A stretch of DNA of 64,000 nucleotides. It comes from Actinomycetospora soli. GTDB lineage: Bacteria > Actinomycetota > Actinomycetes > Mycobacteriales > Pseudonocardiaceae. The position numbers and the translations under genes are program-made. Positions 1 to 64,000 of the stretch are shown in pieces; position 1 is the first letter of the stretch; the number at the start of each line of letters is the position of its first letter. The stretch lies in assembly GCF_021026295.1 (NCBI RefSeq), contig NZ_JAJNDA010000002.1, forward strand, positions 372,001 to 436,000, written 5' to 3'. The notes under the pieces are model-generated. The model worked only from the letters and a program-made list of their open reading frames with translations, ran no database searches and had not been told where the DNA came from.

Positions 1-102
1 CACGGTCTCGGCGGTCTGGGACCGGTCGATCTGGAACACACCGAACCCGAGCTGGGGGATCGTCGCGCCACTGTTCAGCTCGATGCCGGGGACGTCAGTC
101 AT
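1..102 (-). CDS. Aldo/keto reductase, N-terminal fragment (runs off the window)
   Basis: Only the first 34 codons lie in the window. The ATG is at 102 and the reading frame stays open to base 1. The translation starts MTDVPGIELNSGATIPQLGF and continues GVFQIDRSQTAETV. This is the typical first beta-hairpin and strand of the aldo/keto reductase TIM barrel in the 2,5-diketo-D-gluconate reductase-like branch (NADPH-dependent carbonyl reduction). The catalytic Asp/Tyr/Lys/His residues lie beyond the window, so activity cannot be judged. It reads away from asnB in the same direction and is separated from it by a strong hairpin, so it is probably its own transcription unit. Confidence 0.8.
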   Translation of the reverse strand, partial: MTDVPGIELNSGATIPQLGFGVFQIDRSQTAETV

Positions 103-113
103 GCCCTGCGGAT

Positions 114-151
114 ACCCGGGTCCGCGCCGTCCGGAACGGCCGGACCCGGGT
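114..151 (-). terminator. Hairpin terminator after asnB
   Basis: An 11-bp perfect outer stem (ACCCGGGTCCG at 114-124, complement at 141-151) and an inner GCCGT/ACGGC stem enclose a 5-nt loop. It lies 7 nt past the asnB stop codon, the position expected of a factor-independent terminator in a GC-rich actinobacterium. No U-tract follows, which is usual in this group. Confidence 0.7.
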
Positions 152-157
152 CCGCGC

Positions 158-1723
158 TCAGGCCGTGGCGAACGCGCCCAGCGTCGCGTTGGGCTTCACT
201 CCCGCGAACGACCGGTGCCACGTCCGGTAGTACGCGACCTCCTCGTCGCTGCGCAGTTCCCAGCCGTTCTCGACGACGGGCGGCTCGGCGCCCTGCGCGC
301 CCTCCTTCGCCTTCTCCTTCTCGACGAGTCTGGCGAGCACGTCGCCGGCGCCGGAGCCGTCGCCGAACTGCTCCTTGCCGCGCCAGAGGATGTCGTCGAG
401 GACCATGTCCTGGAACGCCTCGCGCAGCAGCTGCTTCTCGGTGCGGCCCTCGCCCATGAGCTTCCACTCGGCGGGGATCGCGAGCATCTCCTCCATGACC
501 GTGGCGTCGAGGAACGGCACGCGGGCCTCGAGGCCGTAGTTCATGGTGGTGCGGTCGCAGCGCTGCAGGTTCAGCTCGTGCAGCGTCTCGATCGAGCGCA
601 CGAGCTCGGCCTGGAGAGCGTCCGGGGTCGCGAAGGCCGGGTCGGTGTGCACGTAGGAGTAGCCGGCGAACAGCTCGTCGGCGCCCTCGCCGGTGAGCAC
701 CACCTTGACGTGCTTCACCGCCTCCCGGGCCAGCAGCAGGTTCGGCACCGCCGAGCGCACCAGCGCCGGGTCGAAGTGCTCGATGACCGTGACGGCCTCG
801 TCGAGGGCCTCCTCGAGGTCCTCCGCGGTCGGCACGATCTCGTGGTGGTCGGTGCCGAGGTACTCGGCGACCGCCCGGGCCGCGAGCAGGTCGGCACTGG
901 TCTCGGTCCCGACCGCGAAGGTCGGCAGCTTCTCGCCCTTCTCCGCGGCGACCTGCGCGGCCACGGCCGCCACGATCGCCGAGTCGAGGCCGCCGGAGAG
1001 GAACACGCCGACCGGGACGTCGGACATCATGTGCCGGCGCACCGAGTCGGACAGCACCCCGCGCACGTGGGCGAGCACGTCGTCGTCCCACTGCTTGTCC
1101 GGGGCGTAGCGCGCGGGGCGCACGTGCACCGGCACGGCGTCGGCGAACCGGACCATCGTGCCCTCGGCGACGTCGATCCCGGAGTCGGGCAGGCCCGGGC
1201 TCCAGACGTACCCGGGCGGGAACGCCTCGACCAGCGGCTGGTCGGCCTCGTCGAAGGCCCGCAGCTCGGAGGCGAACAGCGTGAGGCCCGGCAGCTTCGC
1301 CCAGTAGAGCGGCTTGATGCCGATCGGGTCGCGGGCGACGACGCCGTGGCCGTCGGTGTGCGCCATGGCGAGCGCGTACATGCCGCGCAGGTCGTGCAGC
1401 GCGGCCGAACCGTCGCGCAGGACCAGCCGGAACGCCGACTCGGTGTCCGAGTCGGTGGCGAACCGGACCTCCGAGAGCGCCTCGCGGATGTCGGCGTGGT
1501 TGTAGATCTCGCCGTTGCCCACGACGTACGCCGAGTCGGTCTCGTCGGCGATCGGCTGCTTGCCGCCGGTCACGTCCATGATCGAGAGGCGCTGGTGGCC
1601 GAGCCACGCGCTCTCCAACCGGACCCGCCCGGAGTCGTCCGGGCCGCGGTGGTGGATCCGCGCGAGCATCCGCTCGCACTTCTCGGGGTCGATGTCACCG
1701 TACGCAGCAACGATTCCGCACAC
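158..1723 (-). CDS. asnB: Asparagine synthetase (glutamine-hydrolysing)
   Basis: A 521-residue two-domain amidotransferase that makes asparagine from aspartate, glutamine and ATP in the cytoplasm. It begins MCGIVAAYG, so Cys2 is available as the N-terminal nucleophile of the class II glutaminase domain (about residues 1-190), with the HHRGPDDSG and GNGEIYNH motifs. The synthetase domain contains the PP-loop FLSGGLDSA near residue 240 and the GEGADELFAGY motif. It is somewhat shorter than the 554-residue E. coli AsnB but has every expected motif. ATG at 1723 is the only start that exposes Cys2. A hairpin terminator follows at 114-151. The 124-bp gap upstream (1724-1847) holds its promoter; I see no riboswitch there. 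Confidence 0.93.
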   Translation of the reverse strand: MCGIVAAYGDIDPEKCERMLARIHHRGPDDSGRVRLESAWLGHQRLSIMDVTGGKQPIADETDSAYVVGNGEIYNHADIREALSEVRFATDSDTESAFRLVLRDGSAALHDLRGMYALAMAHTDGHGVVARDPIGIKPLYWAKLPGLTLFASELRAFDEADQPLVEAFPPGYVWSPGLPDSGIDVAEGTMVRFADAVPVHVRPARYAPDKQWDDDVLAHVRGVLSDSVRRHMMSDVPVGVFLSGGLDSAIVAAVAAQVAAEKGEKLPTFAVGTETSADLLAARAVAEYLGTDHHEIVPTAEDLEEALDEAVTVIEHFDPALVRSAVPNLLLAREAVKHVKVVLTGEGADELFAGYSYVHTDPAFATPDALQAELVRSIETLHELNLQRCDRTTMNYGLEARVPFLDATVMEEMLAIPAEWKLMGEGRTEKQLLREAFQDMVLDDILWRGKEQFGDGSGAGDVLARLVEKEKAKEGAQGAEPPVVENGWELRSDEEVAYYRTWHRSFAGVKPNATLGAFATA

Positions 1724-1847
1724 GAGCGCTCACGCTTCCTTCGTCAGGGTGCCTGACCACAGATACACGGGGGATACCCGGGACGCATGGGAACGGGGCG
1801 CTCGTCACGCATCGTTAACGGTCAAGGCTCCCGACGACGACGCCGGA

Positions 1848-2525
1848 TCAGCGCCAGGCGAACACCGGCTGCTCGAGTCCGTCGACCCGCGTGGGGCGGT
1901 CGTGCAGCGCCACCTCGGTGAACTGCAGCAGCACCGCGGCCGTCGGCGCGTGCACCCGGTGCCCGACGATCGGCAGCTGCACCACCGGCCGGTCGGACTC
2001 GGGGATCTCGAGGTAGGAGGGCTCGACGTCGAGCTCGTCGAGGGTGACGTGGTAGAGCCGGGCGACCTCGTCGGGTGAGGGCACCAGGGAGTCCAGGGGC
2101 GCCGACGTCGTCATGACGACGGGGGTGATGACGAAGCCCGAGCGCGTGGGGTAGTCGTCGAGCAGCCCCGCCACGTCGGACGGGGCGAGCCGCAGGCCCA
2201 GCTCCTCGTCGAGTTCCCGCAGCCCCGCGGTCACCGCGTCCTCGCCGGGGTCGAGCGAGCCGCCGGGCAGCGCGAACTGCCCGGGGTGGTCCCGGAGCTT
2301 CGAGGTGCGGCGGGTCAGCAGGACCCCGGGCCCGCGCTGCGGGTCGTCCAGCACGACGACCGCCACCGCGGCCCGGCGCGGCGGGCGCATCGAGCCGTCC
2401 CGGGAGGACCGGACCTCGGGCAGCGAGGCCGGGTCGACCCGTCGTCGGGAACGGTGCGAGAAGGCGCCCACCCGGGCGGCGACGGCCGCCGCGTCGGGAC
2501 GGCCGATCCCCGTCGCCCCGCTCAC
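1848..2525 (-). CDS. Nudix hydrolase, CoA-pyrophosphatase-like
   Basis: A 225-residue Nudix protein. The Nudix box GxxxxxExxxxxxxREL.EELGL is complete (GSLDPGEDAVTAGLRELDEE, then LGL). The preceding segment TRRTSKLRDHPGQFALPGG matches the extra signature of the CoA-diphosphatase subfamily (NudL/YeaB type), which hydrolyses CoA to phosphopantetheine and 3',5'-ADP. GTG at 2525 was chosen because it forms a 4-bp GTGA overlap with the stop of the DUF3024 gene upstream, implying translational coupling. The open frame runs further upstream but only by overlapping that gene. The exact substrate is inferred from the motif. Confidence 0.85.
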   Translation of the reverse strand: MSGATGIGRPDAAAVAARVGAFSHRSRRRVDPASLPEVRSSRDGSMRPPRRAAVAVVVLDDPQRGPGVLLTRRTSKLRDHPGQFALPGGSLDPGEDAVTAGLRELDEELGLRLAPSDVAGLLDDYPTRSGFVITPVVMTTSAPLDSLVPSPDEVARLYHVTLDELDVEPSYLEIPESDRPVVQLPIVGHRVHAPTAAVLLQFTEVALHDRPTRVDGLEQPVFAWR

Positions 2526-2869
2526 CCCCAGAAGATGCCGGTCGGGTCCGCGTCGACGATGTCGAGCAGCGGAGCGGGGGACGAGGCCTTCGTCTCGTCG
2601 GGGTAGCGGTGCCAGCGGCCGCCGGAGTCCGGCCAGAGCAGCACCCAGCGGCCGTCCGCGGCGTCGTAGCGCAGCTGCGCGATGGGGGCAGTGGACCACT
2701 CGGTGGCGAGCTCGGGGAACACCGGCGCGCGGCGGCAGGACAGCGTGATCCGGCCGGCGCGCTCCGAGTAGGAGATCTGCATCGAGTCGCGCTGCGTCTC
2801 CGGCACCCGCGCGGTGCACCACCGGCGGACGATCGCGCGGTGCTCGTCGGTCACGTGCACGGCACTCAC
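2522..2869 (-). CDS. DUF3024-domain protein
   Basis: A 115-residue soluble protein of the DUF3024 family, recognised by the pattern of a short basic N-terminal helix, a RERxGR-like strand (YSERAGRITL), a W-rich core (WVLLWPDSGGRWHRYP) and the ending GIFWG. The family has no established biochemical role. GTG at 2869 gives the full family length. The stop overlaps the GTG start of the Nudix gene by 4 bp, so the two are almost certainly co-translated; a shared role in nucleotide or cofactor housekeeping is only a guess. Confidence 0.75.
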   Translation of the reverse strand: MSAVHVTDEHRAIVRRWCTARVPETQRDSMQISYSERAGRITLSCRRAPVFPELATEWSTAPIAQLRYDAADGRWVLLWPDSGGRWHRYPDETKASSPAPLLDIVDADPTGIFWG

Positions 2870-3028
2870 CCCGTTCCCCGTCGCCCTCCGTCACGTTCGA
2901 GGGGTCACTGTGACATGACGACCCGGCCGGGCGGGAGGGCACTCCGCCCACCGTCACCCCCGCCGGGCCGCCCGCCCGCCGGCTGGGAGACCATCTCGCC
3001 CGGGTCACGACACGGACGGGGGACGCGG

Positions 3029-3466
3029 ATGCTGCGGCGGGTGCCGATCGGAGCCGTGCTCGCGGGCACGCTGCTGCTCGCCGGGTGCGGCGGGGCGGGG
3101 GAGGACGCCGGGCCGCCGCCGGTGGACCCGGCGGTGAGGTCGTACTGCGACACCGTCGTGCGGGTCCAGGCCGAGCAGACCTCGCCGCAGGCCGGGCAGG
3201 GCGGCGTGGCCGTCGCGAGCGCGGCGGCGCGCAAGCAGGTCGACGACCTCCGGGCCACCGCGCCGCCCGAGCTGGCCGCCGACTGGCGCACCGTCTCCGA
3301 CCTCACCGACCAGGCCCTCGGGTCACTCGCCGCCACCCGTGGCGACCCCAACCGCATCGACCGGGCCCGGCTGACCGACCTCGAGGCGCGGTCGCAGCCG
3401 GCCGTGCAGCGCATCAAGGACGTCACCGCGGCGCGGTGCCACGTGCGGTGGGCCTCGCCCCCGTGA
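3029..3466 (+). CDS. Putative secreted lipoprotein
   Basis: 145 residues starting MLRRVPIGAVLAGTLLLAGC. The lipobox LLAGC around residue 20 marks a lipoprotein signal peptide, after which the mature protein would be anchored outside the membrane through a diacylated Cys. The rest is helical and charged, with a Cys pair (YCDTVV and ARCHV) that could form a disulfide, as in many small actinobacterial lipoproteins that resemble DUF-type helical bundles. I do not recognise a named family. ATG at 3029 is the start that places the charged n-region directly before the hydrophobic core. Confidence 0.75.
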   Translation: MLRRVPIGAVLAGTLLLAGCGGAGEDAGPPPVDPAVRSYCDTVVRVQAEQTSPQAGQGGVAVASAAARKQVDDLRATAPPELAADWRTVSDLTDQALGSLAATRGDPNRIDRARLTDLEARSQPAVQRIKDVTAARCHVRWASPP

Positions 3467-3507
3467 GTGCTTCTCCGTCCCCCGCGGCGCGCCTAGGGTC
3501 TGCGGCC

Positions 3508-4077
3508 ATGGACCAGGTCAGCCGATTCGGCGTCACGGAGCTCTCCGACCTCCCCGACGACCTGCGGGAGCGGGTCGGCGCGATCGCCGAGAAGTCCGGG
3601 TTCGTGCCGAACATCTTCCGCGCGCTCGGGCGTCGCCCCCGCGAGCTCCGGGCGTTCCTCGACTACCACGACGCGTTGATGGACTCCGACGACGGCCTGT
3701 CCAAGGCCGAGCGCGAGCTCGTCGTCGTCGCGACCTCGGGGGCGAACCACTGCACCTACTGCATCGTCGCCCACGGCGCGATCCTGCGGGTGCGCAGCAA
3801 GGACCCGTTCCTCGCCGACGCGGTCGGCACCAACCCCTACGGCGCGGAGCTCACCGGTCGGCAGCGGGCGATCGTCGACCTCGCCCTGAGCCTCGCCGTG
3901 GACTCCGCGAGCTTCACCGACGACGACGTCGACGCGGCCCGTGAGGCGGGTCTGTCCGACGACGAGATCTGGGACGTCGGGTCGATCACGGCACTCTTCG
4001 CGATGTCGAACCGGTTGGCCCACCTGACCGCTCTGCGCCCGAATGCCGAGTTCTTCGCGATGGGCCGCCAGGGGTAG
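3508..4077 (+). CDS. AhpD/carboxymuconolactone-decarboxylase-like peroxidase-related protein
   Basis: 189 residues with the AhpD-like core. The motif CTYCIVAHGAILR carries the CxxC pair and following His used for proton relay in AhpD alkylhydroperoxidases. The N-terminal segment PNIFRALGRRP and the C-terminal FAMSNRLAHLTALRPN match the 'peroxidase-related enzyme' branch (about 185-195 residues). The expected role is thiol-dependent peroxide reduction in the cytoplasm; the physiological reductant is not evident. It is followed after 9 bp by the beta-hydroxyacid dehydrogenase gene, so the two are probably transcribed together. Confidence 0.85.
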   Translation: MDQVSRFGVTELSDLPDDLRERVGAIAEKSGFVPNIFRALGRRPRELRAFLDYHDALMDSDDGLSKAERELVVVATSGANHCTYCIVAHGAILRVRSKDPFLADAVGTNPYGAELTGRQRAIVDLALSLAVDSASFTDDDVDAAREAGLSDDEIWDVGSITALFAMSNRLAHLTALRPNAEFFAMGRQG

Positions 4078-4086
4078 TCCCCGTCC

Positions 4087-4938
4087 ATGACTTCAGTAGC
4101 CGTCCTGGGCACCGGGATCATGGGCGCGGGCATGGCGCGCAGCCTGCTGCGCGAGGGCCTCGACGTCACCGTCTGGAACCGCAGCGCGGACAAGGCGAAG
4201 CCGCTCGCCGACGACGGGGCCACCGTGGCGGGCTCCGCCGCCGAGGCCGTCGCGGACGCCGACGTCGTCATCACGATGCTGTTCGACATCGAGCCCGTGC
4301 TCGCCGTCATGGCCGACGCCGCCGGCTCGCTGCGCGACGACGCGGTGTGGGTGCAGGCGAGCACCGTCGGGATCGAGGGCACCCGGCGGGTCGAGGCGTT
4401 CGCCGCCGAGCACGGGATCGACGTGCTCGACGCCCCGGTGCTCGGTACGAAGGCGCCGGCGGAGAACGGCAAGCTCGTGATCCTCGCGTCCGGGCCGTCG
4501 GCGCTGCGCGAGAAGGTCGCGGGCGCCTTCGACGCCATGGGCGCGCGCACCCAGTGGGTGAGCGAGACCCTCGGCGACGGGAGCAGGCTCAAGCTCGCGG
4601 TGAACGCCTGGATCGGCGTCATGGTCAACGGCATCGCCCAGTCGATCGCGCTGGCGCGCGGGCTCGGCCTCGACCCGCAGCAGTTCCTCGACGCGGTCGA
4701 GGGTCAGGCCGTCGACGCGCCCTACGTGCAGCTCAAGGGCAAGGCCATGATCACCGGCGACTACACGCCCTCGTTCGAGCTCGACGGCGTCATCAAGGAC
4801 ACCGACCTGATCCGCGACGCCCTCGCCGAGGCGGGCACGGCGACCACGCTCGCCGACGCCGTGGCCGACCGGCTCGCGGTCGCCTCGGCCGCGGGACACG
4901 GCGCCGAGGACATGGCCGCGGTCGTGCACGGCTACTAG
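4087..4938 (+). CDS. NAD(P)-dependent beta-hydroxyacid dehydrogenase (3-hydroxyisobutyrate dehydrogenase family)
   Basis: 283 residues. The N-terminal Rossmann motif LGTGIMGAGMARSLLREG binds NAD(P). The DAPVLGTKAPAENGKL segment corresponds to the family's substrate-binding DAPVSGG motif. The GDGSRLKLAVNAW segment carries the catalytic Lys and the conserved Asn. Members oxidise 3-hydroxyisobutyrate, tartronate semialdehyde or related beta-hydroxyacids, or act as imine/succinic semialdehyde reductases; the sequence alone does not choose. The substrate motif here (GTKAP rather than SGG) is unlike classical HIBADH and closer to the plant GLYR/actinobacterial branch. It ends at a bidirectional hairpin shared with the convergent GH6 gene. 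Confidence 0.85.
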   Translation: MTSVAVLGTGIMGAGMARSLLREGLDVTVWNRSADKAKPLADDGATVAGSAAEAVADADVVITMLFDIEPVLAVMADAAGSLRDDAVWVQASTVGIEGTRRVEAFAAEHGIDVLDAPVLGTKAPAENGKLVILASGPSALREKVAGAFDAMGARTQWVSETLGDGSRLKLAVNAWIGVMVNGIAQSIALARGLGLDPQQFLDAVEGQAVDAPYVQLKGKAMITGDYTPSFELDGVIKDTDLIRDALAEAGTATTLADAVADRLAVASAAGHGAEDMAAVVHGY

Positions 4939-4955
4939 GAGCGCCGCGCGCCCGT

Positions 4956-4991
4956 GCGCACCGTCCGGGGCCGTGGCCCCGGACGGTGCGC
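4956..4991. terminator. Bidirectional hairpin terminator
   Basis: A perfect 17-bp stem (GCGCACCGTCCGGGGCC, 2-nt loop GT, exact complement) lies in the 68-bp gap between two convergent genes. The flanks 4940-4947 and 4994-5000 can extend the pairing further. It is symmetrical and would serve both strands. Confidence 0.85.
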
Positions 4992-5006
4992 CCGCGGCGC
5001 AACCAC

Positions 5007-6017
5007 CTAGGAGCTCTTCGCGGCCTTCGCCAGGCCCAGCGCGTAGTCCGGCATCCACTCGCCGGCCTTCGGGGCGCCGCGGCACTCGCCGTCGGAGTCG
5101 CCCGGCTCCTTGATCCACAGGAACGCCGCGACCCGGGAGTCGCCGGTGTCACGGGTCGGCGGGGTGCCGAGCGCCCGGCCCGGCGGGTTGCACCAGGTCG
5201 GCTGCTGCGGACCGTCGTAGGACCCGTTGCCGTTGCGGCTGGTGTCGATGACGAACTTCTTGCCGCCGAGCTGGTCGGAGACCTTCTTGCCGTAGGACTC
5301 GACGTCGTCGGTGGCCTGGAAGTTGGACACGTTGAGGGCGAACCCGGCCGCCTGCTCCACGCCGGACTTGCGCAGCCCGTCGGCGAGCTTGCCGGTGTCG
5401 GTGACGAAGCCGGGGTTCCCGGCGTCGATGTAGACCTCGCCGCCGGCCTGGCTCAGCGTCCGGACCGCGTCGGCCAGCAGTGCCTCGCGGCCCTCCTGCT
5501 CGCCCTGGCCTTCGCAGTTGGTGAGCGTCTGCGGCAGCGCGTCCGGCTCGAGGATGACGACCGTCCGCGTGCCGCCGAGGCCGGAGGCGAACTGGGAGAC
5601 CCAGTCGCGGTAGGCGCCGTCGTCGGACGCCCCGCCCTGGGAGTACAGCCCGCAGTCCCGGTTCGGGATGTTGTAGGCGACGAGCACCGCGGTGCGGCCG
5701 GCCGCCTTCGCCTGACCGACGAGGCCCCTGACCTCGTCGCCGGTGTTGCCGTCGCTGCCGATCCAGCGGGCGACCGGCTGCCGGGCGATCTTCTCCAGCT
5801 CCGTCGCGTCCGCGCTCCGGCCCTGGTCCCGCCACTGCTCGACCTGCTTGGCCGCGGTCGACGCCGGGTCCACCCAGAACTCCGAGGCCGCGGCCGGGAC
5901 GATCGTCTGGGGCGGCGCCGGCTCCTCGGAGGTGCCCCCGCCGGAGCACCCGGCCAGCGTCAGCGCCGCGATCATCGCGAGCGCGCCCGAGGCGATGTGC
6001 CTCCGTCGTGCCGACAT
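5007..6017 (-). CDS. Secreted glycoside hydrolase family 6 (endoglucanase/CslZ-like) lipoprotein
   Basis: 336 residues. The N-terminus MSARRRHIASGALAMIAALT followed by LAGCSGGG is a lipoprotein signal with lipobox at about residues 21-24. The mature domain carries GH6 hallmarks: VAYNIPNRDCGLYSQGG (the family signature, about residues 124-140), VILEPDALP with the catalytic Asp, the NVSNF segment, and LWIKEPGDSDGEC near the C-terminus. GH6 enzymes invert beta-1,4-glucosidic bonds in cellulose-like chains. Its neighbour 186 bp upstream is a cellulose-synthase-like GT2, so the job is more likely trimming or releasing the organism's own beta-glucan (as CslZ in Streptomyces) than digesting plant material. 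Confidence 0.88.
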   Translation of the reverse strand: MSARRRHIASGALAMIAALTLAGCSGGGTSEEPAPPQTIVPAAASEFWVDPASTAAKQVEQWRDQGRSADATELEKIARQPVARWIGSDGNTGDEVRGLVGQAKAAGRTAVLVAYNIPNRDCGLYSQGGASDDGAYRDWVSQFASGLGGTRTVVILEPDALPQTLTNCEGQGEQEGREALLADAVRTLSQAGGEVYIDAGNPGFVTDTGKLADGLRKSGVEQAAGFALNVSNFQATDDVESYGKKVSDQLGGKKFVIDTSRNGNGSYDGPQQPTWCNPPGRALGTPPTRDTGDSRVAAFLWIKEPGDSDGECRGAPKAGEWMPDYALGLAKAAKSS

Positions 6018-6202
6018 CCTGCCGAGCCACCCCCGGTGTCGTTCGTGGTCGTCGTCCTCCGGCGGACCGGTCGGGTCCTGCCGCCCAGAGTCCCATCCAC
6101 GCTGACGGGACCCGTTCGCACCCCGGTCACGCCCGGGGCACCACCTCGTGTTCGTGTGCCGTGCCCGACCGGATCGCCGTCACGAGGACGGACCCGGCCG
6201 GG

Positions 6203-9169
6203 TCAGCTCGCCTCCGTCTGCTCCGGCTGGCGGACACGACGGCGCGCGTCGTCCGAGCGGCCCGCCGGCGGCGCCACCGCCGCGAGGGCGACCACGCGCA
6301 CCGCCACCGTGGAGGCGTGCAGGGCACGCTCGCTCGTCGTCAGACCGTCGTCGGGGGCATCCTCGCCGCCGCGGGGTGTGACCTCGGTGTGACCGGCGCC
6401 GTTCGTGCCGTTCGTCGCCGGCACGGGCCGACCGTTCACCGGGGTGCCGTTCGCCGGCGCGCCGGGGCTCGACGCGCCGTTGGTGCCGTGCGTGGACCCG
6501 TTGGTGCCGTGGGTGCCGTTGCTGCCGTTCACGGCGGGCGTCGCGTCGGCCGCGGGCTCCCCGGGCGTCGCGGGGCGGGCCGGACGGCCGTCGGCCGTGG
6601 TCCGCGACCGGCGCTCGATCGGCGTGATCCCGTTGCGGTGCACCGTGGGCGCCGCCGGCGACTCGGGCGTCTCCGGGACCTCCGGACCGGCCGCGGCCGG
6701 ACGGAGCCGGTGCGGCTCGGGACGGACCGGGCGGACCGGCTCGGGGCGCTGCTCGGGCCGCTGGTCCGGGCGGGGCGTCGGGCGCGCCGGGGGCTGCTCC
6801 GCGGCCGGGCGCTCCGGCGGCGCGGGCGTGGGTCGTCCCGGCTGCGGTGTGGGCCGCGGGCCCGTGGTCCGCGGGACGGGGGTCGGTCGCGGGGCGGGAC
6901 CGGCGGGGCGCGGACCCTGCCCGTTCCCGGGCTGACCGGGCTGACCCGGCTGGGCGGGCTGGCCCGGCTGACCGGCCGGCGGCACCGGCGGCTGTCCGGG
7001 CGTCGGCCCGGGGACCGGACGCGGGCGCGGACCACCGGGGCCGGCCTCGGCGGCGGGGCGCACGGGCCGCGGCCCCGGGTTCGGGGTGCGCGGACCGGGC
7101 GACGGGGTGCCGACGGCGGGCGACACGGGCGCGGGGCCCGCCGGGGACTCGGCCCCCGGCTCGCCCTGCCGGACCCAGCCGGCTGGCAGCGGGCGGTACC
7201 GCTCGCCCGCGACCTCGGTCCGCGGGGCCTCCGGGCCGGCGCCGACGCCGGCCGGGACCCGGCGGTCGCCGGTGCGGATCCAGCCCTCGGGGAGCTTGCC
7301 CACCAGCGGCGAGCGGAACGGCGCGGAGGCCGGTCCCTCGGCGATCATCGCGTCGAGCGCGGCGCGCTGCAGCGACTCGGTGGTGATGCCGGTGCGGCCG
7401 TCGGAGGTCCGCGACGGCTCGGCGGTGATCACCGGCTGGCGGCCGACGACCCGCTCGACGATCCACAGCGCGGGCGGCGCGAGGCAGGCGCACAGGGCCA
7501 CGAAGGGCCAGAGCAGCACCGCGGGCGTCGCGTAGCCCATGAAGATCGACGTGATGATCGCGCCGAGCAGCAGGACGGCCCACTGGAGGTGGCGGCGGAA
7601 CGTCAGCACGTGGTCGGCGCTGGACGACAGGCCCTTGGGCGTGACCACGAACTTCGCCGGCAGGCGCAGGATCGTCGCGATCAGCGAGGCCGCGAAGATC
7701 GGCGAGGCGAAGATCGACATCAGCATGCCCTTGACGCCCGAGGAGCCCTCGGCCTCGTAGGGGCTGACGTTGTAGCGCCGGTTGCGCAGGTAGACCCACA
7801 GCTGGAAGGCCGTGGCGTCGACGTAGAGCGCCAGCCACAGCTGGACGGGGACGACCACGCCCTGGACGCCGAGCGCGAGGAAGAGCACCGCGTTGACCGC
7901 GCCGAGGATCCAGCCGATCGCCATCGACGGGTAGAACGTGGTGATCAGGATGTAGTGCAGGGCGCGGCCGGGCGAGAGCATCGGGAGCCGGCGCCAGAAC
8001 TCGGTGAGCAGCACCTCGAACGTGCCGCGCGACCAGCGCATCTGCTGGCTGAAGAAGTCACCCCACGACGACGGGCCCTCGCCCACCGCGAGGACGTCGG
8101 GCGTGTAGACCGACTTCCACCGCGCCTTCGTCTGCGGGTTGCGCCGCACGTGGAACTTCAGGCCGGTCGCCATGTCCTCGGTGACCGAGTCGGAGAGCCC
8201 GCCGATGCCCTTGAGCGCGCTGATGCGGATCGCGTTGTTCGTGCCCACCAGCATCGCCGCGTTGTAGCGGTTGGCCGCGCGCTGGATGAGGGAGTGGAAC
8301 GGGAACTGCTGCGACTCGGCGGCCCGCGTCACGAAGGTCTCGTCGTTCGCGTAGCACTGCGGTCCGACGACGTAGGCGACGTCGGGGTCGCGGAAGTAGC
8401 CCAGGATGCGCTCGGCGTAGTTCGGCAGCGGCACGTGGTCCGGGTCGACGGACAGGAAGATCTCGTAGGAGTCCCCGTGCTCCGCGACCCAGGCGTTGTA
8501 GTTGCCGTGCTTGGTCTTGGCCTTGAACGCGCCCTTCTTGCGGTTGTACTTCTCGATGCCCTTGCGGGTGAAGTGGTTGACGCCGAGCTCGCGGCACATC
8601 GCGCGGACGGCCGGGTCGTCGCCCTCGTCGAGGATCCAGACGTCGAGGATTCCCTGGTAGCGGATGCGCAGCGCGGCCTGCAAGGTGCCGCGGACGACGT
8701 CGATCGGTTCCTTGCTGGGGACGATCGTCGTCAGGAAGGCGACCCGCTGGTTCGCGACCGGGGGGACGGGCACCGGGTCGCGGGAGATGACCGAGGCCAG
8801 GGACAGCGAGAAGACGTTGATGAGCCGCAGGAGCTCCATCAGGCCGATCGAGCCGATGACCACCCAGTTCGCGTAGGTCGCGAACGCCGGGGCGTACTGG
8901 TCGACCGGGGGCCGGTGCGAGGGGTGCAGCAGCCAGAGGAAGAACAGGGCCTCGAACGCGAAGTTCAGGCCCGCGACGAGCAGGGAGCGCCAGACCCGGC
9001 CCTTGCCGTGCACGGCGTCGACGCCGCGGTAGGAGACGCGGTAGTCGGCGGGGTCCCCGTCCAGCTCCCGGACGGGTCCGGCGAGCTGCGAGAACTCCTG
9101 GATGCGACGACCGACGACGAGTTCACTCTCGTCGACCTCGTCGGCAGGTCTCTCGGCTAGAAGCGTCAT
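6203..9169 (-). CDS. Cellulose-synthase-like glycosyltransferase 2 (CslA-like) with long low-complexity tail
   Basis: 988 residues. Two N-terminal membrane segments (about 62-81 and 100-127) precede a GT2 catalytic domain with the D,D,D,QxxRW set: DEGDD near 181, DPDH near 242, TED near 330 and QQMRW near 375. Further membrane helices occupy about 405-580. The GT domain uses a UDP-sugar and extrudes a beta-1,4-linked glucan. From about residue 590 a ~400-residue Pro/Gly/Arg/Thr-rich tail follows. It contains two LPxGWxRxG segments and ends with NGT repeats (near 900-950), probably extended in the cytoplasm. With the GH6 gene downstream it resembles the Streptomyces cslA/cslZ tip-growth locus, but no glxA-type copper oxidase lies between or beside them. 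The start codon at 9169 is preceded by a weak ribosome site. Confidence 0.88.
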   Translation of the reverse strand: MTLLAERPADEVDESELVVGRRIQEFSQLAGPVRELDGDPADYRVSYRGVDAVHGKGRVWRSLLVAGLNFAFEALFFLWLLHPSHRPPVDQYAPAFATYANWVVIGSIGLMELLRLINVFSLSLASVISRDPVPVPPVANQRVAFLTTIVPSKEPIDVVRGTLQAALRIRYQGILDVWILDEGDDPAVRAMCRELGVNHFTRKGIEKYNRKKGAFKAKTKHGNYNAWVAEHGDSYEIFLSVDPDHVPLPNYAERILGYFRDPDVAYVVGPQCYANDETFVTRAAESQQFPFHSLIQRAANRYNAAMLVGTNNAIRISALKGIGGLSDSVTEDMATGLKFHVRRNPQTKARWKSVYTPDVLAVGEGPSSWGDFFSQQMRWSRGTFEVLLTEFWRRLPMLSPGRALHYILITTFYPSMAIGWILGAVNAVLFLALGVQGVVVPVQLWLALYVDATAFQLWVYLRNRRYNVSPYEAEGSSGVKGMLMSIFASPIFAASLIATILRLPAKFVVTPKGLSSSADHVLTFRRHLQWAVLLLGAIITSIFMGYATPAVLLWPFVALCACLAPPALWIVERVVGRQPVITAEPSRTSDGRTGITTESLQRAALDAMIAEGPASAPFRSPLVGKLPEGWIRTGDRRVPAGVGAGPEAPRTEVAGERYRPLPAGWVRQGEPGAESPAGPAPVSPAVGTPSPGPRTPNPGPRPVRPAAEAGPGGPRPRPVPGPTPGQPPVPPAGQPGQPAQPGQPGQPGNGQGPRPAGPAPRPTPVPRTTGPRPTPQPGRPTPAPPERPAAEQPPARPTPRPDQRPEQRPEPVRPVRPEPHRLRPAAAGPEVPETPESPAAPTVHRNGITPIERRSRTTADGRPARPATPGEPAADATPAVNGSNGTHGTNGSTHGTNGASSPGAPANGTPVNGRPVPATNGTNGAGHTEVTPRGGEDAPDDGLTTSERALHASTVAVRVVALAAVAPPAGRSDDARRRVRQPEQTEAS

Positions 9170-9501
9170 CGGCCGTTTCGTCTCGAAGGCAGGGGCTCGA
9201 GGAGGGGTGGAGCTGGGGAGCGTTCCTGGAGTCCTCGTCGTCGTAGCGTTCGGCGTGCGGGTCCGTGGGACCGCCGGCCGGTCGCCGTCCTCCCGTCTGG
9301 TCGTCCGTGTGCGGTCGGGTCGCGCACGGTCCGCACGCCCGGTGTCGGGAGAACGGTACGGGCATCACTGACCGTGCTCGTGAAGGGGGACGGTCGAGGA
9401 CGCCGGGACGTTGCCCCGGTGGCGGAAATCGGTGCCCCGCAGCGGCCGTACACCGTTCTCACACCCGGTGTGCGAACGGTCCGTGTGACGATGCGTGATC
9501 G
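9170..9501. other. 332-bp intergenic region upstream of the cslA-like gene
   Basis: No gene is supported here. The stretch must hold the promoter of the GT2 gene. It contains a long dyad (9452-9480) and a second half-site GAACGGT at 9351-9357. Short open frames on both strands have no ribosome site or recognisable product. Confidence 0.5.
9452..9480. promoter_or_regulatory. Near-perfect 14-bp dyad, candidate operator
   Basis: ACCGTTCTCACACC (9452-9465) and GGTGTGCGAACGGT (9467-9480) are inverted copies matching at 13 of 14 positions around a single central base. The position, about 285 bp upstream of the GT2 start and just after the phosphoesterase stop at 9502, allows it to be an operator or a terminator stem. 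A 1-nt spacer is too small for an RNA loop without fraying, which slightly favours protein binding. Confidence 0.45.
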
Positions 9502-10056
9502 TCAGGAGCGCCGTCCGGTGCGGGGCGGGAGGTCGTGCCGGGTGATCGTGAGCGCTCCGTCGCGCACCGAACCCGACATGAAGGTACAGAACGGCTGTCG
9601 CCGGCGGTCGGTGGGTGAACCCGGGTTGAGCAGGCGGACCCCACCGGGTGTCGTGGTGTCCCAGGGGATGTGGCTGTGCCCGAACACGACCACGTCGGCG
9701 GGCGCGTCGGCGTCCGGTCCGAACCAGGCGTCACAGCGACGCTCGCGTCCCTTCGCGTCCCCGGTCTCGTGGAGCACGGCGAGCCGGAGCCCGCCGACGG
9801 TCGTGCGGGCCACCTCGGGCATCCGGGCGCGCAGGTCGTCGCCGTCGTTGTTGCCCCAGCAGGCGAGCAGGTGCCGGGAGCGGGCGAGGAAGGCGTCGTG
9901 GGTGGCCACGTCGGTCCAGTCGCCCGCGTGCACGACGAGGTCCGCGGCCTCGACCGCCGCCCACACCTCGTCAGGGATCCACCGGGCGTGCGTGTCGGAG
10001 ACCAGGACGAGCTCCGTCGCCCGGGACGGGCCGGGCTGCGCCGCGTCCCCCGTCAC
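9502..10056 (-). CDS. Metallophosphoesterase (YfcE/MJ0936-like phosphodiesterase)
   Basis: 184 residues with the dinuclear-metal calcineurin-like motifs in order: LVSDTHARW (D-x-H), VVHAGDWTD (GDxxD), CWGNNDGDD (GNxD), VLHETGD and VVFGHSHIPW (GHxH). The small size and VRLLNPGS segment fit the YfcE/MJ0936 single-domain phosphodiesterases, which cleave artificial and some cyclic phosphodiesters in the cytoplasm; the true substrate is unknown. GTG at 10056 makes a 4-bp GTGA overlap with the stop of the SRPBCC gene, so it is probably translated by coupling. The frame extends upstream only through that other gene. Confidence 0.82.
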   Translation of the reverse strand: MTGDAAQPGPSRATELVLVSDTHARWIPDEVWAAVEAADLVVHAGDWTDVATHDAFLARSRHLLACWGNNDGDDLRARMPEVARTTVGGLRLAVLHETGDAKGRERRCDAWFGPDADAPADVVVFGHSHIPWDTTTPGGVRLLNPGSPTDRRRQPFCTFMSGSVRDGALTITRHDLPPRTGRRS

Positions 10057-10436
10057 GGCCGGACCAGGGAGTGCAGGGCGACGAGCGCCACGGGCGTGTA
10101 CGGCGCGACGACGAGCGCGGGGCCCTCGGTGACGAGCCAGGTGCGGGAGCCGTCGCCGTCGGGCTCGACCCCGTGCTGCAGGACGAGGCGGACCGGTCCG
10201 ACGCGTACCCGCCACGACCAGGTCCGCGCCGCCTCGTCGACCGCGAGCACCGTGAACGGGACGTGCACCACCCCGGCCGCGCGGACCACGCCCTCGAGGC
10301 CCGGGACGAGCCGACGGGCGGGCGCCGTCACGCCGGTGATCTGCGGCGCCCAGCGCGGCCACGCGTCGAGGTCGGCGTAGCGCTCCCACGCGCGGTCGGC
10401 GGACAGGGTGCCTCGAGCGGCGACGGTGGTGCGCAC
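10053..10436 (-). CDS. SRPBCC (START-like) family protein
   Basis: 127 residues, one polyketide-cyclase/START-like lipid-binding fold. The pattern ADRAWERYADLDAWPRWAPQI at the N-terminus followed by alternating beta strands with W/R-rich segments (WSWRVRVGPVRLVLQH) and a final helix (TPVALVALHSLVRP) is typical. Such proteins bind hydrophobic ligands in a helix-grip cavity. No catalytic motif is visible. The gene diverges from a cytochrome P450 gene across a region with a 22-bp inverted repeat, and is coupled to the phosphoesterase downstream. Confidence 0.78.
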   Translation of the reverse strand: MRTTVAARGTLSADRAWERYADLDAWPRWAPQITGVTAPARRLVPGLEGVVRAAGVVHVPFTVLAVDEAARTWSWRVRVGPVRLVLQHGVEPDGDGSRTWLVTEGPALVVAPYTPVALVALHSLVRP

Positions 10437-10465
10437 GCAGGCGTGTACCCGTCGGGCCGCCCGGC

Positions 10466-10522
10466 ATGTCAGCGGTGGCCCACGGCGGGCGTCCGGTGCA
10501 CGCCGTGTGCCACCGCTGACAT
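10466..10522. promoter_or_regulatory. 22-bp inverted repeat in the SRPBCC/P450 divergent promoter
   Basis: The arms at 10466-10487 and 10501-10522 are complementary at 21 of 22 positions around a 13-nt loop; each arm includes TGTCAGCGGTGGC. Both flanking genes start outward from here (10436 minus, 10565 plus), so a terminator makes little sense. An operator or a palindromic repeat (REP-like) is more likely. Confidence 0.5.
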
Positions 10523-10564
10523 CGCGGGCGACACGATCGGTACTCTCGCGTACCGTCCTGGTGC

Positions 10565-11872
10565 ATGATCCGCGACACGGTCCGGTGGGCGGCGACGCAC
10601 GGCATCATGCGCGCGGCCATCCGGCGGCAGGCCCGCCGCGGCAACGACGACGCCGCCCTGCTCCTCGACCCCGAACGGCAGGGCGACCCGTTCGCGCACT
10701 ACGAGCGGCTGCGCGCACGCCGGCCCTTCGCGCACGGCGCGTTCTCGCGGGTCACCGTGCACCACGACGTGTGCACCGAGGTGCTGCGCAGCGAGGACTT
10801 CGGGGTGGCGAACCGCGACGGCTCGATGCCGGCCCCGGTCCGACTCGCCCTGCGCGTCGCCGGCCCGCCGCCGCACCCGGGCCCGATCGACCCGCCGTCG
10901 ATGCTGGCGGTGGACGCCCCGGACCACACCCGCTACCGCCGGCTGGTCACCCGCGCGTTCACCGCGAAGCGGGTGGCGGCGCTGCGCGGACGGACCGAGG
11001 AGATCGCCGGGGAGCTGCTCGACACCCTCGACGACGGGTCCGGCCCGGTCGACCTCGTCGCGCGCTACGCGAGCCTGCTCCCGGTCACCGTCATCTCCGA
11101 GATGCTCGGCGTGCCGACCTCGATGCGCGAGCAGTTCCTCGCGTGGGGCGACGGGGCGGCCGCCTCGCTGGACCTCGGACTCCCGCGGGAGCAGTGGGCG
11201 AGCGTGCAGACCAACGTGGCCGCGCTGCACGACTGGATGAGTGGGCACCTGCGCCGGCTGCGTGCGGAGCCGGGCGACGACCTGCTCTCCTCGCTGGTGA
11301 CCGCCGCCGATGACGACGGTTCCCACCTGACCGGGTCGGAGCTGGCCAGCACCGCCCTGCTCGTACTCGCGGCCGGGTTCGAGACGACGGTCAACCTCAT
11401 CGGCAACGGCACCCGGCTGCTCCTCGACCACCCCGACCAACGGGACCGGCTCGCCGCGGACCCCGCCCTGTGGGCGAACGCGGTGGACGAGGTGCTCCGG
11501 GTGGAGTCCCCGGTCTCCCGGACCGCCCGCTCGGCGAAGCGGGACACCGTGGTGGCGGGGCAGGAGGTCCCCGCCGGGTCGCTCGTGGTGACCGTCCTCG
11601 CCGCCGCGAACCGCGACCCCGACGTGTTCACCGACCCGGACGCCTTCGACGTCGGACGCGCGAACGCCCGCGACCACGTCGCCTTCTCCAACGGCATCCA
11701 CTACTGCCTGGGGGCCGCCCTGGCCCGGATGGAGGGCGAGGTAGCCCTGCGCGCGCTGTTCGAGCGCTACCCGGACCTGGCGTCCGCCGGGGAGCCCGTC
11801 CGGCGCCGGACCCGCATCCTGCGCGGGTACGAGCACCTGCCGGTGGTGACCGGCCGGCCCGTCAGAGCGTGA
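10565..11872 (+). CDS. Cytochrome P450
   Basis: 435 residues of bacterial class I type. The oxygen-binding I-helix motif is AGFETTV (about residue 270), the K-helix ExxR is EVLR (about 310), and the heme loop is FSNGIHYCLGAALARME with the proximal Cys near residue 380. The N-terminus has no membrane anchor, so the enzyme is soluble and needs a ferredoxin and reductase. The VAGPPPHPGPIDPPSML stretch before the C-helix is unusual in its proline content. Substrate cannot be predicted. It diverges from an SRPBCC gene and its stop overlaps the convergent gene by 11 bp. ATG at 10565 has no obvious strong ribosome site. Confidence 0.92.
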   Translation: MIRDTVRWAATHGIMRAAIRRQARRGNDDAALLLDPERQGDPFAHYERLRARRPFAHGAFSRVTVHHDVCTEVLRSEDFGVANRDGSMPAPVRLALRVAGPPPHPGPIDPPSMLAVDAPDHTRYRRLVTRAFTAKRVAALRGRTEEIAGELLDTLDDGSGPVDLVARYASLLPVTVISEMLGVPTSMREQFLAWGDGAAASLDLGLPREQWASVQTNVAALHDWMSGHLRRLRAEPGDDLLSSLVTAADDDGSHLTGSELASTALLVLAAGFETTVNLIGNGTRLLLDHPDQRDRLAADPALWANAVDEVLRVESPVSRTARSAKRDTVVAGQEVPAGSLVVTVLAAANRDPDVFTDPDAFDVGRANARDHVAFSNGIHYCLGAALARMEGEVALRALFERYPDLASAGEPVRRRTRILRGYEHLPVVTGRPVRA

Positions 11873-12209
11873 TCGGCAGACCGAGCAGCGCGACCCCGGC
11901 CGGGGTCAGCTCGACGGTGCAGGGCCGCCCCGGCGGCTGCACGACGAGCCGCGCGAGGCCCGCGCGCAGCAGGCGGTGACCGGCGAACTGGTCGGCGCAC
12001 GGGCGGGCGTCGACGAGCAGGCCGTCGGCCCCGTCCGGGCTCATCGTGCACCGCCCGGCGGCCACGGCCATGAGGATCGCGCGCTCGCGCGGGGTCACGT
12101 CGGCCGGCGACGCGGGCGGCACCTCCTCCGCGGGACGGCGGGCGGCGGGCACGGCGGCGTGCGGCGCCCGGGCGACGGTACGGCGGGGTCCGCGGGCGGG
12201 AGCAGTCAC
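11862..12209 (-). CDS. Hypothetical protein, winged-helix-like C-terminus
   Basis: 115 residues with GTG at 12209, chosen because a GAGGAG ribosome site (complement of 12216-12221) sits 6 nt upstream. The first 45 residues are Ala/Pro/Arg-rich and probably disordered. The rest (TPRERAILMAVAAGRCTMSP through LTPAGVALLGL) has the look of a small helical domain with a C-terminal beta-wing like those of MarR/winged-helix proteins. It contains two cysteines and no metal motif. I do not recognise a named family. The 3' end overlaps the P450 stop by 11 bp. Confidence 0.6.
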   Translation of the reverse strand: MTAPARGPRRTVARAPHAAVPAARRPAEEVPPASPADVTPRERAILMAVAAGRCTMSPDGADGLLVDARPCADQFAGHRLLRAGLARLVVQPPGRPCTVELTPAGVALLGLPITL

Positions 12210-12475
12210 GACGATCTCCTCAGAGGGGCGGACCCGGCCGGATGCCCGATGCATCGCTGGGCCGAACGGGTCATGCCGGAGTCATCGTCGTCACCCGGAG
12301 CCGCGTTAGTCGGTCGCGCGCAACCGTCACCGGTTCGTGTCCCTCGGCCCGTATCGGTCCGTCTCGCATCGATCCGATACGAGCCGAGACACCCCGATCG
12401 CCGCCGTGCGACCCCCGGCGAGATCAGGGTCCGACCCCGAGGTGCACGACGCCGCGGGGCGGGAGAGTCGTCGCC

Positions 12476-13291
12476 ATGAGCGAGCAGACGGACGAGCAGA
12501 CCGGCACCGACCGCACCGACCGCACCACCCCGGACCCGACCGCGCCGGCACCGGCCGCCCCGGTCGCCCCGACGGCACCGGAGGACCCGACCGCGCCCGC
12601 CCCACCCGAGCCGCCGTCGGGAACGGGCAGCAGGGACGGCAGGGACGGCAGGGACGGGACCGACGACCTGCCGCCGTCCCCCGCCGACCTCCCGGTCGAC
12701 CACGACGACCGCGAGCACGTCGTGGGGCTGCTGCAGGACGCCGTGAGCCGGGGGCTGATCGACACCCTCGAGTTCGACCGGCGCTCCGGCCTCGCCACCA
12801 CGGCCCGCACCCGCCGCGAGCTGAACTCGCTGGTGGTCGACCTGCCGCTCGACCACCCCGACCGGGCCCGGGCCCGCACCGAGGCCGAGTCCCGCGAGCG
12901 GCGCCGGACCCCGCGCGACGCCTGGTCCGGCGGGGACACCAGCGGCACCGTCGCGTTGCACGCCACCCTCGGGTCGGTGAAGCGCTCCGGCGCGTGGGCG
13001 GTGCCGCGGCGCATGGAGATCGACGGCTGGCTCGGGTCGGCCGAGCTGGACCTCACCCAGGCCGTGATCGACCACGACGTCGTCGAGATCGACGTCGACA
13101 TGACCCTCGGTTCGGTGGAGCTGCGCCTCCCCGAGACGGCCAGCGCCTCCCTGGAGGGTGTGAGCGCGACCGCGGGCAGCATCGAGGACAAGCGGCGGAA
13201 CGGCTCCGCCGCCGGCCGCCCGCACGTCGTCGTCACCGGCAAGGTGGCCTTCGGGTCCGTCGAGGTGAAGGGCCCGAAGTGGTGGCGGTGA
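12476..13291 (+). CDS. DUF1707-domain protein with LiaF-like C-terminus
   Basis: 271 residues. The first 75 are acidic and Pro/Ala/Thr-rich low complexity with a DGRDGRDG stretch. The DUF1707 domain (about 76-125) is clear: DREHVVGLLQDAVSRGLIDT followed by LEFDRRSGLATTARTRRELNSLV. The C-terminal ~110 residues (VALHATLGSVKRSG, WLGSAELDLTQAVI, VDMTLGSVELRLP, GKVAFGSVEVKGP) form repeated beta strands with GSVEL motifs, like the cell-wall-active-antibiotic-response (LiaF) fold. No membrane segment is seen. The function is unknown; DUF1707 proteins are abundant in actinobacteria and often linked to envelope stress. Confidence 0.82.
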   Translation: MSEQTDEQTGTDRTDRTTPDPTAPAPAAPVAPTAPEDPTAPAPPEPPSGTGSRDGRDGRDGTDDLPPSPADLPVDHDDREHVVGLLQDAVSRGLIDTLEFDRRSGLATTARTRRELNSLVVDLPLDHPDRARARTEAESRERRRTPRDAWSGGDTSGTVALHATLGSVKRSGAWAVPRRMEIDGWLGSAELDLTQAVIDHDVVEIDVDMTLGSVELRLPETASASLEGVSATAGSIEDKRRNGSAAGRPHVVVTGKVAFGSVEVKGPKWWR

Positions 13292-13297
13292 GCGCCC

Positions 13298-14542
13298 CTA
13301 GGTGAAGGCGCCCAGCCCGGTGATCTCGCGCCCGACGATCAGCGTCTGGATCGTCTCGGTGCCCTCGAAGGTGTGCACCGACTCGATGTCGGCCATGTGC
13401 CGCATGACGTGGTTGTCGAGCAGGATGCCGTTGCCGCCGAGCAGGTCCCGGGCCTCGGAGAGGATCCAGCGGGCCTTCGAGGTGTTGTTCATCTTCGCGA
13501 GGCCCGCGATGGTGGGCGACAGGTCGCCCACCTCGGCCAGCTGCGCGATCTGCATGCAGTAGAGCTGCATGCCGGTGAGCTCGGCGAGCATCTTGACGAG
13601 TCGTTGCTGGACGATCTGGAGCGACGCCAGCGGCTGACCGAACTGCTTGCGCTCGAGCGCGTAGCGCAGCGCGGCGTCGTACCCCGCGGTGGCGTGGCCG
13701 AGGGCGATCCACGCGCAGGTGCCGCGGGTGGTGGCGAGGACCCGCCCGGTGTCCTTGAAGGTCCTGGCCCCGGGCAGCCGGTCGGACTCGGGGACGCGGA
13801 CGCCGTCGAGCCGGATGTCGGCCTGCCACACCGAGCGCATCGAGCCCTTGCGCGGGATGACGCTGGCCGCGTAGCCCGGCGTCGAGGTGTCGACGACGAA
13901 GCCGTGGACGTCGCCGGACTCCGTGTTGCGCGCCCACACCACGGTGCGGTGCGCCACCGACCCGTTGCCGATCCAGCGCTTGCGGCCGTCGAGGACCCAC
14001 TCGTCGCCGTCGCGGCGCGCCGTGGTCTCCAGCGACACCGAGTCGGACCCGTGGTCGGGCTCGGTGAGGCCGAACGCGCCGACCGTCTCCAGCCGCGCCA
14101 TCCCCGGCAGGAACCGGGCCCGCTGCTCGTCGGAGCCGAGCATGTCGATGGCCTTCATCGCCAGGCCGGACTGCACGGCGTGGAAGGTCGCGAGGCTGCC
14201 GTCGCCGCGGGCCAGCTCCATCGCCACCAGGCCGCAGGACAGGGGGTCGAGCCCCGGGCAGCCGTTGCCCTCGATGTCGTCGCCGAGGATCCCGAGCTCC
14301 GGGAGCCGGTTGATGACGTCCCACGACATCTGCGCCGCGTCCCAGGCCTCGGCCGCCACGGGCAGGACCTCGTGGTCGACGTAGCGGCGCACGGCCATGA
14401 ACGTCTCCCACTGCTGCGCGGTGAAGCGCTGGCGGACCGAGAAGAAGTCGGTGCCGAGCGCCTCGGTCAGCTGGTGGGACACGCCGGACGGGTCGGCCTG
14501 GAGGCCGCCGTCGGCCGGGGACTGTCCGATGTCGACGGCCAT
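13298..14542 (-). CDS. Acyl-CoA dehydrogenase, glutaryl-CoA-dehydrogenase-like
   Basis: 414 residues with FAD-dependent acyl-CoA dehydrogenase motifs: GAFGLTEPDHGSD (flavin/substrate loop), RKRWIGNGSVA, ERKQFGQPLASLQIVQQ and the catalytic base in HTFEGTETIQ near the C-terminus. The FHAVQSGLAM segment and overall length resemble the glutaryl-CoA dehydrogenase branch (lysine/tryptophan breakdown), but decarboxylating activity is not proven. ATG at 14542 follows an AGGAAAGGA ribosome site and was preferred to the upstream GTG of the same frame. It starts 48 bp after the stop of the DinB gene on the same strand and may be co-transcribed with it. Confidence 0.86.
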   Translation of the reverse strand: MAVDIGQSPADGGLQADPSGVSHQLTEALGTDFFSVRQRFTAQQWETFMAVRRYVDHEVLPVAAEAWDAAQMSWDVINRLPELGILGDDIEGNGCPGLDPLSCGLVAMELARGDGSLATFHAVQSGLAMKAIDMLGSDEQRARFLPGMARLETVGAFGLTEPDHGSDSVSLETTARRDGDEWVLDGRKRWIGNGSVAHRTVVWARNTESGDVHGFVVDTSTPGYAASVIPRKGSMRSVWQADIRLDGVRVPESDRLPGARTFKDTGRVLATTRGTCAWIALGHATAGYDAALRYALERKQFGQPLASLQIVQQRLVKMLAELTGMQLYCMQIAQLAEVGDLSPTIAGLAKMNNTSKARWILSEARDLLGGNGILLDNHVMRHMADIESVHTFEGTETIQTLIVGREITGLGAFT

Positions 14543-14589
14543 GGCACGTCCTTTCCTGACGACAGGTCGTGTCACCTATGTGCCCGGCG

Positions 14590-15141
14590 TCACCCCCGGG
14601 AAACCCGGTACAGGTCACGCAGCAGGAGGATCTCCGCGCCGTGGTGGATCACCTCCCGGTGGATGTGCAGGACGAGGACCGCCATCGGCTCGGCCGCGAA
14701 CGGGCCCTCGGCCGGGCCGCACGGCCGGACGAGGCCCTCCTCGCCGAGCGCGCGCACGCCGGCCACCCAGCGGTCGTGCGCCGCGTCGAGCTGCTCGAGC
14801 GCCTCGTCCGCGGTGGCCGCGTACCGGTGCGTCGCGACGTCGTCCGCCGGTCCGCCGAAGTGGCTCGCGGTGCGGACACCCAGACAGCCGACGATCACGT
14901 GGGCCATCCGCCAGGCGATGGTGGTGACCGGGGGCGGTTCGGGGGCCGGGACCTCGAGGTCCAGCACCATGTCCCCGCCGCCCCACGGCCGGGTGACCGC
15001 CTCCGCGCGCGATCGCACCGTCCACGCCCCGGGCCCGGGCTCCCAGAGGTACTCGGCGTCGGTGAGCCCGTCGAGCTTCGGCCGCAGGGACGTCGACCAC
15101 TGGAACTCGAGCTGGTCGACGAGGAGTGGATTCCACTGCAC
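14590..15141 (-). CDS. DinB/YfiT-superfamily protein
   Basis: 183 residues, a DinB-like four-helix bundle. Metal-ligand histidines are placed as in the family: RMAHVIVG at about residue 77 and HIHREVIHHGAEILLLRDLY near the C-terminus (H-x3-H type). Family members include mycothiol-dependent and bacillithiol-dependent transferases and isomerases. GTG at 15141 was chosen because GGAGGAAT lies 4-10 nt upstream; the frame extends further but into the divergent gene. It diverges from another putative mycothiol-dependent gene only 25 bp away, so the two share a promoter region. Confidence 0.8.
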   Translation of the reverse strand: MQWNPLLVDQLEFQWSTSLRPKLDGLTDAEYLWEPGPGAWTVRSRAEAVTRPWGGGDMVLDLEVPAPEPPPVTTIAWRMAHVIVGCLGVRTASHFGGPADDVATHRYAATADEALEQLDAAHDRWVAGVRALGEEGLVRPCGPAEGPFAAEPMAVLVLHIHREVIHHGAEILLLRDLYRVSRG

Positions 15142-15166
15142 GGCGATTCCTCCTACGGTCCGGCGC

Positions 15167-15787
15167 GTGGACGACATCCTGCGCACCGAGCGTCTCACCG
15201 CGGTCCGACGGTTCCGGGCCCTCGACGGCGAGGACTGGGAGCGGCCGAGCCTGTGCGCGGGCTGGCGGACCCGCGAGGTGCTCGCGCACATGGTCACGCC
15301 GTTCGAGGTGTCCCTGCCGCGGATGGCCCTGTCGATGGTCCGTCACCGCGGACCGTCCGGGGCGATGGACGCCTGGGCCCGGTCGCTCGCCGAGCGGGAC
15401 GTCGCGGAGCTGGTCGACGTGCTCGAGGTGAACGCGGGGTCGCGGTTCCACGCGCCGGGTCTGCCGCTCGCGGCGTCGCTCACCGACGTGCTGGTGCACA
15501 CGGTGGACGTCCTGTGGGCGCTCGCCGGGTACGCCTCGGTCGACCACGTCGACCCCGCCCACGTGCGGCCCTCGCTGGAGTTCCTCACCACCCCGCGCGC
15601 GGTCGGCCCGTTCCTGCCGCGCGGCCGTCTCGACGGGGTCCGCCTGGAGGCCACGGACGTGGACCTCGCGCACGGCTCCGGGGACGTGGTGGCCGGTCCG
15701 GCGCTCGCTCTCGTGGCCGGCGCGTGCGGCCGCGCGCCCGCGTACGACCTGCTCGACGGGCCGGGGGTGGCGCGCTGGCGGGACTGA
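15167..15787 (+). CDS. Maleylpyruvate-isomerase-family (mycothiol-dependent) protein
   Basis: 206 residues. The N-terminal DinB-like mycothiol-dependent maleylpyruvate isomerase domain is recognised from ERLTAVRRFRALDGEDWERP, then SLCAGWRTREVLAHMVTP, with metal ligands in LAHMVTP and TDVLVHTVDV. The C-terminal ~70 residues hold the LEATDVDLAHGSGDVVAGPA segment typical of the SCP2-like partner domain of the same family. Members act on small electrophiles with mycothiol; the specific reaction is unknown. GTG at 15167 gives the family's N-terminus. It ends before a double hairpin that separates it from the convergent acyl-CoA dehydrogenase gene. Confidence 0.8.
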   Translation: MDDILRTERLTAVRRFRALDGEDWERPSLCAGWRTREVLAHMVTPFEVSLPRMALSMVRHRGPSGAMDAWARSLAERDVAELVDVLEVNAGSRFHAPGLPLAASLTDVLVHTVDVLWALAGYASVDHVDPAHVRPSLEFLTTPRAVGPFLPRGRLDGVRLEATDVDLAHGSGDVVAGPALALVAGACGRAPAYDLLDGPGVARWRD

Positions 15788-15828
15788 GCCGCGGCAGGAC
15801 CCGACGTCGGGAAGGTCCCGGGACGGCG

Positions 15829-15861
15829 ACGGCCCCGGTCGCGCCGGGCGACCGGGGCCGT
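15829..15861 (+). terminator. Hairpin terminator after the maleylpyruvate-isomerase-like gene
   Basis: A perfect 14-bp stem (ACGGCCCCGGTCGC and complement) with a 5-nt loop lies 42 nt past the stop at 15787. Confidence 0.8.
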
Positions 15862-15884
15862 GCCGGGGGAGCGTTCTCGGGGGA

Positions 15885-15913
15885 CCCTGCCCGCCCCCCT
15901 CGCGCGGGCAGGG
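15885..15913 (-). terminator. Hairpin terminator after the acyl-CoA dehydrogenase gene
   Basis: CCCTGCCCGC (15885-15894) pairs with GCGGGCAGGG (15904-15913) around a 9-nt loop, ending 4 nt before the stop codon of the minus-strand gene at 15917. Together with the hairpin at 15829-15861 it forms a back-to-back convergent pair. Confidence 0.7.
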
Positions 15914-15916
15914 GGC

Positions 15917-17128
15917 TCAGGCGATGTGCCGGCCGCTGATCGACCGGGCGATGACGAGCTGCTGGATCTGCTCGGTGCCCTCGAAGATGTCGTAGATCTT
16001 CGAGTCGCGGTGCATGCGCTCGACCGGGTGCTCGCGGGAGTAGCCCGCGCCTCCGAGGATCTGGATGGCCCGCTCGGTGGCCCACACGGCGGTGCGGCCG
16101 GCCTTGAGCTTGGACATCGAGCCCTCGCCCGCCTCGAACGGCACGCCGTTGCGCCCCATCCAGGCGGCCCGCCACACCAGCAGGCGGGCGGCGTCGATCT
16201 CGGTCTTCATGTCCGCGAGGGTGAAGGCGATCGACTGGTTGTCGATGATCGGGCGCCCGAAGGTCTGGCGGCCCTTCGCGTACTCCAGCGCGTACTCGTA
16301 GGCCGCGCGCGCGATGCCGATGGCCTGCGCGCCGACCGTCGGCCGGGAGAGCTCGAAGGTCTGCATGGCCGCCGAGCCCTTGGACTTCTGACCCTCACGG
16401 GCCTTGGCCAGTCGCTCGTCGAGCTTCTCCTTGCCGCCGAGCAGGCACGAGCCCGGCACGACGACGTCGTCGAGGAAGACGTCCGCGGTGTGCGAGGCCC
16501 GCAGCCCCATCTTCTTGATCTTGCGCGTGGACTCCAGGCCCGGCGTGTTCGGCGGAATGACGAAGCCGGCCTGCCCGCGGGTGCCGAGCGAGGGGTCGAC
16601 CACGGCCTGGACGACGTGGATGTTCGCGATCCCCCCGTTGGTGGCCCACGCCTTGGCGCCGGAGATCGTCCACTGGTCCTTGGCCTCGTCGTAGACGGCC
16701 TTGGTGCGCATCGCCCCGACGTCGGAGCCGGACTCCGGCTCGGACGAGCAGAAGGCGGCCACCTTGACGTCGTCGACGTCGCCGTAGCACTGCGGGATCC
16801 ACTCGACCATCTGCTCGGGCGTGCCCGAGGAGAAGATGCCCGCGACGGCGAGCGTGGTGCCGAAGATCGCCATGCCGATGCCGCCGTCGCCCCAGAAGAG
16901 CTCCTCGTTGACGATCGGCAGGCTCAGGCCGGTCTCGTCGCCCCAGAAGGACGCGAGCGTCTCGAAGTTGTAGAGCTCGATCTTCGCGGCCTCCTGCAGG
17001 ACGGGCCACGGGGTGGCCTCGCGCTCGTCCCACTCCTCGGCCGCGGGCCGGATGACGTCGGCGGCGAAGCCGTGCGCCCAGTCCCGGAGGTCGGTGTGCT
17101 CCTCGGACAGTTCCATCGAGAAAGACAT
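15917..17128 (-). CDS. Acyl-CoA dehydrogenase
   Basis: 403 residues. Motifs: AAFCSSEPESGSDVGAM (FAD/substrate loop), SGAKAWATNGGIA, GRQTFGRPIIDNQSIAFTLAD, RAIQILGGAGYSREHPVER and the catalytic Glu in YDIFEGTEQIQQL. This is the standard two-electron FAD acyl-CoA dehydrogenase fold, passing electrons to ETF. The chain-length preference is unknown; the WxxRxxxxM loop variants are not diagnostic. ATG at 17128 follows GAGGTGCGAACC; a GTG three codons upstream is the only alternative. It begins 10 bp after the SCP2 gene, forming an SCP2-acyl-CoA dehydrogenase operon whose promoter faces a TetR regulator, so control by that regulator is likely. Confidence 0.88.
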   Translation of the reverse strand: MSFSMELSEEHTDLRDWAHGFAADVIRPAAEEWDEREATPWPVLQEAAKIELYNFETLASFWGDETGLSLPIVNEELFWGDGGIGMAIFGTTLAVAGIFSSGTPEQMVEWIPQCYGDVDDVKVAAFCSSEPESGSDVGAMRTKAVYDEAKDQWTISGAKAWATNGGIANIHVVQAVVDPSLGTRGQAGFVIPPNTPGLESTRKIKKMGLRASHTADVFLDDVVVPGSCLLGGKEKLDERLAKAREGQKSKGSAAMQTFELSRPTVGAQAIGIARAAYEYALEYAKGRQTFGRPIIDNQSIAFTLADMKTEIDAARLLVWRAAWMGRNGVPFEAGEGSMSKLKAGRTAVWATERAIQILGGAGYSREHPVERMHRDSKIYDIFEGTEQIQQLVIARSISGRHIA

Positions 17129-17138
17129 GGTTCGCACC

Positions 17139-17678
17139 TCAGGCGGAGGGGATGGTGAACATCTTCTGCAGGGCGGTGGCGAAGCCGACGTCGCCGGAGA
17201 CCTTGAGCTTGCGCGTCATGAACAGCGTGATCGGGTTCGCGTTGTTCGTGACGACCTTGAGGAACTCGGTGCCGTTCATGAACAGCTCGGTGCGCGGTTC
17301 CTCGTCGAGACTGGTGGAGACCGTGCAGGCGCCGTGCTGCATCGCGGTCTGGTAGTCGTCGCTGCCGCCGCCGGGCGCGCCCGTGACGTGCCAGTGCACG
17401 ACCTGGCGCTTCGAGCTCGCGCCCTTCGACGAGTAGAACTCGCTCATCCGGCCGAAGATCGCGTCGATCACCGGACGCCGGGCGTCGGAACTCATGATCG
17501 CCTCGAGCTGCGACTTGCTCGCGCCCTTCACGAGGCGGGCGAAGATCGACGGGTCCACGCCCTTCGACCCCTCCGGCTCGGAGAGCGCGTCGCGGAGGGC
17601 ACCGACCAGCTCGTCGTTGGACAGCTTCTTGAGGTCGACGCTGCGACCCAGCTCGTTGACGTCGATCTTCTCGGCCAC
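17139..17678 (-). CDS. SCP2 sterol-carrier-like domain protein
   Basis: 179 residues (182 if the GTG at 17687 is used). The C-terminal ~100 residues carry the SCP2 lipid-binding fold: VVHWHVTG, YQTAMQHGACTVSTSL, ELFMNGTEFLKVVTNNANPI and the typical KLKVSGDVGFATALQKMF. The N-terminal ~75 residues are helical and charged. SCP2 domains bind acyl-CoA or other lipids, and here the protein precedes an acyl-CoA dehydrogenase, suggesting delivery of an acyl substrate. GTG at 17678 was preferred because GGAG lies 8 nt upstream. It diverges from a TetR gene across an 83-bp promoter region. Confidence 0.82.
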   Translation of the reverse strand: MAEKIDVNELGRSVDLKKLSNDELVGALRDALSEPEGSKGVDPSIFARLVKGASKSQLEAIMSSDARRPVIDAIFGRMSEFYSSKGASSKRQVVHWHVTGAPGGGSDDYQTAMQHGACTVSTSLDEEPRTELFMNGTEFLKVVTNNANPITLFMTRKLKVSGDVGFATALQKMFTIPSA

Positions 17679-17729
17679 GGTCTCCACTCCGAGTGCGTTT
17701 CCAGGTACCAGCGGTCCCGCTGACGCTCG

Positions 17730-17748
17730 CTACTTTACGCAGCAGTAG
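17730..17748. promoter_or_regulatory. Candidate TetR operator
   Basis: CTACT (17730-17734) and AGTAG (17744-17748) form a 5-bp dyad with 9-nt spacing in the unusually A/T-rich middle of the region between the SCP2 gene and the TetR gene. Position and size (19 bp) fit a TetR dimer site that would control both directions. Confidence 0.4.
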
Positions 17749-17761
17749 ATAAGATGCAAGC

Positions 17762-18385
17762 GTGACCGCCGGAACACGCCGCCGCCTCGCTCCCGAGGTC
17801 CGCCGCCGCCAGGTGCTTGACGCGGCCATCGCGGTGTTCTCCGAGGAGGGGCTGCACGGCGCGTCGATGGACGCGATCGCCGCGCGCGCCGGCGTCTCGA
17901 AGCCGCTGGTCTACGCGCACGGCGGCACCAAGGACGAGCTGTTCGCCGCGTGCCTCGCGCGGGAGGCCGACCGACTGGTGTCGACACTGACGGCGGCGGG
18001 TCTCCCCGACGGCGGGTCGGGCGACCCGGGTGCGCGCGTGCGGCTGCGGCGGGCGCTGCGCGCCTTCTTCGGCGCCGTCACCACGCACCGGCAGGGGTGG
18101 ACCGTGCTCTACCGGCAGGCGTCGGTGGGCGAGTTCGCCGGGCCGGTCGACGCGGCGCGGCGGAGCATCGTGCTGCGCGCCGCGGAGATGCTCGCCGCGG
18201 AACTGGGCGGGTCGGTCGAGGCGGCGGAGCCGATCGCGCACACGCTGGTCGGCGCGGCGGAGGGGCTCACCGACTGGTGGCTCGGGGGCGACCACGTCGT
18301 CGGCGACCAGGAGCCGGCCGACCTCCTCGCCGACATGCTCATGGCCGTGGTGTGGCCGGGCCTGGACGCGTTGCGGCAGTCGTAG
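17762..18385 (+). CDS. TetR-family transcriptional regulator
   Basis: 207 residues. The N-terminal helix-turn-helix is standard: RRRQVLDAAIAVFSEEGLHG, then ASMDAIAARAGVSKPLVYAHGGTKDELFAACL. The remainder is a helical ligand domain with no recognisable ligand signature. It is transcribed away from the SCP2/acyl-CoA dehydrogenase operon, so it most likely represses that operon and itself in response to an acyl-CoA or related compound. GTG at 17762 is used, with the promoter region directly in front; the leader is very short and the mRNA may be leaderless. Confidence 0.88.
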   Translation: MTAGTRRRLAPEVRRRQVLDAAIAVFSEEGLHGASMDAIAARAGVSKPLVYAHGGTKDELFAACLAREADRLVSTLTAAGLPDGGSGDPGARVRLRRALRAFFGAVTTHRQGWTVLYRQASVGEFAGPVDAARRSIVLRAAEMLAAELGGSVEAAEPIAHTLVGAAEGLTDWWLGGDHVVGDQEPADLLADMLMAVVWPGLDALRQS

Positions 18386-18402
18386 TCGCTCGCGCTCCCG
18401 TG

Positions 18403-18428
18403 GCAGGAAAGCGTCGTTGCTGTCATCC
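18403..18428 (+). repeat. 26-nt intergenic repeat, copy 1 (half-element)
   Basis: These 26 nt, beginning GCAGGAAAGCGTCGTTGCTG, are identical to 30594-30619. There they form the left arm and first loop bases of a perfect 22-bp terminator hairpin. Here the right arm is missing, although the following bases (18424-18433) can pair with 18496-18505. It sits 18 nt past the TetR stop, in a 200-bp non-coding gap (18386-18585). Confidence 0.7.
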
Positions 18429-18553
18429 AGTGGCAGGTTCGCCGCATCGTCGATCCGGCCGAGAGCCGATGACCGGCGACGATGGCGACCTGCTCCCACT
18501 GGATGCGCGCAGCTCGCCATCGACGCCCGGGGCCCGATCGCGGCGTCTACGGG

Positions 18554-18583
18554 CGTCTAGCGCGAATGCGAGACGACCGGATA
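18554..18583 (+). repeat. 30-nt direct repeat bounding the two-component cassette, left copy
   Basis: The pattern CGTCTAGCG-N5-GCGA-N-ACGAC-N-GGATA matches the right copy at 21753-21782 at 23 of 30 positions, in the same orientation. It ends 3 nt before the stop codon of the membrane protein gene (18586). Confidence 0.55.
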
Positions 18584-18585
18584 TC

Positions 18586-18990
18586 TCACGAGGCGAGCGC
18601 GCGGGAGCGACCCGGGATCATCAGCCCGGTCACCCCGATCACCGCGACGACCAGGGCCAGCAGGAGCAGGCCTCCCTCCGAGCCCAGGAACGTCTCGTCG
18701 CCGAACAGTCCGGACGAGACGATGGACAGGCCGGGTACCGCCAGCAGGGCGACGACCGCGCCGACCAGACAGCCGGCGATCGTCGTGACCCGGCTGCGGC
18801 CGGCCGTCAGCTGCAGCGTCAGGGAGCAGGACCCGACGAGCACCCCGGCGAGCCCGAGGAAGAACGCGACCACGTCCAGCTCGCCGCCCGAGTAGCCCTG
18901 CACCGCGATCGCCACCCACTTGACGGACCAGCACACCGCGCCGACCACTCCCGCCGTCCCCGTGATGCGGATCCAGCTCGTCCGATCCAT
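18586..18990 (-). CDS. Small four-helix membrane protein
   Basis: 134 residues with four predicted membrane helices: about 8-28, 37-55 (VVAFFLGLAGVLVGSCSLTL), 66-88 and 105-125. ATG at 18990 follows GAGGGGGACGGCG. No family is recognised; the pattern is that of small actinobacterial integral membrane proteins of unknown role. It diverges from a histidine kinase gene, and a dyad at 19066-19088 lies between them, so it may be a target of that two-component system. Two slightly longer alternative starts lack a ribosome site. Confidence 0.7.
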   Translation of the reverse strand: MDRTSWIRITGTAGVVGAVCWSVKWVAIAVQGYSGGELDVVAFFLGLAGVLVGSCSLTLQLTAGRSRVTTIAGCLVGAVVALLAVPGLSIVSSGLFGDETFLGSEGGLLLLALVVAVIGVTGLMIPGRSRALAS

Positions 18991-19065
18991 CGCCGTCCCC
19001 CTCGAACCCGTCCAGCTGACGAGGCCCAGGAGAGCGCGGCCGGAACCACGATCGGTAGGGCGCGG

Positions 19066-19088
19066 ATGTCCCGCTCGAATCGGGACAT
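19066..19088. promoter_or_regulatory. Inverted repeat between membrane gene and kinase gene
   Basis: ATGTCCCG (19066-19073) and CGGGACAT (19081-19088) are perfect inverted arms with a 7-nt spacer, centred between the divergent starts at 18990 and 19122. This is the right size for a response-regulator dimer site, and the regulator is encoded just downstream. Confidence 0.45.
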
Positions 19089-19121
19089 TCCGACCATGGT
19101 GCGGCGGGACGTCGCTCCGCC

Positions 19122-21107
19122 ATGCTCGTCGTCGTGTCCCCCGCCGCGGAGCGTCGACGCTGGCCGTGGGGGGTGGCCGGGCTCGCCGGCGCACTCTCCG
19201 TGGCGGGGGCACCACTGGCGGTCGCGAACGGGGCGTTCGCCGGCGTCGAGGGCATCTACCTGGGCGACGCGATCACCGGCGCGGTCGTGCCCGCAGCGGG
19301 CGCGCTGCTGCTGGCCCACCGTCCCCGGGACCGCGTCGGGTGGGTCCTGCTCTCGACGGCGGGCCTCGCGCTCAGCTTCTTCCTCGCCGAGTGGTCCGGG
19401 TTCGGCCTGCACACGGCGCCCGGGTCGCTCCCGCTCGCAGCCCTCGCCGGCTGGGTGTCGGAGATCGTGTGGCTGCCGTTCCTCGCGCTGCTCACCCTGC
19501 TCCCACTGTGGTTCCCGACCGGCCGAGTCCCCTCCCGCGCCTGGCTCCCGTTGCAGGTCGTCGTGCTGGCTCTCTTCGGAGCTCTCCTCGTCGCCTGCCT
19601 GCTGCACCCGCGACTCGAGGACGGGACGCCGAGCCCGGTGACCGGACACCTGCCGGAGTGGCCCATGGACGTGGTCCGCGGCCTCACGACGGCGCTGGTG
19701 TTCAGCTCGCTCGCGTGTCTGGCGAGCCTCGTCGTGCGCTACGTCCGGGCCGACCGGGCGGATCGGCTCCGGATGCGCTGGTTCGCGCTCGCGATCACCG
19801 TGGCCGTGGGCGTCACGTTCCTGCCCGGGATCCCCACCACCCTGAACGACGTGCTCAGCGGCGTCGCGACGAGCCTCGTCGCCGCCGCCGTCCTCGCCGC
19901 CGTGCTCGGAGGGCTCCACGGGCTGGACACGGTGGTGGACCGGTCGCTGGTCTACGCCATCACCGCGGGTGCCACGTACCTGCTCTACGTCGTGGTGGTG
20001 GCCGCCGGCGCCGCCGTCCTCCCGGAGGCCGCGGGCTTCCTGGGCATCGCCGCCGTCGCCCTGGCCTTCGCGCCCGCCCGGACGGCCGTGGGCCGGGGCG
20101 TCGACCGGCTGCTCTACGGCCGACGGTCGGACCCGCTCGTCGCCCTCCGCGAGTTCGGGACCCGGCTCGACGACCCGTCCCGCGAGGACCGCCCGGGAGA
20201 CGGCGGGGCGGCCCTGCGCACCGTGCAGGAGGTCCTCCACGTCCCGGGCGCCGCTCTCACGGGCGAGGACGGGACCGTGGTCGCGGCGGTCGGGGAGCCC
20301 GTCGACGGACGACGCACGCACACGGTGCCGCTGCGCGCCCGGGGCCGGCTCCTCGGGTCCCTGACGGTGGCCCTCCGGCCGGGGGAGACGGGACCGGACC
20401 CTCGCGACGAGGCCCTGGTCGACGCCCTCGCCCGCGTGCTCGCCGGCACGCTCGACGCCCAGGCCCTGGCCGTCGACCTGCAACGGGCCCGGGAGCACCT
20501 CGTGCTGGCCGGGGAGGAGGAGCGGCGCCGGCTGCACCGCGATCTCCACGACGGCCTCGGCCCGGTGCTCTCCCACTCGGTGCTCGCCCTGGACGGATTG
20601 CGCCGCGAGCTCGGGCCGGATCGGGCCGATGCCGCCGGCGCCGCCACCCTGAAGAGCACGCTCCAGGACGCCCTGGTCGACCTCCGCCGCCTCGTGCACG
20701 GGCTCCGCCCACCGGCCCTCGACGACGTCGGGCTCGTCGCGGCCCTCGACAAGCACGTCGACCTCGTCGCCACCGGGGACCCGGCCGTCGCACTCGAGGC
20801 CCGGGACGTCCCCGACGACCTCCCCGCCGCCGTCGAGGTCGCCGCCTACCGGATCGCCACCGAGGCGCTCACCAACGTCACCCGCCACGCGGGGGCCACG
20901 ACCTGCACCGTGCGGCTGACGGTCGCCGCCGGACACCTGCACGTCACGGTCGTCGACGACGGCCACGCCGCCCCGGACGCCGTCCCCGGCGTCGGGTTGA
21001 CCTCCCTCCGGCACCGGGCGGAGGAACTCGGCGGCGACCTCGAGGTCGTCCACGCTGCCGACGGCACGACCCTGAGCGCGCACCTGCCGCTGCACGAGGG
21101 CGCGTGA
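19122..21107 (+). CDS. Membrane sensor histidine kinase (HisKA_3/NarX type)
   Basis: 661 residues. The N-terminal ~310 residues contain about eight hydrophobic helices with little periplasmic sequence, followed by a GAF-like region (about 345-440). The HisKA_3 dimerisation domain holds the phospho-acceptor in ERRRLHRDLHDGLGPVLSHS, and the HATPase part has ALTNVTRHAG (N box) and VTVVDDG...GVGLTSLRHRAEELGG. This is the architecture of the large actinobacterial NarL-partner kinases; the signal is unknown. The stop overlaps the response-regulator start by 4 bp (GTGA), so the pair is translationally coupled. Confidence 0.9.
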   Translation: MLVVVSPAAERRRWPWGVAGLAGALSVAGAPLAVANGAFAGVEGIYLGDAITGAVVPAAGALLLAHRPRDRVGWVLLSTAGLALSFFLAEWSGFGLHTAPGSLPLAALAGWVSEIVWLPFLALLTLLPLWFPTGRVPSRAWLPLQVVVLALFGALLVACLLHPRLEDGTPSPVTGHLPEWPMDVVRGLTTALVFSSLACLASLVVRYVRADRADRLRMRWFALAITVAVGVTFLPGIPTTLNDVLSGVATSLVAAAVLAAVLGGLHGLDTVVDRSLVYAITAGATYLLYVVVVAAGAAVLPEAAGFLGIAAVALAFAPARTAVGRGVDRLLYGRRSDPLVALREFGTRLDDPSREDRPGDGGAALRTVQEVLHVPGAALTGEDGTVVAAVGEPVDGRRTHTVPLRARGRLLGSLTVALRPGETGPDPRDEALVDALARVLAGTLDAQALAVDLQRAREHLVLAGEEERRRLHRDLHDGLGPVLSHSVLALDGLRRELGPDRADAAGAATLKSTLQDALVDLRRLVHGLRPPALDDVGLVAALDKHVDLVATGDPAVALEARDVPDDLPAAVEVAAYRIATEALTNVTRHAGATTCTVRLTVAAGHLHVTVVDDGHAAPDAVPGVGLTSLRHRAEELGGDLEVVHAADGTTLSAHLPLHEGA

Positions 21108-21736
21108 GCGCCGTGCGCGTCCTGGTCGTGGACGACCACCCGCTCTTCCGCTCGGGCCTGCGCGCGATGATCGACCGGGTCGACGGCGTCGAGTGCGCGG
21201 GGGTGGCCGCCTCGGGGGAGGAGGCCCTGGACCTGGCGGGCTCGGTCGAGGTCGACGTGGTGCTGCTCGACCTGCGGATGCCGGGGATCGGCGGACTCGA
21301 GACCTGCCGCCTGCTCCTCGCCCGACCGGATCCGCCCGCGGTCGTGGTCCTCACCATGGTCGAGGAGGACGTGTCCGTGGCGGCCGCCCTGCGCGCCGGT
21401 GCCCGTGGCTACCTGTTGAAGGGCGCGGACGAGGCGGAGATCCTGGCCGCCCTCGCGCTCGCCGTGGCAGGTGGCACGGTGCTCGGGCCCGCCGTTCCGG
21501 TCGGCGCCCTCGACCACGGCGGCTCCGCGGCCGGGCCGTTCCCCGAACTCAGCGAGCGCGAACGGCGTGTGCTCGACCTGCTCGCGGCGGGCCGACCCAC
21601 CGCCGGGATCGCCGCCGAGCTCTCGCTGAGCACGAAGACGGTGCGCAACTACCTCTCGGCCGTCTACGCGAAGCTGCAGGTCGAGGACCGGTACGCGGCC
21701 ATCGCGCTGGCGAGGGCGCGCGGTCTCGGGCGCTGA
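21104..21736 (+). CDS. NarL/LuxR-family response regulator
   Basis: 210 residues. The receiver domain (1-120) shows VVDDHPLFRSGL (acidic pocket), LLDLRMPGIGG (phospho-acceptor Asp), the switch Thr in VVVLTMVEEDVS, and Lys in GYLLKGADEAE. The C-terminal LuxR-type helix-turn-helix is ELSERERRVLDLLAAGRPTA followed by GIAAELSLSTKTVRNYLSAVYAKL. It is the cognate partner of the overlapping kinase gene. The dyad at 19066-19088 is a plausible binding site. Confidence 0.92.
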   Translation: MSAVRVLVVDDHPLFRSGLRAMIDRVDGVECAGVAASGEEALDLAGSVEVDVVLLDLRMPGIGGLETCRLLLARPDPPAVVVLTMVEEDVSVAAALRAGARGYLLKGADEAEILAALALAVAGGTVLGPAVPVGALDHGGSAAGPFPELSERERRVLDLLAAGRPTAGIAAELSLSTKTVRNYLSAVYAKLQVEDRYAAIALARARGLGR

Positions 21737-21752
21737 TCGGACTCTCTCGGCC

Positions 21753-21796
21753 CGTCTAGCGTCGCCGCGATACGACGGGATACGACCGGATACGCC
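21753..21796 (+). repeat. Right copy of the bounding direct repeat, with three 10-bp GATACG tandem units
   Basis: Bases 21753-21782 match 18554-18583 at 23 of 30 positions. Within and beyond it, GATACG recurs at 21769, 21779 and 21789, exactly 10 bp apart. It lies 17 nt past the response regulator stop, in the 130-bp gap before the convergent reductase gene. Confidence 0.5.
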
Positions 21797-21866
21797 GCGA
21801 TCACCGGGACGAACGACGCGTTCGCGGCCTCCAGCGGCACCGCTGGGTGGTCCGAGCGCGGGCCCC

Positions 21867-23357
21867 TCACCGACGCGAGAGCCGCCGCACCGCCCGGCGG
21901 ACCGGGTTGCGCGTCGCACCCGCGCCCAGCACCCCCGCCGCGCCGTCCGCGATCAGCGACGCGACCGTCTCGGCCGCGTCGGCCCGGTTGGCGCCGATGC
22001 CGCCGGACGCACCGCGCTTGATCCACCCGACGACGTAGGTGGCCGGGCGGTCGGTCACTCGGCCCTCGACGTGCGGCACCCTGCCCGACGACGGGTCGAA
22101 GGGCAGCCCGGGCACGGCCCGGCCGCGGTGGCCGATCGCCCGGATCACCGCGCCGGCCTCGAGCAGGTCGCCGCCGACGAGACGGACGCCCTCCACGTGC
22201 CCGGAGCCCACGATCTCCTCGGGCGCGGCGTGGAAGCGCAGCACCACCCGCCGTCGGGAAGGGGAGGGCTCGGGCGCGGACGAGAGCAGCGGGACCTCGC
22301 GCAACAGGCTCGCGGTCTCCGTGGGGTCGGCCGCGGCGATCGACGCCGCCACCTGCGGGTCGTGGTCGTCGACGACCACCTCGAGGTCGTCGCGGCGCAG
22401 CAGCCCGAGCAGCTCGCCCCGGGTCCACGCCGCCTCGCGCGGACCGCGGCGGCCGAGCAGGACGACCTCGCGCACCGCGCTCCGGCGCAGCGCGGCCAGC
22501 GCCCCCGGAGCCACGCCGGCGAGCGCGTCGGGGTCGGCCGCCAGGACGCGCGCGATGTCGAGCGAGACGTTGCCGGTCCCGACCACGACGACGCGCGGGG
22601 CGGACAGGTCGACGGCGTCGGCCGGGATCTCGGGGTGGCCGTTGTACCAGCCGACGACCGTGGTCGAGGCGAGGTTGCCCGGCAGGTCCTCGCCGGGGAG
22701 GCCGAGGTCGCGGGACTCGGCGGCGCCGACCGCGTAGATCACCGCGTCGTACTGCCGGCCCAGGTCCTCCGCCGTGACGTCGCGCCCGACCTCGACGCCC
22801 AGGCGCATCCGCACCCGGTGGTGGTCGTGGTACCGGGCGAAGTGCTCGCCGATCCGCTTGGTCGAGGCGTGGTCGGGGGCGACGCCGAAGCGCACCAGCC
22901 CGCCCGGCTCGGTCAGCCGGTCGATGATCGTGACGTGGGCGGTCGTGTGCAGGAGCAGGTCCTCCACCGCGTACATCGCGGCCGGGCCGCTCCCCACCAC
23001 CGCGACGTCGAGCCGCGGGAAGTCCGCCGGCAGCACGCGGTCGAAGCGCACCGGGTCCCACGCGTGGAACAGCGGGGACCCGGCGAGCGCCGCCGGGGCC
23101 TCCCGTCCGGCGTAGTACTCGGCGTTGACCTCGGCGTACTCCCGCAGGGACCCGACCAGGTTCTCGACGGGGAACACCGCGTCGACCGGGCAGACCTCGG
23201 CGCACGCGCCGCAGTCGATGCAGGCCCGGGGGTCGACGAAGAGCATGTCGGTCGACCCGAAGTCCGGCTCGCCCGGCGCGGGGTGGATGCAGTTGACCGG
23301 GCAGGCGGAGACGCACGAGGCGTCGACACAGCACGACTGCGTGATCGCGAACGGCAC
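21867..23357 (-). CDS. Ferredoxin-NADP reductase with N-terminal 7Fe-type ferredoxin domain (FprB-like)
   Basis: 496 residues. The first ~70 carry a ferredoxin with a CCVDASCVSACPVNCIHP cluster motif and a second CIDCGACAEVCPVDAVFP motif, giving [3Fe-4S]/[4Fe-4S] sites. The rest is an adrenodoxin-reductase-like flavoprotein: VAVVGSGPAAMYAVEDLL (FAD), FGVAPDH, VVVVGTGNVSLDIARVL (NADPH) and VVGWIKRGASGGIGANRADA. The mycobacterial FprB has the same fused layout. It would pass electrons from NADPH to oxygenases. GTG at 23357 follows AGAGGTCACGCC and starts 11 bp after the diiron oxygenase stop, so it is very likely the redox partner of that enzyme and possibly of the P450 at 10565. Confidence 0.9.
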   Translation of the reverse strand: MPFAITQSCCVDASCVSACPVNCIHPAPGEPDFGSTDMLFVDPRACIDCGACAEVCPVDAVFPVENLVGSLREYAEVNAEYYAGREAPAALAGSPLFHAWDPVRFDRVLPADFPRLDVAVVGSGPAAMYAVEDLLLHTTAHVTIIDRLTEPGGLVRFGVAPDHASTKRIGEHFARYHDHHRVRMRLGVEVGRDVTAEDLGRQYDAVIYAVGAAESRDLGLPGEDLPGNLASTTVVGWYNGHPEIPADAVDLSAPRVVVVGTGNVSLDIARVLAADPDALAGVAPGALAALRRSAVREVVLLGRRGPREAAWTRGELLGLLRRDDLEVVVDDHDPQVAASIAAADPTETASLLREVPLLSSAPEPSPSRRRVVLRFHAAPEEIVGSGHVEGVRLVGGDLLEAGAVIRAIGHRGRAVPGLPFDPSSGRVPHVEGRVTDRPATYVVGWIKRGASGGIGANRADAAETVASLIADGAAGVLGAGATRNPVRRAVRRLSRR

Positions 23358-23368
23358 GGCGTGACCTC

Positions 23369-24274
23369 TTACAGGATGTGCGCGGCGCGGTAGATCGCCC
23401 GCGCCGGACGGGTCAGCAGGCCGACCGAACCGAGGAACTCCATCAGCTCCGCGCAGCTCGAGCGCAGCATCGCGCGGTGGTGCTGGTTGGCCTTCGCCTC
23501 GCGCAGCGCCCGCTTCGGGTCGAGGCCGGCGTTCTCGTAGACCTTCCGGCTCCACATGCTCGTGACGATGAAGTAGGCCGCGAACGCGACGAGGAGGGCC
23601 TGGGCCCGACGACGGACCGGGCCGACGCCCTCGAGCCGCTCCCGGGTCTCCTCGCGGGCGAAGCGCATGTGCCGCGCCTCCTCGACCACGTGGATGTTGT
23701 TGATCGTCCGCGCGAACGGGGCGACGCGGTCGTCGCGCATCCAGTCGCGCTGCATGACGTCGAGGACCTCCTCGGCGACCAGGATCGACGCGTACGCGGC
23801 CTCGCCGGTGGCCACGGCCTTGAACACGCGGCCGCCCTCGATCACGTGGCGGGCCGGCCGGTAGGCGGGCGCCCCGAGCTTCTGGGCGCCGCGGGCGAAC
23901 ATGATCGAGTGCCGGCACTCGTCGGCGATCTCGGTCAGCGCCCACTGGAACGCCGGGTCCGTCGGGTCCTTCGCGTAGAAGTCCCGGATGACCATCTGCT
24001 GCAGGATCATCTCGAACCAGATGCCGGTGCTGGCGACCGACGCGGCCTCCTGCCGGGTCAGCGCCGCGCGCTGCTCCTCGGTCATCTCGTCCCAGTAGGA
24101 CGTGCCGTAGAGCGTGCTCCACTCCGGGCTGCAGCCGTGGTGGGCGGGGTCGAGCGGGGTCTCCCAGTCGACCTCGGCCAGCGGGTCGTAGGAGAGCTCC
24201 CCGGCCGACCGGAGCAGCCGTTCCGCGACGTCGTCCCGCCGCCCGGTGCTCGGGGTGTTCTCGACGGTGGTCAT
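23369..24274 (-). CDS. AurF-type diiron oxygenase
   Basis: 301 residues. The carboxylate/histidine metal ligands of the AurF (p-aminobenzoate N-oxygenase) family are placed in four helices: TRQEAASVASTGIWFE, LTEIADECRHSIMFARG, LVAEEVLDVMQRDWM and NIHVVEEARHMRFAREE. The family oxygenates amines or lipids; in mycobacteria and relatives such genes sit with an FprB-like reductase, as here. ATG at 24274 has GGAGGAG about 9 nt upstream. Repeated GGTAA/TTACC motifs in the promoter suggest control by a TetR-like repressor. Confidence 0.85.
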   Translation of the reverse strand: MTTVENTPSTGRRDDVAERLLRSAGELSYDPLAEVDWETPLDPAHHGCSPEWSTLYGTSYWDEMTEEQRAALTRQEAASVASTGIWFEMILQQMVIRDFYAKDPTDPAFQWALTEIADECRHSIMFARGAQKLGAPAYRPARHVIEGGRVFKAVATGEAAYASILVAEEVLDVMQRDWMRDDRVAPFARTINNIHVVEEARHMRFAREETRERLEGVGPVRRRAQALLVAFAAYFIVTSMWSRKVYENAGLDPKRALREAKANQHHRAMLRSSCAELMEFLGSVGLLTRPARAIYRAAHIL

Positions 24275-24305
24275 GGTGCTGAACTCCTCCGTACCGACGG
24301 TCACT

Positions 24306-24336
24306 GTTACCTGCGGTTACCCGTACCAACGGTAAC
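24306..24336. promoter_or_regulatory. Clustered TTACC/GGTAA motifs upstream of the diiron oxygenase
   Basis: GTTACC at 24306-24311, GTTACC at 24316-24321 and GGTAAC at 24331-24336 lie within 62 bp of the oxygenase start. The last two form a TTACC-N9-GGTAA dyad. Similar motifs occur before the FadE5-like gene (32598-32627). Confidence 0.4.
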
Positions 24337-24451
24337 TGATACACGGTGTCCGTCGACCCGCGACTGTCTCCGCCGTCACACCCGCGACACGCCGATCGCC
24401 GTTTCTCGCGACGTATCGGACCTGATCTAGAGAGCGCCATACGCTCCGAGC

Positions 24452-25642
24452 GTGGATCCGGTGCGCAACCCGTTCGCCCCCGGCGCCGGACAGCGCCCGC
24501 CCGAGCTCGCCGGCCGCGACCGCGAGCTGCACGCCTTCGACGTCGTGCTCGAGCGCGTCGCCCGCGGCCGGCCCGAGCGCAGCCTCGTGCTCACCGGGCT
24601 GCGCGGGGTCGGAAAGACCGTGCTGCTCGGGGAGCTGCGCTCGATGGCGGTCCGGGCAGGCTGGGGCGCGGGGAAGATCGAGGCACGCCCGGACGCGGAC
24701 CTGCGGCGCCCGTTGTCCGCGGCGCTGCACCGCGCGGTCCGCGACCTCGCGGTCCGCCACCGGGCCCCGGACCGGGTCGAGGAGACGCTCGGCGTCCTGA
24801 AGGCCTTCGCGCTCCGGGCCACGCCGTCCGACGCCAAGCTCAAGGACCGCTGGCAGCCCGGCATCGACGCGCCGGTCCTGTCCGGGCGCGCCGACTCGGG
24901 GGACATCGAGATCGACCTCGTCGAGCTGTTCGGCGTGGTGGCGGAGCTCGCCGCGGACGTCGGCGTCGGGGTCGCCCTGCTCATCGACGAGATGCAGGAC
25001 CTGCAGCTCGACGACATCTCGGCCCTGTGCGCCGCCTGCCACGAGCTCTCGCAGTCCGGGGCGCCGCTCGTCGTCGTCGGGGCGGGCCTGCCGCACCTGC
25101 CCGCCGTGCTGTCCGCTTCGAAGTCCTACTCCGAGCGCCTGTTCCGCTACGTGCGGATCGGCCAGCTCGACCGCGCGGACGCCGACTTCGCGCTCACCGC
25201 GCCCGCGAAGCGCGAGGACGCCGAGCTCACCCCGGCCGCGCTCGACGCGCTGTACGAGGTCTCCGGCGGCTACCCCTACTTCGTCCAGGCCTACGGCAAG
25301 GCCGCCTGGGACGCGGCGGTGCAGAGCCCGATCGACGCCGACGACGTCCGGGTCGCCGCGCCCGACGCCGGCGCGGAGCTCGCCGTCGGCTTCTTCGGCT
25401 CGCGCTACGAGCGCGCGACCCCCGCCGAGCGCGAGTACCTGCAGGGCATGGCCGAGCTCGCCGAGGGCCGGGACGAGGCGGTGCAGACCTCGAAGCTCGC
25501 GGCGCACCTGGGCAAGCGCGCCTCCTCGCTCTCCCCGGCCCGCGACAGCCTGCTGCGCAAGGGCCTCGTCTTCTCCGCCGAGCGCGGGTGGATCGCGTTC
25601 ACCGTGCCCCACTTCGGCCGGTTCCTCCTGGGCCGCGACTGA
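24452..25642 (+). CDS. AAA-type ATPase of unknown role
   Basis: 396 residues, soluble. Walker A is LTGLRGVGKTVLLGEL (about residues 46-61) and Walker B VALLIDEMQDLQ (about 176-187), followed by a sensor-like VVVGAGLP and a C-terminal winged-helix-like part (SKLAAHLGKRASSLSPARDS, ending FTVPHFGRFLLGRD). This is the Orc1/Cdc6-like 'ATP-binding protein' type seen across actinobacteria, often as a lone gene. No nuclease, protease or TPR domain is attached. GTG at 24452 is used. It diverges from the oxygenase operon and ends before a large foldback at 25694-25783. Confidence 0.82.
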   Translation: MDPVRNPFAPGAGQRPPELAGRDRELHAFDVVLERVARGRPERSLVLTGLRGVGKTVLLGELRSMAVRAGWGAGKIEARPDADLRRPLSAALHRAVRDLAVRHRAPDRVEETLGVLKAFALRATPSDAKLKDRWQPGIDAPVLSGRADSGDIEIDLVELFGVVAELAADVGVGVALLIDEMQDLQLDDISALCAACHELSQSGAPLVVVGAGLPHLPAVLSASKSYSERLFRYVRIGQLDRADADFALTAPAKREDAELTPAALDALYEVSGGYPYFVQAYGKAAWDAAVQSPIDADDVRVAAPDAGAELAVGFFGSRYERATPAEREYLQGMAELAEGRDEAVQTSKLAAHLGKRASSLSPARDSLLRKGLVFSAERGWIAFTVPHFGRFLLGRD

Positions 25643-25693
25643 GCCCGTCGCTGCTCCGGACGAGTGAACCTGCCGGGGGCGGTAACGAACGAC

Positions 25694-25783
25694 GGGGCCC
25701 GGACGACACCCCTCACGAGCCCCGTGGCGCTGCCGGACCCCCGACCTGGCAGGGCCACGGGGCTGCTTCGTGTCCGGGCCCGG
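25694..25783 (+). terminator. Long imperfect foldback, probable terminator
   Basis: Inner arms 25718-25734 and 25748-25764 pair at 16 of 17 positions. Outer arms (GGGCCCGGAC at 25695-25704 against 25770-25783) pair again after a small bulge, giving a ~90-nt two-part hairpin. It follows the ATPase gene and precedes the GroES-like gene in the same direction. It may terminate the former or be a structured leader for the latter. Confidence 0.5.
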
Positions 25784-25858
25784 GAACACCGCCGCGACAC
25801 GCTCGGGAGCGCCCGCCCACCCGGGGGTGCGATACCGACCTCCCCGTACGATTCGCGC

Positions 25859-26185
25859 GTGTCGGACTCCCGGCTGGAAATCCAGATGCTGCACGACCGC
25901 GTGCTCGTCGCCCCCTCGGCCGCCGAGGGTGAGCGCCGCAGCACCGGCGGCATCGTCATCCCCGCGACGGCGTCGGTGTCGAAGCGGCTGAGCTGGGGGG
26001 ACGTGTACGGGACCGGGAACCACGTGCGGACCGTCAAGGTCGGCGACCGGGTCCTGTACGGGCCGGACGACCACGCCGAGGTGGAGGTCGACGGCCGGGC
26101 GTTCGTGGTGATGCGCGAACGCGACGTGCACGCCGTGGCCAGCGAGAACATCGAGCCGACCAGCGGGACGGGGCTCTACCTGTGA
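25859..26185 (+). CDS. GroES-like co-chaperonin-family protein
   Basis: 108 residues. The Cpn10 beta-barrel pattern is seen in QMLHDRVLVAPSAAEGERRS followed by TGGIVIPATA, and in KVGDRVLYGPDDHAEVEVDGR and FVVMRERDVHAV. It is slightly longer than GroES at the C-terminus and lacks a clear mobile loop with the hydrophobic tripeptide used to bind GroEL, so it is probably a divergent paralogue rather than the main co-chaperonin. No groEL is nearby. Its stop overlaps the VanW gene start by 4 bp, which is unexpected company. GTG at 25859 is used. Confidence 0.75.
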   Translation: MSDSRLEIQMLHDRVLVAPSAAEGERRSTGGIVIPATASVSKRLSWGDVYGTGNHVRTVKVGDRVLYGPDDHAEVEVDGRAFVVMRERDVHAVASENIEPTSGTGLYL

Positions 26186-28179
26186 CGACACCTTCACCGG
26201 ACTCCCCGGGGGACACCCGCCTCGAGTCGACGGGCGGCGACGGACCCGGGCCCGACGCCGAGGCGACGCGCGCGATGTCGGCCGAGCCGGGTCCGCCGGC
26301 CGGGCCGCCGTCGGCCTACGACCCCGACGCCGAGGCGACGGTCCAGATCCCGCCGGTCGCCGGGCCGCCCGGGGAGGGCGCTCCCGACGGAGCGAGCGAG
26401 CACGCCGACGGGGGGTCGAGCCGGTCCCGCCGCACGCTCCTCGTCGCGGGGGCGGCGGTCGTCGGACTGCTCGCGGTCCTCTACGTCGGCGACCTGCTGA
26501 TCTCCGCCACGAACGTGCCGCGCGGCGTCACCGTCGCGGGCGTCGAGATCGGCGGCATGAACCGGCTGGCCGCCCAGGAGGCGCTCCGCACGGAGCTCGG
26601 CCCGCGCGTCTCCCGCCCCATCACCCTCGTCGCGGGCGGGGGCCCCGAGGCCCGCACCACGACGATCGACCCGCGCGCCGCCGGACTCGACCTCGACGTC
26701 GCCGCGACCATCGACGAGGCCGGCGAGCAGCCGCTCAACCCCTTCACGCGCCTGTCGTCGTTCTTCGCCGACCGCGAGATCGCGCCGATCAGCAAGGGCA
26801 ACCCGGTCGCGATCGGGCAGGCCGTCGACGCCGCCCGCCCGCAGCTGGACCGGCCGTCGGTCGAGGGCACGATCCGCTTCGAGGGCGACCGGCCGGTGCC
26901 GGTGCCCTCGGTGCCGGGCGCGATCGTCGACAGCCGCACCGCCCCCGACGTCGTGTTCGCGCACTGGCTCGACTCGGCCCCGGTCGGCCTCCCGGTCACC
27001 GAGCAGCCGGTCACGGTCACCCAGGACGGGATCGACACCGCGCTGCGCGAGGTGGCCACCCCCGCCGTCGCCGGCCCCGCCTACGTGGTGGGCGACGCGA
27101 AGAACGCGACGCTCTCGCCCGAGGAGATCGGGTCGTTCCTGAAGTTCGACCCGGACGGCTCCGGCGGGCTCACCCCGCGCGTGGACGTCCCGGCCGCCGA
27201 GCGGGTGGCCGAGCGCGACCTCGCCTCGACCGAGGCCGAGCCCAAGGACGCCACCTTCGCCTTCGAGGGCGCCGGCGCCACCGTCGTCCCCGCCGTCACC
27301 GGCCGCACCATCGACTACGGGAAGACCTTCGAGGGCCTCGTGGAGGCGCTCGGCCGGCCCGCGGACGCGACCCCGCCGACCACCTTCACCCCGCCGCCGG
27401 TGCCGCCGGGCGCGACGCCCGCCCCGCCGCCGCCCGCGAGCGGCCGCGCGGTGAACGCGGTGTACACGACGACGCCGCCGAAGGTCACCACCGAGGCGCT
27501 GCAGGCCCTCGGCCCGGCCACCGTCATCGGCGAGTTCCAGACCAACGGCTTCGCCGCCGACTCGGGGCAGAACATCAAGCGCGTCGCCGAGATCGTCAAC
27601 GGCGCCACCGTGAAGCCCGGCGAGACGTTCAGCCTCAACGGCTTCACCGGCCCCCGCGACGCCAGCCAGGGCTTCGTCGAGGCGGGCATCATCGACGACG
27701 GCGTGCCCGGGCGCGGCATCGGCGGCGGCATCTCGCAGTTCGCGACGACGCTGTACAACGCCTCGTACTTCGCCGGCCTGCAGCAGGTCGAGCACAAGGA
27801 GCACAGCTACTACATCAGCCGCTACCCGGCCGGTCGCGAGGCGACGGTGTTCGAGGGCGCGATCGACCTGAAGTTCCGCAACGACGGTGACACCCCGGTG
27901 CTCATCCGGACGCAGTGGACCCCGTCGTCGATCAAGGTCCAGATCTACGGGCAGAAGCGGTACGACGTGACGTCGCAGACCGGCCCGCGCACCAACCCGG
28001 TGGCGCCCGGCACCCGCGACCTCTCCGACAACCCCCGGTGCAAGCCGTCCAAGGGCGTCGGCGGCTTCACCATCACCGACACCCGGGTCCTCAAGGACGT
28101 CCGCACCGGCCAGACGAAGTCCGAGCCGCGCACCGTCCGCTACAACCCGGAGCCCGAGATCACCTGCGGCGGCGGGTGA
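26182..28179 (+). CDS. VanW-family envelope protein with YoaR-type domains
   Basis: 665 residues. A disordered acidic N-terminus (1-75) precedes one membrane helix (about 84-106), so the bulk is outside the cell. Next come two peptidoglycan-binding_4/YoaR-like domains (about 110-400, GVTVAGVEIGGMNRLAAQEA being typical), a Pro-rich linker near 400-425, and the VanW domain (about 450-600) with RVAEIVNGATVKPGETFSLN, GIGGGISQFATTLYNASYFAG and EHSYYISRYPAGREATV. Four Cys lie only in the last 60 residues or signal region. VanW function is unknown, but the layout points to cell-wall binding. It is coupled by GTGA overlaps on both sides. Confidence 0.88.
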   Translation: MTTPSPDSPGDTRLESTGGDGPGPDAEATRAMSAEPGPPAGPPSAYDPDAEATVQIPPVAGPPGEGAPDGASEHADGGSSRSRRTLLVAGAAVVGLLAVLYVGDLLISATNVPRGVTVAGVEIGGMNRLAAQEALRTELGPRVSRPITLVAGGGPEARTTTIDPRAAGLDLDVAATIDEAGEQPLNPFTRLSSFFADREIAPISKGNPVAIGQAVDAARPQLDRPSVEGTIRFEGDRPVPVPSVPGAIVDSRTAPDVVFAHWLDSAPVGLPVTEQPVTVTQDGIDTALREVATPAVAGPAYVVGDAKNATLSPEEIGSFLKFDPDGSGGLTPRVDVPAAERVAERDLASTEAEPKDATFAFEGAGATVVPAVTGRTIDYGKTFEGLVEALGRPADATPPTTFTPPPVPPGATPAPPPPASGRAVNAVYTTTPPKVTTEALQALGPATVIGEFQTNGFAADSGQNIKRVAEIVNGATVKPGETFSLNGFTGPRDASQGFVEAGIIDDGVPGRGIGGGISQFATTLYNASYFAGLQQVEHKEHSYYISRYPAGREATVFEGAIDLKFRNDGDTPVLIRTQWTPSSIKVQIYGQKRYDVTSQTGPRTNPVAPGTRDLSDNPRCKPSKGVGGFTITDTRVLKDVRTGQTKSEPRTVRYNPEPEITCGGG

Positions 28180-29060
28180 GCACCGGAACGTCCGGGGACG
28201 GCGCGGAGGGCGGGGCGGACCGCGCCGCCCGCGAGGTCCGGGGCGCCCTGGAGGGGCTCGGCCGCAGCGGGGAGGGCGAGGCCCCGGCGCGCGGCATCGA
28301 GCTCCTCGGTCGCGTCGGGCTGGTCGCCTACGGGGTCGTCCACCTGCTCGTCGGCGGGATCGCGGTGCAGATCGCGCTGTCCGGCGGCGGGCAGGCCGAC
28401 CAGCAGGGGGCGCTGGGCGCGATCGCGGCGGAGCCGTTCGGCGTCGTCGTGATCGTGGTGATCGTCCTGGGGCTGCTCGCCTTCGGCGTCTGGCAGGGCC
28501 TGGCGGCCCTCACCGGGTTCCGGTGGGCGAGCGGGTGGGACCGCGCCCAGAAGCGGATCGGCAGCGGGGCCCGCGCCCTGGCGGTCCTCGGGGTGGCCGT
28601 CCTCGGGGTGCGGCTGCTCGTCACCGGGTCGTCCGGCTCGTCCACCGGCGGCTCGCAGCAGGCGACCGCCGGGGTGCTCGCGCTGCCCGGCGGCCGGCTG
28701 CTCATCGGCGTGGCCGCACTCGTCGTGCTGATCGCCGCGGGCGCCACGGCCTGGACCGGCGTCCGGCGCGACTTCCTGGAGGAGCTCGACCGCTCCCGCC
28801 TCCCGTCCTGGGCGCGGAGCGCGATGGTGCCCCTCGGGGTGGCCGGGCACGTGCTCCGGGCGGTCGCGTTCGGGGTGATGGCGGTGCTGTTCGCCCTCGC
28901 GGCGCTCACCGCCGACCCCCGTCGGGCCGGCGGCCTCGACGCCGCGCTCAAGACCCTCGCGGGGCAGCCGTTCGGCGTGTTCCTGCTGCTCGCCGTGGCG
29001 CTGGGCTTCGTGGCCTTCGGCCTCTACCTGTTCGCGGAGGCCCGGGCGCGCCGGGTGTAG
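28176..29060 (+). CDS. DUF1206 membrane protein
   Basis: 294 residues with six membrane helices arranged as three repeats of about 75 residues, each beginning with an R-x-G-x2-ARG/VAYGVVHLLVG-like segment: LLGRVGLVAYGVVHLLVGGI, AQKRIGSGARALAVLGVAVL and MVPLGVAGHVLRAVAFGVMA. This triplication defines DUF1206, an integral membrane family of unknown function common in actinobacteria. GTG at 28176 overlaps the VanW stop by 4 bp, completing a coupled three-gene operon (GroES-like, VanW, DUF1206). It ends at a shared-frame terminator. Confidence 0.85.
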   Translation: MSTGTSGDGAEGGADRAAREVRGALEGLGRSGEGEAPARGIELLGRVGLVAYGVVHLLVGGIAVQIALSGGGQADQQGALGAIAAEPFGVVVIVVIVLGLLAFGVWQGLAALTGFRWASGWDRAQKRIGSGARALAVLGVAVLGVRLLVTGSSGSSTGGSQQATAGVLALPGGRLLIGVAALVVLIAAGATAWTGVRRDFLEELDRSRLPSWARSAMVPLGVAGHVLRAVAFGVMAVLFALAALTADPRRAGGLDAALKTLAGQPFGVFLLLAVALGFVAFGLYLFAEARARRV

Positions 29061-29115
29061 GTGGCCTGCGGCCGTGTGAGCACTTTCGGTCGCCATAGCG
29101 ACCGAAAGTGCTCAC
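29061..29115. terminator. Bidirectional terminator of the GTGAGCAC type
   Basis: An 18-bp perfect stem (left 29076-29093, loop CATA, right 29098-29115) is preceded by the conserved head GTGGCCTGCGGCCGTGTGA (29061-29079). The same 19-nt head occurs at 39846-39864 before a different stem. It lies between the convergent DUF1206 and argG genes. Confidence 0.85.
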
Positions 29116-29122
29116 GTGGACG

Positions 29123-30577
<1,455 letters not shown>

Positions 30578-30593
30578 TCACCCGCCCCGAACA

Positions 30594-30644
30594 GCAGGAA
30601 AGCGTCGTTGCTGTCATCCGGAGACAGCAACGACGCTTTCCTGC
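30594..30644 (-). terminator. Perfect 22-bp hairpin terminator (contains 26-nt repeat copy 2)
   Basis: Arms 30594-30615 and 30623-30644 are exactly complementary with a 7-nt loop. It ends 16 nt before the stop of the acyl-CoA dehydrogenase gene on the minus strand. The left arm plus the first loop bases are identical to 18403-18428. Confidence 0.88.
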
Positions 30645-30660
30645 CGCAGGGCGGGGTCGA

Positions 30661-32520
30661 TCAGAACGAGGCGACGTCCAGATCCATCAGGGCGTTGTCG
30701 GCGCCCTCGACGATCGCGCGGCGCGCGGTCAGCTCGGGCAGCACGCTCTTCGCGAAGAAGTGCGCGACGGCGATCTTGCCCTCGTAGAACGCGGTGTCCT
30801 TGGCCGAGGCGCCGCGGTCGAGCGCGCCGATGGCCACCTCGGCGCCGCGCAGCAGCAGGTAGCCGATGAGCATGTCGCCGACCGAGAGCAGGAAGCGGAC
30901 CGCGTGCTGGCCGACCTTGTAGAGGTTGCGGACGTCCTCCTGCGAGGAGGTCAGGTAGCCGACCATCGAGCCGAGCATCGCCTGCACGTCGGCGAGCGCG
31001 GTCGCGAGCAGCGCCCGGTCCTCCTTGAGCCGGCCGTTGCCGGCCTCGGACTCCAGGAACGTCTGGACGAGGCCGGCCACGTGCACCAGTGCCTGGCCGT
31101 TGTCCTTGACGATCTTGCGGAAGAAGAAGTCCTGCGACTGGATCGCCGTGGTGCCCTCGTACAGCGAGTCGATCTTGGCGTCGCGGATGTACTGCTCGAT
31201 GGGGTAGTCCTGCAGGTAGCCGGACCCGCCCAGGGTCTGCAGCGACCCGATCAGCTGCTCGGAGGCGCGCTCCGAGCCGACGCCCTTGACGATGGGCAGC
31301 AGCAGGTCGTTGACCTTCTCCGCGAGCGCGACGTCCTCGGCGCTGACCGATCCGGACTCGGCGTCGGGGGCCGACCCGAGGCGCACGGTGTCCTGGTAGG
31401 TCGCAGTGAACGCGTACACGGCACGCAGGCCCTCGGCGTACGCCTTCTGCAGCATGAGGCTGCGGCGGACGTCCGGGTGTGCGGTGATCGGCACGCGCGG
31501 CGCGGTCTTGTTCGTCTGCTGGGTGAGGTCGGCGCCCTGGATGCGCTCCTTGGCGTACTCGAGGGCGTTGAGGTAGCCGGTCGAGAGGGTGCCGATGGCC
31601 TTGGTCCCGACCATCATCCGGGCGTACTCGATGACCTGGAACATCTGCGCGATGCCGTCGTGGACGTCGCCGAGCAGGTAGCCGACCGCCGGCGTGCCGT
31701 GGGCGCCGAAGGTGAGCTCGCAGGTGGCCGACGCGTTCAGGCCCATCTTGTGCTCGACGTTCGTCACGAAGGCGCCGTTGCGCTCGCCCGGCTCGCCGGT
31801 CTGCGGGTCGAAGTGGAACTTCGGCACGAGGAAGAGCGAGAGGCCCTTCGTGCCCGGCTTCGCGCCCTCGGGGCGGGCCAGCACGAGGTGGAGGACGTTC
31901 TCGACGAGGTCGTCGGAGTCGGCCGAGGTGATGAAGCGCTTCACGCCCTCGATCGACCACGTGCCGTCGCCGTTGTCGCGGGCCTTGGTGCGGCCGGCGC
32001 CGACGTCGGAGCCGGCGTCCGGCTCGGTGAGCACCATCGAGGCGCTCCAGCCGCGGTCGACCATGACCTGCGCCCAGTGCTTCTGCTGCTCGGTGCCGTT
32101 GCGGTAGATGACCGAGGCGAAGTTCGGGCCGGTCATGTACATGAAGACCGGCGCGTTGGCGCCCAGGATCATCTCGGCCGCCGACCACTGGATCGACGGG
32201 GGCACGCCCATGCCGCCGATCGCGTTGTCGGCCGACAGGCGCCACCACTCGGCGTCCCACATCGCGCGGTAGGACCGCTTGATGCCCTCGTCGAGGTGGG
32301 CGGTGTGGGTCTGCGGGTCGAAGCGGACCGGGTTGCGGTCACCGGACTCGTAGGACTCCGCGAGCGGCCCCTCGGCCAGCGCGGCGGCCTCGTGGAGGAG
32401 CGCGCGGGCGGTCTCCTCGTCGGTCTCCGCGAACGGACCCTGCCCGAACCGGTCCTGCACGCGCAGGAGCTCGAACAGCGTGAACTCGATGTCGCGGACG
32501 TTGGCCTTGTAGTGGCTCAT
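30661..32520 (-). CDS. FadE5-like acyl-CoA dehydrogenase
   Basis: 619 residues, the long acyl-CoA dehydrogenase type with a C-terminal extra helical domain. The start [19 protein letters not shown] is characteristic of this branch. Motifs include [18 protein letters not shown], the long insert [40 protein letters not shown] and the catalytic Glu in [19 protein letters not shown]. The mycobacterial homologue FadE5 (about 611 residues) oxidises long- and medium-chain acyl-CoAs. ATG at 32520 is preferred over longer open frame. The GGTAA/TTACC motifs upstream resemble those before the diiron oxygenase, so the two may share a regulator. Confidence 0.9.
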
Positions 32521-32597
32521 GACGTGGCTGCTCCGTGCTCCGTCGAGAAGGCCCGTCGTGGGGTGACGCGGCGGGCTCGAGCCGGTCCGTACCGGCG

Positions 32598-32627
32598 GGT
32601 AACTGCAGGCTATTACCCCCCGGTAAC
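32598..32627. promoter_or_regulatory. Alternating GGTAA/TTACC motifs upstream of the FadE5-like gene
   Basis: GGTAAC (32598-32603), TTACC (32613-32617) and GGTAACC (32622-32628) alternate in orientation in the divergent region between the dehydrogenase and the FUSC gene. The pair TTACCCCCCGGTAA is a clean dyad with a 4-nt spacer. Confidence 0.4.
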
Positions 32628-32701
32628 CGTGTCGAGAGTGGATCCCGCCCCGCGTGCCGCGTGGGAGACTCCGCCCGCGACGAGAGGAGCGGCCGGGCAC
32701 C

Positions 32702-35116
32702 GTGGGCACGACGAGGGCGATCGAGTCGCTGCGCACCCTGCTGGTGACCGCCGACCCCGGCCTGGCGCGGCTGCGCCTCGCGTCGGTCGCCGTCGCGTCC
32801 ATGGCGATCGCCGCGGGTCTGGTCGCCTGGGGCCGGGCCGCCCTCGTGCCCGACGAACCGGTGACGGTCGTGCTCTTCGCCGGCGTCCTCGCGATGATCT
32901 CCAACCTGGCGGTCAACGAGAAGACCGTCGCGCGCCAGCGGGTGACGACCGCGCTGATGGTGCTGCCGGCGCTGGCATCGACGACCGTCGGCACGCTGCT
33001 CTCCCCGTACCGGGTCGTCGCCGACGTGGTGTTCGTGGCCGTGATGATCGGCGCGGTCTACGTGCGGCGCTACGGCCCGCGCGGCTTCGCCCTCGGCATG
33101 GGCGCGTTCATGCCGTTCTTCTTCACCCAGTTCCTGCAGGCGAAGCCGCCGCAGATCCCCGCGCTGTGCGTGGCCGTGCTCCTCGGGCTCGGCACCACGC
33201 TACTGCTGCGCGGGGTCCTGTTCGCCGAGCGCCCCGAGCGGACGCTGCGCCGGCTCGTGGACGCGTTCCGGGCGCGCGCCCACGAGATGGTGCTCCGGGT
33301 CGACGAGGTGTTCGCCGAGGCGCAGCAGGGAGCGGCGCGGGCGCCCGGGGCGGAGCACGAGCAGGTCGGGGACGCCGTCCTCGAGCGGCTCTACCGCGCC
33401 CGCCGCCGGCTCAACGAGACCGCGCTGCTCGTCGAGGACCAGCTCGAGTACAGCGCGGCGGACCGGGTGTGGCCCGGGCTGGAGAACGACCTGCTCGCGC
33501 TGCGGGTGGTGGACACCGAGCTGGGGCTGGAGCGCCTCGGCGTCGCCGCCCGGCGACTCGTCCGCGCCGACGACGAGCAGCGTCCGAGCCCCCTCGCGCT
33601 CACTGCACTGCGGACCGGGCTCACGCACCTGGCCCGCGCCACCGACCGGCGGGTGCCGCACCGGCAGATCCTCTCCGAGCTCGCGGACGCGCGGGGGGCG
33701 GTCGCGGGCCTGGTGGCGGACACCGGCCGCGGACACGAACGCGTCCAGCGGGCCGCCTTCGCGGTGCGGCGCACCGCGGACTCGGTCGAGTACGCGCAGC
33801 GGGACCTCCCCGCGCGGCCCGGCGAGGCGACGACCGAGGGCATCGTCCTGCCCGGGGTGCCGCGCTCGACGACGGCCGCCTCCCCGATGGCCGTCGCCGC
33901 CGAGGCCGCTCCGGACGGCATCGCGCACGGGCGGCCGGACGCCGCGGCGGGGGCCGGGACGCCCGAGCCGGACGACCCGCCGTCGGAAACGGACGGGGCA
34001 CCCGACCGGGACCGCGGCCTGCTGCTGACCACTCGGCAGTCGATCCAGGTGGGCGTGGGCACGACGATCGCCATCGGGCTCGGCGAGCTGCTCGCGCCGT
34101 CGCGCTGGTACTGGGCGGTGATCGCCTCGTTCGTCGTCTTCGCCAACACCTCCAGCCGCGGCGACCTGCTCTCGCGCGGGTGGGGCCGCGTGGTGGGCAC
34201 GGTCGGCGGGGTCGCGGCGGGGATGGCGCTCGCCGCCCTCACCGCCGGGAACCAGGTGCTCTCGCTGCTCCTGCTGTTCGTGTGCGCGTTCCTCGCGCTC
34301 TACCTCGTGCGCGTCTCGCCGGGGATGCTGGCGTTCTGGATCACCGCGGTGCTCGCCCTGGTGTACGGGCTGATCGGGCAGTTCAGCGTCGAGACGCTGG
34401 TGCTGCGCATCGAGGAGACGCTGGTCGGCGTGCTGGCGAGCGTCGTGGCCGCGTTCCTCGTGCTGCCCAAGGGCACCCGGGAGGCGTTCGGCGAGGCCGT
34501 CGAGGAGTTCGTCGACGCCGCGGACGCGGTGCTGGAGGCCGGGGTGGCGACGGTCCTCGGCCGCGGGCGGGGCGGCCCGGCCGCCCTGGAGGGCGCGCGG
34601 GACATGGACACCGCGCTGGCCACGCTGCGCGCGCGGACGAAGCCGCTGCTGGTGAACACGCCCAAGCGCCGGGGCCGCTCCAGCCACCGCCGGGCCCTGC
34701 GCGTGTTCACGATCGTCGACCACTACGCGCGCTCCCTGGCCCGGACCGGCGCCGAGCTCGGGTCCGACCCCACGCCGGGCTGGGCGCCGACCCTCGAGCC
34801 CGCGCTCGCCGCGGTCCGGGCGAACCTGGACGGGCTGCGCGACGTCGTGGTGCGCGGGAAGCGGCGCTCCGACGGCGGGCAGGTCCTCGTGCACTCCGCC
34901 GAGGAGCTCGTCGACCGCGCCGAGGAGCAGGCCGCCCGCAGCCAGGACCCGCGCCGGCGCAACGACGCCCTCGTCATCGCCCGGCTGCTGCGGCGCATCG
35001 ACCAGGCCGTCGTCGCGCTCGCGATCGACCTCGGCGCGGCGGCGGACCCCGACGACGATCAGTCGCCGAGCAGGCGGGCGAGCGCGGGGTTGGTGAACAC
35101 GCGGTCGGGGTCGTAG
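32702..35116 (+). CDS. FUSC-family inner membrane transporter-like protein
   Basis: 804 residues in two halves. About six membrane helices at residues 25-185 are followed by a long soluble helical region (190-430, with an Ala/Pro/Asp-rich stretch near 390-425), then a second helical bundle at about 440-610 ([19 protein letters not shown] is a typical FUSC motif) and a cytoplasmic C-terminal domain. FUSC proteins are fusaric-acid/aromatic-acid resistance exporters. GTG at 32702 follows a GAGAGGAG ribosome site about 12 nt upstream. The last 58 bp overlap the convergent oxidase gene. Confidence 0.85.
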
Positions 35117-36354
35117 TCGTCGCGCACCCGCGCGAAGTCCGCGAAGCGCGGGTAGGCCGACGCCACGTCGACGGCGTCGAAGTCGTGCCGGGTGCCCCAG
35201 TGCGGCCGCCCGCCGTGGGCCCGCATCACCGAGGCCGTGCGGGCGAGGACGGGCCCGGGGTCGGTGCCGCGCGGGACGCGGACGGCGACCCAGCCGGTGT
35301 CGCGGCCGTAGGCCGGGTGCAGCCAGCCCCGCTCCGCGGGCCCGACCCGCATCCGCACGGGCAGCCCGGTCTCCAGCCCGTCGGCGAGCTGGGCCAGCAG
35401 CGCCCGCAGGCTGCCGACCAGCACCTCGCGCGGCACGGCCCACTCGGTCTGCTCGTAGCGGACCGCGGGCGGGTTCGAGAGGACGCGGTGGCCGGCCCCG
35501 GTCGCGGACACGGTGCGGGCGAGGCGGGAGACGACCCGGTTGAGCGACGGCGCGAGGCGGGGGAGGGCCCGCTCGACGACGACGGCCCCGCCGAGCGCCG
35601 TGCGCCCCGTGGCCCCGGCGCTCGTGACGCCCACGCCGCGTTCGGGCTCCTCCTCGTCGGCGGAGTCCGCGACGCGTGCCCACCGGGCCAGGGCGGTCGG
35701 CGACGACGGGAAGAGGGCCGCCTCCGCGAGGTCGTGCGACTCCCAGAACGCGGGGTCGAGCACCTCGTCGACGGGGCGCTGCGTCCGCGTCACCGTCATC
35801 GGCGTCGCCGGCACGACGGCCAGCTCCGCGTCGAGGACGACCCCGAGCGCCCCGAGCGCGGTGCGGGCGGCGTCGAGGTCGGCGCGCGGGACGTCGCGCA
35901 CCCGGCCGCGGCCGTCGACCACGCGCAGCGCGAGGACCTGCTCGGCGAGGGATCCCCGGGTCGCGGCGCTGCCGTGCGCGCCGACCGCGAGCGCCCCGCC
36001 GAGGGTCGGTGCCGCCAGGTCGAGCGGCACCGGGAGGGCGAGGCCGCGCTCGGCCAGCCCCTCCTGGAGCTCGCCGACGGTGGTCCCGCCGCGGACCCGC
36101 ACGACGGCCTCCCCGGAGGCGGCCGCGGGGCCGCCGATCGCGGAGACGCCGGTGATGCCGGCGAAGGCCGAGCAGTCGAGGTGGACGCCGTCGGTGACGG
36201 CGAGGTCGGAGAACCCGTGGCCGGCCCCGACCGGTCGGACCGTCTGCCCGCGCTCGGCGGCCCGCCGGACCACCCCGGCGACGCCGGCCTCGTCGAGCGG
36301 ACGCGCGGTGGCGACGGGCCGGCAGCGCTGCCCGCCCGACCAGTTCGTCCACAC
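35059..36354 (-). CDS. FAD-linked sugar-lactone oxidase (D-arabinono-1,4-lactone oxidase type)
   Basis: 431 residues with a VAO/PCMH flavin-binding N-terminus: PVGAGHGFSDLAVTDGVHLDC, GTTVGELQEGLAERGLALP and LGGALAVGAHGSAATRG. The C-terminal ALO domain contains LPVRMRVGPAERGWLHPAYG and ends with HWGTRHDF, the aldonolactone oxidase hallmark, then [19 protein letters not shown]. It oxidises L-gulono- or D-arabinono-1,4-lactone; substrate choice is not visible. GTG at 36354 gives the normal family start. It overlaps the end of the FUSC gene on the other strand by 58 bp. Confidence 0.87.
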   Translation of the reverse strand: MWTNWSGGQRCRPVATARPLDEAGVAGVVRRAAERGQTVRPVGAGHGFSDLAVTDGVHLDCSAFAGITGVSAIGGPAAASGEAVVRVRGGTTVGELQEGLAERGLALPVPLDLAAPTLGGALAVGAHGSAATRGSLAEQVLALRVVDGRGRVRDVPRADLDAARTALGALGVVLDAELAVVPATPMTVTRTQRPVDEVLDPAFWESHDLAEAALFPSSPTALARWARVADSADEEEPERGVGVTSAGATGRTALGGAVVVERALPRLAPSLNRVVSRLARTVSATGAGHRVLSNPPAVRYEQTEWAVPREVLVGSLRALLAQLADGLETGLPVRMRVGPAERGWLHPAYGRDTGWVAVRVPRGTDPGPVLARTASVMRAHGGRPHWGTRHDFDAVDVASAYPRFADFARVRDDYDPDRVFTNPALARLLGD

Positions 36355-36395
36355 CCGTCCCACCCTAGGGGCCCGACCCTGCGCCGAACGCACGA

Positions 36396-36434
36396 ACGGC
36401 CCGGTCCCCGCCCCGAGGGCGAGGACCGGGCCGT
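36396..36434 (-). terminator. Hairpin terminator after the DoxX-like gene
   Basis: An 18-bp stem with one mismatch (ACGGCCCGGTCCCCGCCC at 36396-36413, loop CGA, right arm 36417-36434) lies 28 nt past the DoxX-like stop on the minus strand. Confidence 0.8.
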
Positions 36435-36461
36435 CCGGGTGGAACCGGGGTGGGACCGGGA

Positions 36462-37049
36462 TCAGGCGACGAAGCGACCGATCGCCACGTCGACCGCGTC
36501 GCGCGCCGTGGCGCCCGCGGTCCCGGCGGCCGACTTCGCCTGCCCGGCGAAGTCGTGCTCCTGCGCCGACCCGGTGAGCTCGCGCGTCTGCTTCGCGAGC
36601 TTGCGGGAGGCCCGGCGGGCCCGCCAGCCCAGCGACGGCTTCCCCTCGGTGTCGACCGCGGCGAGGATCAGGCCGCCGAGCAGCCCGAGGTTCTTGAGGA
36701 AGTGGATCTCCTGCGCGGAGCGGTCCGCGGGGTTGTCGACCTCCCAGAACGCGTGGCCGACGACCGTGGTCGGGATGACACTGGCGGCGAGGGCGAGCGA
36801 GGCGATCCGCGGGAACTTCCCGAGCGCGAGCAGCACGCCCGCGCCGATCTTCACCCCGGCGTCGATGCGCACGAGCTGGTCGGGCTCGGTGGGCGCCTGC
36901 GGCGGGAGCTTGTCCCCGACCGCGTTCTCGGCCTGCTGGATCTTCGGCGCCGCCATCCCGATGCGTGGCTCCGGGTTGAGCAGGGTGTCGATCCCGCCCT
37001 TGATGAACACCGCGGCCAACATCGGCCGGGCGAGACGGCGGACGAGCAT
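36462..37049 (-). CDS. DoxX-family membrane protein
   Basis: 195 residues. The start MLVRRLARPMLAAVFIKGGI with the family's N-terminal R-x3-A-x3-F-x3-G pattern, followed by helices near 65-85 (AGVKIGAGVLLALGKFPRIA), 88-110 and 125-145, identifies DoxX. The C-terminal ~50 residues are soluble and Ala/Lys/Arg-rich. DoxX-type proteins have been linked in mycobacteria to membrane redox and thiol stress complexes; a role here is only inferred. ATG at 37049 has AGGAGG about 9 nt upstream. Confidence 0.85.
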   Translation of the reverse strand: MLVRRLARPMLAAVFIKGGIDTLLNPEPRIGMAAPKIQQAENAVGDKLPPQAPTEPDQLVRIDAGVKIGAGVLLALGKFPRIASLALAASVIPTTVVGHAFWEVDNPADRSAQEIHFLKNLGLLGGLILAAVDTEGKPSLGWRARRASRKLAKQTRELTGSAQEHDFAGQAKSAAGTAGATARDAVDVAIGRFVA

Positions 37050-37139
37050 GGGGAGGACCTCCTGCGATCGAGGGGACACCGGCGCTGGCCGGGGCGATAC
37101 CCCGCGTCGGTCGACGGCACACCTCGTGCCGTCACGACG

Positions 37140-37172
37140 GAGGGCCCCCCGCGCGGTGCGCGAGGGGCCCTC
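37140..37172 (-). terminator. Hairpin terminator
   Basis: GAGGGCCCCCCGCGC (37140-37154) pairs with 37158-37172 with one mismatch and a 3-nt loop. It lies 73 nt past the stop of the gene at 37246-37794. Confidence 0.65.
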
Positions 37173-37245
37173 GGCCGGCGTCGAGCCGGGTCGTGCTCGT
37201 GCTCACGGGCGTGCCGGACACCCCCGACGGGTCCGGTCCGCGACG

Positions 37246-37794
37246 TCAGCGACGCAGGACGTGGCGGCCGCTCTCCGGCTCGCTGCGGGGACGGCGGCGC
37301 CGCTCGGCGCGGCGACGCAGTTCGTCCTCCGGGGACCCGACGGGGCCGAGGTCCTGCGACACCGGGGGCGGGGGGACCTCGTCGACCGGCGCGAGGCGAC
37401 GGCGGCCGCCGTCCTGCGCGGGGAAGGGACCCGAGCCCGGGTGCGGCTCCGGGATGTAGCCGTGCCGCTCGCCCGCGGCGTGCGGCGTGTGCCGGTAGCG
37501 CCCGCCCTCGTAGCGGCGCTCGTGGGAGACCTCGTGCGCCACGGACCGGAAGATCGGCTCCGCCTCGAACGGGTCACCCGGCGTCGCCGCGAGGGCGGGA
37601 CGCAGGCGCTCCTGCCGCGCCCGCTGGTCGGCGAGGAAGCGCTCCCGCGCCCACTGCTCACGCACCCGCGCGTCGGGCTCCGCACGCCGCTGCGCCCCCA
37701 CCGGCTGCAGGCGCGCGGGTTCGTCGTACGTCCACGACCCCGTGTTGTCGAGACGCCATCCACCGCGCACCGTCTCGTCGCGCCAGACCCACAT
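37246..37794 (-). CDS. Hypothetical charged protein
   Basis: 182 residues, soluble, very rich in Arg, Glu and Pro. It opens MWVWRDETVRGGWRLDNTGS, a short Trp-rich beta-like segment, and continues with charged helices (REQWARERFLADQRARQERL) and a C-terminal R/P-rich tail. No Cys or catalytic motif and no membrane segment are seen. ATG at 37794 is preceded by GGAGGTGGGGAACG, a strong ribosome site, which supports it being a real gene. I do not recognise a family. Confidence 0.6.
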   Translation of the reverse strand: MWVWRDETVRGGWRLDNTGSWTYDEPARLQPVGAQRRAEPDARVREQWARERFLADQRARQERLRPALAATPGDPFEAEPIFRSVAHEVSHERRYEGGRYRHTPHAAGERHGYIPEPHPGSGPFPAQDGGRRRLAPVDEVPPPPVSQDLGPVGSPEDELRRRAERRRRPRSEPESGRHVLRR

Positions 37795-38187
37795 CGTTCC
37801 CCACCTCCGCCGTTGCACCACACGGTCCTACCGCGCTGCGACGAACAGCCGTGTCCACTGCTGCGCCGCGCGTCTGCAGGGCCCAACGGCACCCCGGCCG
37901 CGCACCTTTCGGGCGACGCGCCGATCAAATCGCGACACGCCCGAAGACCCCCTGGTCGTGTGTCACTCCAGAGGAGCAGAACCACATCCGTGTCGTTCGA
38001 CCCCGGACCGGTCACCGCGGGTCAGGTCGACGCGCTCGATCGGGCACCCGGGTGATTCGCCCGCCCCGGCGGGACGCACACGGCCGGTCGTCCACCCCAT
38101 CGAGCGGATGCGCACGGTGGTGGCACACCCCATCGAGGCAGGTCGTGGCGCGCCGCGGTGCTGCGCCGCGACGCCGCAGCCGGGACC
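37795..38187. other. 393-bp intergenic region with a phased direct repeat
   Basis: No gene is firmly supported. CACCCCATCGAG occurs at 38093-38104 and again at 38126-38137, 33 bp apart (about three helical turns), within 100 bp of the downstream start, so it may be an operator pair. A 21-codon open frame (37990-38055) has AGAGGAG upstream but at too great a distance (13 nt) to be convincing. Confidence 0.4.
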
Positions 38188-39843
38188 ATGACGGGCGTGA
38201 AGTGCGTGGTGACCGGCGCGACCGGCTACATCGGCGGACGTCTCGCGCCGCGGCTCGCGGCCGAGGGCCACGAGGTGCGGTGCGTGGTCCGCACCCCCGC
38301 GAAGATGCAGGACATCCCGTGGGCCCAGCAGGACGCCGTCGAGGTGGTCGCGGGCGACGTGCTCGACGAGGACTCGATGCGGGCCGCCTGCGAGGGCGCC
38401 GACGTCCTGTTCTACCTCGTGCACTCGCTGTCCGAGTCGGGCTTCGCCGAGGTCGACCGCCACGCCGCGCTGATCACCGCGGAGGCGGCCCGGTCGGCCG
38501 GTGTCCGCCGGGTCGTCTACCTCGGGGGCATCCACCCCTCGGGGGTCACGCTCTCCGAGCACCTCGCCTCGCGGGCGGAGGTCGGGGAGATCTTCCTGCG
38601 CTCCGGGGTCCCGACCGCCGTGCTGCAGGCCGCGGTGATCCTCGGCTCGGGGTCGGCCAGCTTCGAGATGCTGCGCTACCTCACCGAGCGCCTGCCGGTG
38701 ATGCTGACGCCGAGCTGGGTGCACCACCGCGTGCAGCCGATCGCGATCCGCGACGTCCTGCACTACCTGGTCGGGGCGGTCGACCTGCCGTCCGACGTGA
38801 ACCGCTCGTTCGACATCGGCGGCCCGGACGTCCTGACCTACCTGCAGATGATGGAGGGCTTCGCCGAGGTGGCCGGGCTGCCGCCGCGGCGCATGCTGCC
38901 GGTCCCGGTGCTCACCCCGCGGCTCTCCTCGCACTGGGTGAACCTGGTGACCCCCGTCCCGCGGTCCACGGCCGTCCCGCTCATCGACTCCCTCATCCAC
39001 GAGGTCGTCGCCTCCGAGCACGACATCGACTCCTACGTGGCGCCGCCCGCCGAGGGCCTGACGAGCTTCCGGCGCGCGGTCGACCTCGCGCTCACCCGGA
39101 TCCGCGAGGGCCAGGTGGAGACGCGCTGGTCGGGCGCCAACGCCCGCTACGCGCCGTCCGACCCGATGCCGTCGGACCTGCTGCCCTCCGACCCGGAATG
39201 GGCCGGCGGCACCGTCTACACCGACGTGCGCGAGCGCCCCTCGGCGGCGCACGCCGACGCCCTGTGGAAGGTCGTCGTGGGCATCGGCGGCAACCGCGGC
39301 TGGTACTCGTTCCCCATCGGCTGGTGGGCGCGCGGCGTGATCGACCGACTGGTCGGCGGCGTCGGCCTGCGCCGGGGCCGCCGCGACGAGGACAGCCTCA
39401 AGGTCGGCGACGCGCTCGACTGGTGGCGGGTGGAGGAGTGCACGGAGGGACACGCGGGCGGGGCCGACCGCTCGTCCACGGTGCCCGACCTCGAGGACGG
39501 CGAGTACCTGCTGCGCCTGCGTGCCGAGATGAAGGCGCCCGGGCTCGCCTGGCTGGAGCTGCGCGTGGCCCCGCGCCCGGGTGGGTCGGTCTACCGCCAG
39601 CGCGCGATCTTCCTGCCGAAGGGCCTCGCGGGGCACGCGTACTGGTGGGTGATCGCGCCGTTCCACGTGCTCGTCTTCGGCGGGATGGAACGGCGCATCG
39701 TCGCTGCCGCCGAGCTCGCCGAGGGCAGCGGACCGCTCGCCGTTCCCGACGACGGGCGTGGTCCGCTCGCGGCGCTCCGGCGCCGCCGGCGCGACCGGGC
39801 CCTGCGCGACGCCGAGAAGGCGCGCAGCCGCGTCGGGGCGTAG
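38188..39843 (+). CDS. NAD(P)-binding SDR-like protein with C-terminal DUF2867
   Basis: 551 residues. The N-terminal ~310 residues form an atypical short-chain dehydrogenase: VVTGATGYIGGRLAPRLAAEGHE is the dinucleotide-binding loop, and YLGGIHPSGVTLSEHLASRA replaces the YxxxK region. The C-terminal ~180 residues are DUF2867 (TVYTDVRERP, ALWKVVVGIGGNRGWY, LRAEMKAPGLAWLELRV, ending KGLAGHAYWWVIAPFHVLVF). The fused arrangement is well known in actinobacteria, but no reaction is established. The canonical catalytic Tyr is not clear, so it may bind cofactor without classic dehydrogenase activity. It ends at the shared-frame terminator. Confidence 0.82.
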   Translation: MTGVKCVVTGATGYIGGRLAPRLAAEGHEVRCVVRTPAKMQDIPWAQQDAVEVVAGDVLDEDSMRAACEGADVLFYLVHSLSESGFAEVDRHAALITAEAARSAGVRRVVYLGGIHPSGVTLSEHLASRAEVGEIFLRSGVPTAVLQAAVILGSGSASFEMLRYLTERLPVMLTPSWVHHRVQPIAIRDVLHYLVGAVDLPSDVNRSFDIGGPDVLTYLQMMEGFAEVAGLPPRRMLPVPVLTPRLSSHWVNLVTPVPRSTAVPLIDSLIHEVVASEHDIDSYVAPPAEGLTSFRRAVDLALTRIREGQVETRWSGANARYAPSDPMPSDLLPSDPEWAGGTVYTDVRERPSAAHADALWKVVVGIGGNRGWYSFPIGWWARGVIDRLVGGVGLRRGRRDEDSLKVGDALDWWRVEECTEGHAGGADRSSTVPDLEDGEYLLRLRAEMKAPGLAWLELRVAPRPGGSVYRQRAIFLPKGLAGHAYWWVIAPFHVLVFGGMERRIVAAAELAEGSGPLAVPDDGRGPLAALRRRRRDRALRDAEKARSRVGA

Positions 39844-39845
39844 GG

Positions 39846-39900
39846 GTGGCCTGCGGCCGTGTGACCACGAGAGGTGGCTGCAGCCACCTCTCGTGCTCAC
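39846..39900. terminator. Bidirectional terminator of the GTGAGCAC type, second copy
   Basis: The head GTGGCCTGCGGCCGTGTGA (39846-39864) is identical to 29061-29079. The 20-bp palindrome (39861-39880 with 39881-39900, one mismatch, no loop) has a different core but the same outer GTGA.CAC...GTGCTCAC frame. It sits between convergent genes. Confidence 0.8.
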
Positions 39901-39906
39901 CTGCCG

Positions 39907-40773
39907 TCAGGCCCCTGCGGCGTCCAGGCGCTCGACCGCGTTGCGGGGGAGCTCCAGGGCGCCGGCCCCGCAGTTCTCCTCGAGGTGCTCGAGCGAGGCG
40001 GTGCCGGGGATCGGCAGCATCACCGAGCTGCGCTGCAGCAGCCACGCCAGGGCGACCTGGGCCGGGGTGGCGCCGAGCTCGACGGCCACGTCGTGGGCGG
40101 CGTTGCCCTCCTTCGCCAGGTTCCCGGCGTCGGCGGGCGCCCAGGGGATGAACGCGATGCCGTGCTCGGTGCAGTGGCGCAGCTCGGCGTCCGAGGACCG
40201 GTCGACGAGGTTGTAGCGGTTCTGCACCGACGCGACGTCGACGATCCGCCCGGCGGCCTCGATCTGCTCGACCGACACCTGGGACAGGCCGACGTGGCGC
40301 ACCTTGCCCTCGCGCTGCAGGTCGGCGAGGAGCCCGAACTGCTCGTCCGCGGCCACGTGCGGGTCGACGCGGTGGAGCTGGAAGAGGTCGATGGTCTCCA
40401 CGCCGAGGCGGCGCAGGCTCATCTCGCACTCCTGGCGCAGGTAGTCCGGCCGACCGCAGGGGATCCACCGGTTCGGCCCGGTGCGCAGCAGGCCGGCCTT
40501 CGTGGCGACCCGGACGTCGCGGTAGGGGTAGAGCGCCTCCCGGACGAGCTCCTCGCTGACGTACGGGCCATAGGAGTCGGCGGTGTCGACGAAGTCGACC
40601 CCCAGCTCCACGGCGCGGCGCAGCACGGCCAGCGCGTTGTCGGTGTCCTTCGGCGGGCCCCAGATGCCCTCACCGGTGAGCCGCATCGCGCCGTAGCCCA
40701 GGCGCCGGACGGTGAGCTCGCCCCCCAGCTGGAACGTCCCGGCGGCAGCGGCCGGCGTCTGCGTCGTCGTCAC
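39907..40773 (-). CDS. Aldo/keto reductase
   Basis: 288 residues, TIM-barrel NADPH-dependent oxidoreductase. The catalytic tetrad is visible as Asp and Tyr in FVDTADSYGPYVSEELV, Lys in VATKAGLL and His in LFQLHRVDP. The cofactor site is near the C-terminus (LPIPGTASLEHLEENCGA). It belongs to the YhdN/Tas-like aldo/keto reductase group that handles small carbonyls. The substrate is unknown. GTG at 40773 starts the protein. It is transcribed toward the terminator at 39846-39900 and has 143 bp of unremarkable sequence upstream. Confidence 0.88.
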   Translation of the reverse strand: MTTTQTPAAAAGTFQLGGELTVRRLGYGAMRLTGEGIWGPPKDTDNALAVLRRAVELGVDFVDTADSYGPYVSEELVREALYPYRDVRVATKAGLLRTGPNRWIPCGRPDYLRQECEMSLRRLGVETIDLFQLHRVDPHVAADEQFGLLADLQREGKVRHVGLSQVSVEQIEAAGRIVDVASVQNRYNLVDRSSDAELRHCTEHGIAFIPWAPADAGNLAKEGNAAHDVAVELGATPAQVALAWLLQRSSVMLPIPGTASLEHLEENCGAGALELPRNAVERLDAAGA

Positions 40774-40916
40774 GTGGCATCTCCTTCCCCCCGCGACGGG
40801 TCCGCGCGGAGCGCCCAGCCTGCCCCTCGGGCCGCGACGGCGCCCGGAGGAGTGGTCGATCTCCCACGATGGGTTCGTTCAGCGGTCATCCGCTTCGCCG
40901 ATGCCGTCGTCCCATG

Positions 40917-42347
40917 TCACACCGGGCGGGCGGGTGCCGCGTCCTCCGCGAACGAGGCGGCCACCCGGTCGGCGGAGGCCCGGGCCCGCGCGGTCGTCGC
41001 CGCGATCCCGAGCACCCCGACGACGACCGTCGCGACCGCCGCCGCCACCCACGCCACCGGCAGACCGTCGGCGACGCTGACGGAGGCGGCCACCAGGGTG
41101 CCGCTCACCGCCACCCCGAAGGTGGAGCCCACCTGCCGGCTCGTCGAGGCGACCGCCGCGGCCACGCCCGCCTGCGCGCGCGGCATCCCGCTGACGGCCG
41201 TGTTCGTGATGGGCGGGTTGACCAGGCCGAAGCCGATCCCGAAGACCGCGAAGACGACCAGCAGGACCCACTCCGGCGTCTCCGGCCCCACCTGGGTCAG
41301 CACGACCGACACCGCCGTCATCGTCACGCCGGCGACGACCAGCGAGAGCCGTGACCCGCGGGTGGCCACCAGCCGACCGGACAGCGGCGCGCACACCGTG
41401 GCCGTCACGGCGGCGGGCAGCAGGGCGAGCCCCGCGGCGAGCGCCGAGAGCCCCCGCACCTCCTGCAGGTAGAGCGTCGAGAGGAACAGGAAGGAGGCGA
41501 ACGCGGCGAACGAGCACACCGCGATGACGGTCGCCGAGGAGAACGGCACGCTCGCGAAGAACCCGAGCTCGAGCAGCGGCTCGCGGCGGCGCCGCTCCCA
41601 GACGAGCAGGGCGACGAGCGCGACCACGGCCGCCACCCCGAGCCCGACGACGGCGCCCGAGGTCCAGCCCAGGCGGGGCGCCTCGATCACGGCGGTCGTC
41701 ACCGACCCGAGCAGGACCACCACCAGCAGCTGGCCGACCGGGTCCGGGCGGCGGGCGTGCGCGGCCCGCGACTCCGGCACGAAGCGCGCCGTCAGCGCGA
41801 TCGCGGCGAGCACGATCGGCACGTTGACCCAGAAGATCGCCCGCCAGCCGATCGACTCGGTGAGCAGTCCACCGAGCACCGGTCCGAGGCCGAGCGAGAT
41901 GCCGACCACCGAGCCCCAGACGCCGATGGCCCGGGCGCGCTCCCGCGGGTCGACGAAGACGTTCGTGACGATGGACAGCGCGATCGGGTTGAGCATGGTG
42001 CCGCCGATGCCCTGCACCGCGCGCGCCGCGATCAGCCAGCCGACCGACGGGGCGAGGCTGCACAGCAGCGAGCCGAGCCCGAAGACGGCGAGCCCGGTCT
42101 GGAACGTCCGGCGCCGGCCGAGCCGGTCACCGGTGGCGCCCGCGAGCATGAGGAAGCACGCGAGCACGAGCGTGTAGGCGTCGACCGTCCACTGCAGCTC
42201 GGTGATCGAGGCCGCGAGGTCCGCGCGGATCGCCGGCAGGGCGACGTTGACGATCGTGTTGTCCATCGACACCACGAGCAGGCTCGTGCAGCAGATGCCG
42301 AGGACGAGCCAGCGGTGTCGGGGGCCGCCGCGCGGGTCGTTCGCCAT
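40917..42347 (-). CDS. MFS transporter, DHA2 (EmrB/QacA) family
   Basis: 476 residues with 14 predicted membrane helices. The DHA2 motifs are present: VSMDNTIVNVALPAIRADLA (motif D1), AGATGDRLGRRRTFQTGLAVF (motif A) and GVWGSVVGISLGLGPVLGGLL (motif C, the antiporter signature). Members export drugs or metabolites against protons. ATG at 42347 was used; a GTG two codons upstream is equally possible because no clear ribosome site is visible. It diverges from the frameshifted transporter. Confidence 0.88.
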   Translation of the reverse strand: MANDPRGGPRHRWLVLGICCTSLLVVSMDNTIVNVALPAIRADLAASITELQWTVDAYTLVLACFLMLAGATGDRLGRRRTFQTGLAVFGLGSLLCSLAPSVGWLIAARAVQGIGGTMLNPIALSIVTNVFVDPRERARAIGVWGSVVGISLGLGPVLGGLLTESIGWRAIFWVNVPIVLAAIALTARFVPESRAAHARRPDPVGQLLVVVLLGSVTTAVIEAPRLGWTSGAVVGLGVAAVVALVALLVWERRRREPLLELGFFASVPFSSATVIAVCSFAAFASFLFLSTLYLQEVRGLSALAAGLALLPAAVTATVCAPLSGRLVATRGSRLSLVVAGVTMTAVSVVLTQVGPETPEWVLLVVFAVFGIGFGLVNPPITNTAVSGMPRAQAGVAAAVASTSRQVGSTFGVAVSGTLVAASVSVADGLPVAWVAAAVATVVVGVLGIAATTARARASADRVAASFAEDAAPARPV

Positions 42348-42398
42348 GCTCACGAGCGTAGGCGCGTCCGACGGCGGACATCGGGGGACGTTCCCGAC

Positions 42399-42421
42399 GA
42401 CGGGCGCCCACCCGTCTGTTG
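42399..42421 (-). repeat. Fragment of the composite palindromic element
   Basis: Read on the minus strand this gives AGACGGGTGGGCGCCCGTCG, matching the right half of the element found at 60955-61008 and 62165-62216 (TAGACGGGCCGTGGGCGCCCATCG-like) with a 3-nt gap. The hairpin half is missing. It overlaps a CCCGACGACGGG motif (42393-42404) and lies in the 95-bp divergent promoter region of two transporters. Confidence 0.45.
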
Positions 42422-42442
42422 TTGAGCCTCAGTTCTGGGTTC

Positions 42443-43693
42443 ATGGCCGGTCCGGGACTTCTCGAGCAGGCGCGGGGACTGACCCGCGAGCAACGCAACG
42501 CCTTCCTCGCCGCCTGGCTGGGCTGGGCGATGGACGCCTTCGACTTCTTCCTCGTCGTGTTCGCCCTGTCCGACATCGCGAAGGAGTTCGGCCGCTCGAC
42601 GGCCGAGGTGGCCTTCCTCACGACGGTCACCCTGATCGCCGGCCGATCGGAGCGCTGATCTTCGGGATCCGGGCGGACAAGAAGGGCCGCCGCATCCCGC
42701 TGATGGTCGACGTCCTCTTCTACTCGGCGATGGAGGTGCTCTCCGGGCTCGCGCCCACGTTCACCGTCCTCGTCGTGCTGCGCTTCCTGTTCGGGCTCGG
42801 CATGGGTGGGGAGTGGGGCCTCGGCGCGTCGCTGGCCCTGGAGAAGAGCCCGCCGGACAAGCGCGGCTTCTGGTCCGGTCTGCTGCAGCAGGGCTATCCC
42901 GTCGGGTACCTGCTCGCGACCGTCGCCAACGTCGTCGTGACCGGCCCTCGGCTGGCGGTGGCTGTTCGTCCTGGGCGCGATCCCGGCGCTCATCGCCTTC
43001 CTCATCCGCACCCGGGTCGGTGAGTCGGAGGCGTGGGAGCGGACGCAGGAGAAGGTGGAGCTGACGAAGGTCGGGCCACGGCAGGTGTTCCTGCAGCCGG
43101 CCGTGCTCCGCCGGTTCGTCTACCTGATCGTGCTCATGACCCTGTTCAACCTCATGAGCCACGGCACCCAGGACTTCGTGCCGACCTTCCTCGAGGAGGA
43201 CTTCGCCGCCTCGACGGGCACGGTCACCGTCGTCGCGATCATCTACGACGTCGGCGCGATCATCGGCGGCGCCTACTTCGGGGCGCTGTCCGAGCGCTTC
43301 GGACGGCGGCGCACGGCCGCCGGCTGCGCGATCCTCGCGATCCCGGTCGCGTTCCTCTTCGCCTTCTCCCCGACGCTCGGCCTCGTGACCCTCGGGGCGT
43401 TCCTGCTCCAGCTCCTCGTGCAGGGCGGCTGGGGCGTGGTGCCCGCCCACCTCGCGGAGCTCTCGCCCGACGAGGTCCGCGGCTTCTACCCGGGCGTGAC
43501 CTACCAGCTGGGCAACGCGATCGCCTCGTTCAACCTGCCGATCCAGGCCGCCCTCGCCGCCGCCTACAGCGGCTCGGTCGCGCTGGCGGCGGTCATCGTG
43601 CCGGTGCTCGTCCTGACGGCGGTGGTGCTGCTGCTGGGACCGGAGGCGAAGGGGAAGGTGTTCGGGGCGCGCGAGTCCGAGCCGGTCGGGTAG
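42443..43693 (+). pseudogene. MFS transporter (SHS/JEN1-like carboxylate or sialate type), two frameshifts
   Basis: The protein can only be read by changing frame twice. It begins MAGPGLLEQARGLTREQRNA and AAWLGWAMDAFDFFLVVFAL, loses one base near 42640 (after TLIAG), continues as PIGALIFGIRADKKGRRIP through KSPPDKRGFWSGLLQQGYP, gains one base near 42945-42955, then resumes as LGWRWLFVLGAIPALIAFLI to the stop at 43693. Joined, it has about 415 residues and 12 helices, typical of the SHS lactate/sialate symporters. The two shifts compensate each other. Either this is a recently decayed gene or both are sequencing errors in G/C runs; codon use and similarity remain intact throughout, which keeps the error explanation open. 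cutA follows after 11 bp. Confidence 0.7.
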
Positions 43694-43704
43694 GACTGGC
43701 GGGC

Positions 43705-44019
43705 GTGCCCGAGCCCCACGTCGTCCTCTCCACCACCGACTCCGACGACGAGGCGCAGCGCCTGGCGCGCGGCCTCGTCGAGTCCCGACTGGCCGCCTGC
43801 GTCCAGATCGTCGGTCCGGTCCGCAGCGTGTTCCGCTGGGAGGGCGGGGTGCAGGTCGAACCGGAGTACCAGCTCGTCGTGAAGACGACCCGGGTCGACG
43901 AGGTGACCGCGTGGATCGTCGCGAACCACTCCTACGACATGCCCGAGGTCGTCGCGCTGCCGGTCGTCGGGGGACATGAGACGTACCTGACGTGGGTGGC
44001 GGACGAATCGTCCGGTTAG
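43705..44019 (+). CDS. cutA: CutA-type divalent-ion tolerance protein
   Basis: 104 residues, the ferredoxin-like trimeric CutA1 fold. Diagnostic segments are VVLSTTDSDDEAQRLARGLV, ESRLAACVQIVGPVRSVFRW and YQLVVKTTRVDEVTAWIVAN, with the final HSYDMPEVVALPVVGGHETY LTW run. CutA1 proteins bind divalent metals weakly and have been linked to copper tolerance and signalling; their exact role is unresolved. GTG at 43705 is used. It lies 11 bp after the frameshifted transporter and 11 bp before another MFS gene, so the three were probably one operon. Confidence 0.88.
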   Translation: MPEPHVVLSTTDSDDEAQRLARGLVESRLAACVQIVGPVRSVFRWEGGVQVEPEYQLVVKTTRVDEVTAWIVANHSYDMPEVVALPVVGGHETYLTWVADESSG

Positions 44020-44030
44020 CCTGAGTAACG

Positions 44031-45263
44031 ATGTCGACGACCGCCGCGCCCGCCCTGCGGCGTGGTGACGCGGGCTTCCGGCGCGTCGCGGTCGGGCTGT
44101 TCTTCGCGGGCTTCACCACGTTCGCGCTGCTCTACGCCACGCAGCCCCTGCTCCCGCGGCTCGTCGAGGTGTTCGCGGTGTCGCCCGGCACGGCCTCGTT
44201 GTCGGTGTCGGTGACGACGGGCGGGCTGGCGCTCGCGATCATCCCCGCCTCGGCGCTCTCGGAGCGGTGGGGCCGGCGGCCGGTCATGGTGTGGTCGCTG
44301 GCGGGCGCCGTGGTGCTCGGGCTGGCCGCGGCGACGGCGCCCTCGCTCTGGCTGCTCCTGGTGCTGCGCGCGCTCGAGGGGGTGGCGCTCGCCGGGCTGC
44401 CCGCGGTGGGCATGGCCTACCTGGCCGACGAGATCGACACCGGGCACCTCGGCGGGGCGATGGGCCTCTACGTCGCGGGGAACTCGGTCGGCGGCTTCGG
44501 CGGGCGCATCGTCGTGTCCGCGCTGAACGACCTCACCGGCTCCTGGCGGCTCGCGCTCGGCGGCATCGCGGGGGTCTCGGCGGTCTACCTGCTCGTGTTC
44601 TGGCTGGTGCTGCCGCCGTCGCGCCGGTTCACGCCCACGCCCGTCTCCGCCGGTGCGCTGGCCGCCGAGGTGCGCTCGCACCTGGGCGACCCGGTGCTGC
44701 GCCGGCTGTTCGCAGTCGGGCTGCTGCTCATGGGCACGTTCGTCTGCGCCTACAACTACGTGGCCTTCCGCCTGCTCGGGCCCCCGTTCTCGCTGTCCGA
44801 CCTCGTCGTCGGGTTCGTGTTCGTGCTCTACGCGGTCGGCACGGTGACCTCCACCGTGGCCGGCCGGCTCTCGGGTCGGCTCGGCGCGCGCACCACCGTC
44901 CTCGCCGCGTGCGGGGTGGCCGCGCTCGGCGCCGTCGCGATGCTCGCGCCCGTCCTCGCCCTGGTGATCGGCGGGCTCGCGCTGCTCACCGTCGGCTTCT
45001 TCGCGGGCCACGCGGTGGCCTCGGCGTGGGTCGGGCGGCGGGCCGAGCACGGGCGGGCCGTCGCCTCGGGGATTTACCTGTTCAGCTACTACGTCGGCTC
45101 GTCGGTCGGCGGCACGCTCGGCGGGGTGGTGTTCGGCGCCGCGGGCTGGTCGGCGACCGTCGGGTTCCTCGTGCTGCTCGTGGCGGGGACGGCGGTCGTG
45201 GTGCTGCCGCTGCGGTCGTCGTCCCCGGGCGCTCCCGACCGAGGGGCACCCTCGGTCGGGTAG
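44031..45263 (+). CDS. MFS transporter (YnfM-like)
   Basis: 410 residues, 12 predicted helices. LLYATQPLLPRLVEVFAVSP and SALSERWGRRPVMVWSLAGA (motif A) plus the mid-protein break are typical of the YnfM/YgaY-type arabinose/drug exporters of the DHA1 group. The last nine residues (PDRGAPSVG) and the TAG stop are encoded inside a copy of the composite palindromic element (45234-45288), so the C-terminus appears to have been set by that element. It follows cutA after 11 bp. Confidence 0.88.
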   Translation: MSTTAAPALRRGDAGFRRVAVGLFFAGFTTFALLYATQPLLPRLVEVFAVSPGTASLSVSVTTGGLALAIIPASALSERWGRRPVMVWSLAGAVVLGLAAATAPSLWLLLVLRALEGVALAGLPAVGMAYLADEIDTGHLGGAMGLYVAGNSVGGFGGRIVVSALNDLTGSWRLALGGIAGVSAVYLLVFWLVLPPSRRFTPTPVSAGALAAEVRSHLGDPVLRRLFAVGLLLMGTFVCAYNYVAFRLLGPPFSLSDLVVGFVFVLYAVGTVTSTVAGRLSGRLGARTTVLAACGVAALGAVAMLAPVLALVIGGLALLTVGFFAGHAVASAWVGRRAEHGRAVASGIYLFSYYVGSSVGGTLGGVVFGAAGWSATVGFLVLLVAGTAVVVLPLRSSSPGAPDRGAPSVG

Positions 45264-45288
45264 ACGGGCGAGGGGCGCCCACCGCCAT
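45234..45288 (+). repeat. Composite palindromic element, copy 1 (overlaps gene end)
   Basis: The hairpin CCCGACCGAGGG...CCCTCGGTCGGG (12 bp, 3-nt loop GCA) is followed by TAGACGGG and GGGCGCCCACCGCCAT. Positions 45237-45288 match 60957-61008 at 43 of 52 bases. The differences within the hairpin stem are paired (A-T replaced by G-C). The last 16 bases are identical to 60993-61008. Confidence 0.75.
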
Positions 45289-45302
45289 CCCGGCGGCCGT
45301 CC

Positions 45303-45355
45303 GGCGAGGGGCGCCCACGGGCGGTTCTTCCGACCGAGGGGTCCCGTCGCTCGAA
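45303..45355 (-). repeat. Composite palindromic element, copy 2 (inverted, degenerate)
   Basis: Read on the minus strand it starts TTCGAGCGACGGGACCCCTC, continues GGTCGGAAGAAC and ends CGTGGGCGCCCCTCGCC, aligning with copy 3. It faces copy 1 with a 14-bp gap, so copies 1 and 2 form an inverted pair between the MFS gene and the sigma-factor gene. GGCGAGGGGCGCCCAC occurs in both at 45267 and 45303. Confidence 0.6.
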
Positions 45356-45385
45356 TCGGACCCGAGCACGCGGCAGACTCGGCGC

Positions 45386-46396
45386 ATGGACGCCGCGCTC
45401 GCCGACGCCACCGATCTCGCCGCCGCGCGCGCCGGGGACGGGGCCGCGTTCGACCGGCTGGTCGCGCCGCTGCGCCGCGAGCTGCACGCGCACTGCTACC
45501 GGATGCTCGGCTCGGTCCACGACGCCGACGACGCGCTCCAGGACGCCCTGCTGCGGGCGTGGCGCGGGATCGGCCGCTTCGAGGGCCGCAGCGCGCTCCG
45601 GTCGTGGCTGTACACGGTGGCCACCCGTACCTGCCTCGACCTCGCCGACGCCCGCGGTCGCCGTGCCCTCCCGATGGACCTGGGGCCGGCGGCACCCGAG
45701 CCGGTCCTCGACGACGCACCCGCCGAGGTCGCCTGGCTGACCCCCTACCCGGACACGGCGCTCGCGGTCGAGGAGCGGGAGTCGGTCGAGCTCGCGTTCG
45801 TCGCGGCGCTGCAGCACCTGCCCGGCAACCAGCGGGCCGCGCTGCTGCTCTTCGAGGTGCTCGGGTTCTCCGCCGCCGAGATCGCGACGACGATGGGCAC
45901 GTCCACCGCGTCGGTGAACTCCGCCCTCCAACGCGCGCGGCGGATCGTGGCCGAACGGGTGCCGCCGGTGTCCCAGGCCCGGACGCTGGCCGAGCTCGAC
46001 GACGCCCGCCTGCGCGCCGTCGTGACCGGCTACGCGACCGCGCTCGAGCAGGGCGACGCCGACCGGCTCGTGGCGCTGCTGACCGAGGACGTCACGTGGT
46101 CGATGCCGCCGCTGCCCGGCTGGTACGCGGGCCACGCGGCGGTCGACGCCTTCACGCGGGCGGTGCCCCTCGGCGCGTGCGGGACGTGGCGCACCGTCGT
46201 CACCAGCGCCAACGGCCAACCCGCGCTCGCGCTCTACCTGAACGGGCCCGCCGTCGCGCAGGGTCCCGACGACCGGTCCTACCGGGCCTGGTCGATCACG
46301 GTGCTGACCCTGCGCGGCGACCGGATCGCCGAGCTGACGTCCTTCCTCGGGCCGGAGCCCTTCACGACGGCGGGTCTCCCGCTCGTCCTCGGGTGA
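45386..46396 (+). CDS. ECF sigma factor with C-terminal SnoaL-like domain
   Basis: 336 residues. Sigma region 2 (about 15-85) is seen in CYRMLGSVHDADDALQDALL and RAWRGIGRFEGRSALRSWLY; region 4 (about 140-190) in LQHLPGNQRAALLLFEVLGF and SAAEIATTMGTSTASVNSAL. Residues 205-330 form a SnoaL/NTF2-like fold (ALLTEDVTWSMPPLPGWYAG), giving the SigJ/TIGR02960-type architecture whose C-terminal domain replaces an anti-sigma factor as the likely control element. No anti-sigma gene is adjacent. ATG at 45386 is used; the upstream region is occupied by two palindromic elements. Confidence 0.88.
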   Translation: MDAALADATDLAAARAGDGAAFDRLVAPLRRELHAHCYRMLGSVHDADDALQDALLRAWRGIGRFEGRSALRSWLYTVATRTCLDLADARGRRALPMDLGPAAPEPVLDDAPAEVAWLTPYPDTALAVEERESVELAFVAALQHLPGNQRAALLLFEVLGFSAAEIATTMGTSTASVNSALQRARRIVAERVPPVSQARTLAELDDARLRAVVTGYATALEQGDADRLVALLTEDVTWSMPPLPGWYAGHAAVDAFTRAVPLGACGTWRTVVTSANGQPALALYLNGPAVAQGPDDRSYRAWSITVLTLRGDRIAELTSFLGPEPFTTAGLPLVLG

Positions 46397-46552
46397 TCAG
46401 CGGTCGTTCGGCTCGAGGTGCTCCTCGGAGGCCGCCTCGCCGGCGGGGAACACGTCCGACACGGCGGGCCGGTCGGGCTCGGACGACTCCCCGGTCAGCT
46501 GCTCGGCGGGCGGGACGACCATCGACGGGTCGGTGTGCTTCTCGGTGCTCAT
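46397..46552 (-). CDS. Small acidic protein
   Basis: 51 residues beginning MSTEKHTDPSMVVPPAEQLT and rich in Glu, Pro and Ser, probably disordered. ATG at 46552 has AGAGGA 6 nt upstream, and the stop abuts the sigma-factor stop on the other strand (46394-46397). The clear ribosome site and consistent codon use support a real gene, but its role is unknown. Confidence 0.5.
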   Translation of the reverse strand: MSTEKHTDPSMVVPPAEQLTGESSEPDRPAVSDVFPAGEAASEEHLEPNDR

Positions 46553-46605
46553 GACGGGTCCTCTCGTGTGGTGGACCCGATGGGCTACCCGCGTCGTGGT
46601 CCCCG

Positions 46606-47163
46606 TCACCTCCTCGATCCCTCCGCGGTGAACACCCGCAGCAGGTCGGCGAGCAGGCCGTAGTAGCCGACAAGGGCCGTCACCTCGACCAGCCGTGCCT
46701 CGCCCAGGACGTCCACCCACGCCCGGTAGGTGTCGTCGTCGACCGGCCCGTGGTGCAACAGGGTGCGGGCCGCGGTGTCGGCGGCGTCCTCCACCGGGTC
46801 CGGCCACGTGACCACGGCGTCCGCGGCGAGCGCGGCGAGCTCGTCGTCGGTGAGTCCCGCCCGGCGGGCGATCGGCTCGTGGGTGGCGCGCTCGAAACCG
46901 CTCTCCCGCACCCCGGCGACCCGGAGGATGACCAGCTCGCGGGCCCGGTCGGACAGCTGCCCGCCGTAGCGCAGCGCCGCGCCCACGGCCTGCAGCGGCT
47001 CCCCGACGGCGGGGTTCCGCAGCATCGCGTCGAACGGACCCCGGAGCGATCCGTCGTCGTTCACCAGCCCGCTGCCCGCCCGCGGCCCCGACGCGATGGC
47101 GTCGTACACCCGGCGTCCGGCCGGGTCGAGCTCGTCGGGGCGCAGGCGCGAGGGTCGGGTCAC
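46606..47163 (-). CDS. Carboxymuconolactone-decarboxylase-family protein (cysteine-free)
   Basis: 185 residues. The CMD core is recognised from AMLRNPAVGEPLQAVGAALR, ELVILRVAGVRESGFERATH and the C-terminal LVEVTALVGYYGLLADLLRV. It lacks any CxxC pair, so it cannot work as an AhpD-type peroxidase; Glu and His residues in the GFERATHEP segment are the likely active-site acids/bases, as in the 4-carboxymuconolactone decarboxylase branch. The substrate is unknown. GTG at 47163 starts it, and it diverges from an oxidoreductase gene by 77 bp. Confidence 0.82.
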   Translation of the reverse strand: MTRPSRLRPDELDPAGRRVYDAIASGPRAGSGLVNDDGSLRGPFDAMLRNPAVGEPLQAVGAALRYGGQLSDRARELVILRVAGVRESGFERATHEPIARRAGLTDDELAALAADAVVTWPDPVEDAADTAARTLLHHGPVDDDTYRAWVDVLGEARLVEVTALVGYYGLLADLLRVFTAEGSRR

Positions 47164-47240
47164 AGGCTCATCGTGCCCGGGAACATCCGCGCCCGGCTCC
47201 GGTTGCCGTCGACAGGTATCGCGACGATCAGGAGCAGACC

Positions 47241-48143
47241 ATGCGCGCAGCGCGCTTCCACCGCTACGGCGGCCCCGAGGTCCTCACGGTGGAGGAGGCG
47301 CCCGAACCGCATGCCGGGCCGGGCTCGATCCGGATCCGGGTCCGGGCCGCCAGCATCAACCCGATCGACTGGCTGTTCCGCTCGGGGGCCCTCGCCCAGG
47401 CCGTGCCCCTCGAGCTGCCCGCCGTCCCGGGGCGGGACGCGGCCGGCGTGGTCGACGAGGTCGGGCCCGGAGTCGAGGGCGTCGAGCCGGGCGAGCCGGT
47501 GTTCGGGCTCGGAGGTCTGGCCGACACCACGGCGGAGTTCGCCGTGCTCACGGCCTGGGCCCCGGTCCCCCCGACCTGGAGCATCGAGGAGGCCGCGGCC
47601 GCCGGGCTCGGCTCGGTGACCGCTCTGCGGGGCCTGGCGCCGCTCGGCGACCTCCGGGGTCGCACGCTCCTGATCGACGGCGTCTCCGGGGCCGTCGGCA
47701 CCGCGGCGGCGGCCGCCGCGCTCCACGCCGGCGCCACGGTGATCGGCACCGCGAGCGAGGCCAACCACGCCGCCCTGCGGGACGCGGGCGTCGTGCCCAC
47801 CACGTACGGCCCGGGCCTGCCCGAGCGGGTCCGGGAGCTCGCCCCGCAGGGGGTCGACGTCGCCCTGCACGCCGCGCCCTCCGACGCCCTGCCCGCGCTC
47901 GTCGAGATCGTCGGCGACCCGACCCGCGTGGTCACCGTGCTCGACCGCGAGGGCGCCGCCCGCCTCGGGACGCACCAGGTCGACGCCGAGAACGACTCGG
48001 CCGTCCTGGCCGAGGCCGCCGAGCTCGGGCGGGACGGCCACTACCGGCCGCGCGTGGCCCACGTCCTCCCGCTCGACGAGATCGTGAAGGCCCACGCGCT
48101 CGCCGAGAGCGGGAGCGGCAAGGTCGTCGTCACCCTGCCCTGA
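47241..48143 (+). CDS. NADP-dependent quinone-oxidoreductase-like enzyme (zinc-free MDR)
   Basis: 300 residues of the medium-chain dehydrogenase/reductase superfamily. The GroES-like N-terminus (RFHRYGGPEVLTVEEAPEP, ASINPIDWLFRSG, VPGRDAAGVVDEVGPGV) lacks the zinc-binding Cys/His residues, and the nucleotide site is LLIDGVSGAVGTAAAAAALH. This is the quinone oxidoreductase/crotonyl-reductase-like branch that reduces activated double bonds or quinones with NADPH. It ends 27 bp before the dnaB stop on the other strand. Confidence 0.86.
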   Translation: MRAARFHRYGGPEVLTVEEAPEPHAGPGSIRIRVRAASINPIDWLFRSGALAQAVPLELPAVPGRDAAGVVDEVGPGVEGVEPGEPVFGLGGLADTTAEFAVLTAWAPVPPTWSIEEAAAAGLGSVTALRGLAPLGDLRGRTLLIDGVSGAVGTAAAAAALHAGATVIGTASEANHAALRDAGVVPTTYGPGLPERVRELAPQGVDVALHAAPSDALPALVEIVGDPTRVVTVLDREGAARLGTHQVDAENDSAVLAEAAELGRDGHYRPRVAHVLPLDEIVKAHALAESGSGKVVVTLP

Positions 48144-48170
48144 GCCGGACCCGCGGACGACCCGGTCGCC

Positions 48171-50792
48171 TCAGCCCCGGGCGAGGTCGGCGAACCGGCT
48201 GTAGTGCAGCTGGTGGGCGATCGGGATCGTCGCGGTGGGCCCGTTGCGGTGCTTGGCCAGGATGATGTCCGCCTCGCCCGCGCGCGGGTCGTCCCGCTCG
48301 AACGCGTCGGGCCGGTTGATCAGCATGACCATGTCGGCGTCCTGCTCCAGCGACCCGGACTCACGCAGGTCGGACAGCTGCGGCTTCTTGTCGGTGCGCT
48401 GCTCGGGACCACGGTTGAGCTGGCTCATCGCGACCAGCGGGATCTCCAGCTCCTTGGCCAGCAGCTTGAGCTGCCGCGAGAACTCCGAGACCTCCTGCTG
48501 GCGGCTCTCGACCTTCTTGCCGGAGGTCATCAGCTGCATGTAGTCGAGGATGATCAGGCGCAGGTCGTGCCGCTGCTTGAGCCGCCGCGCCTTCGCCCGG
48601 ATCTCCATGATGGTCATGTTCGGCGAGTCGTCGATGAACAACGGGGCCTCGGAGATCTCGCTCATCCGGCGGGCCAGGCGGGTCCAGTCGTCGTCGGTCA
48701 TCGTGCCGGCGCGCATGTCGGCCAGACGGATCTTCGCCTCGGCCGAGAGCATGCGCATGACGATCTCGGTGCGGCTCATCTCCAGCGAGAACACCGCGCT
48801 GGTCAGGCCGTGCTTCACGCTCGCGGAGCGGGCGAAGTCGAGCCCGAGCGTCGAGTTGTGCGTGGGCACCATCGCGCGGCCCGCGAGATAGAGGTGGTCG
48901 GAGTTGTCCACCTCGACGCACCGCACCGGCACCGACGGCACCGGGCGCACGTCCGTCACGTAACGGCGCCTCGTCCGGACGTCGGTGACGGCGGGGCACC
49001 GCTCCTTGTGCGCGAGCCGCTTCCGCTCCAGCCGGAAGACCTGCTCGGTGGTGCTGAACGTGAGGAGGTAGGACGCTATGGAAGCCGCGGTCCGACCGCG
49101 GACCGCCGTCGTCGTGAGCGAGCAGCGGAAGCCGAGCGAGACGATCAGCTCCGCCACGTCCTCGGCGAGGCGACGGTCGGTCACCGCGCACTGGATCGCA
49201 CCCGTCGGCAGCACCGTGCCGTCGGAGTCCAGCAGCCCGGCCAGCAGAGCCCGTCGCTGCGCCTCGGACGCACGCAGGTACTGCGCCGGGATGTGCTTGT
49301 CCCCGAGCACGCCGAGAGTGCCGAGCCGCCCCTGCACCGTCCCGGAGGCGTGATGACAGGCCTGGCAGCGGACCGACCCGGAGGTGGGCGCTCCGCAGTC
49401 GGGGCAGGTCGGCCGTCCGAGCGCCGAGTCGAAGCGGGCCCCGCCGCCGCAGGACTGCCCGCAGGTGCGCACCTGCGAGGCGGTGGGGACGAAGGAGGCT
49501 CCGCACACGACGCAGGCGCGCTCGACCGGTCCCGCCTCCGGCGGGAGCCGCAGGCCGTACCGCATCGGCGTCCCGAGCTCCGGCGCGATCAGGCCCTCGG
49601 CCTCGATCAGCGCGGCCACCTCCGGGTCCGCACTCGTGAAACTCGCGCCGGCGGCGGTGCCGTCACCGAGCCAGATGCCGAATGCGTAGGGCGGCACGAG
49701 CAGGTCCTGCTCGGGCAGCTGGAGCGCACGGCAGGTGTCCACGGAGTGGTTGGGGCGGGCGTCCGCGGTCGGGGTCCGCAGCGTCCCCGCGATCTCCTCC
49801 GTGGTGCGCACTGCAGCCGGCACCCGCTCGGAACGGCGCGAGGCGCGGGTGTCGGTGAGCCACTGGTGCTGCGCATCGGCGACGATCACGGTGCCGTCGG
49901 AGAAGGTGACCGCGTAGCAGGGGCGGTCGCTCAGGACGTCCGTGGCCGCGACGACGCGGGTCGGGCGGCCGTCGGCGTCGAGCAGCTCGTCGCCGACCGT
50001 GACCTCGCCCATCGTGGTCCAGCCCGTCGGGGTGGCCAGCGGGGTGTCGAGCGCGAGCGCCTTCCCGATGCCGGGCCTGGCGGCCACGATGATCATCTGC
50101 CCGGCGTGCAGGCCGTTCGTGACGTCGTCGAGGTCGGCGAACCCGGTCGGCACGCCGAACGACACGCCGCCGCGCGAGGCAATCGCGTCGATCTCGTCCA
50201 TCGTCGGCTGCAGGACGTCCTCGAGGGCCACGTAGTCCTCGGTGACGCGCCGGTCGGTCACCTCGTACACGGCCGCCTGGGCGCGGTCGACGATGTCGTC
50301 GGTGTCGGCCCCGTCGCCGCCGTGGTAGCCGAGCTGCACGATGCGGGTGCCGGCCTCCACGAGGCGCCGCAGGACGGCGCGGTCGGCCACGATCTCGGCG
50401 TAGTACGAGGCGTTCGCCGCGGTGGGGACGCTGGCGATGAGCGTGTGCAGGTAGGGCGCGCCCCCGATGCGCAGCAGCTCGCCACGACGCTCGAGGTCGG
50501 CCGAGACGGTCACGGCGTCGGCGGGCTCCCCGCGGCCGTACAGGTCGAGCACGCACTCGTAGACGGTCTGGTGCGCGGGACGGTAGAAGTCGTCGGGCTT
50601 CAGCAGCTCGATGACGTCAGCGATCGCGTCCTTGCTCAGCAGGACCGCGCCGAGCACGGACTGCTCGGCCGCGATGTCCTGCGGAGGCTGCCGGTCGAAC
50701 TCCGGACGCCCCTCGCCGTCGCCGGACCGGGAGCGCTGGCCGCCGAACCCGCCGTCGCGTCCGCCCGCGCCCCGCTCGTCGAGCACCGCCAC
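48171..50792 (-). CDS. dnaB: Replicative DNA helicase DnaB, interrupted by an intein
   Basis: 873 codons encode N-extein (244 residues), intein (402) and C-extein (227), giving a 471-residue DnaB after splicing. The N-extein has the primase-binding N-terminal domain (QPPQDIAAEQSVLGAVLLSK) and the start of Walker A (AARPGIGK). The C-extein resumes STLGLDFAR and has Walker B LIILDYMQLM and the arginine-finger region DLRESGSLEQDADMVMLINR. It unwinds DNA at the replication fork. GTG at 50792 was chosen because GGGAGGAACG is directly upstream; the open frame extends 24 codons further without a ribosome site. Upstream are a LexA-like palindrome (50835-50848) and DnaA-box-like 9-mers. rplI, rpsR, ssb and rpsF follow on the same strand as in mycobacteria. 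Confidence 0.95.
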   Translation of the reverse strand: MAVLDERGAGGRDGGFGGQRSRSGDGEGRPEFDRQPPQDIAAEQSVLGAVLLSKDAIADVIELLKPDDFYRPAHQTVYECVLDLYGRGEPADAVTVSADLERRGELLRIGGAPYLHTLIASVPTAANASYYAEIVADRAVLRRLVEAGTRIVQLGYHGGDGADTDDIVDRAQAAVYEVTDRRVTEDYVALEDVLQPTMDEIDAIASRGGVSFGVPTGFADLDDVTNGLHAGQMIIVAARPGIGKALALDTPLATPTGWTTMGEVTVGDELLDADGRPTRVVAATDVLSDRPCYAVTFSDGTVIVADAQHQWLTDTRASRRSERVPAAVRTTEEIAGTLRTPTADARPNHSVDTCRALQLPEQDLLVPPYAFGIWLGDGTAAGASFTSADPEVAALIEAEGLIAPELGTPMRYGLRLPPEAGPVERACVVCGASFVPTASQVRTCGQSCGGGARFDSALGRPTCPDCGAPTSGSVRCQACHHASGTVQGRLGTLGVLGDKHIPAQYLRASEAQRRALLAGLLDSDGTVLPTGAIQCAVTDRRLAEDVAELIVSLGFRCSLTTTAVRGRTAASIASYLLTFSTTEQVFRLERKRLAHKERCPAVTDVRTRRRYVTDVRPVPSVPVRCVEVDNSDHLYLAGRAMVPTHNSTLGLDFARSASVKHGLTSAVFSLEMSRTEIVMRMLSAEAKIRLADMRAGTMTDDDWTRLARRMSEISEAPLFIDDSPNMTIMEIRAKARRLKQRHDLRLIILDYMQLMTSGKKVESRQQEVSEFSRQLKLLAKELEIPLVAMSQLNRGPEQRTDKKPQLSDLRESGSLEQDADMVMLINRPDAFERDDPRAGEADIILAKHRNGPTATIPIAHQLHYSRFADLARG
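48855..50060 (-). other. Class 3-type intein with LAGLIDADG endonuclease and zinc-ribbon insert
   Basis: 402 residues inserted between Lys and Ser of the DnaB Walker A motif. Residue 1 is Ala, not Cys/Ser/Thr. Block B ends ADAQHQWLT with Trp67; block F is PVRCVEVDNSDHLYL with Cys381; block G is VPTHN followed by Ser+1, with Thr400 and Asn402. Trp, Cys and Thr at these places are the WCT set that defines class 3 inteins. Two LAGLIDADG-like motifs (YAFGIWLGDGT at 125-135, LAGLLDSDG at 273-281) show a homing endonuclease. Between them lie paired cysteines 183/186, 200/204 and 219/222, 232/235, a probable double zinc ribbon. Confidence 0.88.
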
Positions 50793-50834
50793 GATCGTTC
50801 CTCCCACCCGTCCGGACCTGACCGGAGACCCCGT

Positions 50835-50848
50835 CGAACGTACGTTCG
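50835..50848. promoter_or_regulatory. LexA (SOS) box upstream of dnaB
   Basis: CGAACGTACGTTCG is a perfect 14-bp palindrome and fits the Gram-positive/actinobacterial SOS-box consensus CGAAC-N4-GTTCG exactly. It ends 43 bp upstream of the dnaB GTG, close enough to overlap the promoter. Binding is inferred. Confidence 0.65.
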
Positions 50849-51293
50849 CACGAGGGTCCGACAATCACGCCGTGCACCCGCCGGGGCGCACGCTAGGGCC
50901 GTCGCCCCGGGGGCCGCGAGGCGGTGGTGTGCACGCCCCTGTGCATGGACTGGGGACCGACGACCAAGCACAGCCCCCCGAGGTGGGCACACCTGGGGAC
51001 AACCTGTTGGCAACCCGCTCAGATTCGGCGTCCTCCCAGGTCAGAGGGTTGTGCCCCCTGGGGACAACAAGTGGACCGGCATGTCGTCGCGCGAGATCAC
51101 CGGCGTGTCGCGACACGGCCACGGGACGTGGCGGCGACCGGCCGACGGCGGGCGCCGGGCGGCGCGGTGACCGTTTCGTGACCTCTCGGCGCAGCGTGGC
51201 CGAACTGTCCACAGGCGGTGACGACGGGCTTGAGACCCCTCGCCGATCGACGGCCGGGACCCGTCGTCGGGACGGGGCGACCCCGGACACACG

Positions 51294-51329
51294 TCGGGCC
51301 CCGGACCGACGACGCGGTCCGGGGCCCGA
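51294..51329 (-). terminator. rplI hairpin terminator
   Basis: A perfect 15-bp stem (TCGGGCCCCGGACCG at 51294-51308, right arm 51315-51329) with a 6-nt loop lies 16 nt past the rplI stop. It separates the ribosomal-protein operon from dnaB. Confidence 0.85.
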
Positions 51330-51345
51330 GGTGGGACGGGAGGGC

Positions 51346-51798
51346 TCAGATGCCCTGCACGGCCAGCGGGAGCTCGACGCGCACGTCCGGGTGGAGCCGG
51401 ACGTGGACCGAGTGCGACCCGGTGGACTTGATGTGGCCGGAGATCTCGACGAGACGCTTGTCGAGGTTCGGGCCGCCCGCGGACTTCACGGCGGCCACGA
51501 TGTCGGCGGGGCTGATCGAGCCGAACAGCTTGCCGCCCTCGCCGGCCGACTTGGCGGCGACGGTGACCTTGCCGAGGCCCTGGATCTCGCCGGCGACCTC
51601 GCGGGCGTGGTCCAGGTCGCGGATCCGCTTGCCCTCCTGGGTGCGGCGGATCGTCTCGACCTGCTTCATCGCGCCGCGGGTGGCGACGATCGCCAGTCCG
51701 CGGGGCAGCAGGAAGTTGCGCCCGTAGCCGTCCTTGACGTCCACGAGGTCACCGGGGCCACCGAGGTTGGCGACGTCGGCGGTGAGGATGAGCTTCAT
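51346..51798 (-). CDS. rplI: 50S ribosomal protein L9
   Basis: 150 residues. The N-terminal domain [20 protein letters not shown] with [17 protein letters not shown] is the L9 rRNA-binding signature; the connecting helix and C-terminal domain ([20 protein letters not shown]) are complete. It binds domain V of 23S rRNA. It is the last gene of the rpsF-ssb-rpsR-rplI operon and is followed by a strong terminator. Confidence 0.97.
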
Positions 51799-51815
51799 CG
51801 CGTGGGTCCCCTTCC

Positions 51816-52052
51816 TCAGCGCGCGGTCGACGTGTAGGGCAGCAGCGCCATCTCACGCGAGTTCTTCACGGCGACGGCGACGTCCCGCTGGTGCTGCGAG
51901 CAGTTGCCCGAGACCCGGCGGGCGCGGATCTTGCCGCGGTCCGAGATGTACTTGCGGAGGAGGTTGGTGTCCTTGTAGTCGATCAGCTGGTTCTTGTCCT
52001 TGCAGAACGCGCAGACCTTCTTCTTGGGCTTGCGCACCGGCGGCTTCGCCAT
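51816..52052 (-). CDS. rpsR: 30S ribosomal protein S18
   Basis: 78 residues: basic N-terminus, then [20 protein letters not shown] and [20 protein letters not shown], the S18 signature. It has the CxxC plus later Cys zinc-binding ('C+') pattern, meaning it is the zinc-dependent form; a zinc-free paralogue may exist elsewhere, as in mycobacteria. It binds next to S6 in the ribosomal platform. It lies between ssb and rplI with short gaps. Confidence 0.97.
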
Positions 52053-52085
52053 GGTGTCTCTATCTCCTGGTGATGATTCTGGGGA

Positions 52086-52637
52086 TCAGAAGGGGGGCTC
52101 GTCGTCGTACCCGCCGGCGCCGGACGAACCGGCGACGGGCGCGGAGGCCCACGGGTCGTCGGCCGGGCCGGACTGGCCACCGCCGCCGTACCCGCCACCG
52201 CCGCCGGAGTAGCCGCCGCCGCCGTTGGAGGCGCCGTAGCCGCCCCCACCGCCGCCGGGGCCGCCGCCGGAGCGGCTGGCCTTGGTCACCGACGCGGTCG
52301 CGTACCGCAGCGAGGGGCCGACCTCGTCGACCTCGAGCTCGATGACGGTGCGCTTCTCCCCTTCACGGGTCTCGAACGAGCGCTGCTTGAGGCGACCGGA
52401 CACGATCACACGCGCTCCGCGGGTCAGGGACTCCGCGACGTTCTCGGCGGCCTGGCGCCAGATGTTGCAGCGCAGGAAGAGCGCCTCCCCGTCCTTCCAC
52501 TCGCCGCTCTGGCGGTCGAAGGTGCGGGGGGTCGACGCGACGGTGAAGTTCGCGACGGCGGCGCCCGACGGCGTGAACCGCAGCTCCGGGTCGGCGGTGA
52601 GGTTGCCGACCACGGTGATGACCGTGTCGCCGGCCAT
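52086..52637 (-). CDS. ssb: Single-stranded DNA-binding protein
   Basis: 183 residues. The OB-fold covers about 1-115 ([60 protein letters not shown]). A long Gly/Tyr-rich linker follows, and the protein ends GGYDDEPPF, the acidic tip that recruits repair and replication partners. The ATG overlaps the rpsF TAA by one base (TAATG), indicating translational coupling. Confidence 0.96.
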
Positions 52638-52960
52638 TAGCTCGCGCCGGCCTTGCCCCGACGCGCTCCGGCGTTCGGGTCACGACGCATGACCTTGGTG
52701 CGCAGCACCGACTCGTTCAGCGCGAGCTGCCGGTCCATCTCCTTGATGGTGGCGGGCTCGCAGTTGACGTCGAGGACGGCGTAGATGCCCTCGGCGTTCT
52801 TCTCGATCTCGAAGGCGAGACGTCGACGGCCCCAGACCTCGACGTTCTCGACGGTGCCGCCGTCCTTGCGGATGACGTTGAGGAACGTCTCCAGGGACGG
52901 GGCGACGGTGCGCTCGTCGAGACTCGGCTCGAGGATCACGACCATTTCGTAGTGGCGCAC
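52637..52960 (-). CDS. rpsF: 30S ribosomal protein S6
   Basis: 107 residues: [20 protein letters not shown], then [20 protein letters not shown] and the C-terminal [14 protein letters not shown] are the S6 fold. GTG at 52960 is preceded by GGGAGGTGAG about 9 nt upstream and matches the family N-terminus; three extra codons are possible upstream. It is the first gene of the four-gene operon. I see no S6:S18-binding leader structure in the 158 bp upstream. Confidence 0.95.
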
Positions 52961-53057
52961 GAGAACCACTCACCTCCCATGGGCTGGCGGCCACGGACGA
53001 TCCGTGGCAGGAGGGAACTCGGTCCGACCAGTCTACGGGCGGTGCCCGAGACGACGA

Positions 53058-53089
53058 CGGGCGGGCCGGGGTGACCCCCGACCCGCCCG
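53058..53089 (-). terminator. Hairpin terminator after the secreted membrane-anchored protein gene
   Basis: CGGGCGGG (53058-53065) pairs with CCCGCCCG (53082-53089), and an inner CGGGG/CCCCG stem follows across one mismatch, with a 4-nt loop. It lies 30 nt past the stop at 53119 and protects the rpsF promoter region from read-through. Confidence 0.7.
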
Positions 53090-53118
53090 AGTTGGTCCCT
53101 CGTGGGCTCCGACGCAGC

Positions 53119-54162
53119 TCAGCGGCGCGTGGTTCCCATCAGTTCGGTCTCGCGGGCCTCGCCGCGCGCGGCGGGGAAGCCGTTCGCGGGCGACTCCGGG
53201 GCCGCACCGTGGCGCGCGGTGAGCTCCTCCATCGACCCGACCGCGTAGTCGTCGTCCTCGTTCCCGGCGTTCCCGTCGTTCCCGACGACGGGTCCGGCCG
53301 GCTCGGCCGGCCCGGTCGCCGCGACGCTCGCGCCGGCGGCGCGGCGCAGCACCATCGAGCGGACGACGAAGGCGGCGACGCCGGCCAGGGCGAGGACCGC
53401 GAGCATGACCGGGACGCCCATGCCGCCGGACAGGCCGTCGACGGGCAGCGCCTGGACCTGGCTGGCGGTGGTCACCGCGCTGGCCGGGTCGTAGCCGAGG
53501 TACGCGGGGGCGCCGGCCTTGAGGCCCGGGAAGGCCGAGCCGAGCAGCTGGCCGGGGTCGTAGGCCGGGAGACCGGCGGGCGCGGAGCCGGCGGCGGGGG
53601 TCCCGAGGAACGACGAGGGCAGCCCGGTGAACGCGGGCGCGAAGGCCGGCGCGGCGAGCGCGGCCGGCGGCAGCGCGGGAGCCGGAGCGACCATCGGCGC
53701 CACCGGGGCGGCCGGCGCGGCGGCGGCCGCGGCGGTCGGGCTCGCGGCGGCGGCGGAGGGCTGCGCGGACTGCGGGTCGAGGGCGGCGCGCGACCCGTTC
53801 GCCACCGCGGACGCGAGCGGCGCGGCCGGCGGGACCGCGGCGGCCGCGGCCGTCGCGACCGGCTCGACCAGCTGGACCTGCACGCGGCACAGCAGCCCGG
53901 TCAGCGGCCGGGTGATCGACTGCAGCGGGCCGGCGGCCGAGGTGATCGGCACGAGGAACGGCGCACCGAGGGTCGGCGTCACCTGGACGGTGTCGCCCGG
54001 GCTCGCCTGGACCGTCTGCCCGCAGCGCGCCGGGACGACGTCGCCGGGGGCCGCCGGGGCGGCGGGCGCCGCGAGGGCGGCGCCACCTCCGAGCAACAGC
54101 GACCCGGTGAGGACACCTCCGGCCGCAGCGACCGACACCAGACGCGAGAACCGCGCACCCAT
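53119..54162 (-). CDS. Secreted, membrane-anchored Ala/Pro-rich protein
   Basis: 347 residues. MGARFSRLVSVAAAGGVLTG and the following [15 protein letters not shown] form a Sec signal peptide. The mature part has a short beta-rich region with two Cys (RCGQTV and LLCRVQVQ), then ~110 residues of Ala/Pro low complexity, a GLPAYDPGQLLGSAFPGLKA segment, and one C-terminal membrane helix (about 265-285) with a positively charged cytoplasmic tail. I do not recognise a family. ATG at 54162 places the n-region correctly. In mycobacteria this interval between rpsF and the glycosyltransferase gene holds other genes. Confidence 0.7.
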   Translation of the reverse strand: MGARFSRLVSVAAAGGVLTGSLLLGGGAALAAPAAPAAPGDVVPARCGQTVQASPGDTVQVTPTLGAPFLVPITSAAGPLQSITRPLTGLLCRVQVQLVEPVATAAAAAVPPAAPLASAVANGSRAALDPQSAQPSAAAASPTAAAAAAPAAPVAPMVAPAPALPPAALAAPAFAPAFTGLPSSFLGTPAAGSAPAGLPAYDPGQLLGSAFPGLKAGAPAYLGYDPASAVTTASQVQALPVDGLSGGMGVPVMLAVLALAGVAAFVVRSMVLRRAAGASVAATGPAEPAGPVVGNDGNAGNEDDDYAVGSMEELTARHGAAPESPANGFPAARGEARETELMGTTRR

Positions 54163-54348
54163 CAGCTTCGACCCCTTCTCACACCAACGCTGCCCGGCCG
54201 CCTCCCGGTCCAGCACATGCCCCGTGCGCGAACGTCGGAGGAGACGGTCGACCTCCCCAACGAGGCACTGCTCCGGGGGTGACGCGCACATCACCGATCC
54301 GTCACGGTCGTGCCACGGGGGGTGCGCCCCGGCCTGGGCCGGGCGGGC

Positions 54349-55968
54349 CTACCCGTTCCCGGATCGAGTGGTGACGGCGGCCCGGACGTCGCCCACCGGG
54401 GTGCGGGAGGACCCGGCGTCGGGAAGGCCCCTCCGTCGCGCGAACCAGGGCGCGTCGGGGGCACCGTCGAGGACCCCGCCGTCGGGATCGGCCCCGACCA
54501 CCGGCGGGCCGGGACGGCCAGGACGCCGCCGGACCGGGTCGAGCCCGGGGCGCAGCACGCTGCGCACGATCAGCACGGCGACGGCGATCACGGCGAGGTC
54601 GCGGAGCACGACCGCGCCGTAGAACCACGGCGCCGGCAGGCCCTTGTTGTTCGTGCCGAGGTAGTAGTACATCCGCGGGACCCAGACGAACGCGTCGACC
54701 GCCATCCAGATCAGCAGCGGCTTCCAGCGCGGGTAGGCGAGCACCGCCAGCGGGATCAGCCACAGCGAGTACTGCGGGCTCCACACCTTGTTGGTCAGCA
54801 GGAACGCGGCGACCACGAGGAACGCGATCGCCGCCAGCCGTGGGCGTACGGGCGCCCGCCACACCAGGACGGCGATCGCCACGCAGCACAGGGCGAACAG
54901 CACCGCGGTGACCGCGTTCAGCACGCTCGGCGCCTGGCCGGGGGCGAGGGGACCGTCGAACCCCGACCATCCCGTCAGGGCCGCGACGATGTTGTAGAGC
55001 GAGTCGGGGTCCGCGGCGCGGGTGGAGTTGAGGCGGAAGAACTCCCACCAGCCGGTCGGCGCCAGGATCGCGACGGGCGCGTTGGCCACCACCCAGGCGC
55101 CGATCCCGGTCAGCGCGACCGTCCACCACGACCGCATCCGCCCGGCGCGCAGGCAGAGCAGCAGCAGCGGGAACAGCAGGAACAGCGGGTAGAGCTTCGC
55201 GGCGGCCCCGAGACCGAGGGCGAGCCCCGCGAGTCCGGGTCGGCGGCGCGACCACGCGAGCATGCCGAGGGTCGCGCCCGCGACGGCCAGCGTGTCGAAG
55301 TTGGTGAACGCGTGCACCGCGACCAGCGGGGAGACCGCGGCGATCGCCGCGTCCCAGGGCCGGCCCGGGCGCAGCCGCACCATCGCCCACATGACACCGA
55401 GCCACGCCAGCGCCAGCCAGAACGCGGACAGGTCGAAGTAGACGACCACCGGCAGCGCCGCGGGCAGCCCGAGCGTGAGCCAGCCCGCGGTCAGCCGGGC
55501 GTTGGCCCACTGGAAGAACCCGGTGAGCACCGGGTACTCCATGTAGCGCACCTGGGTGCTGCCGTCGTCGCGCTGGTCGACCCAGCTGGTCACGTACGGG
55601 ACGCCGCCCTGGTCGAGGCGCTCCGCGGTGTAGAGCGGGACGGTGTCCGAGTAGCACATCGCCACGTACTGGCGGCTGTCGCGCCAGTCGAGCTGGAGCT
55701 GACCGGAGTCGTCGACGTACTGCTGCAGGCACGGCGACTTCGCGAACCAGCCCAGCGCCAGCACGATCGTCGCGAGCAGCAGCACCACCCGCAGCGGCGT
55801 GAAGAAGTTCGCGCGTCCGACGACGGCGTGGGCACCGACGGGTCCGCCCACCGCGGCGCTCGCGGCGCGGACGAACCCGTCGTCGTGGGCCGGGAGCACC
55901 CGGGACGCCGCGTCGAGCGACTCGGGGTCGTGCGCGCGGCTGCGGGTCGGCGGGGCGTCAGCGGACAC
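54349..55968 (-). CDS. GT87/DUF2029-family integral membrane glycosyltransferase
   Basis: 539 residues with about ten membrane helices. The first extracytoplasmic loop contains [20 protein letters not shown] (with the acidic residue after an aromatic, as in GT-C enzymes), and later motifs [20 protein letters not shown] and [20 protein letters not shown] match the family of polyprenyl-phosphate-mannose-dependent mannosyltransferases. The mycobacterial gene next to ponA1 (Rv0051) is in the same place and of the same type. A cell-envelope glycan role is likely. GTG at 55968 begins 5 bp after the penicillin-binding protein gene stop, so they are co-transcribed. Confidence 0.85.
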
Positions 55969-55973
55969 GCGGG

Positions 55974-58643
55974 TCAGCCACCGGGGAAGAAGTCACCGAA
56001 GTCGGGTCTTCCCCGGTTGCCGTCGTCGTTCCCGTCCCCGCCGTTGTTGTCCCCGTTGTCGCCGTTGTTCCCGTTGTTCCCGTTGTTGTCGCCGTTGTTC
56101 CCGTCGCCGTTGTTCCCGTTGTTGCCGTCGCCGTTCTGGCCCCCGTAGTTCACGCAGACCCCGTCGACGCAGTACTGGCCGTTCTGCCCGTCGGGGTTGT
56201 TCGGGTCCTGGCCCTCCGGCGGCTTCGGCGGCGCGGGCGCCGTCCCGATCGCCTTGAAGTCGGAGAACTGCTGCACCGGCTCGTTGCGCAGCGCGGTGTT
56301 CATGTAGCGCTGCCAGATCTGGCCGGGCACGCCGCGGCCGTAGATCGGCCTGCCGTTGGAGCTCTTGATCGGCGAGTTGTCGTCGGTGCCGACCCAGACC
56401 GCGGTGGACATCTGCGGGGTGTAGCCGACCGTCCAGGCGTCGTTGTTCTGGCCCTCGACCGAGGACTGCACGGTGCCGGTCTTGCTCGCGACCGGGCGGC
56501 CGCTCGAGAGCGGGATCTGCGAGTGCGAGGCGACGTCGAGCATCGACTCGGTGACGTTGCGGGCCAGCTGCTGGCTCATCCGCTGCTCCGCGGCGGGGAC
56601 CCCGCCGTCGTAGAGCACGCGCCCGTCGGCCGTCGTCACCCGTGTGACCATGTGCGGCCGGTGGAACTGGCCGTCGGCGGCGAAGGTGGCGTAGGCCGAG
56701 GCCATGTCGCCCGGGCGCACCTCCTTGTCACCGAGGGCGATACCGCCGCTCGGGCTGTCGAGGGCCGCGGAGATCCCGGCCTGGTGGGCGGCGTCGGCGA
56801 CCTTCTGCGGCGTGACGTCGACCCCCAGCTGGTAGAAGACCGTGTTGATCGAGAGCGTCATCGCCTCCTTCAGGTTGCAGTTCGGGCAGCTCTCGCCCTC
56901 GGAGTTCGAGACCTTGGTGCCGGCGATCTCCTTCGGGGACGACCCGTCGTAGGTCGTCCCGAGGCCGATCGGCGGGTTCTTCTCGAGGCCGGCGAGCAGC
57001 ACGAACGGCTTGAACGACGACCCCGGCTGCCGCTTGGCCTGCGCGTAGTCGAAGCCGGAGCCCTCCTCGCCGCCGTAGTAGGCGACGATCGAGCCGGTCC
57101 GCGGGTCGACCGAGACCAGGGCCGTGCGCAGGTTCGCGGGCTGGCCCTGCAGCGTCCTCTCCGCCGCGTCGGCCGCCTGCTGCTGGAGCTTCGGGTCGAT
57201 GGTGGTCTCGACCTTCAGGCCCTCCTGGTTCACCTGCTGCTCGGTGATGCCGTAGGAGGCGAGCTCGTCCTTGACCGCCGTGACGATGTGGCCGCGGTCG
57301 TTCGCGGGGATGCCGGACCGGCGCTGGGAGGGCGGGATCGTCGTCGGGAAGACGGCGGCCTGGCGGTCGGCGCGGGAGAGCCAGTTCTTCTCGACCATGC
57401 CGTCGAGGACGTAGTTCCACCGCTGCTGCGAGCCGCCGCGGTCGACCGCCGGGTCCCACTTCGACGGGGCCTGGATCAGCCCGGCGATCATCGCGCCCTC
57501 GGACGGCGACAGCGTCTCCACGGGACGTCCGAAGTAGGCCTGCGAGGCGGCCTGGATGCCGTACGCGCCGCGACCGAAGTAGATCGTGTTCAGGTAGTTC
57601 TCGAGGATCTGCTCCTTCGACTGCTCCTGGTTGATCTTCGCCGCGATCACCACCTCGCGGTACTTGCGCCACAGCGAGTACTCGTCGCCCACCAGCACGT
57701 TCTTCACGTACTGCTGGGTGATCGTCGACCCGCCGCCGACCCCGCCCTGCGCCTGGTTCCAGGCCGCACGGGCGATGCCGATCGGGTCGAAGCCGTAGTT
57801 GGTGTAGAAGCTGCGGTCCTCCGCGGAGGCCACGGCGTGCTGCACCGCGAGCGGCACCTGGGAGAGCGGCACCTTGATGCGGTTGCCCTCGGCCTGGGTC
57901 AGGCTCGCGAGCGGGCTGCCGTCCGCGTAGGCGATCGTCGCCACCTGGTTGTTGGTCGCGTCGTCCGGGCTCGGGATGCGGAAGAAGATCCAGCCGACGG
58001 CGAACGCGAGGACCGGCCCCAGGATCAGCAGGGCCAGCAGGACGTAGACGACCCGCCGGATGCGCCGTCCCCGACGCTTCGGGTCGGGCTCGGAGTCGTC
58101 GTCACCGCCGCGGACGGGCGGGGTCCCGGGCGGCGGGGTGCGCGAGCCGCCGCGCCCCGGCGCAGCCGTGCCCTGCACGACCTCGGTCGCCGCGGTCGGT
58201 GCCGTGCCGGGCCGACCGCCGGCGCGTGCCCCCGCGCTCGCGCGGGTGGGGGAGGTCGCCGCGGCGGCGGTCGCGAGCGGCCGCGACCCGTCGTGGGTCA
58301 GCAGGCGCGGCTCGGGACGCTGGTCCGCTGCGGGGCGCCCGGCATCGGGGAAGGGACCGCCGACGCGCGTCGCGTTCGGGCCGCCCGGCCCGTTCCCGAC
58401 GGCGGGTCGGGCCGGCTCCGCGCCGGGCGTCGGTCCGACGCGGGTCGGCGCCGGGCCGGGCCGGCCGTTCGCGCCGCCGGGGCCGTGGGGTGCGCCGCCG
58501 TTGGCACCGTCGGGGCCCCGGCCGGGCGTCCGCGAGGGCGGGACGGGCGACCATCCGGGCGGCAGGTTGCCCCGGGGACCGACCGGCGGCGGCGGCGCGG
58601 CGCCGTCGCCGGGACGACGGTCACCTCGACGGTCGTCGGTCAC
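55974..58643 (-). CDS. ponA: Class A penicillin-binding protein (PonA1-like)
   Basis: 889 residues. A ~190-residue Pro/Arg/Gly-rich cytoplasmic head and one membrane helix (about 195-220) precede the GT51 transglycosylase ([35 protein letters not shown]). The transpeptidase follows: [15 protein letters not shown] holds the SxxK nucleophile, SINTVFYQL the SxN, and SKTGTVQSS the KTG triad. The C-terminus is a ~100-residue Gly/Asn/Asp repeat tail after a [13 protein letters not shown] linker. It polymerises and cross-links peptidoglycan outside the membrane. GTG at 58643 is used. Location and neighbours match mycobacterial ponA1. Confidence 0.93.
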
Positions 58644-58707
58644 GTGGCGCCTCCCAGGAACATCTCGGCCGGGTGCGGCGTCGCGTCAGGTCGCGCCCAC
58701 CGCGGCG

Positions 58708-59115
58708 TCAGGGCGAGGCCGTGCGACGCCGACGGCGACCCGATCCCGAGGCGTCGTCCGCTCCCAAGACGTAGGACTGTACGAGGTGGTTCCACCGGCA
58801 CGTACGGCAGACCTCCACCACGTGGACCGTGAACTCGCCCGCCGCGTCGTCCAACCGAGCGATCTCGTCGGCCGAACGGGCGGACCCGGACACCGGACCG
58901 AGCCGGTCACCGAAGACCCAGGACACGTTGACGAGGTCGTCGCGGCGGCACAGCGGACACGGCGTGGTGGTCGGCAGACCGTGGTACGCGGCGGCCTGGA
59001 GCAGGTAGGCCCCGGCGTCGCAGGCGTCCGTGGTCGAGGTGCGTCCGGCGGCCACGTCGGCGAGGTGCGCGCGACGCTGCAGCGCGTAGTCGACGACCTG
59101 ACGGGGTGGGCGCAC
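58708..59115 (-). CDS. DUF5318 zinc-ribbon protein
   Basis: 135 residues starting VRPPRQVVDYALQRRAHLAD. Two CxxC knuckles (CPLCRRDDLVNVSWVFGDRL and VVEVCRTCRWNHLVQSYVLG) would bind one zinc, and the SGSARSADEIARL middle segment is conserved in the family. The mycobacterial gene beside ponA1 (Rv0049) encodes the same protein. Its role is unknown but its constant position next to ponA suggests an envelope function. GTG at 59115 matches the family N-terminus; the open frame extends upstream across the PadR promoter without a ribosome site. Confidence 0.85.
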   Translation of the reverse strand: MRPPRQVVDYALQRRAHLADVAAGRTSTTDACDAGAYLLQAAAYHGLPTTTPCPLCRRDDLVNVSWVFGDRLGPVSGSARSADEIARLDDAAGEFTVHVVEVCRTCRWNHLVQSYVLGADDASGSGRRRRRTASP

Positions 59116-59193
59116 GCGTTCCAGCGTAGCCAGCGACCGGCCCGGGCGCGCCGGTCGCGGTGTGACGAGATCGTCGCGGAGGGTCGCCCGATG

Positions 59194-59206
59194 TATCGCC
59201 GCGATA
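59194..59206. promoter_or_regulatory. Candidate PadR operator
   Basis: TATCGCCGCGATA is a perfect 13-nt dyad inside ATGT-N8-ATAT, close to the ATGT/ACAT spacing of known PadR sites. It lies 43 bp upstream of the padR start and 79 bp upstream of the divergent DUF5318 start, so it could control the padR-ino1 operon. Confidence 0.5.
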
Positions 59207-59248
59207 TGGTCGGCCGGTCGTGCCGGAGCGGAGCGGGAGGAGGGCGTC

Positions 59249-59833
59249 GTGCTGGAACTCGCCGTCCTCGGCCTCCTCCACGAGGCCCCCATGCACGGCT
59301 ACGAGCTGCGCAAACAGCTCCACGCCCGCCTCGGGCCGCTGCGCGCGTTCTCCTGGGGGTCCCTGTACCCGACCCTGCGTCGGCTGCAACGTGCCGCCCT
59401 GATCGCGGAGCAGGCACCGGCCGGCGAGGAGCGCAGCTGGGGCCGCCAGGGCCGCCGCAGCCGCAAGGTCTACGAGATCACCGCGGAGGGCAAGGACCGG
59501 CTCGACGAACTGCTCGGCGAGGCCGGCCCGCAGGCCTACGACGACGACGGGTTCGGCGTGCACCTGGCGTTCTTCTCCCGCACGCCCGCCGAGGTGCGCA
59601 TGCGCATCCTCGAGGGCCGCCGCCGCCGCGTCGAGGAACGCCGCGACGGGCTCCGCTCGACGCTGACGCGCGCGGGCGAGCAGATCGACCGCTACACCCG
59701 CGAACTGCACCGCATCGGCTTGGACACCACCGAGCGCGAGGTCCGTTGGCTCGACGAGCTCATCGACCACGAGCGGTCGCTGAGCCCTACCGCCACCGAC
59801 GAGGCGACGGGCCGGACCCGTCGTCCGGAATAG
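59249..59833 (+). CDS. PadR-family transcriptional regulator
   Basis: 194 residues. The winged-helix domain is clear: [20 protein letters not shown], then [18 protein letters not shown] and [20 protein letters not shown], followed by the long C-terminal dimerisation helix of PadR subfamily 1/2 ([20 protein letters not shown]). GTG at 59249 has GGAGGAGG about 8 nt upstream. It lies 16 bp before ino1 and in the same order as in mycobacteria (Rv0047c-ino1), so it probably regulates inositol synthesis and itself. Confidence 0.9.
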
Positions 59834-59849
59834 CAGAAGGAGACCATCC

Positions 59850-60923
59850 ATGGGTCAGGTCCGAGTGGCCATCGTCGGTGTGGGCAACTGCGCCGCGTCG
59901 CTGGTCCAGGGCGTCACGTACTACGCCGACGCCGACCCGGCCGCCCGCGTGCCGGGTCTCATGCACGTCGACTTCGGCGGCTACCACGTCCGCGACCTGA
60001 CGTTCGTCGCGGCGTTCGACGTGGACGCCAAGAAGGTCGGCCAGGACCTCGCCTCGGCGATCGTGTCGTCGGAGAACAACACGATCAAGATCGCCGACGT
60101 CGCCCCGACCGGCGTGACCGTCCAGCGCGGCCACACCTACGACGGCCTCGGCCGCTACTACCGCGAGACGATCACCGAGGCCGACGAGGAGCCGGTGGAC
60201 GTGGTCGCGGCGCTGCGCGAGGCGCGCGTCGACGTGCTCGTGTCGTACCTGCCGGTCGGCTCCGAGGAGGCGGACAAGTTCTACGCGCAGTGCGCGATCG
60301 ACGCGGGCGTCGCCTTCGTCAACGCCCTGCCCGTGTTCATCGCGTCCGACCCCGAGTGGGCGCAGAAGTTCACCGACGCGAACGTGCCGATCGTCGGTGA
60401 CGACATCAAGTCCCAGGTCGGTGCCACGATCACCCACCGCGTGCTGGCGAAGCTGTTCGAGGACCGGGGCGTCCACCTCGACCGCACGATGCAGCTGAAC
60501 GTCGGCGGCAACATGGACTTCAAGAACATGCTCGAGCGCGAGCGGCTGGAGTCGAAGAAGACGTCGAAGACCCAGTCGGTCACCTCCCAGATCGACCGCG
60601 ATATGGGCAAGGACAACGTCCACATCGGCCCGTCGGACCACGTGCCGTGGCTGGACGACCGCAAGTGGGCCTACGTCCGCCTCGAGGGGCGCGCCTTCGG
60701 GGACGTGCCGCTGTCGCTGGAGTACAAGCTCGAGGTCTGGGACTCCCCGAACTCGGCCGGCATCATCATCGACGCCGTCCGCGCCGCGAAGATCGCGCTC
60801 GACCGGGGCATCGGCGGGCCGCTGCTCGCGACCTCGTCGTACTTCATGAAGTCGCCGCCCGTGCAGTACCGGGACTCCGTGGCCTACGACGCGGTCGAGT
60901 CGTTCATCCGCGGCGAGTCCTGA
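59850..60923 (+). CDS. ino1: Inositol-3-phosphate synthase
   Basis: 357 residues. It converts glucose-6-phosphate to 1L-myo-inositol-1-phosphate with internal NAD redox, the first step to phosphatidylinositol and mycothiol. The NAD loop [20 protein letters not shown] is at the N-terminus; [20 protein letters not shown] and [14 protein letters not shown] are the conserved active-site motifs. This is the short archaeal/actinobacterial form. ATG at 59850 has AGAAGGAGA 8 nt upstream. The product explains the mycothiol-type enzymes in the window. The gene ends before a copy of the composite element. Confidence 0.96.
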
Positions 60924-60954
60924 GGCTCCCCCTGCTGGCGTGGCCGGCCCCCGT

Positions 60955-61008
60955 TGACCGAAGGGCACCTTCGGTCGAATAGATGAGCCGTGGGCGCCCA
61001 CCGCCATA
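60955..61008 (+). repeat. Composite palindromic element, copy 3
   Basis: Hairpin GACCGAAGG...CCTTCGGTC (9 bp, loop GCA) within 60955-60980, spacer AATAGATGAGCC, then the GTGGGCGCCCAC palindrome (60991-61002) and CGCCAT. It matches copy 4 (62165-62216, minus strand) at 48 of 54 positions and copy 1 at 43 of 52. It begins 32 nt past the ino1 stop and probably also serves as its terminator. Confidence 0.8.
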
Positions 61009-61035
61009 CGGCTCGGGCGACTCGTCGTACCGCGC

Positions 61036-61080
61036 GAAGGGCCCCTTCGGTCGATCTACTCGACCGGAGGGGCCCTTCGT
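61036..61080 (-). terminator. 20-bp hairpin related to the element, terminator of the minus-strand gene
   Basis: Arms 61036-61055 and 61061-61080 match at 19 of 20 positions with a 5-nt loop. The left arm contains CGAAGGGCCCCTTCG, identical to 62121-62135. It lies 11 nt past the stop codon at 61091. Confidence 0.8.
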
Positions 61081-61090
61081 TCGAGTCGGG

Positions 61091-62044
61091 TCAGCCGACG
61101 ACGACGGCGGGTCGGGGTCGCAGGCGCGCCTGCTCGAGCGCGGCCCGCAGCTTGCGACGGACCGCCGCCGGGTCCTCCCGCAGCTCGCGCGGCGTCACGG
61201 GGACGACGACGATGCCCGCGGCGATCATCTCGGCCTGCCGTCGCATCGTCGCGTCGAACTTCTCGAGATCGGCGTGGTAGGCGAACGAGTTGAGCTCGAT
61301 GGCGAGCGCGACGCCGTCGACGAATCCGTCGGCGATGACCCTCGTCCCGTTCGGCAGGCGCACGGCGACGTTCCACCGGATGTCGGCGAACTCCGGCATG
61401 GCGAGGACCAGGTCGCGGAGCCATCCCTCCGCCGCCGACCGGACGCCGTCCTCCAGCTCGACCACGACCTGGCGCACCAGCGCCGCGCCACGACAGGATC
61501 CGGCCTCCAGCTCCGCCCGCAGCGCCGCGACGGTGACCATGCGACGTTGGACCGCCTCACAGAGCAGAGCCCGGACCTCGTCGATGCGCAGGAGCCGGCG
61601 GGCGGCGTCGACGAGCGCACGCGCGAGCGGCGCGCACCGGATGCCGTCCCGCACGATCGGGTGGGGCGGCAGACGCGACGTCCGCTCGACGAGGAGGAAG
61701 CTTTCTGACCGGCGGCGCTGGTCGTGCGGGATGAGGACGTGGACCTCGTCGTGGTCGGGGACCCGTTCCAGTCCGTAGAGCCGGCAGGCGGCGAGCCCGG
61801 TGACCTGCGCGGCGTCCCCACAGACCAGGAGCGCGGCGACCAGCCGTTGGTACACGGTGAGCACGCCGCGGGTGAGGGCGATCAGGCCGGCGAGCGGCCG
61901 CCACCAGAGCCCGCCGACCTTGCGACAGCGGAACGCGATGGTGCTCGACGGCACGCCGAGCGCGAGAAGGGTTCGGACGAGGATGAGGCGCTGGGGGGCG
62001 GCGTCGGACACCGCGTCCCAGTCGACTGCTGCACGAGGGGGCAC
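61091..62044 (-). CDS. AbiEi-like/DUF559-type hypothetical protein
   Basis: 317 residues. The N-terminal ~60 residues resemble the winged-helix AbiEi antitoxin domain (RCRKVGGLWWRPLAGLIALT), the middle matches the helical region of type IV-antitoxin-like proteins, and the C-terminal ~120 residues have a Vsr/DUF559-like endonuclease fold with RVIADGFVDGVALAIELNSF AYH and VVVPVTPREL. No toxin partner is adjacent, so it is better regarded as an orphan. GTG at 62044 is assumed; no good ribosome site is seen. It lies between leuS and ino1, where mycobacteria have other genes, and is bordered on both sides by copies of the composite element. Confidence 0.65.
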   Translation of the reverse strand: MPPRAAVDWDAVSDAAPQRLILVRTLLALGVPSSTIAFRCRKVGGLWWRPLAGLIALTRGVLTVYQRLVAALLVCGDAAQVTGLAACRLYGLERVPDHDEVHVLIPHDQRRRSESFLLVERTSRLPPHPIVRDGIRCAPLARALVDAARRLLRIDEVRALLCEAVQRRMVTVAALRAELEAGSCRGAALVRQVVVELEDGVRSAAEGWLRDLVLAMPEFADIRWNVAVRLPNGTRVIADGFVDGVALAIELNSFAYHADLEKFDATMRRQAEMIAAGIVVVPVTPRELREDPAAVRRKLRAALEQARLRPRPAVVVG

Positions 62045-62115
62045 ATGGGTGCTGACGCAGCCGGTGCCCGTCCGGATCCATCCGTCATCGCGAGGGGCGC
62101 CCGCGTGCGGCTCTA

Positions 62116-62141
62116 TTGAGCGAAGGGCCCCTTCGCTCGAA
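62116..62141 (+). repeat. Hairpin half of the composite element
   Basis: TTGAGCGAAGG...CCTTCGCTCGAA matches 60955-60980 at 23 of 26 positions. Two of the differences are a paired C-G to G-C swap in the stem (GACC/GGTC to GAGC/GCTC). A GGGCGCCCAC palindrome follows at 62171-62180 as part of the inverted copy. Confidence 0.7.
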
Positions 62142-62164
62142 ACGGCCGGGCACGCAATGACCCT

Positions 62165-62216
62165 GGCGATGGGCGCCCACGGCCCGTCTATGCGACCGAA
62201 GGTGCCCTTCGCTCAA
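62165..62216 (-). repeat. Composite palindromic element, copy 4 (inverted)
   Basis: Read on the minus strand it starts TTGAGCGAAGGGCACCTTCG, continues GTCGCATAGACGGGCCG and ends TGGGCGCCCATCGCC, 89% identical to copy 3. It lies 22 nt past the leuS stop, in the orientation expected of a leuS terminator. Confidence 0.75.
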
Positions 62217-62238
62217 GGAGGGGAGAGGCGGCCCCGGG

Positions 62239-64000
<1,762 letters not shown>

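Follow-up and report, generated by a model that had tools for sequence, protein, structure and literature searches.

The existence of palindromic repeats at gene ends is long established, with no consensus on what they do, and a trait of the REP/BIME sequences is that they bind gyrase, IHF or DNA polymerase I. In the accessible sections of two studies (PMC2817692, PMC3733652), REP/BIME are presented as genus-specific palindromic units at gene 3' ends, single or in dimers and of mosaic composition, and the segments between REPs are described as varying substantially in length (PMC2817692). Bidirectional 3' ends are reported for Streptomyces clavuligerus in the available text of PMC8269248, and the DNA uptake sequences of Neisseria and Pasteurellaceae are introduced, in the available part of PMC2267715, as a repeated word with inverted pairs and a possible role as terminator. 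The open-licence PMC articles returned by our searches contain, in the portions accessible, no description of the family presented here or of stepwise helical spacing of gene-end palindromes.

The window (the whole stretch of 64,000 nucleotides that was analysed, positions 372,001 to 436,000 of contig NZ_JAJNDA010000002.1 from Actinomycetospora soli) carries a repeat that the initial annotation had described as a composite palindrome of ~52-55 nt. The element is larger and is built from palindromic units of 51 bp, in most cases two and otherwise one. The reading that suits it best, and in which we place slightly better than even confidence, is that of bidirectional gene-end terminators coupled to a phased site on double-stranded DNA.

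Architecture of the element and its copies in the window

The module H is a 21-bp palindrome, GANCGAAGGGNNCCTTCGNTC. The module P, GGCNNNGGGCGCCCNNNGCC, is a diverged palindrome that occurs as an alternative to H in the second arm, and a unit is composed of H, a TAGA-type loop and the second arm (H or P). Judged from the sequences, the typical element appears to comprise two units, unit 1 being H-loop-P and unit 2 H-loop-H; two 51-bp units are the best reading because the 21-mer containing P falls into the same register as H, and because the linker (as GAATAGACG) is similar to the loop of H-H (as GAGTAGATC). The copies in the window are as follows:

45237..45287, plus strand: unit 1 (H-loop-P) of an inverted pair; H 45237-45257, P 45267-45286
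45302..45352, minus strand: second unit (H-P) of the inverted pair; H 45332-45352, P core near 45303-45322
60956..61006, plus strand: unit 1 (H-P); H 60956-60976, P near 60986-61005
61032..61082, strand not assigned: unit 2 (H-H), the long hairpin, located between two convergent genes and spaced 76 bp from unit 1
62088..62138, minus strand: H-P unit; H 62118-62138, P core near 62091-62105
62164..62214, minus strand: H-P unit, head to tail with 62088-62138 at 76 bp; H 62194-62214, P 62165-62184
42399..42421, strand not assigned: previously noted "fragment", which we do not count as a member

The four full copies and the hairpin at 62116-62141 reported in the initial annotation are all present, and it is their extent that has to be revised: the copy at 60956-61006 continues into an overlooked second unit (61032-61082), and the supposed "hairpin half" is the H of the complete unit 62088-62138. 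Inverted pairs had been proposed at two sites, of which 45237-45352 is indeed inverted (H-P-P-H), whereas 62088-62214 runs head to tail on the minus strand. The putative fragment at 42399-42421 has no H beside it and is absent from the model matches up to E 10. The three unit pairs of the window are spaced 65 bp (the inverted pair), 76 bp and 76 bp, and the mean column identity in the alignment of five units is 80%. The TAG of the copy at 45237 serves as stop codon for the MFS-type gene 44031-45263; the Pfam names assigned to neighbours of the elements are leucyl-tRNA synthetase, MFS and sigma-70.

The head-to-tail form H-P H-P recurs at another locus (L097), and single H-H and single H-P units also exist; since single H-H units occur, the pair is not obligatory, which we count against the explanation favoured here. 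In 12 full copies the distance from left H to right H, including a few flanking bases, is 123-124 or 134-135 nt. Two other features were noted in passing: a match to F6 TB sRNA at gathering score (RF01791, 53.5 bits) at 25713-25768 of the window (plus strand), and sequences resembling CCGCGAGTGGCACACCACGCAGGTCCGG, possibly a third repeat, that adjoin elements at L085 (near 4130), L091 and L092.

Copy number and distribution

The genome contains the H word GANCGAAGGGNNCC 90 times and its reversed control once, and by eye 89 of the 90 matches fall inside clusters of the covariance model. The 20-bp P pattern has 18 genome sites (control: 2), all within model clusters; both counts greatly exceed what chance would give. 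The combined linker and P pattern was found exactly at 14 sites of the same genome, with one mismatch at two and with two mismatches at four (allowing three gives noise, to judge from the control of this pattern); the H palindrome is in place at 19 of these 20 sites, the exception (L017) resembling coding sequence. The genome search with a covariance model that the initial annotation had proposed was carried out with R1, built from 12 full copies, and revealed 99 matches up to E 10, which form 50 clusters, far more than the copies of the window. Retrieved for closer analysis were 47 loci, which hold all of these clusters but the weakest one on C12 (49 of 50), together with 80 places matched by R1 in relatives.

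At E<=1e-4 all 18 Actinomycetospora genomes, A. soli included, have R1 matches, and none was found in 13 genomes of other genera (one of the same family and twelve of the order). A 20-mer spanning linker and P gave 27 exact stretches in a collection of 84,980 species, in which the records of the window itself are perhaps not included, and all 27 are titled Actinomycetospora. Among 150 genomes of the family, 51 had an R1 match, six of them from the same genus, and 22 of 46 genera were represented; the extra-genus loci that were read carry other long hairpins, except for genome G042, which shows the same geometry, and elsewhere in the family the hairpins are weaker and mostly different. The element is a genus-wide family in Actinomycetospora.

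Spacing of the two units

The initial annotation made no mention of a stepwise spacing of the units. In 92 full elements from 12 species, with the start distance searched over 55-110 bp, the two units start 64-66 bp apart in 39 cases, 73-76 bp in 51 and 85-86 bp in two (64 bp: 3; 65: 34; 66: 2; 73: 2; 74: 3; 75: 32; 76: 14; 85: 1; 86: 1). These classes lie about one helical turn apart (the DNA helical repeat is 10.5 bp), a spacing that is observed as such and that presumably reflects the helix. The spacing samples share descent; the Rayleigh values are tiny but ignore relatedness, and the period is loosely set, 9.5-11.5 bp fitting about equally with only two main peaks. Among the R1 matches listed for relatives (own genome and opposite-strand repeats excluded), 132 lengths are distributed as 122-125 in 39, 131-136 in 90, and 140, 144 and 145 in one each; here R1, itself built on copies of 124/135 nt, picked the H loci and could favour these lengths. 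By eye, two loci of G002 (L270, L271) have spacings of 65 and 75, fitting the classes, and one of G145 (L275) has a spacing of ~99, outside them.

Distances within a unit are fixed, as follows from the dominant centre spacings: neighbouring H and P centres are 29.5 apart in 74 of 148 cases, most others belonging to the between-unit classes 35.5 (26), 45.5 (20) and 46.5 (12), and neighbouring H centres are 30 apart in 115 of 151.

Pairing and terminator features

Compensatory changes had been proposed to maintain the short hairpin within H, and this could not be upheld: its pair 3-19 is formed in 32 of the 92 full copies, compared with 36.8 expected by chance, and pairing inside H1, H2 and H3 gave z-scores of -1.2, -1.8 and -4.7 in column shuffles of the same elements; the short hairpin is accordingly rejected as a structure kept by covariation. 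The H-P unit is likewise rejected as an RNA hairpin (H1-P pairing, z -0.2). The covariation lies between H2 and H3 of the long hairpin, where 1740 of 1932 pairs are formed against 1655 expected (z 10.6; 92 full elements, 12 species; the column shuffles ignore relatedness). The single pairs formed in excess of expectation are H2.12-H3.10 (76 vs 51.8), H2.19-H3.3 (70 vs 47.4) and H2.15-H3.7 (66 vs 52.9). H1.19-H3.3 also covaries (61 vs 47.0), perhaps by way of the likeness between H1 and H2, and we count it against our explanation. Within single genomes, five long-range pairs were tested: in G007 (27 copies) three of them have p values of 0.015-0.027, and in G000 (16 copies) and G016 (13 copies) one of the five does. 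The long H-H hairpin is real, and the short H hairpin and P are kept as sequence.

Like intrinsic terminators, the elements place a GC-rich hairpin shortly after a stop codon. Two results count against the favoured explanation: no run of three T was found within 12 nt on either side in any of the 92 elements, i.e. there is no U-tract, and a consensus scan reported no terminator-like site at the elements. As the initial annotation had surmised, the repeat corresponds to no named family: Rfam has no match at the elements at gathering score within the window, and at E<=1 in five loci the only matches touching an element are far below gathering score. A glycine riboswitch aptamer (66.4 bits) was seen at L090, 754-858 (plus strand), ~3 kb from an element.

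Gene-end location and orthologous sites

The 128 parsed elements of 13 species lie in convergent gaps (73), tandem gaps (46), divergent gaps (2) and inside called genes (6), with one unassigned, the genes being called by a crude home-made codon-bias caller. The earlier statement that all copies are at gene ends nearly holds, as the convergent and tandem gaps together account for 119 of the 128. Among gaps of 80-600 bp that lack an element, in the same loci and the window, 16 are convergent, 102 tandem and 102 divergent (the Fisher values ignore relatedness). For 56 convergent sites, with outliers beyond 300 nt removed, stop codon and element are separated by a median of 17 nt on the side of unit 1 and of 14.5 nt on that of H-H; of the tandem gaps, 19 have H-H as the first unit and 11 have unit 1. 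The description of an amplified, terminator-like and structured repeat is borne out by the many intergenic copies, their gene-end position and the long covarying hairpin.

Many copies are found between the same genes in several species, which allowed a comparison of 49 orthologous pairs in the same orientation and five in the opposite one (the pairs share species and sites and are not independent). The identity of H is 0.88 in orthologous pairs and 0.86 between unrelated copies, and that of equal-length spacers 0.49 and 0.42, respectively. The modules are conserved while the spacers are nearly unalignable, and are thus maintained at their sites and not through recent copying. Spacer lengths of orthologs differ by 0-3 or 10-11 nt, and distances from the stop codon drift. 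Orientation is flipped in 5 of the 54 pairs, and at some orthologous site one unit is lost.

In all 18 species a hairpin follows the inositol-phosphate synthase gene (PF01658; 60923 in the window) at its 3' end, which by eye is a full element in eight, a hybrid hairpin in one, the H-H type in two, the K repeat (see below) in three and an ordinary GC hairpin in four; at this site the element takes the place of an ordinary terminator. The gene between two elements of the window (61091-62044, minus strand) has no Pfam match, and a DUF559 assignment for it was rejected on that ground. In G004, G005, G006 and G012 the inositol-phosphate synthase gene is directly followed not by this gene but, by eye, by a sequence resembling the end of the leucyl-tRNA synthetase gene.

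The probable sister repeat K and other genera

A second repeat, K (GAGGGGANCC-N26-TCCCCTC), is probably a sister of the H-H unit, as it is 43 nt long like the H-H core; it has 24 and 22 matches on the two strands of the own genome and none in the control. K palindromes at gene ends were seen in G000 and relatives at L085 (6345-6590), L056 (near 3950), L063 (near 4005) and L314-L370. A second GAGGGGA comes after K at 49 distinct places, distributed over 7 of 18 genomes, with G010 supplying 27 of the 49; over the range searched (55-85 bp) the spacing is 63-66 bp in 28, 67-68 in two and 74-75 in 15, the remaining four being 59, 72, 72 and 77.

Genome G042, from another genus of the family, has a unit built on GAGGCGAACGGCACTTTCGCCTC, with H-H H-H arrays (L258-L264, L371-L375) that use a different palindrome in the same 30 / 34-36 / 30 geometry. 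Its 20 junctions, expressed as start distance (junction plus the 47-bp core read from L258-L262), measure 63-65 in 14 cases, 68-69 in three and 75 in three; the three that fall between classes count against our explanation. Both the K and the G042 searches ran without guidance from the model. In G141 (L266), ~30-bp units resembling CGAAGGGGCCCTTCGTCACGCTGGGCGCAA form a tandem array.

Proposed mechanism and alternative explanations

According to the reading favoured here, the H-H unit would form a long hairpin terminator without a U-tract that acts both ways, as suggested by its position, its covariation and its exchange with ordinary hairpins. In the partner unit (H-P, or K as its sister form) it would be the DNA sequence that is conserved and not an RNA stem, and the two units would stand in a fixed rotational relation on the helix, 65, 75-76 or 85-86 bp apart. 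A candidate protein, or a pair of dimers, may bind both units cooperatively on double-stranded DNA, and such binding could either strengthen termination or fix the local DNA topology where transcription units, often convergent, meet. Phasing on double-stranded DNA is suggested because single-stranded RNA has no evident reason for spacers that change in steps of 10-11 nt only, and the similar spacing steps in K and G042 make recognition at this level likely. Descent alone appears insufficient, as it does not easily explain why lengths stay in class when the spacer sequence is lost and why some orthologs differ by one step. The stepwise spacing, kept despite loss of the spacer in two related repeat families and a second-genus genome, is a testable constraint; if it holds, a DNA-level function can be separated from a purely RNA-level one, and there is a direct handle on the protein. 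We consider it possible, if rather unlikely, that a phase-locked twin-palindrome site on double-stranded DNA exists with different sequences in more than one genus of Pseudonocardiaceae, where a putative architectural protein or topoisomerase would dock at transcription-unit ends and couple termination to topology.

Plain repeated bidirectional terminators, in which the RNA hairpin alone is of importance and the spacing classes go back by descent to a few ancestral forms, are to our mind unlikely. They would account for the gene-end location, the exchange with ordinary hairpins, the H-H covariation and the fact that other genera carry repeated long hairpins of their own, but hardly for orthologous spacers that are near background and yet keep their length class, for orthologs that differ by 10-11 nt, for the similar spacing classes of K and G042, or for a conserved H-P unit that does not pair.

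Transposon-end synapsis at short lengths can give phasing (the Tn5-type length effect), and the phasing could be such a trace in a MITE- or REP-like mobile repeat with a putative transposase, as which the initial annotation had regarded the element. The inverted H ends and amplified copies are consistent with this, and flips, gain or loss of units, K-type repeats as replacement and exchange for other hairpins at orthologous sites make turnover or mobility possible. We nevertheless find this explanation quite improbable. The Y1/RAYT-type transposase family PF01797 has no match in any of the 18 Actinomycetospora genomes, with matches in 5 of 14 controls, which rules out a RAYT partner and membership of a REP-RAYT system; the 81 proteins flanking the copies of the own genome include no recurrent family that could serve as a partner, there being one similar pair besides genes counted twice; and the spacers are not common to copies, unlike those of recent copies, while the modules are conserved in place at orthologous sites. 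The copies have the behaviour of resident sites under selection.

A role at the RNA level only, whether as a structured non-coding RNA or in 3' processing or stability, is very improbable, for despite the long covarying H-H stem the elements match no Rfam family, conservation of an RNA stem is not seen in the partner unit, and steps of about one helical turn across the spacer are hard to explain for single-stranded RNA.

Comparison with known systems

Similarly to DNA uptake sequences, the element is a repeated word in inverted pairs and a possible terminator, but the H word is almost confined to elements and not scattered. With MITEs it shares its size (about 116-137 bp), its non-coding character and its palindromic ends. 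Its outer arms are both H, but extended terminal inverted repeats were rejected, as the outer flanks are pyrimidine/purine biased and do not covary. It differs from MITEs in that its spacers are not common to copies, no adjoining transposase was found and the modules have long been kept in place; at one site, other species bear other hairpins and not an empty site. Like the bidirectional intrinsic terminators of actinobacteria, the elements are GC-rich hairpins at gene ends and in convergent gaps, whereas their stem sequence is conserved across loci and species, and they have a conserved partner unit and fixed spacing classes.

The likeness to REP/BIME lies in the many intergenic palindromes at gene 3' ends, in units that are specific to a genus and occur singly or as dimers, and in their mosaic arrangement. 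The unit length and stepwise spacing are fixed, unlike in REP/BIME, and the genus has no RAYT-type gene; compensatory changes, typical of the REP palindrome, are not seen within H, but they are in the long H-H hairpin; and compared with the GTAG/CGTC tag beside the REP stem, the TAG loop (GAGTAGATC, GAATAGACG) is common in the element but lies between the arms and is often inverted. Should the phase-locked site prove to be real, a role resembling that of BIME and gyrase would have been arrived at independently in actinobacteria.
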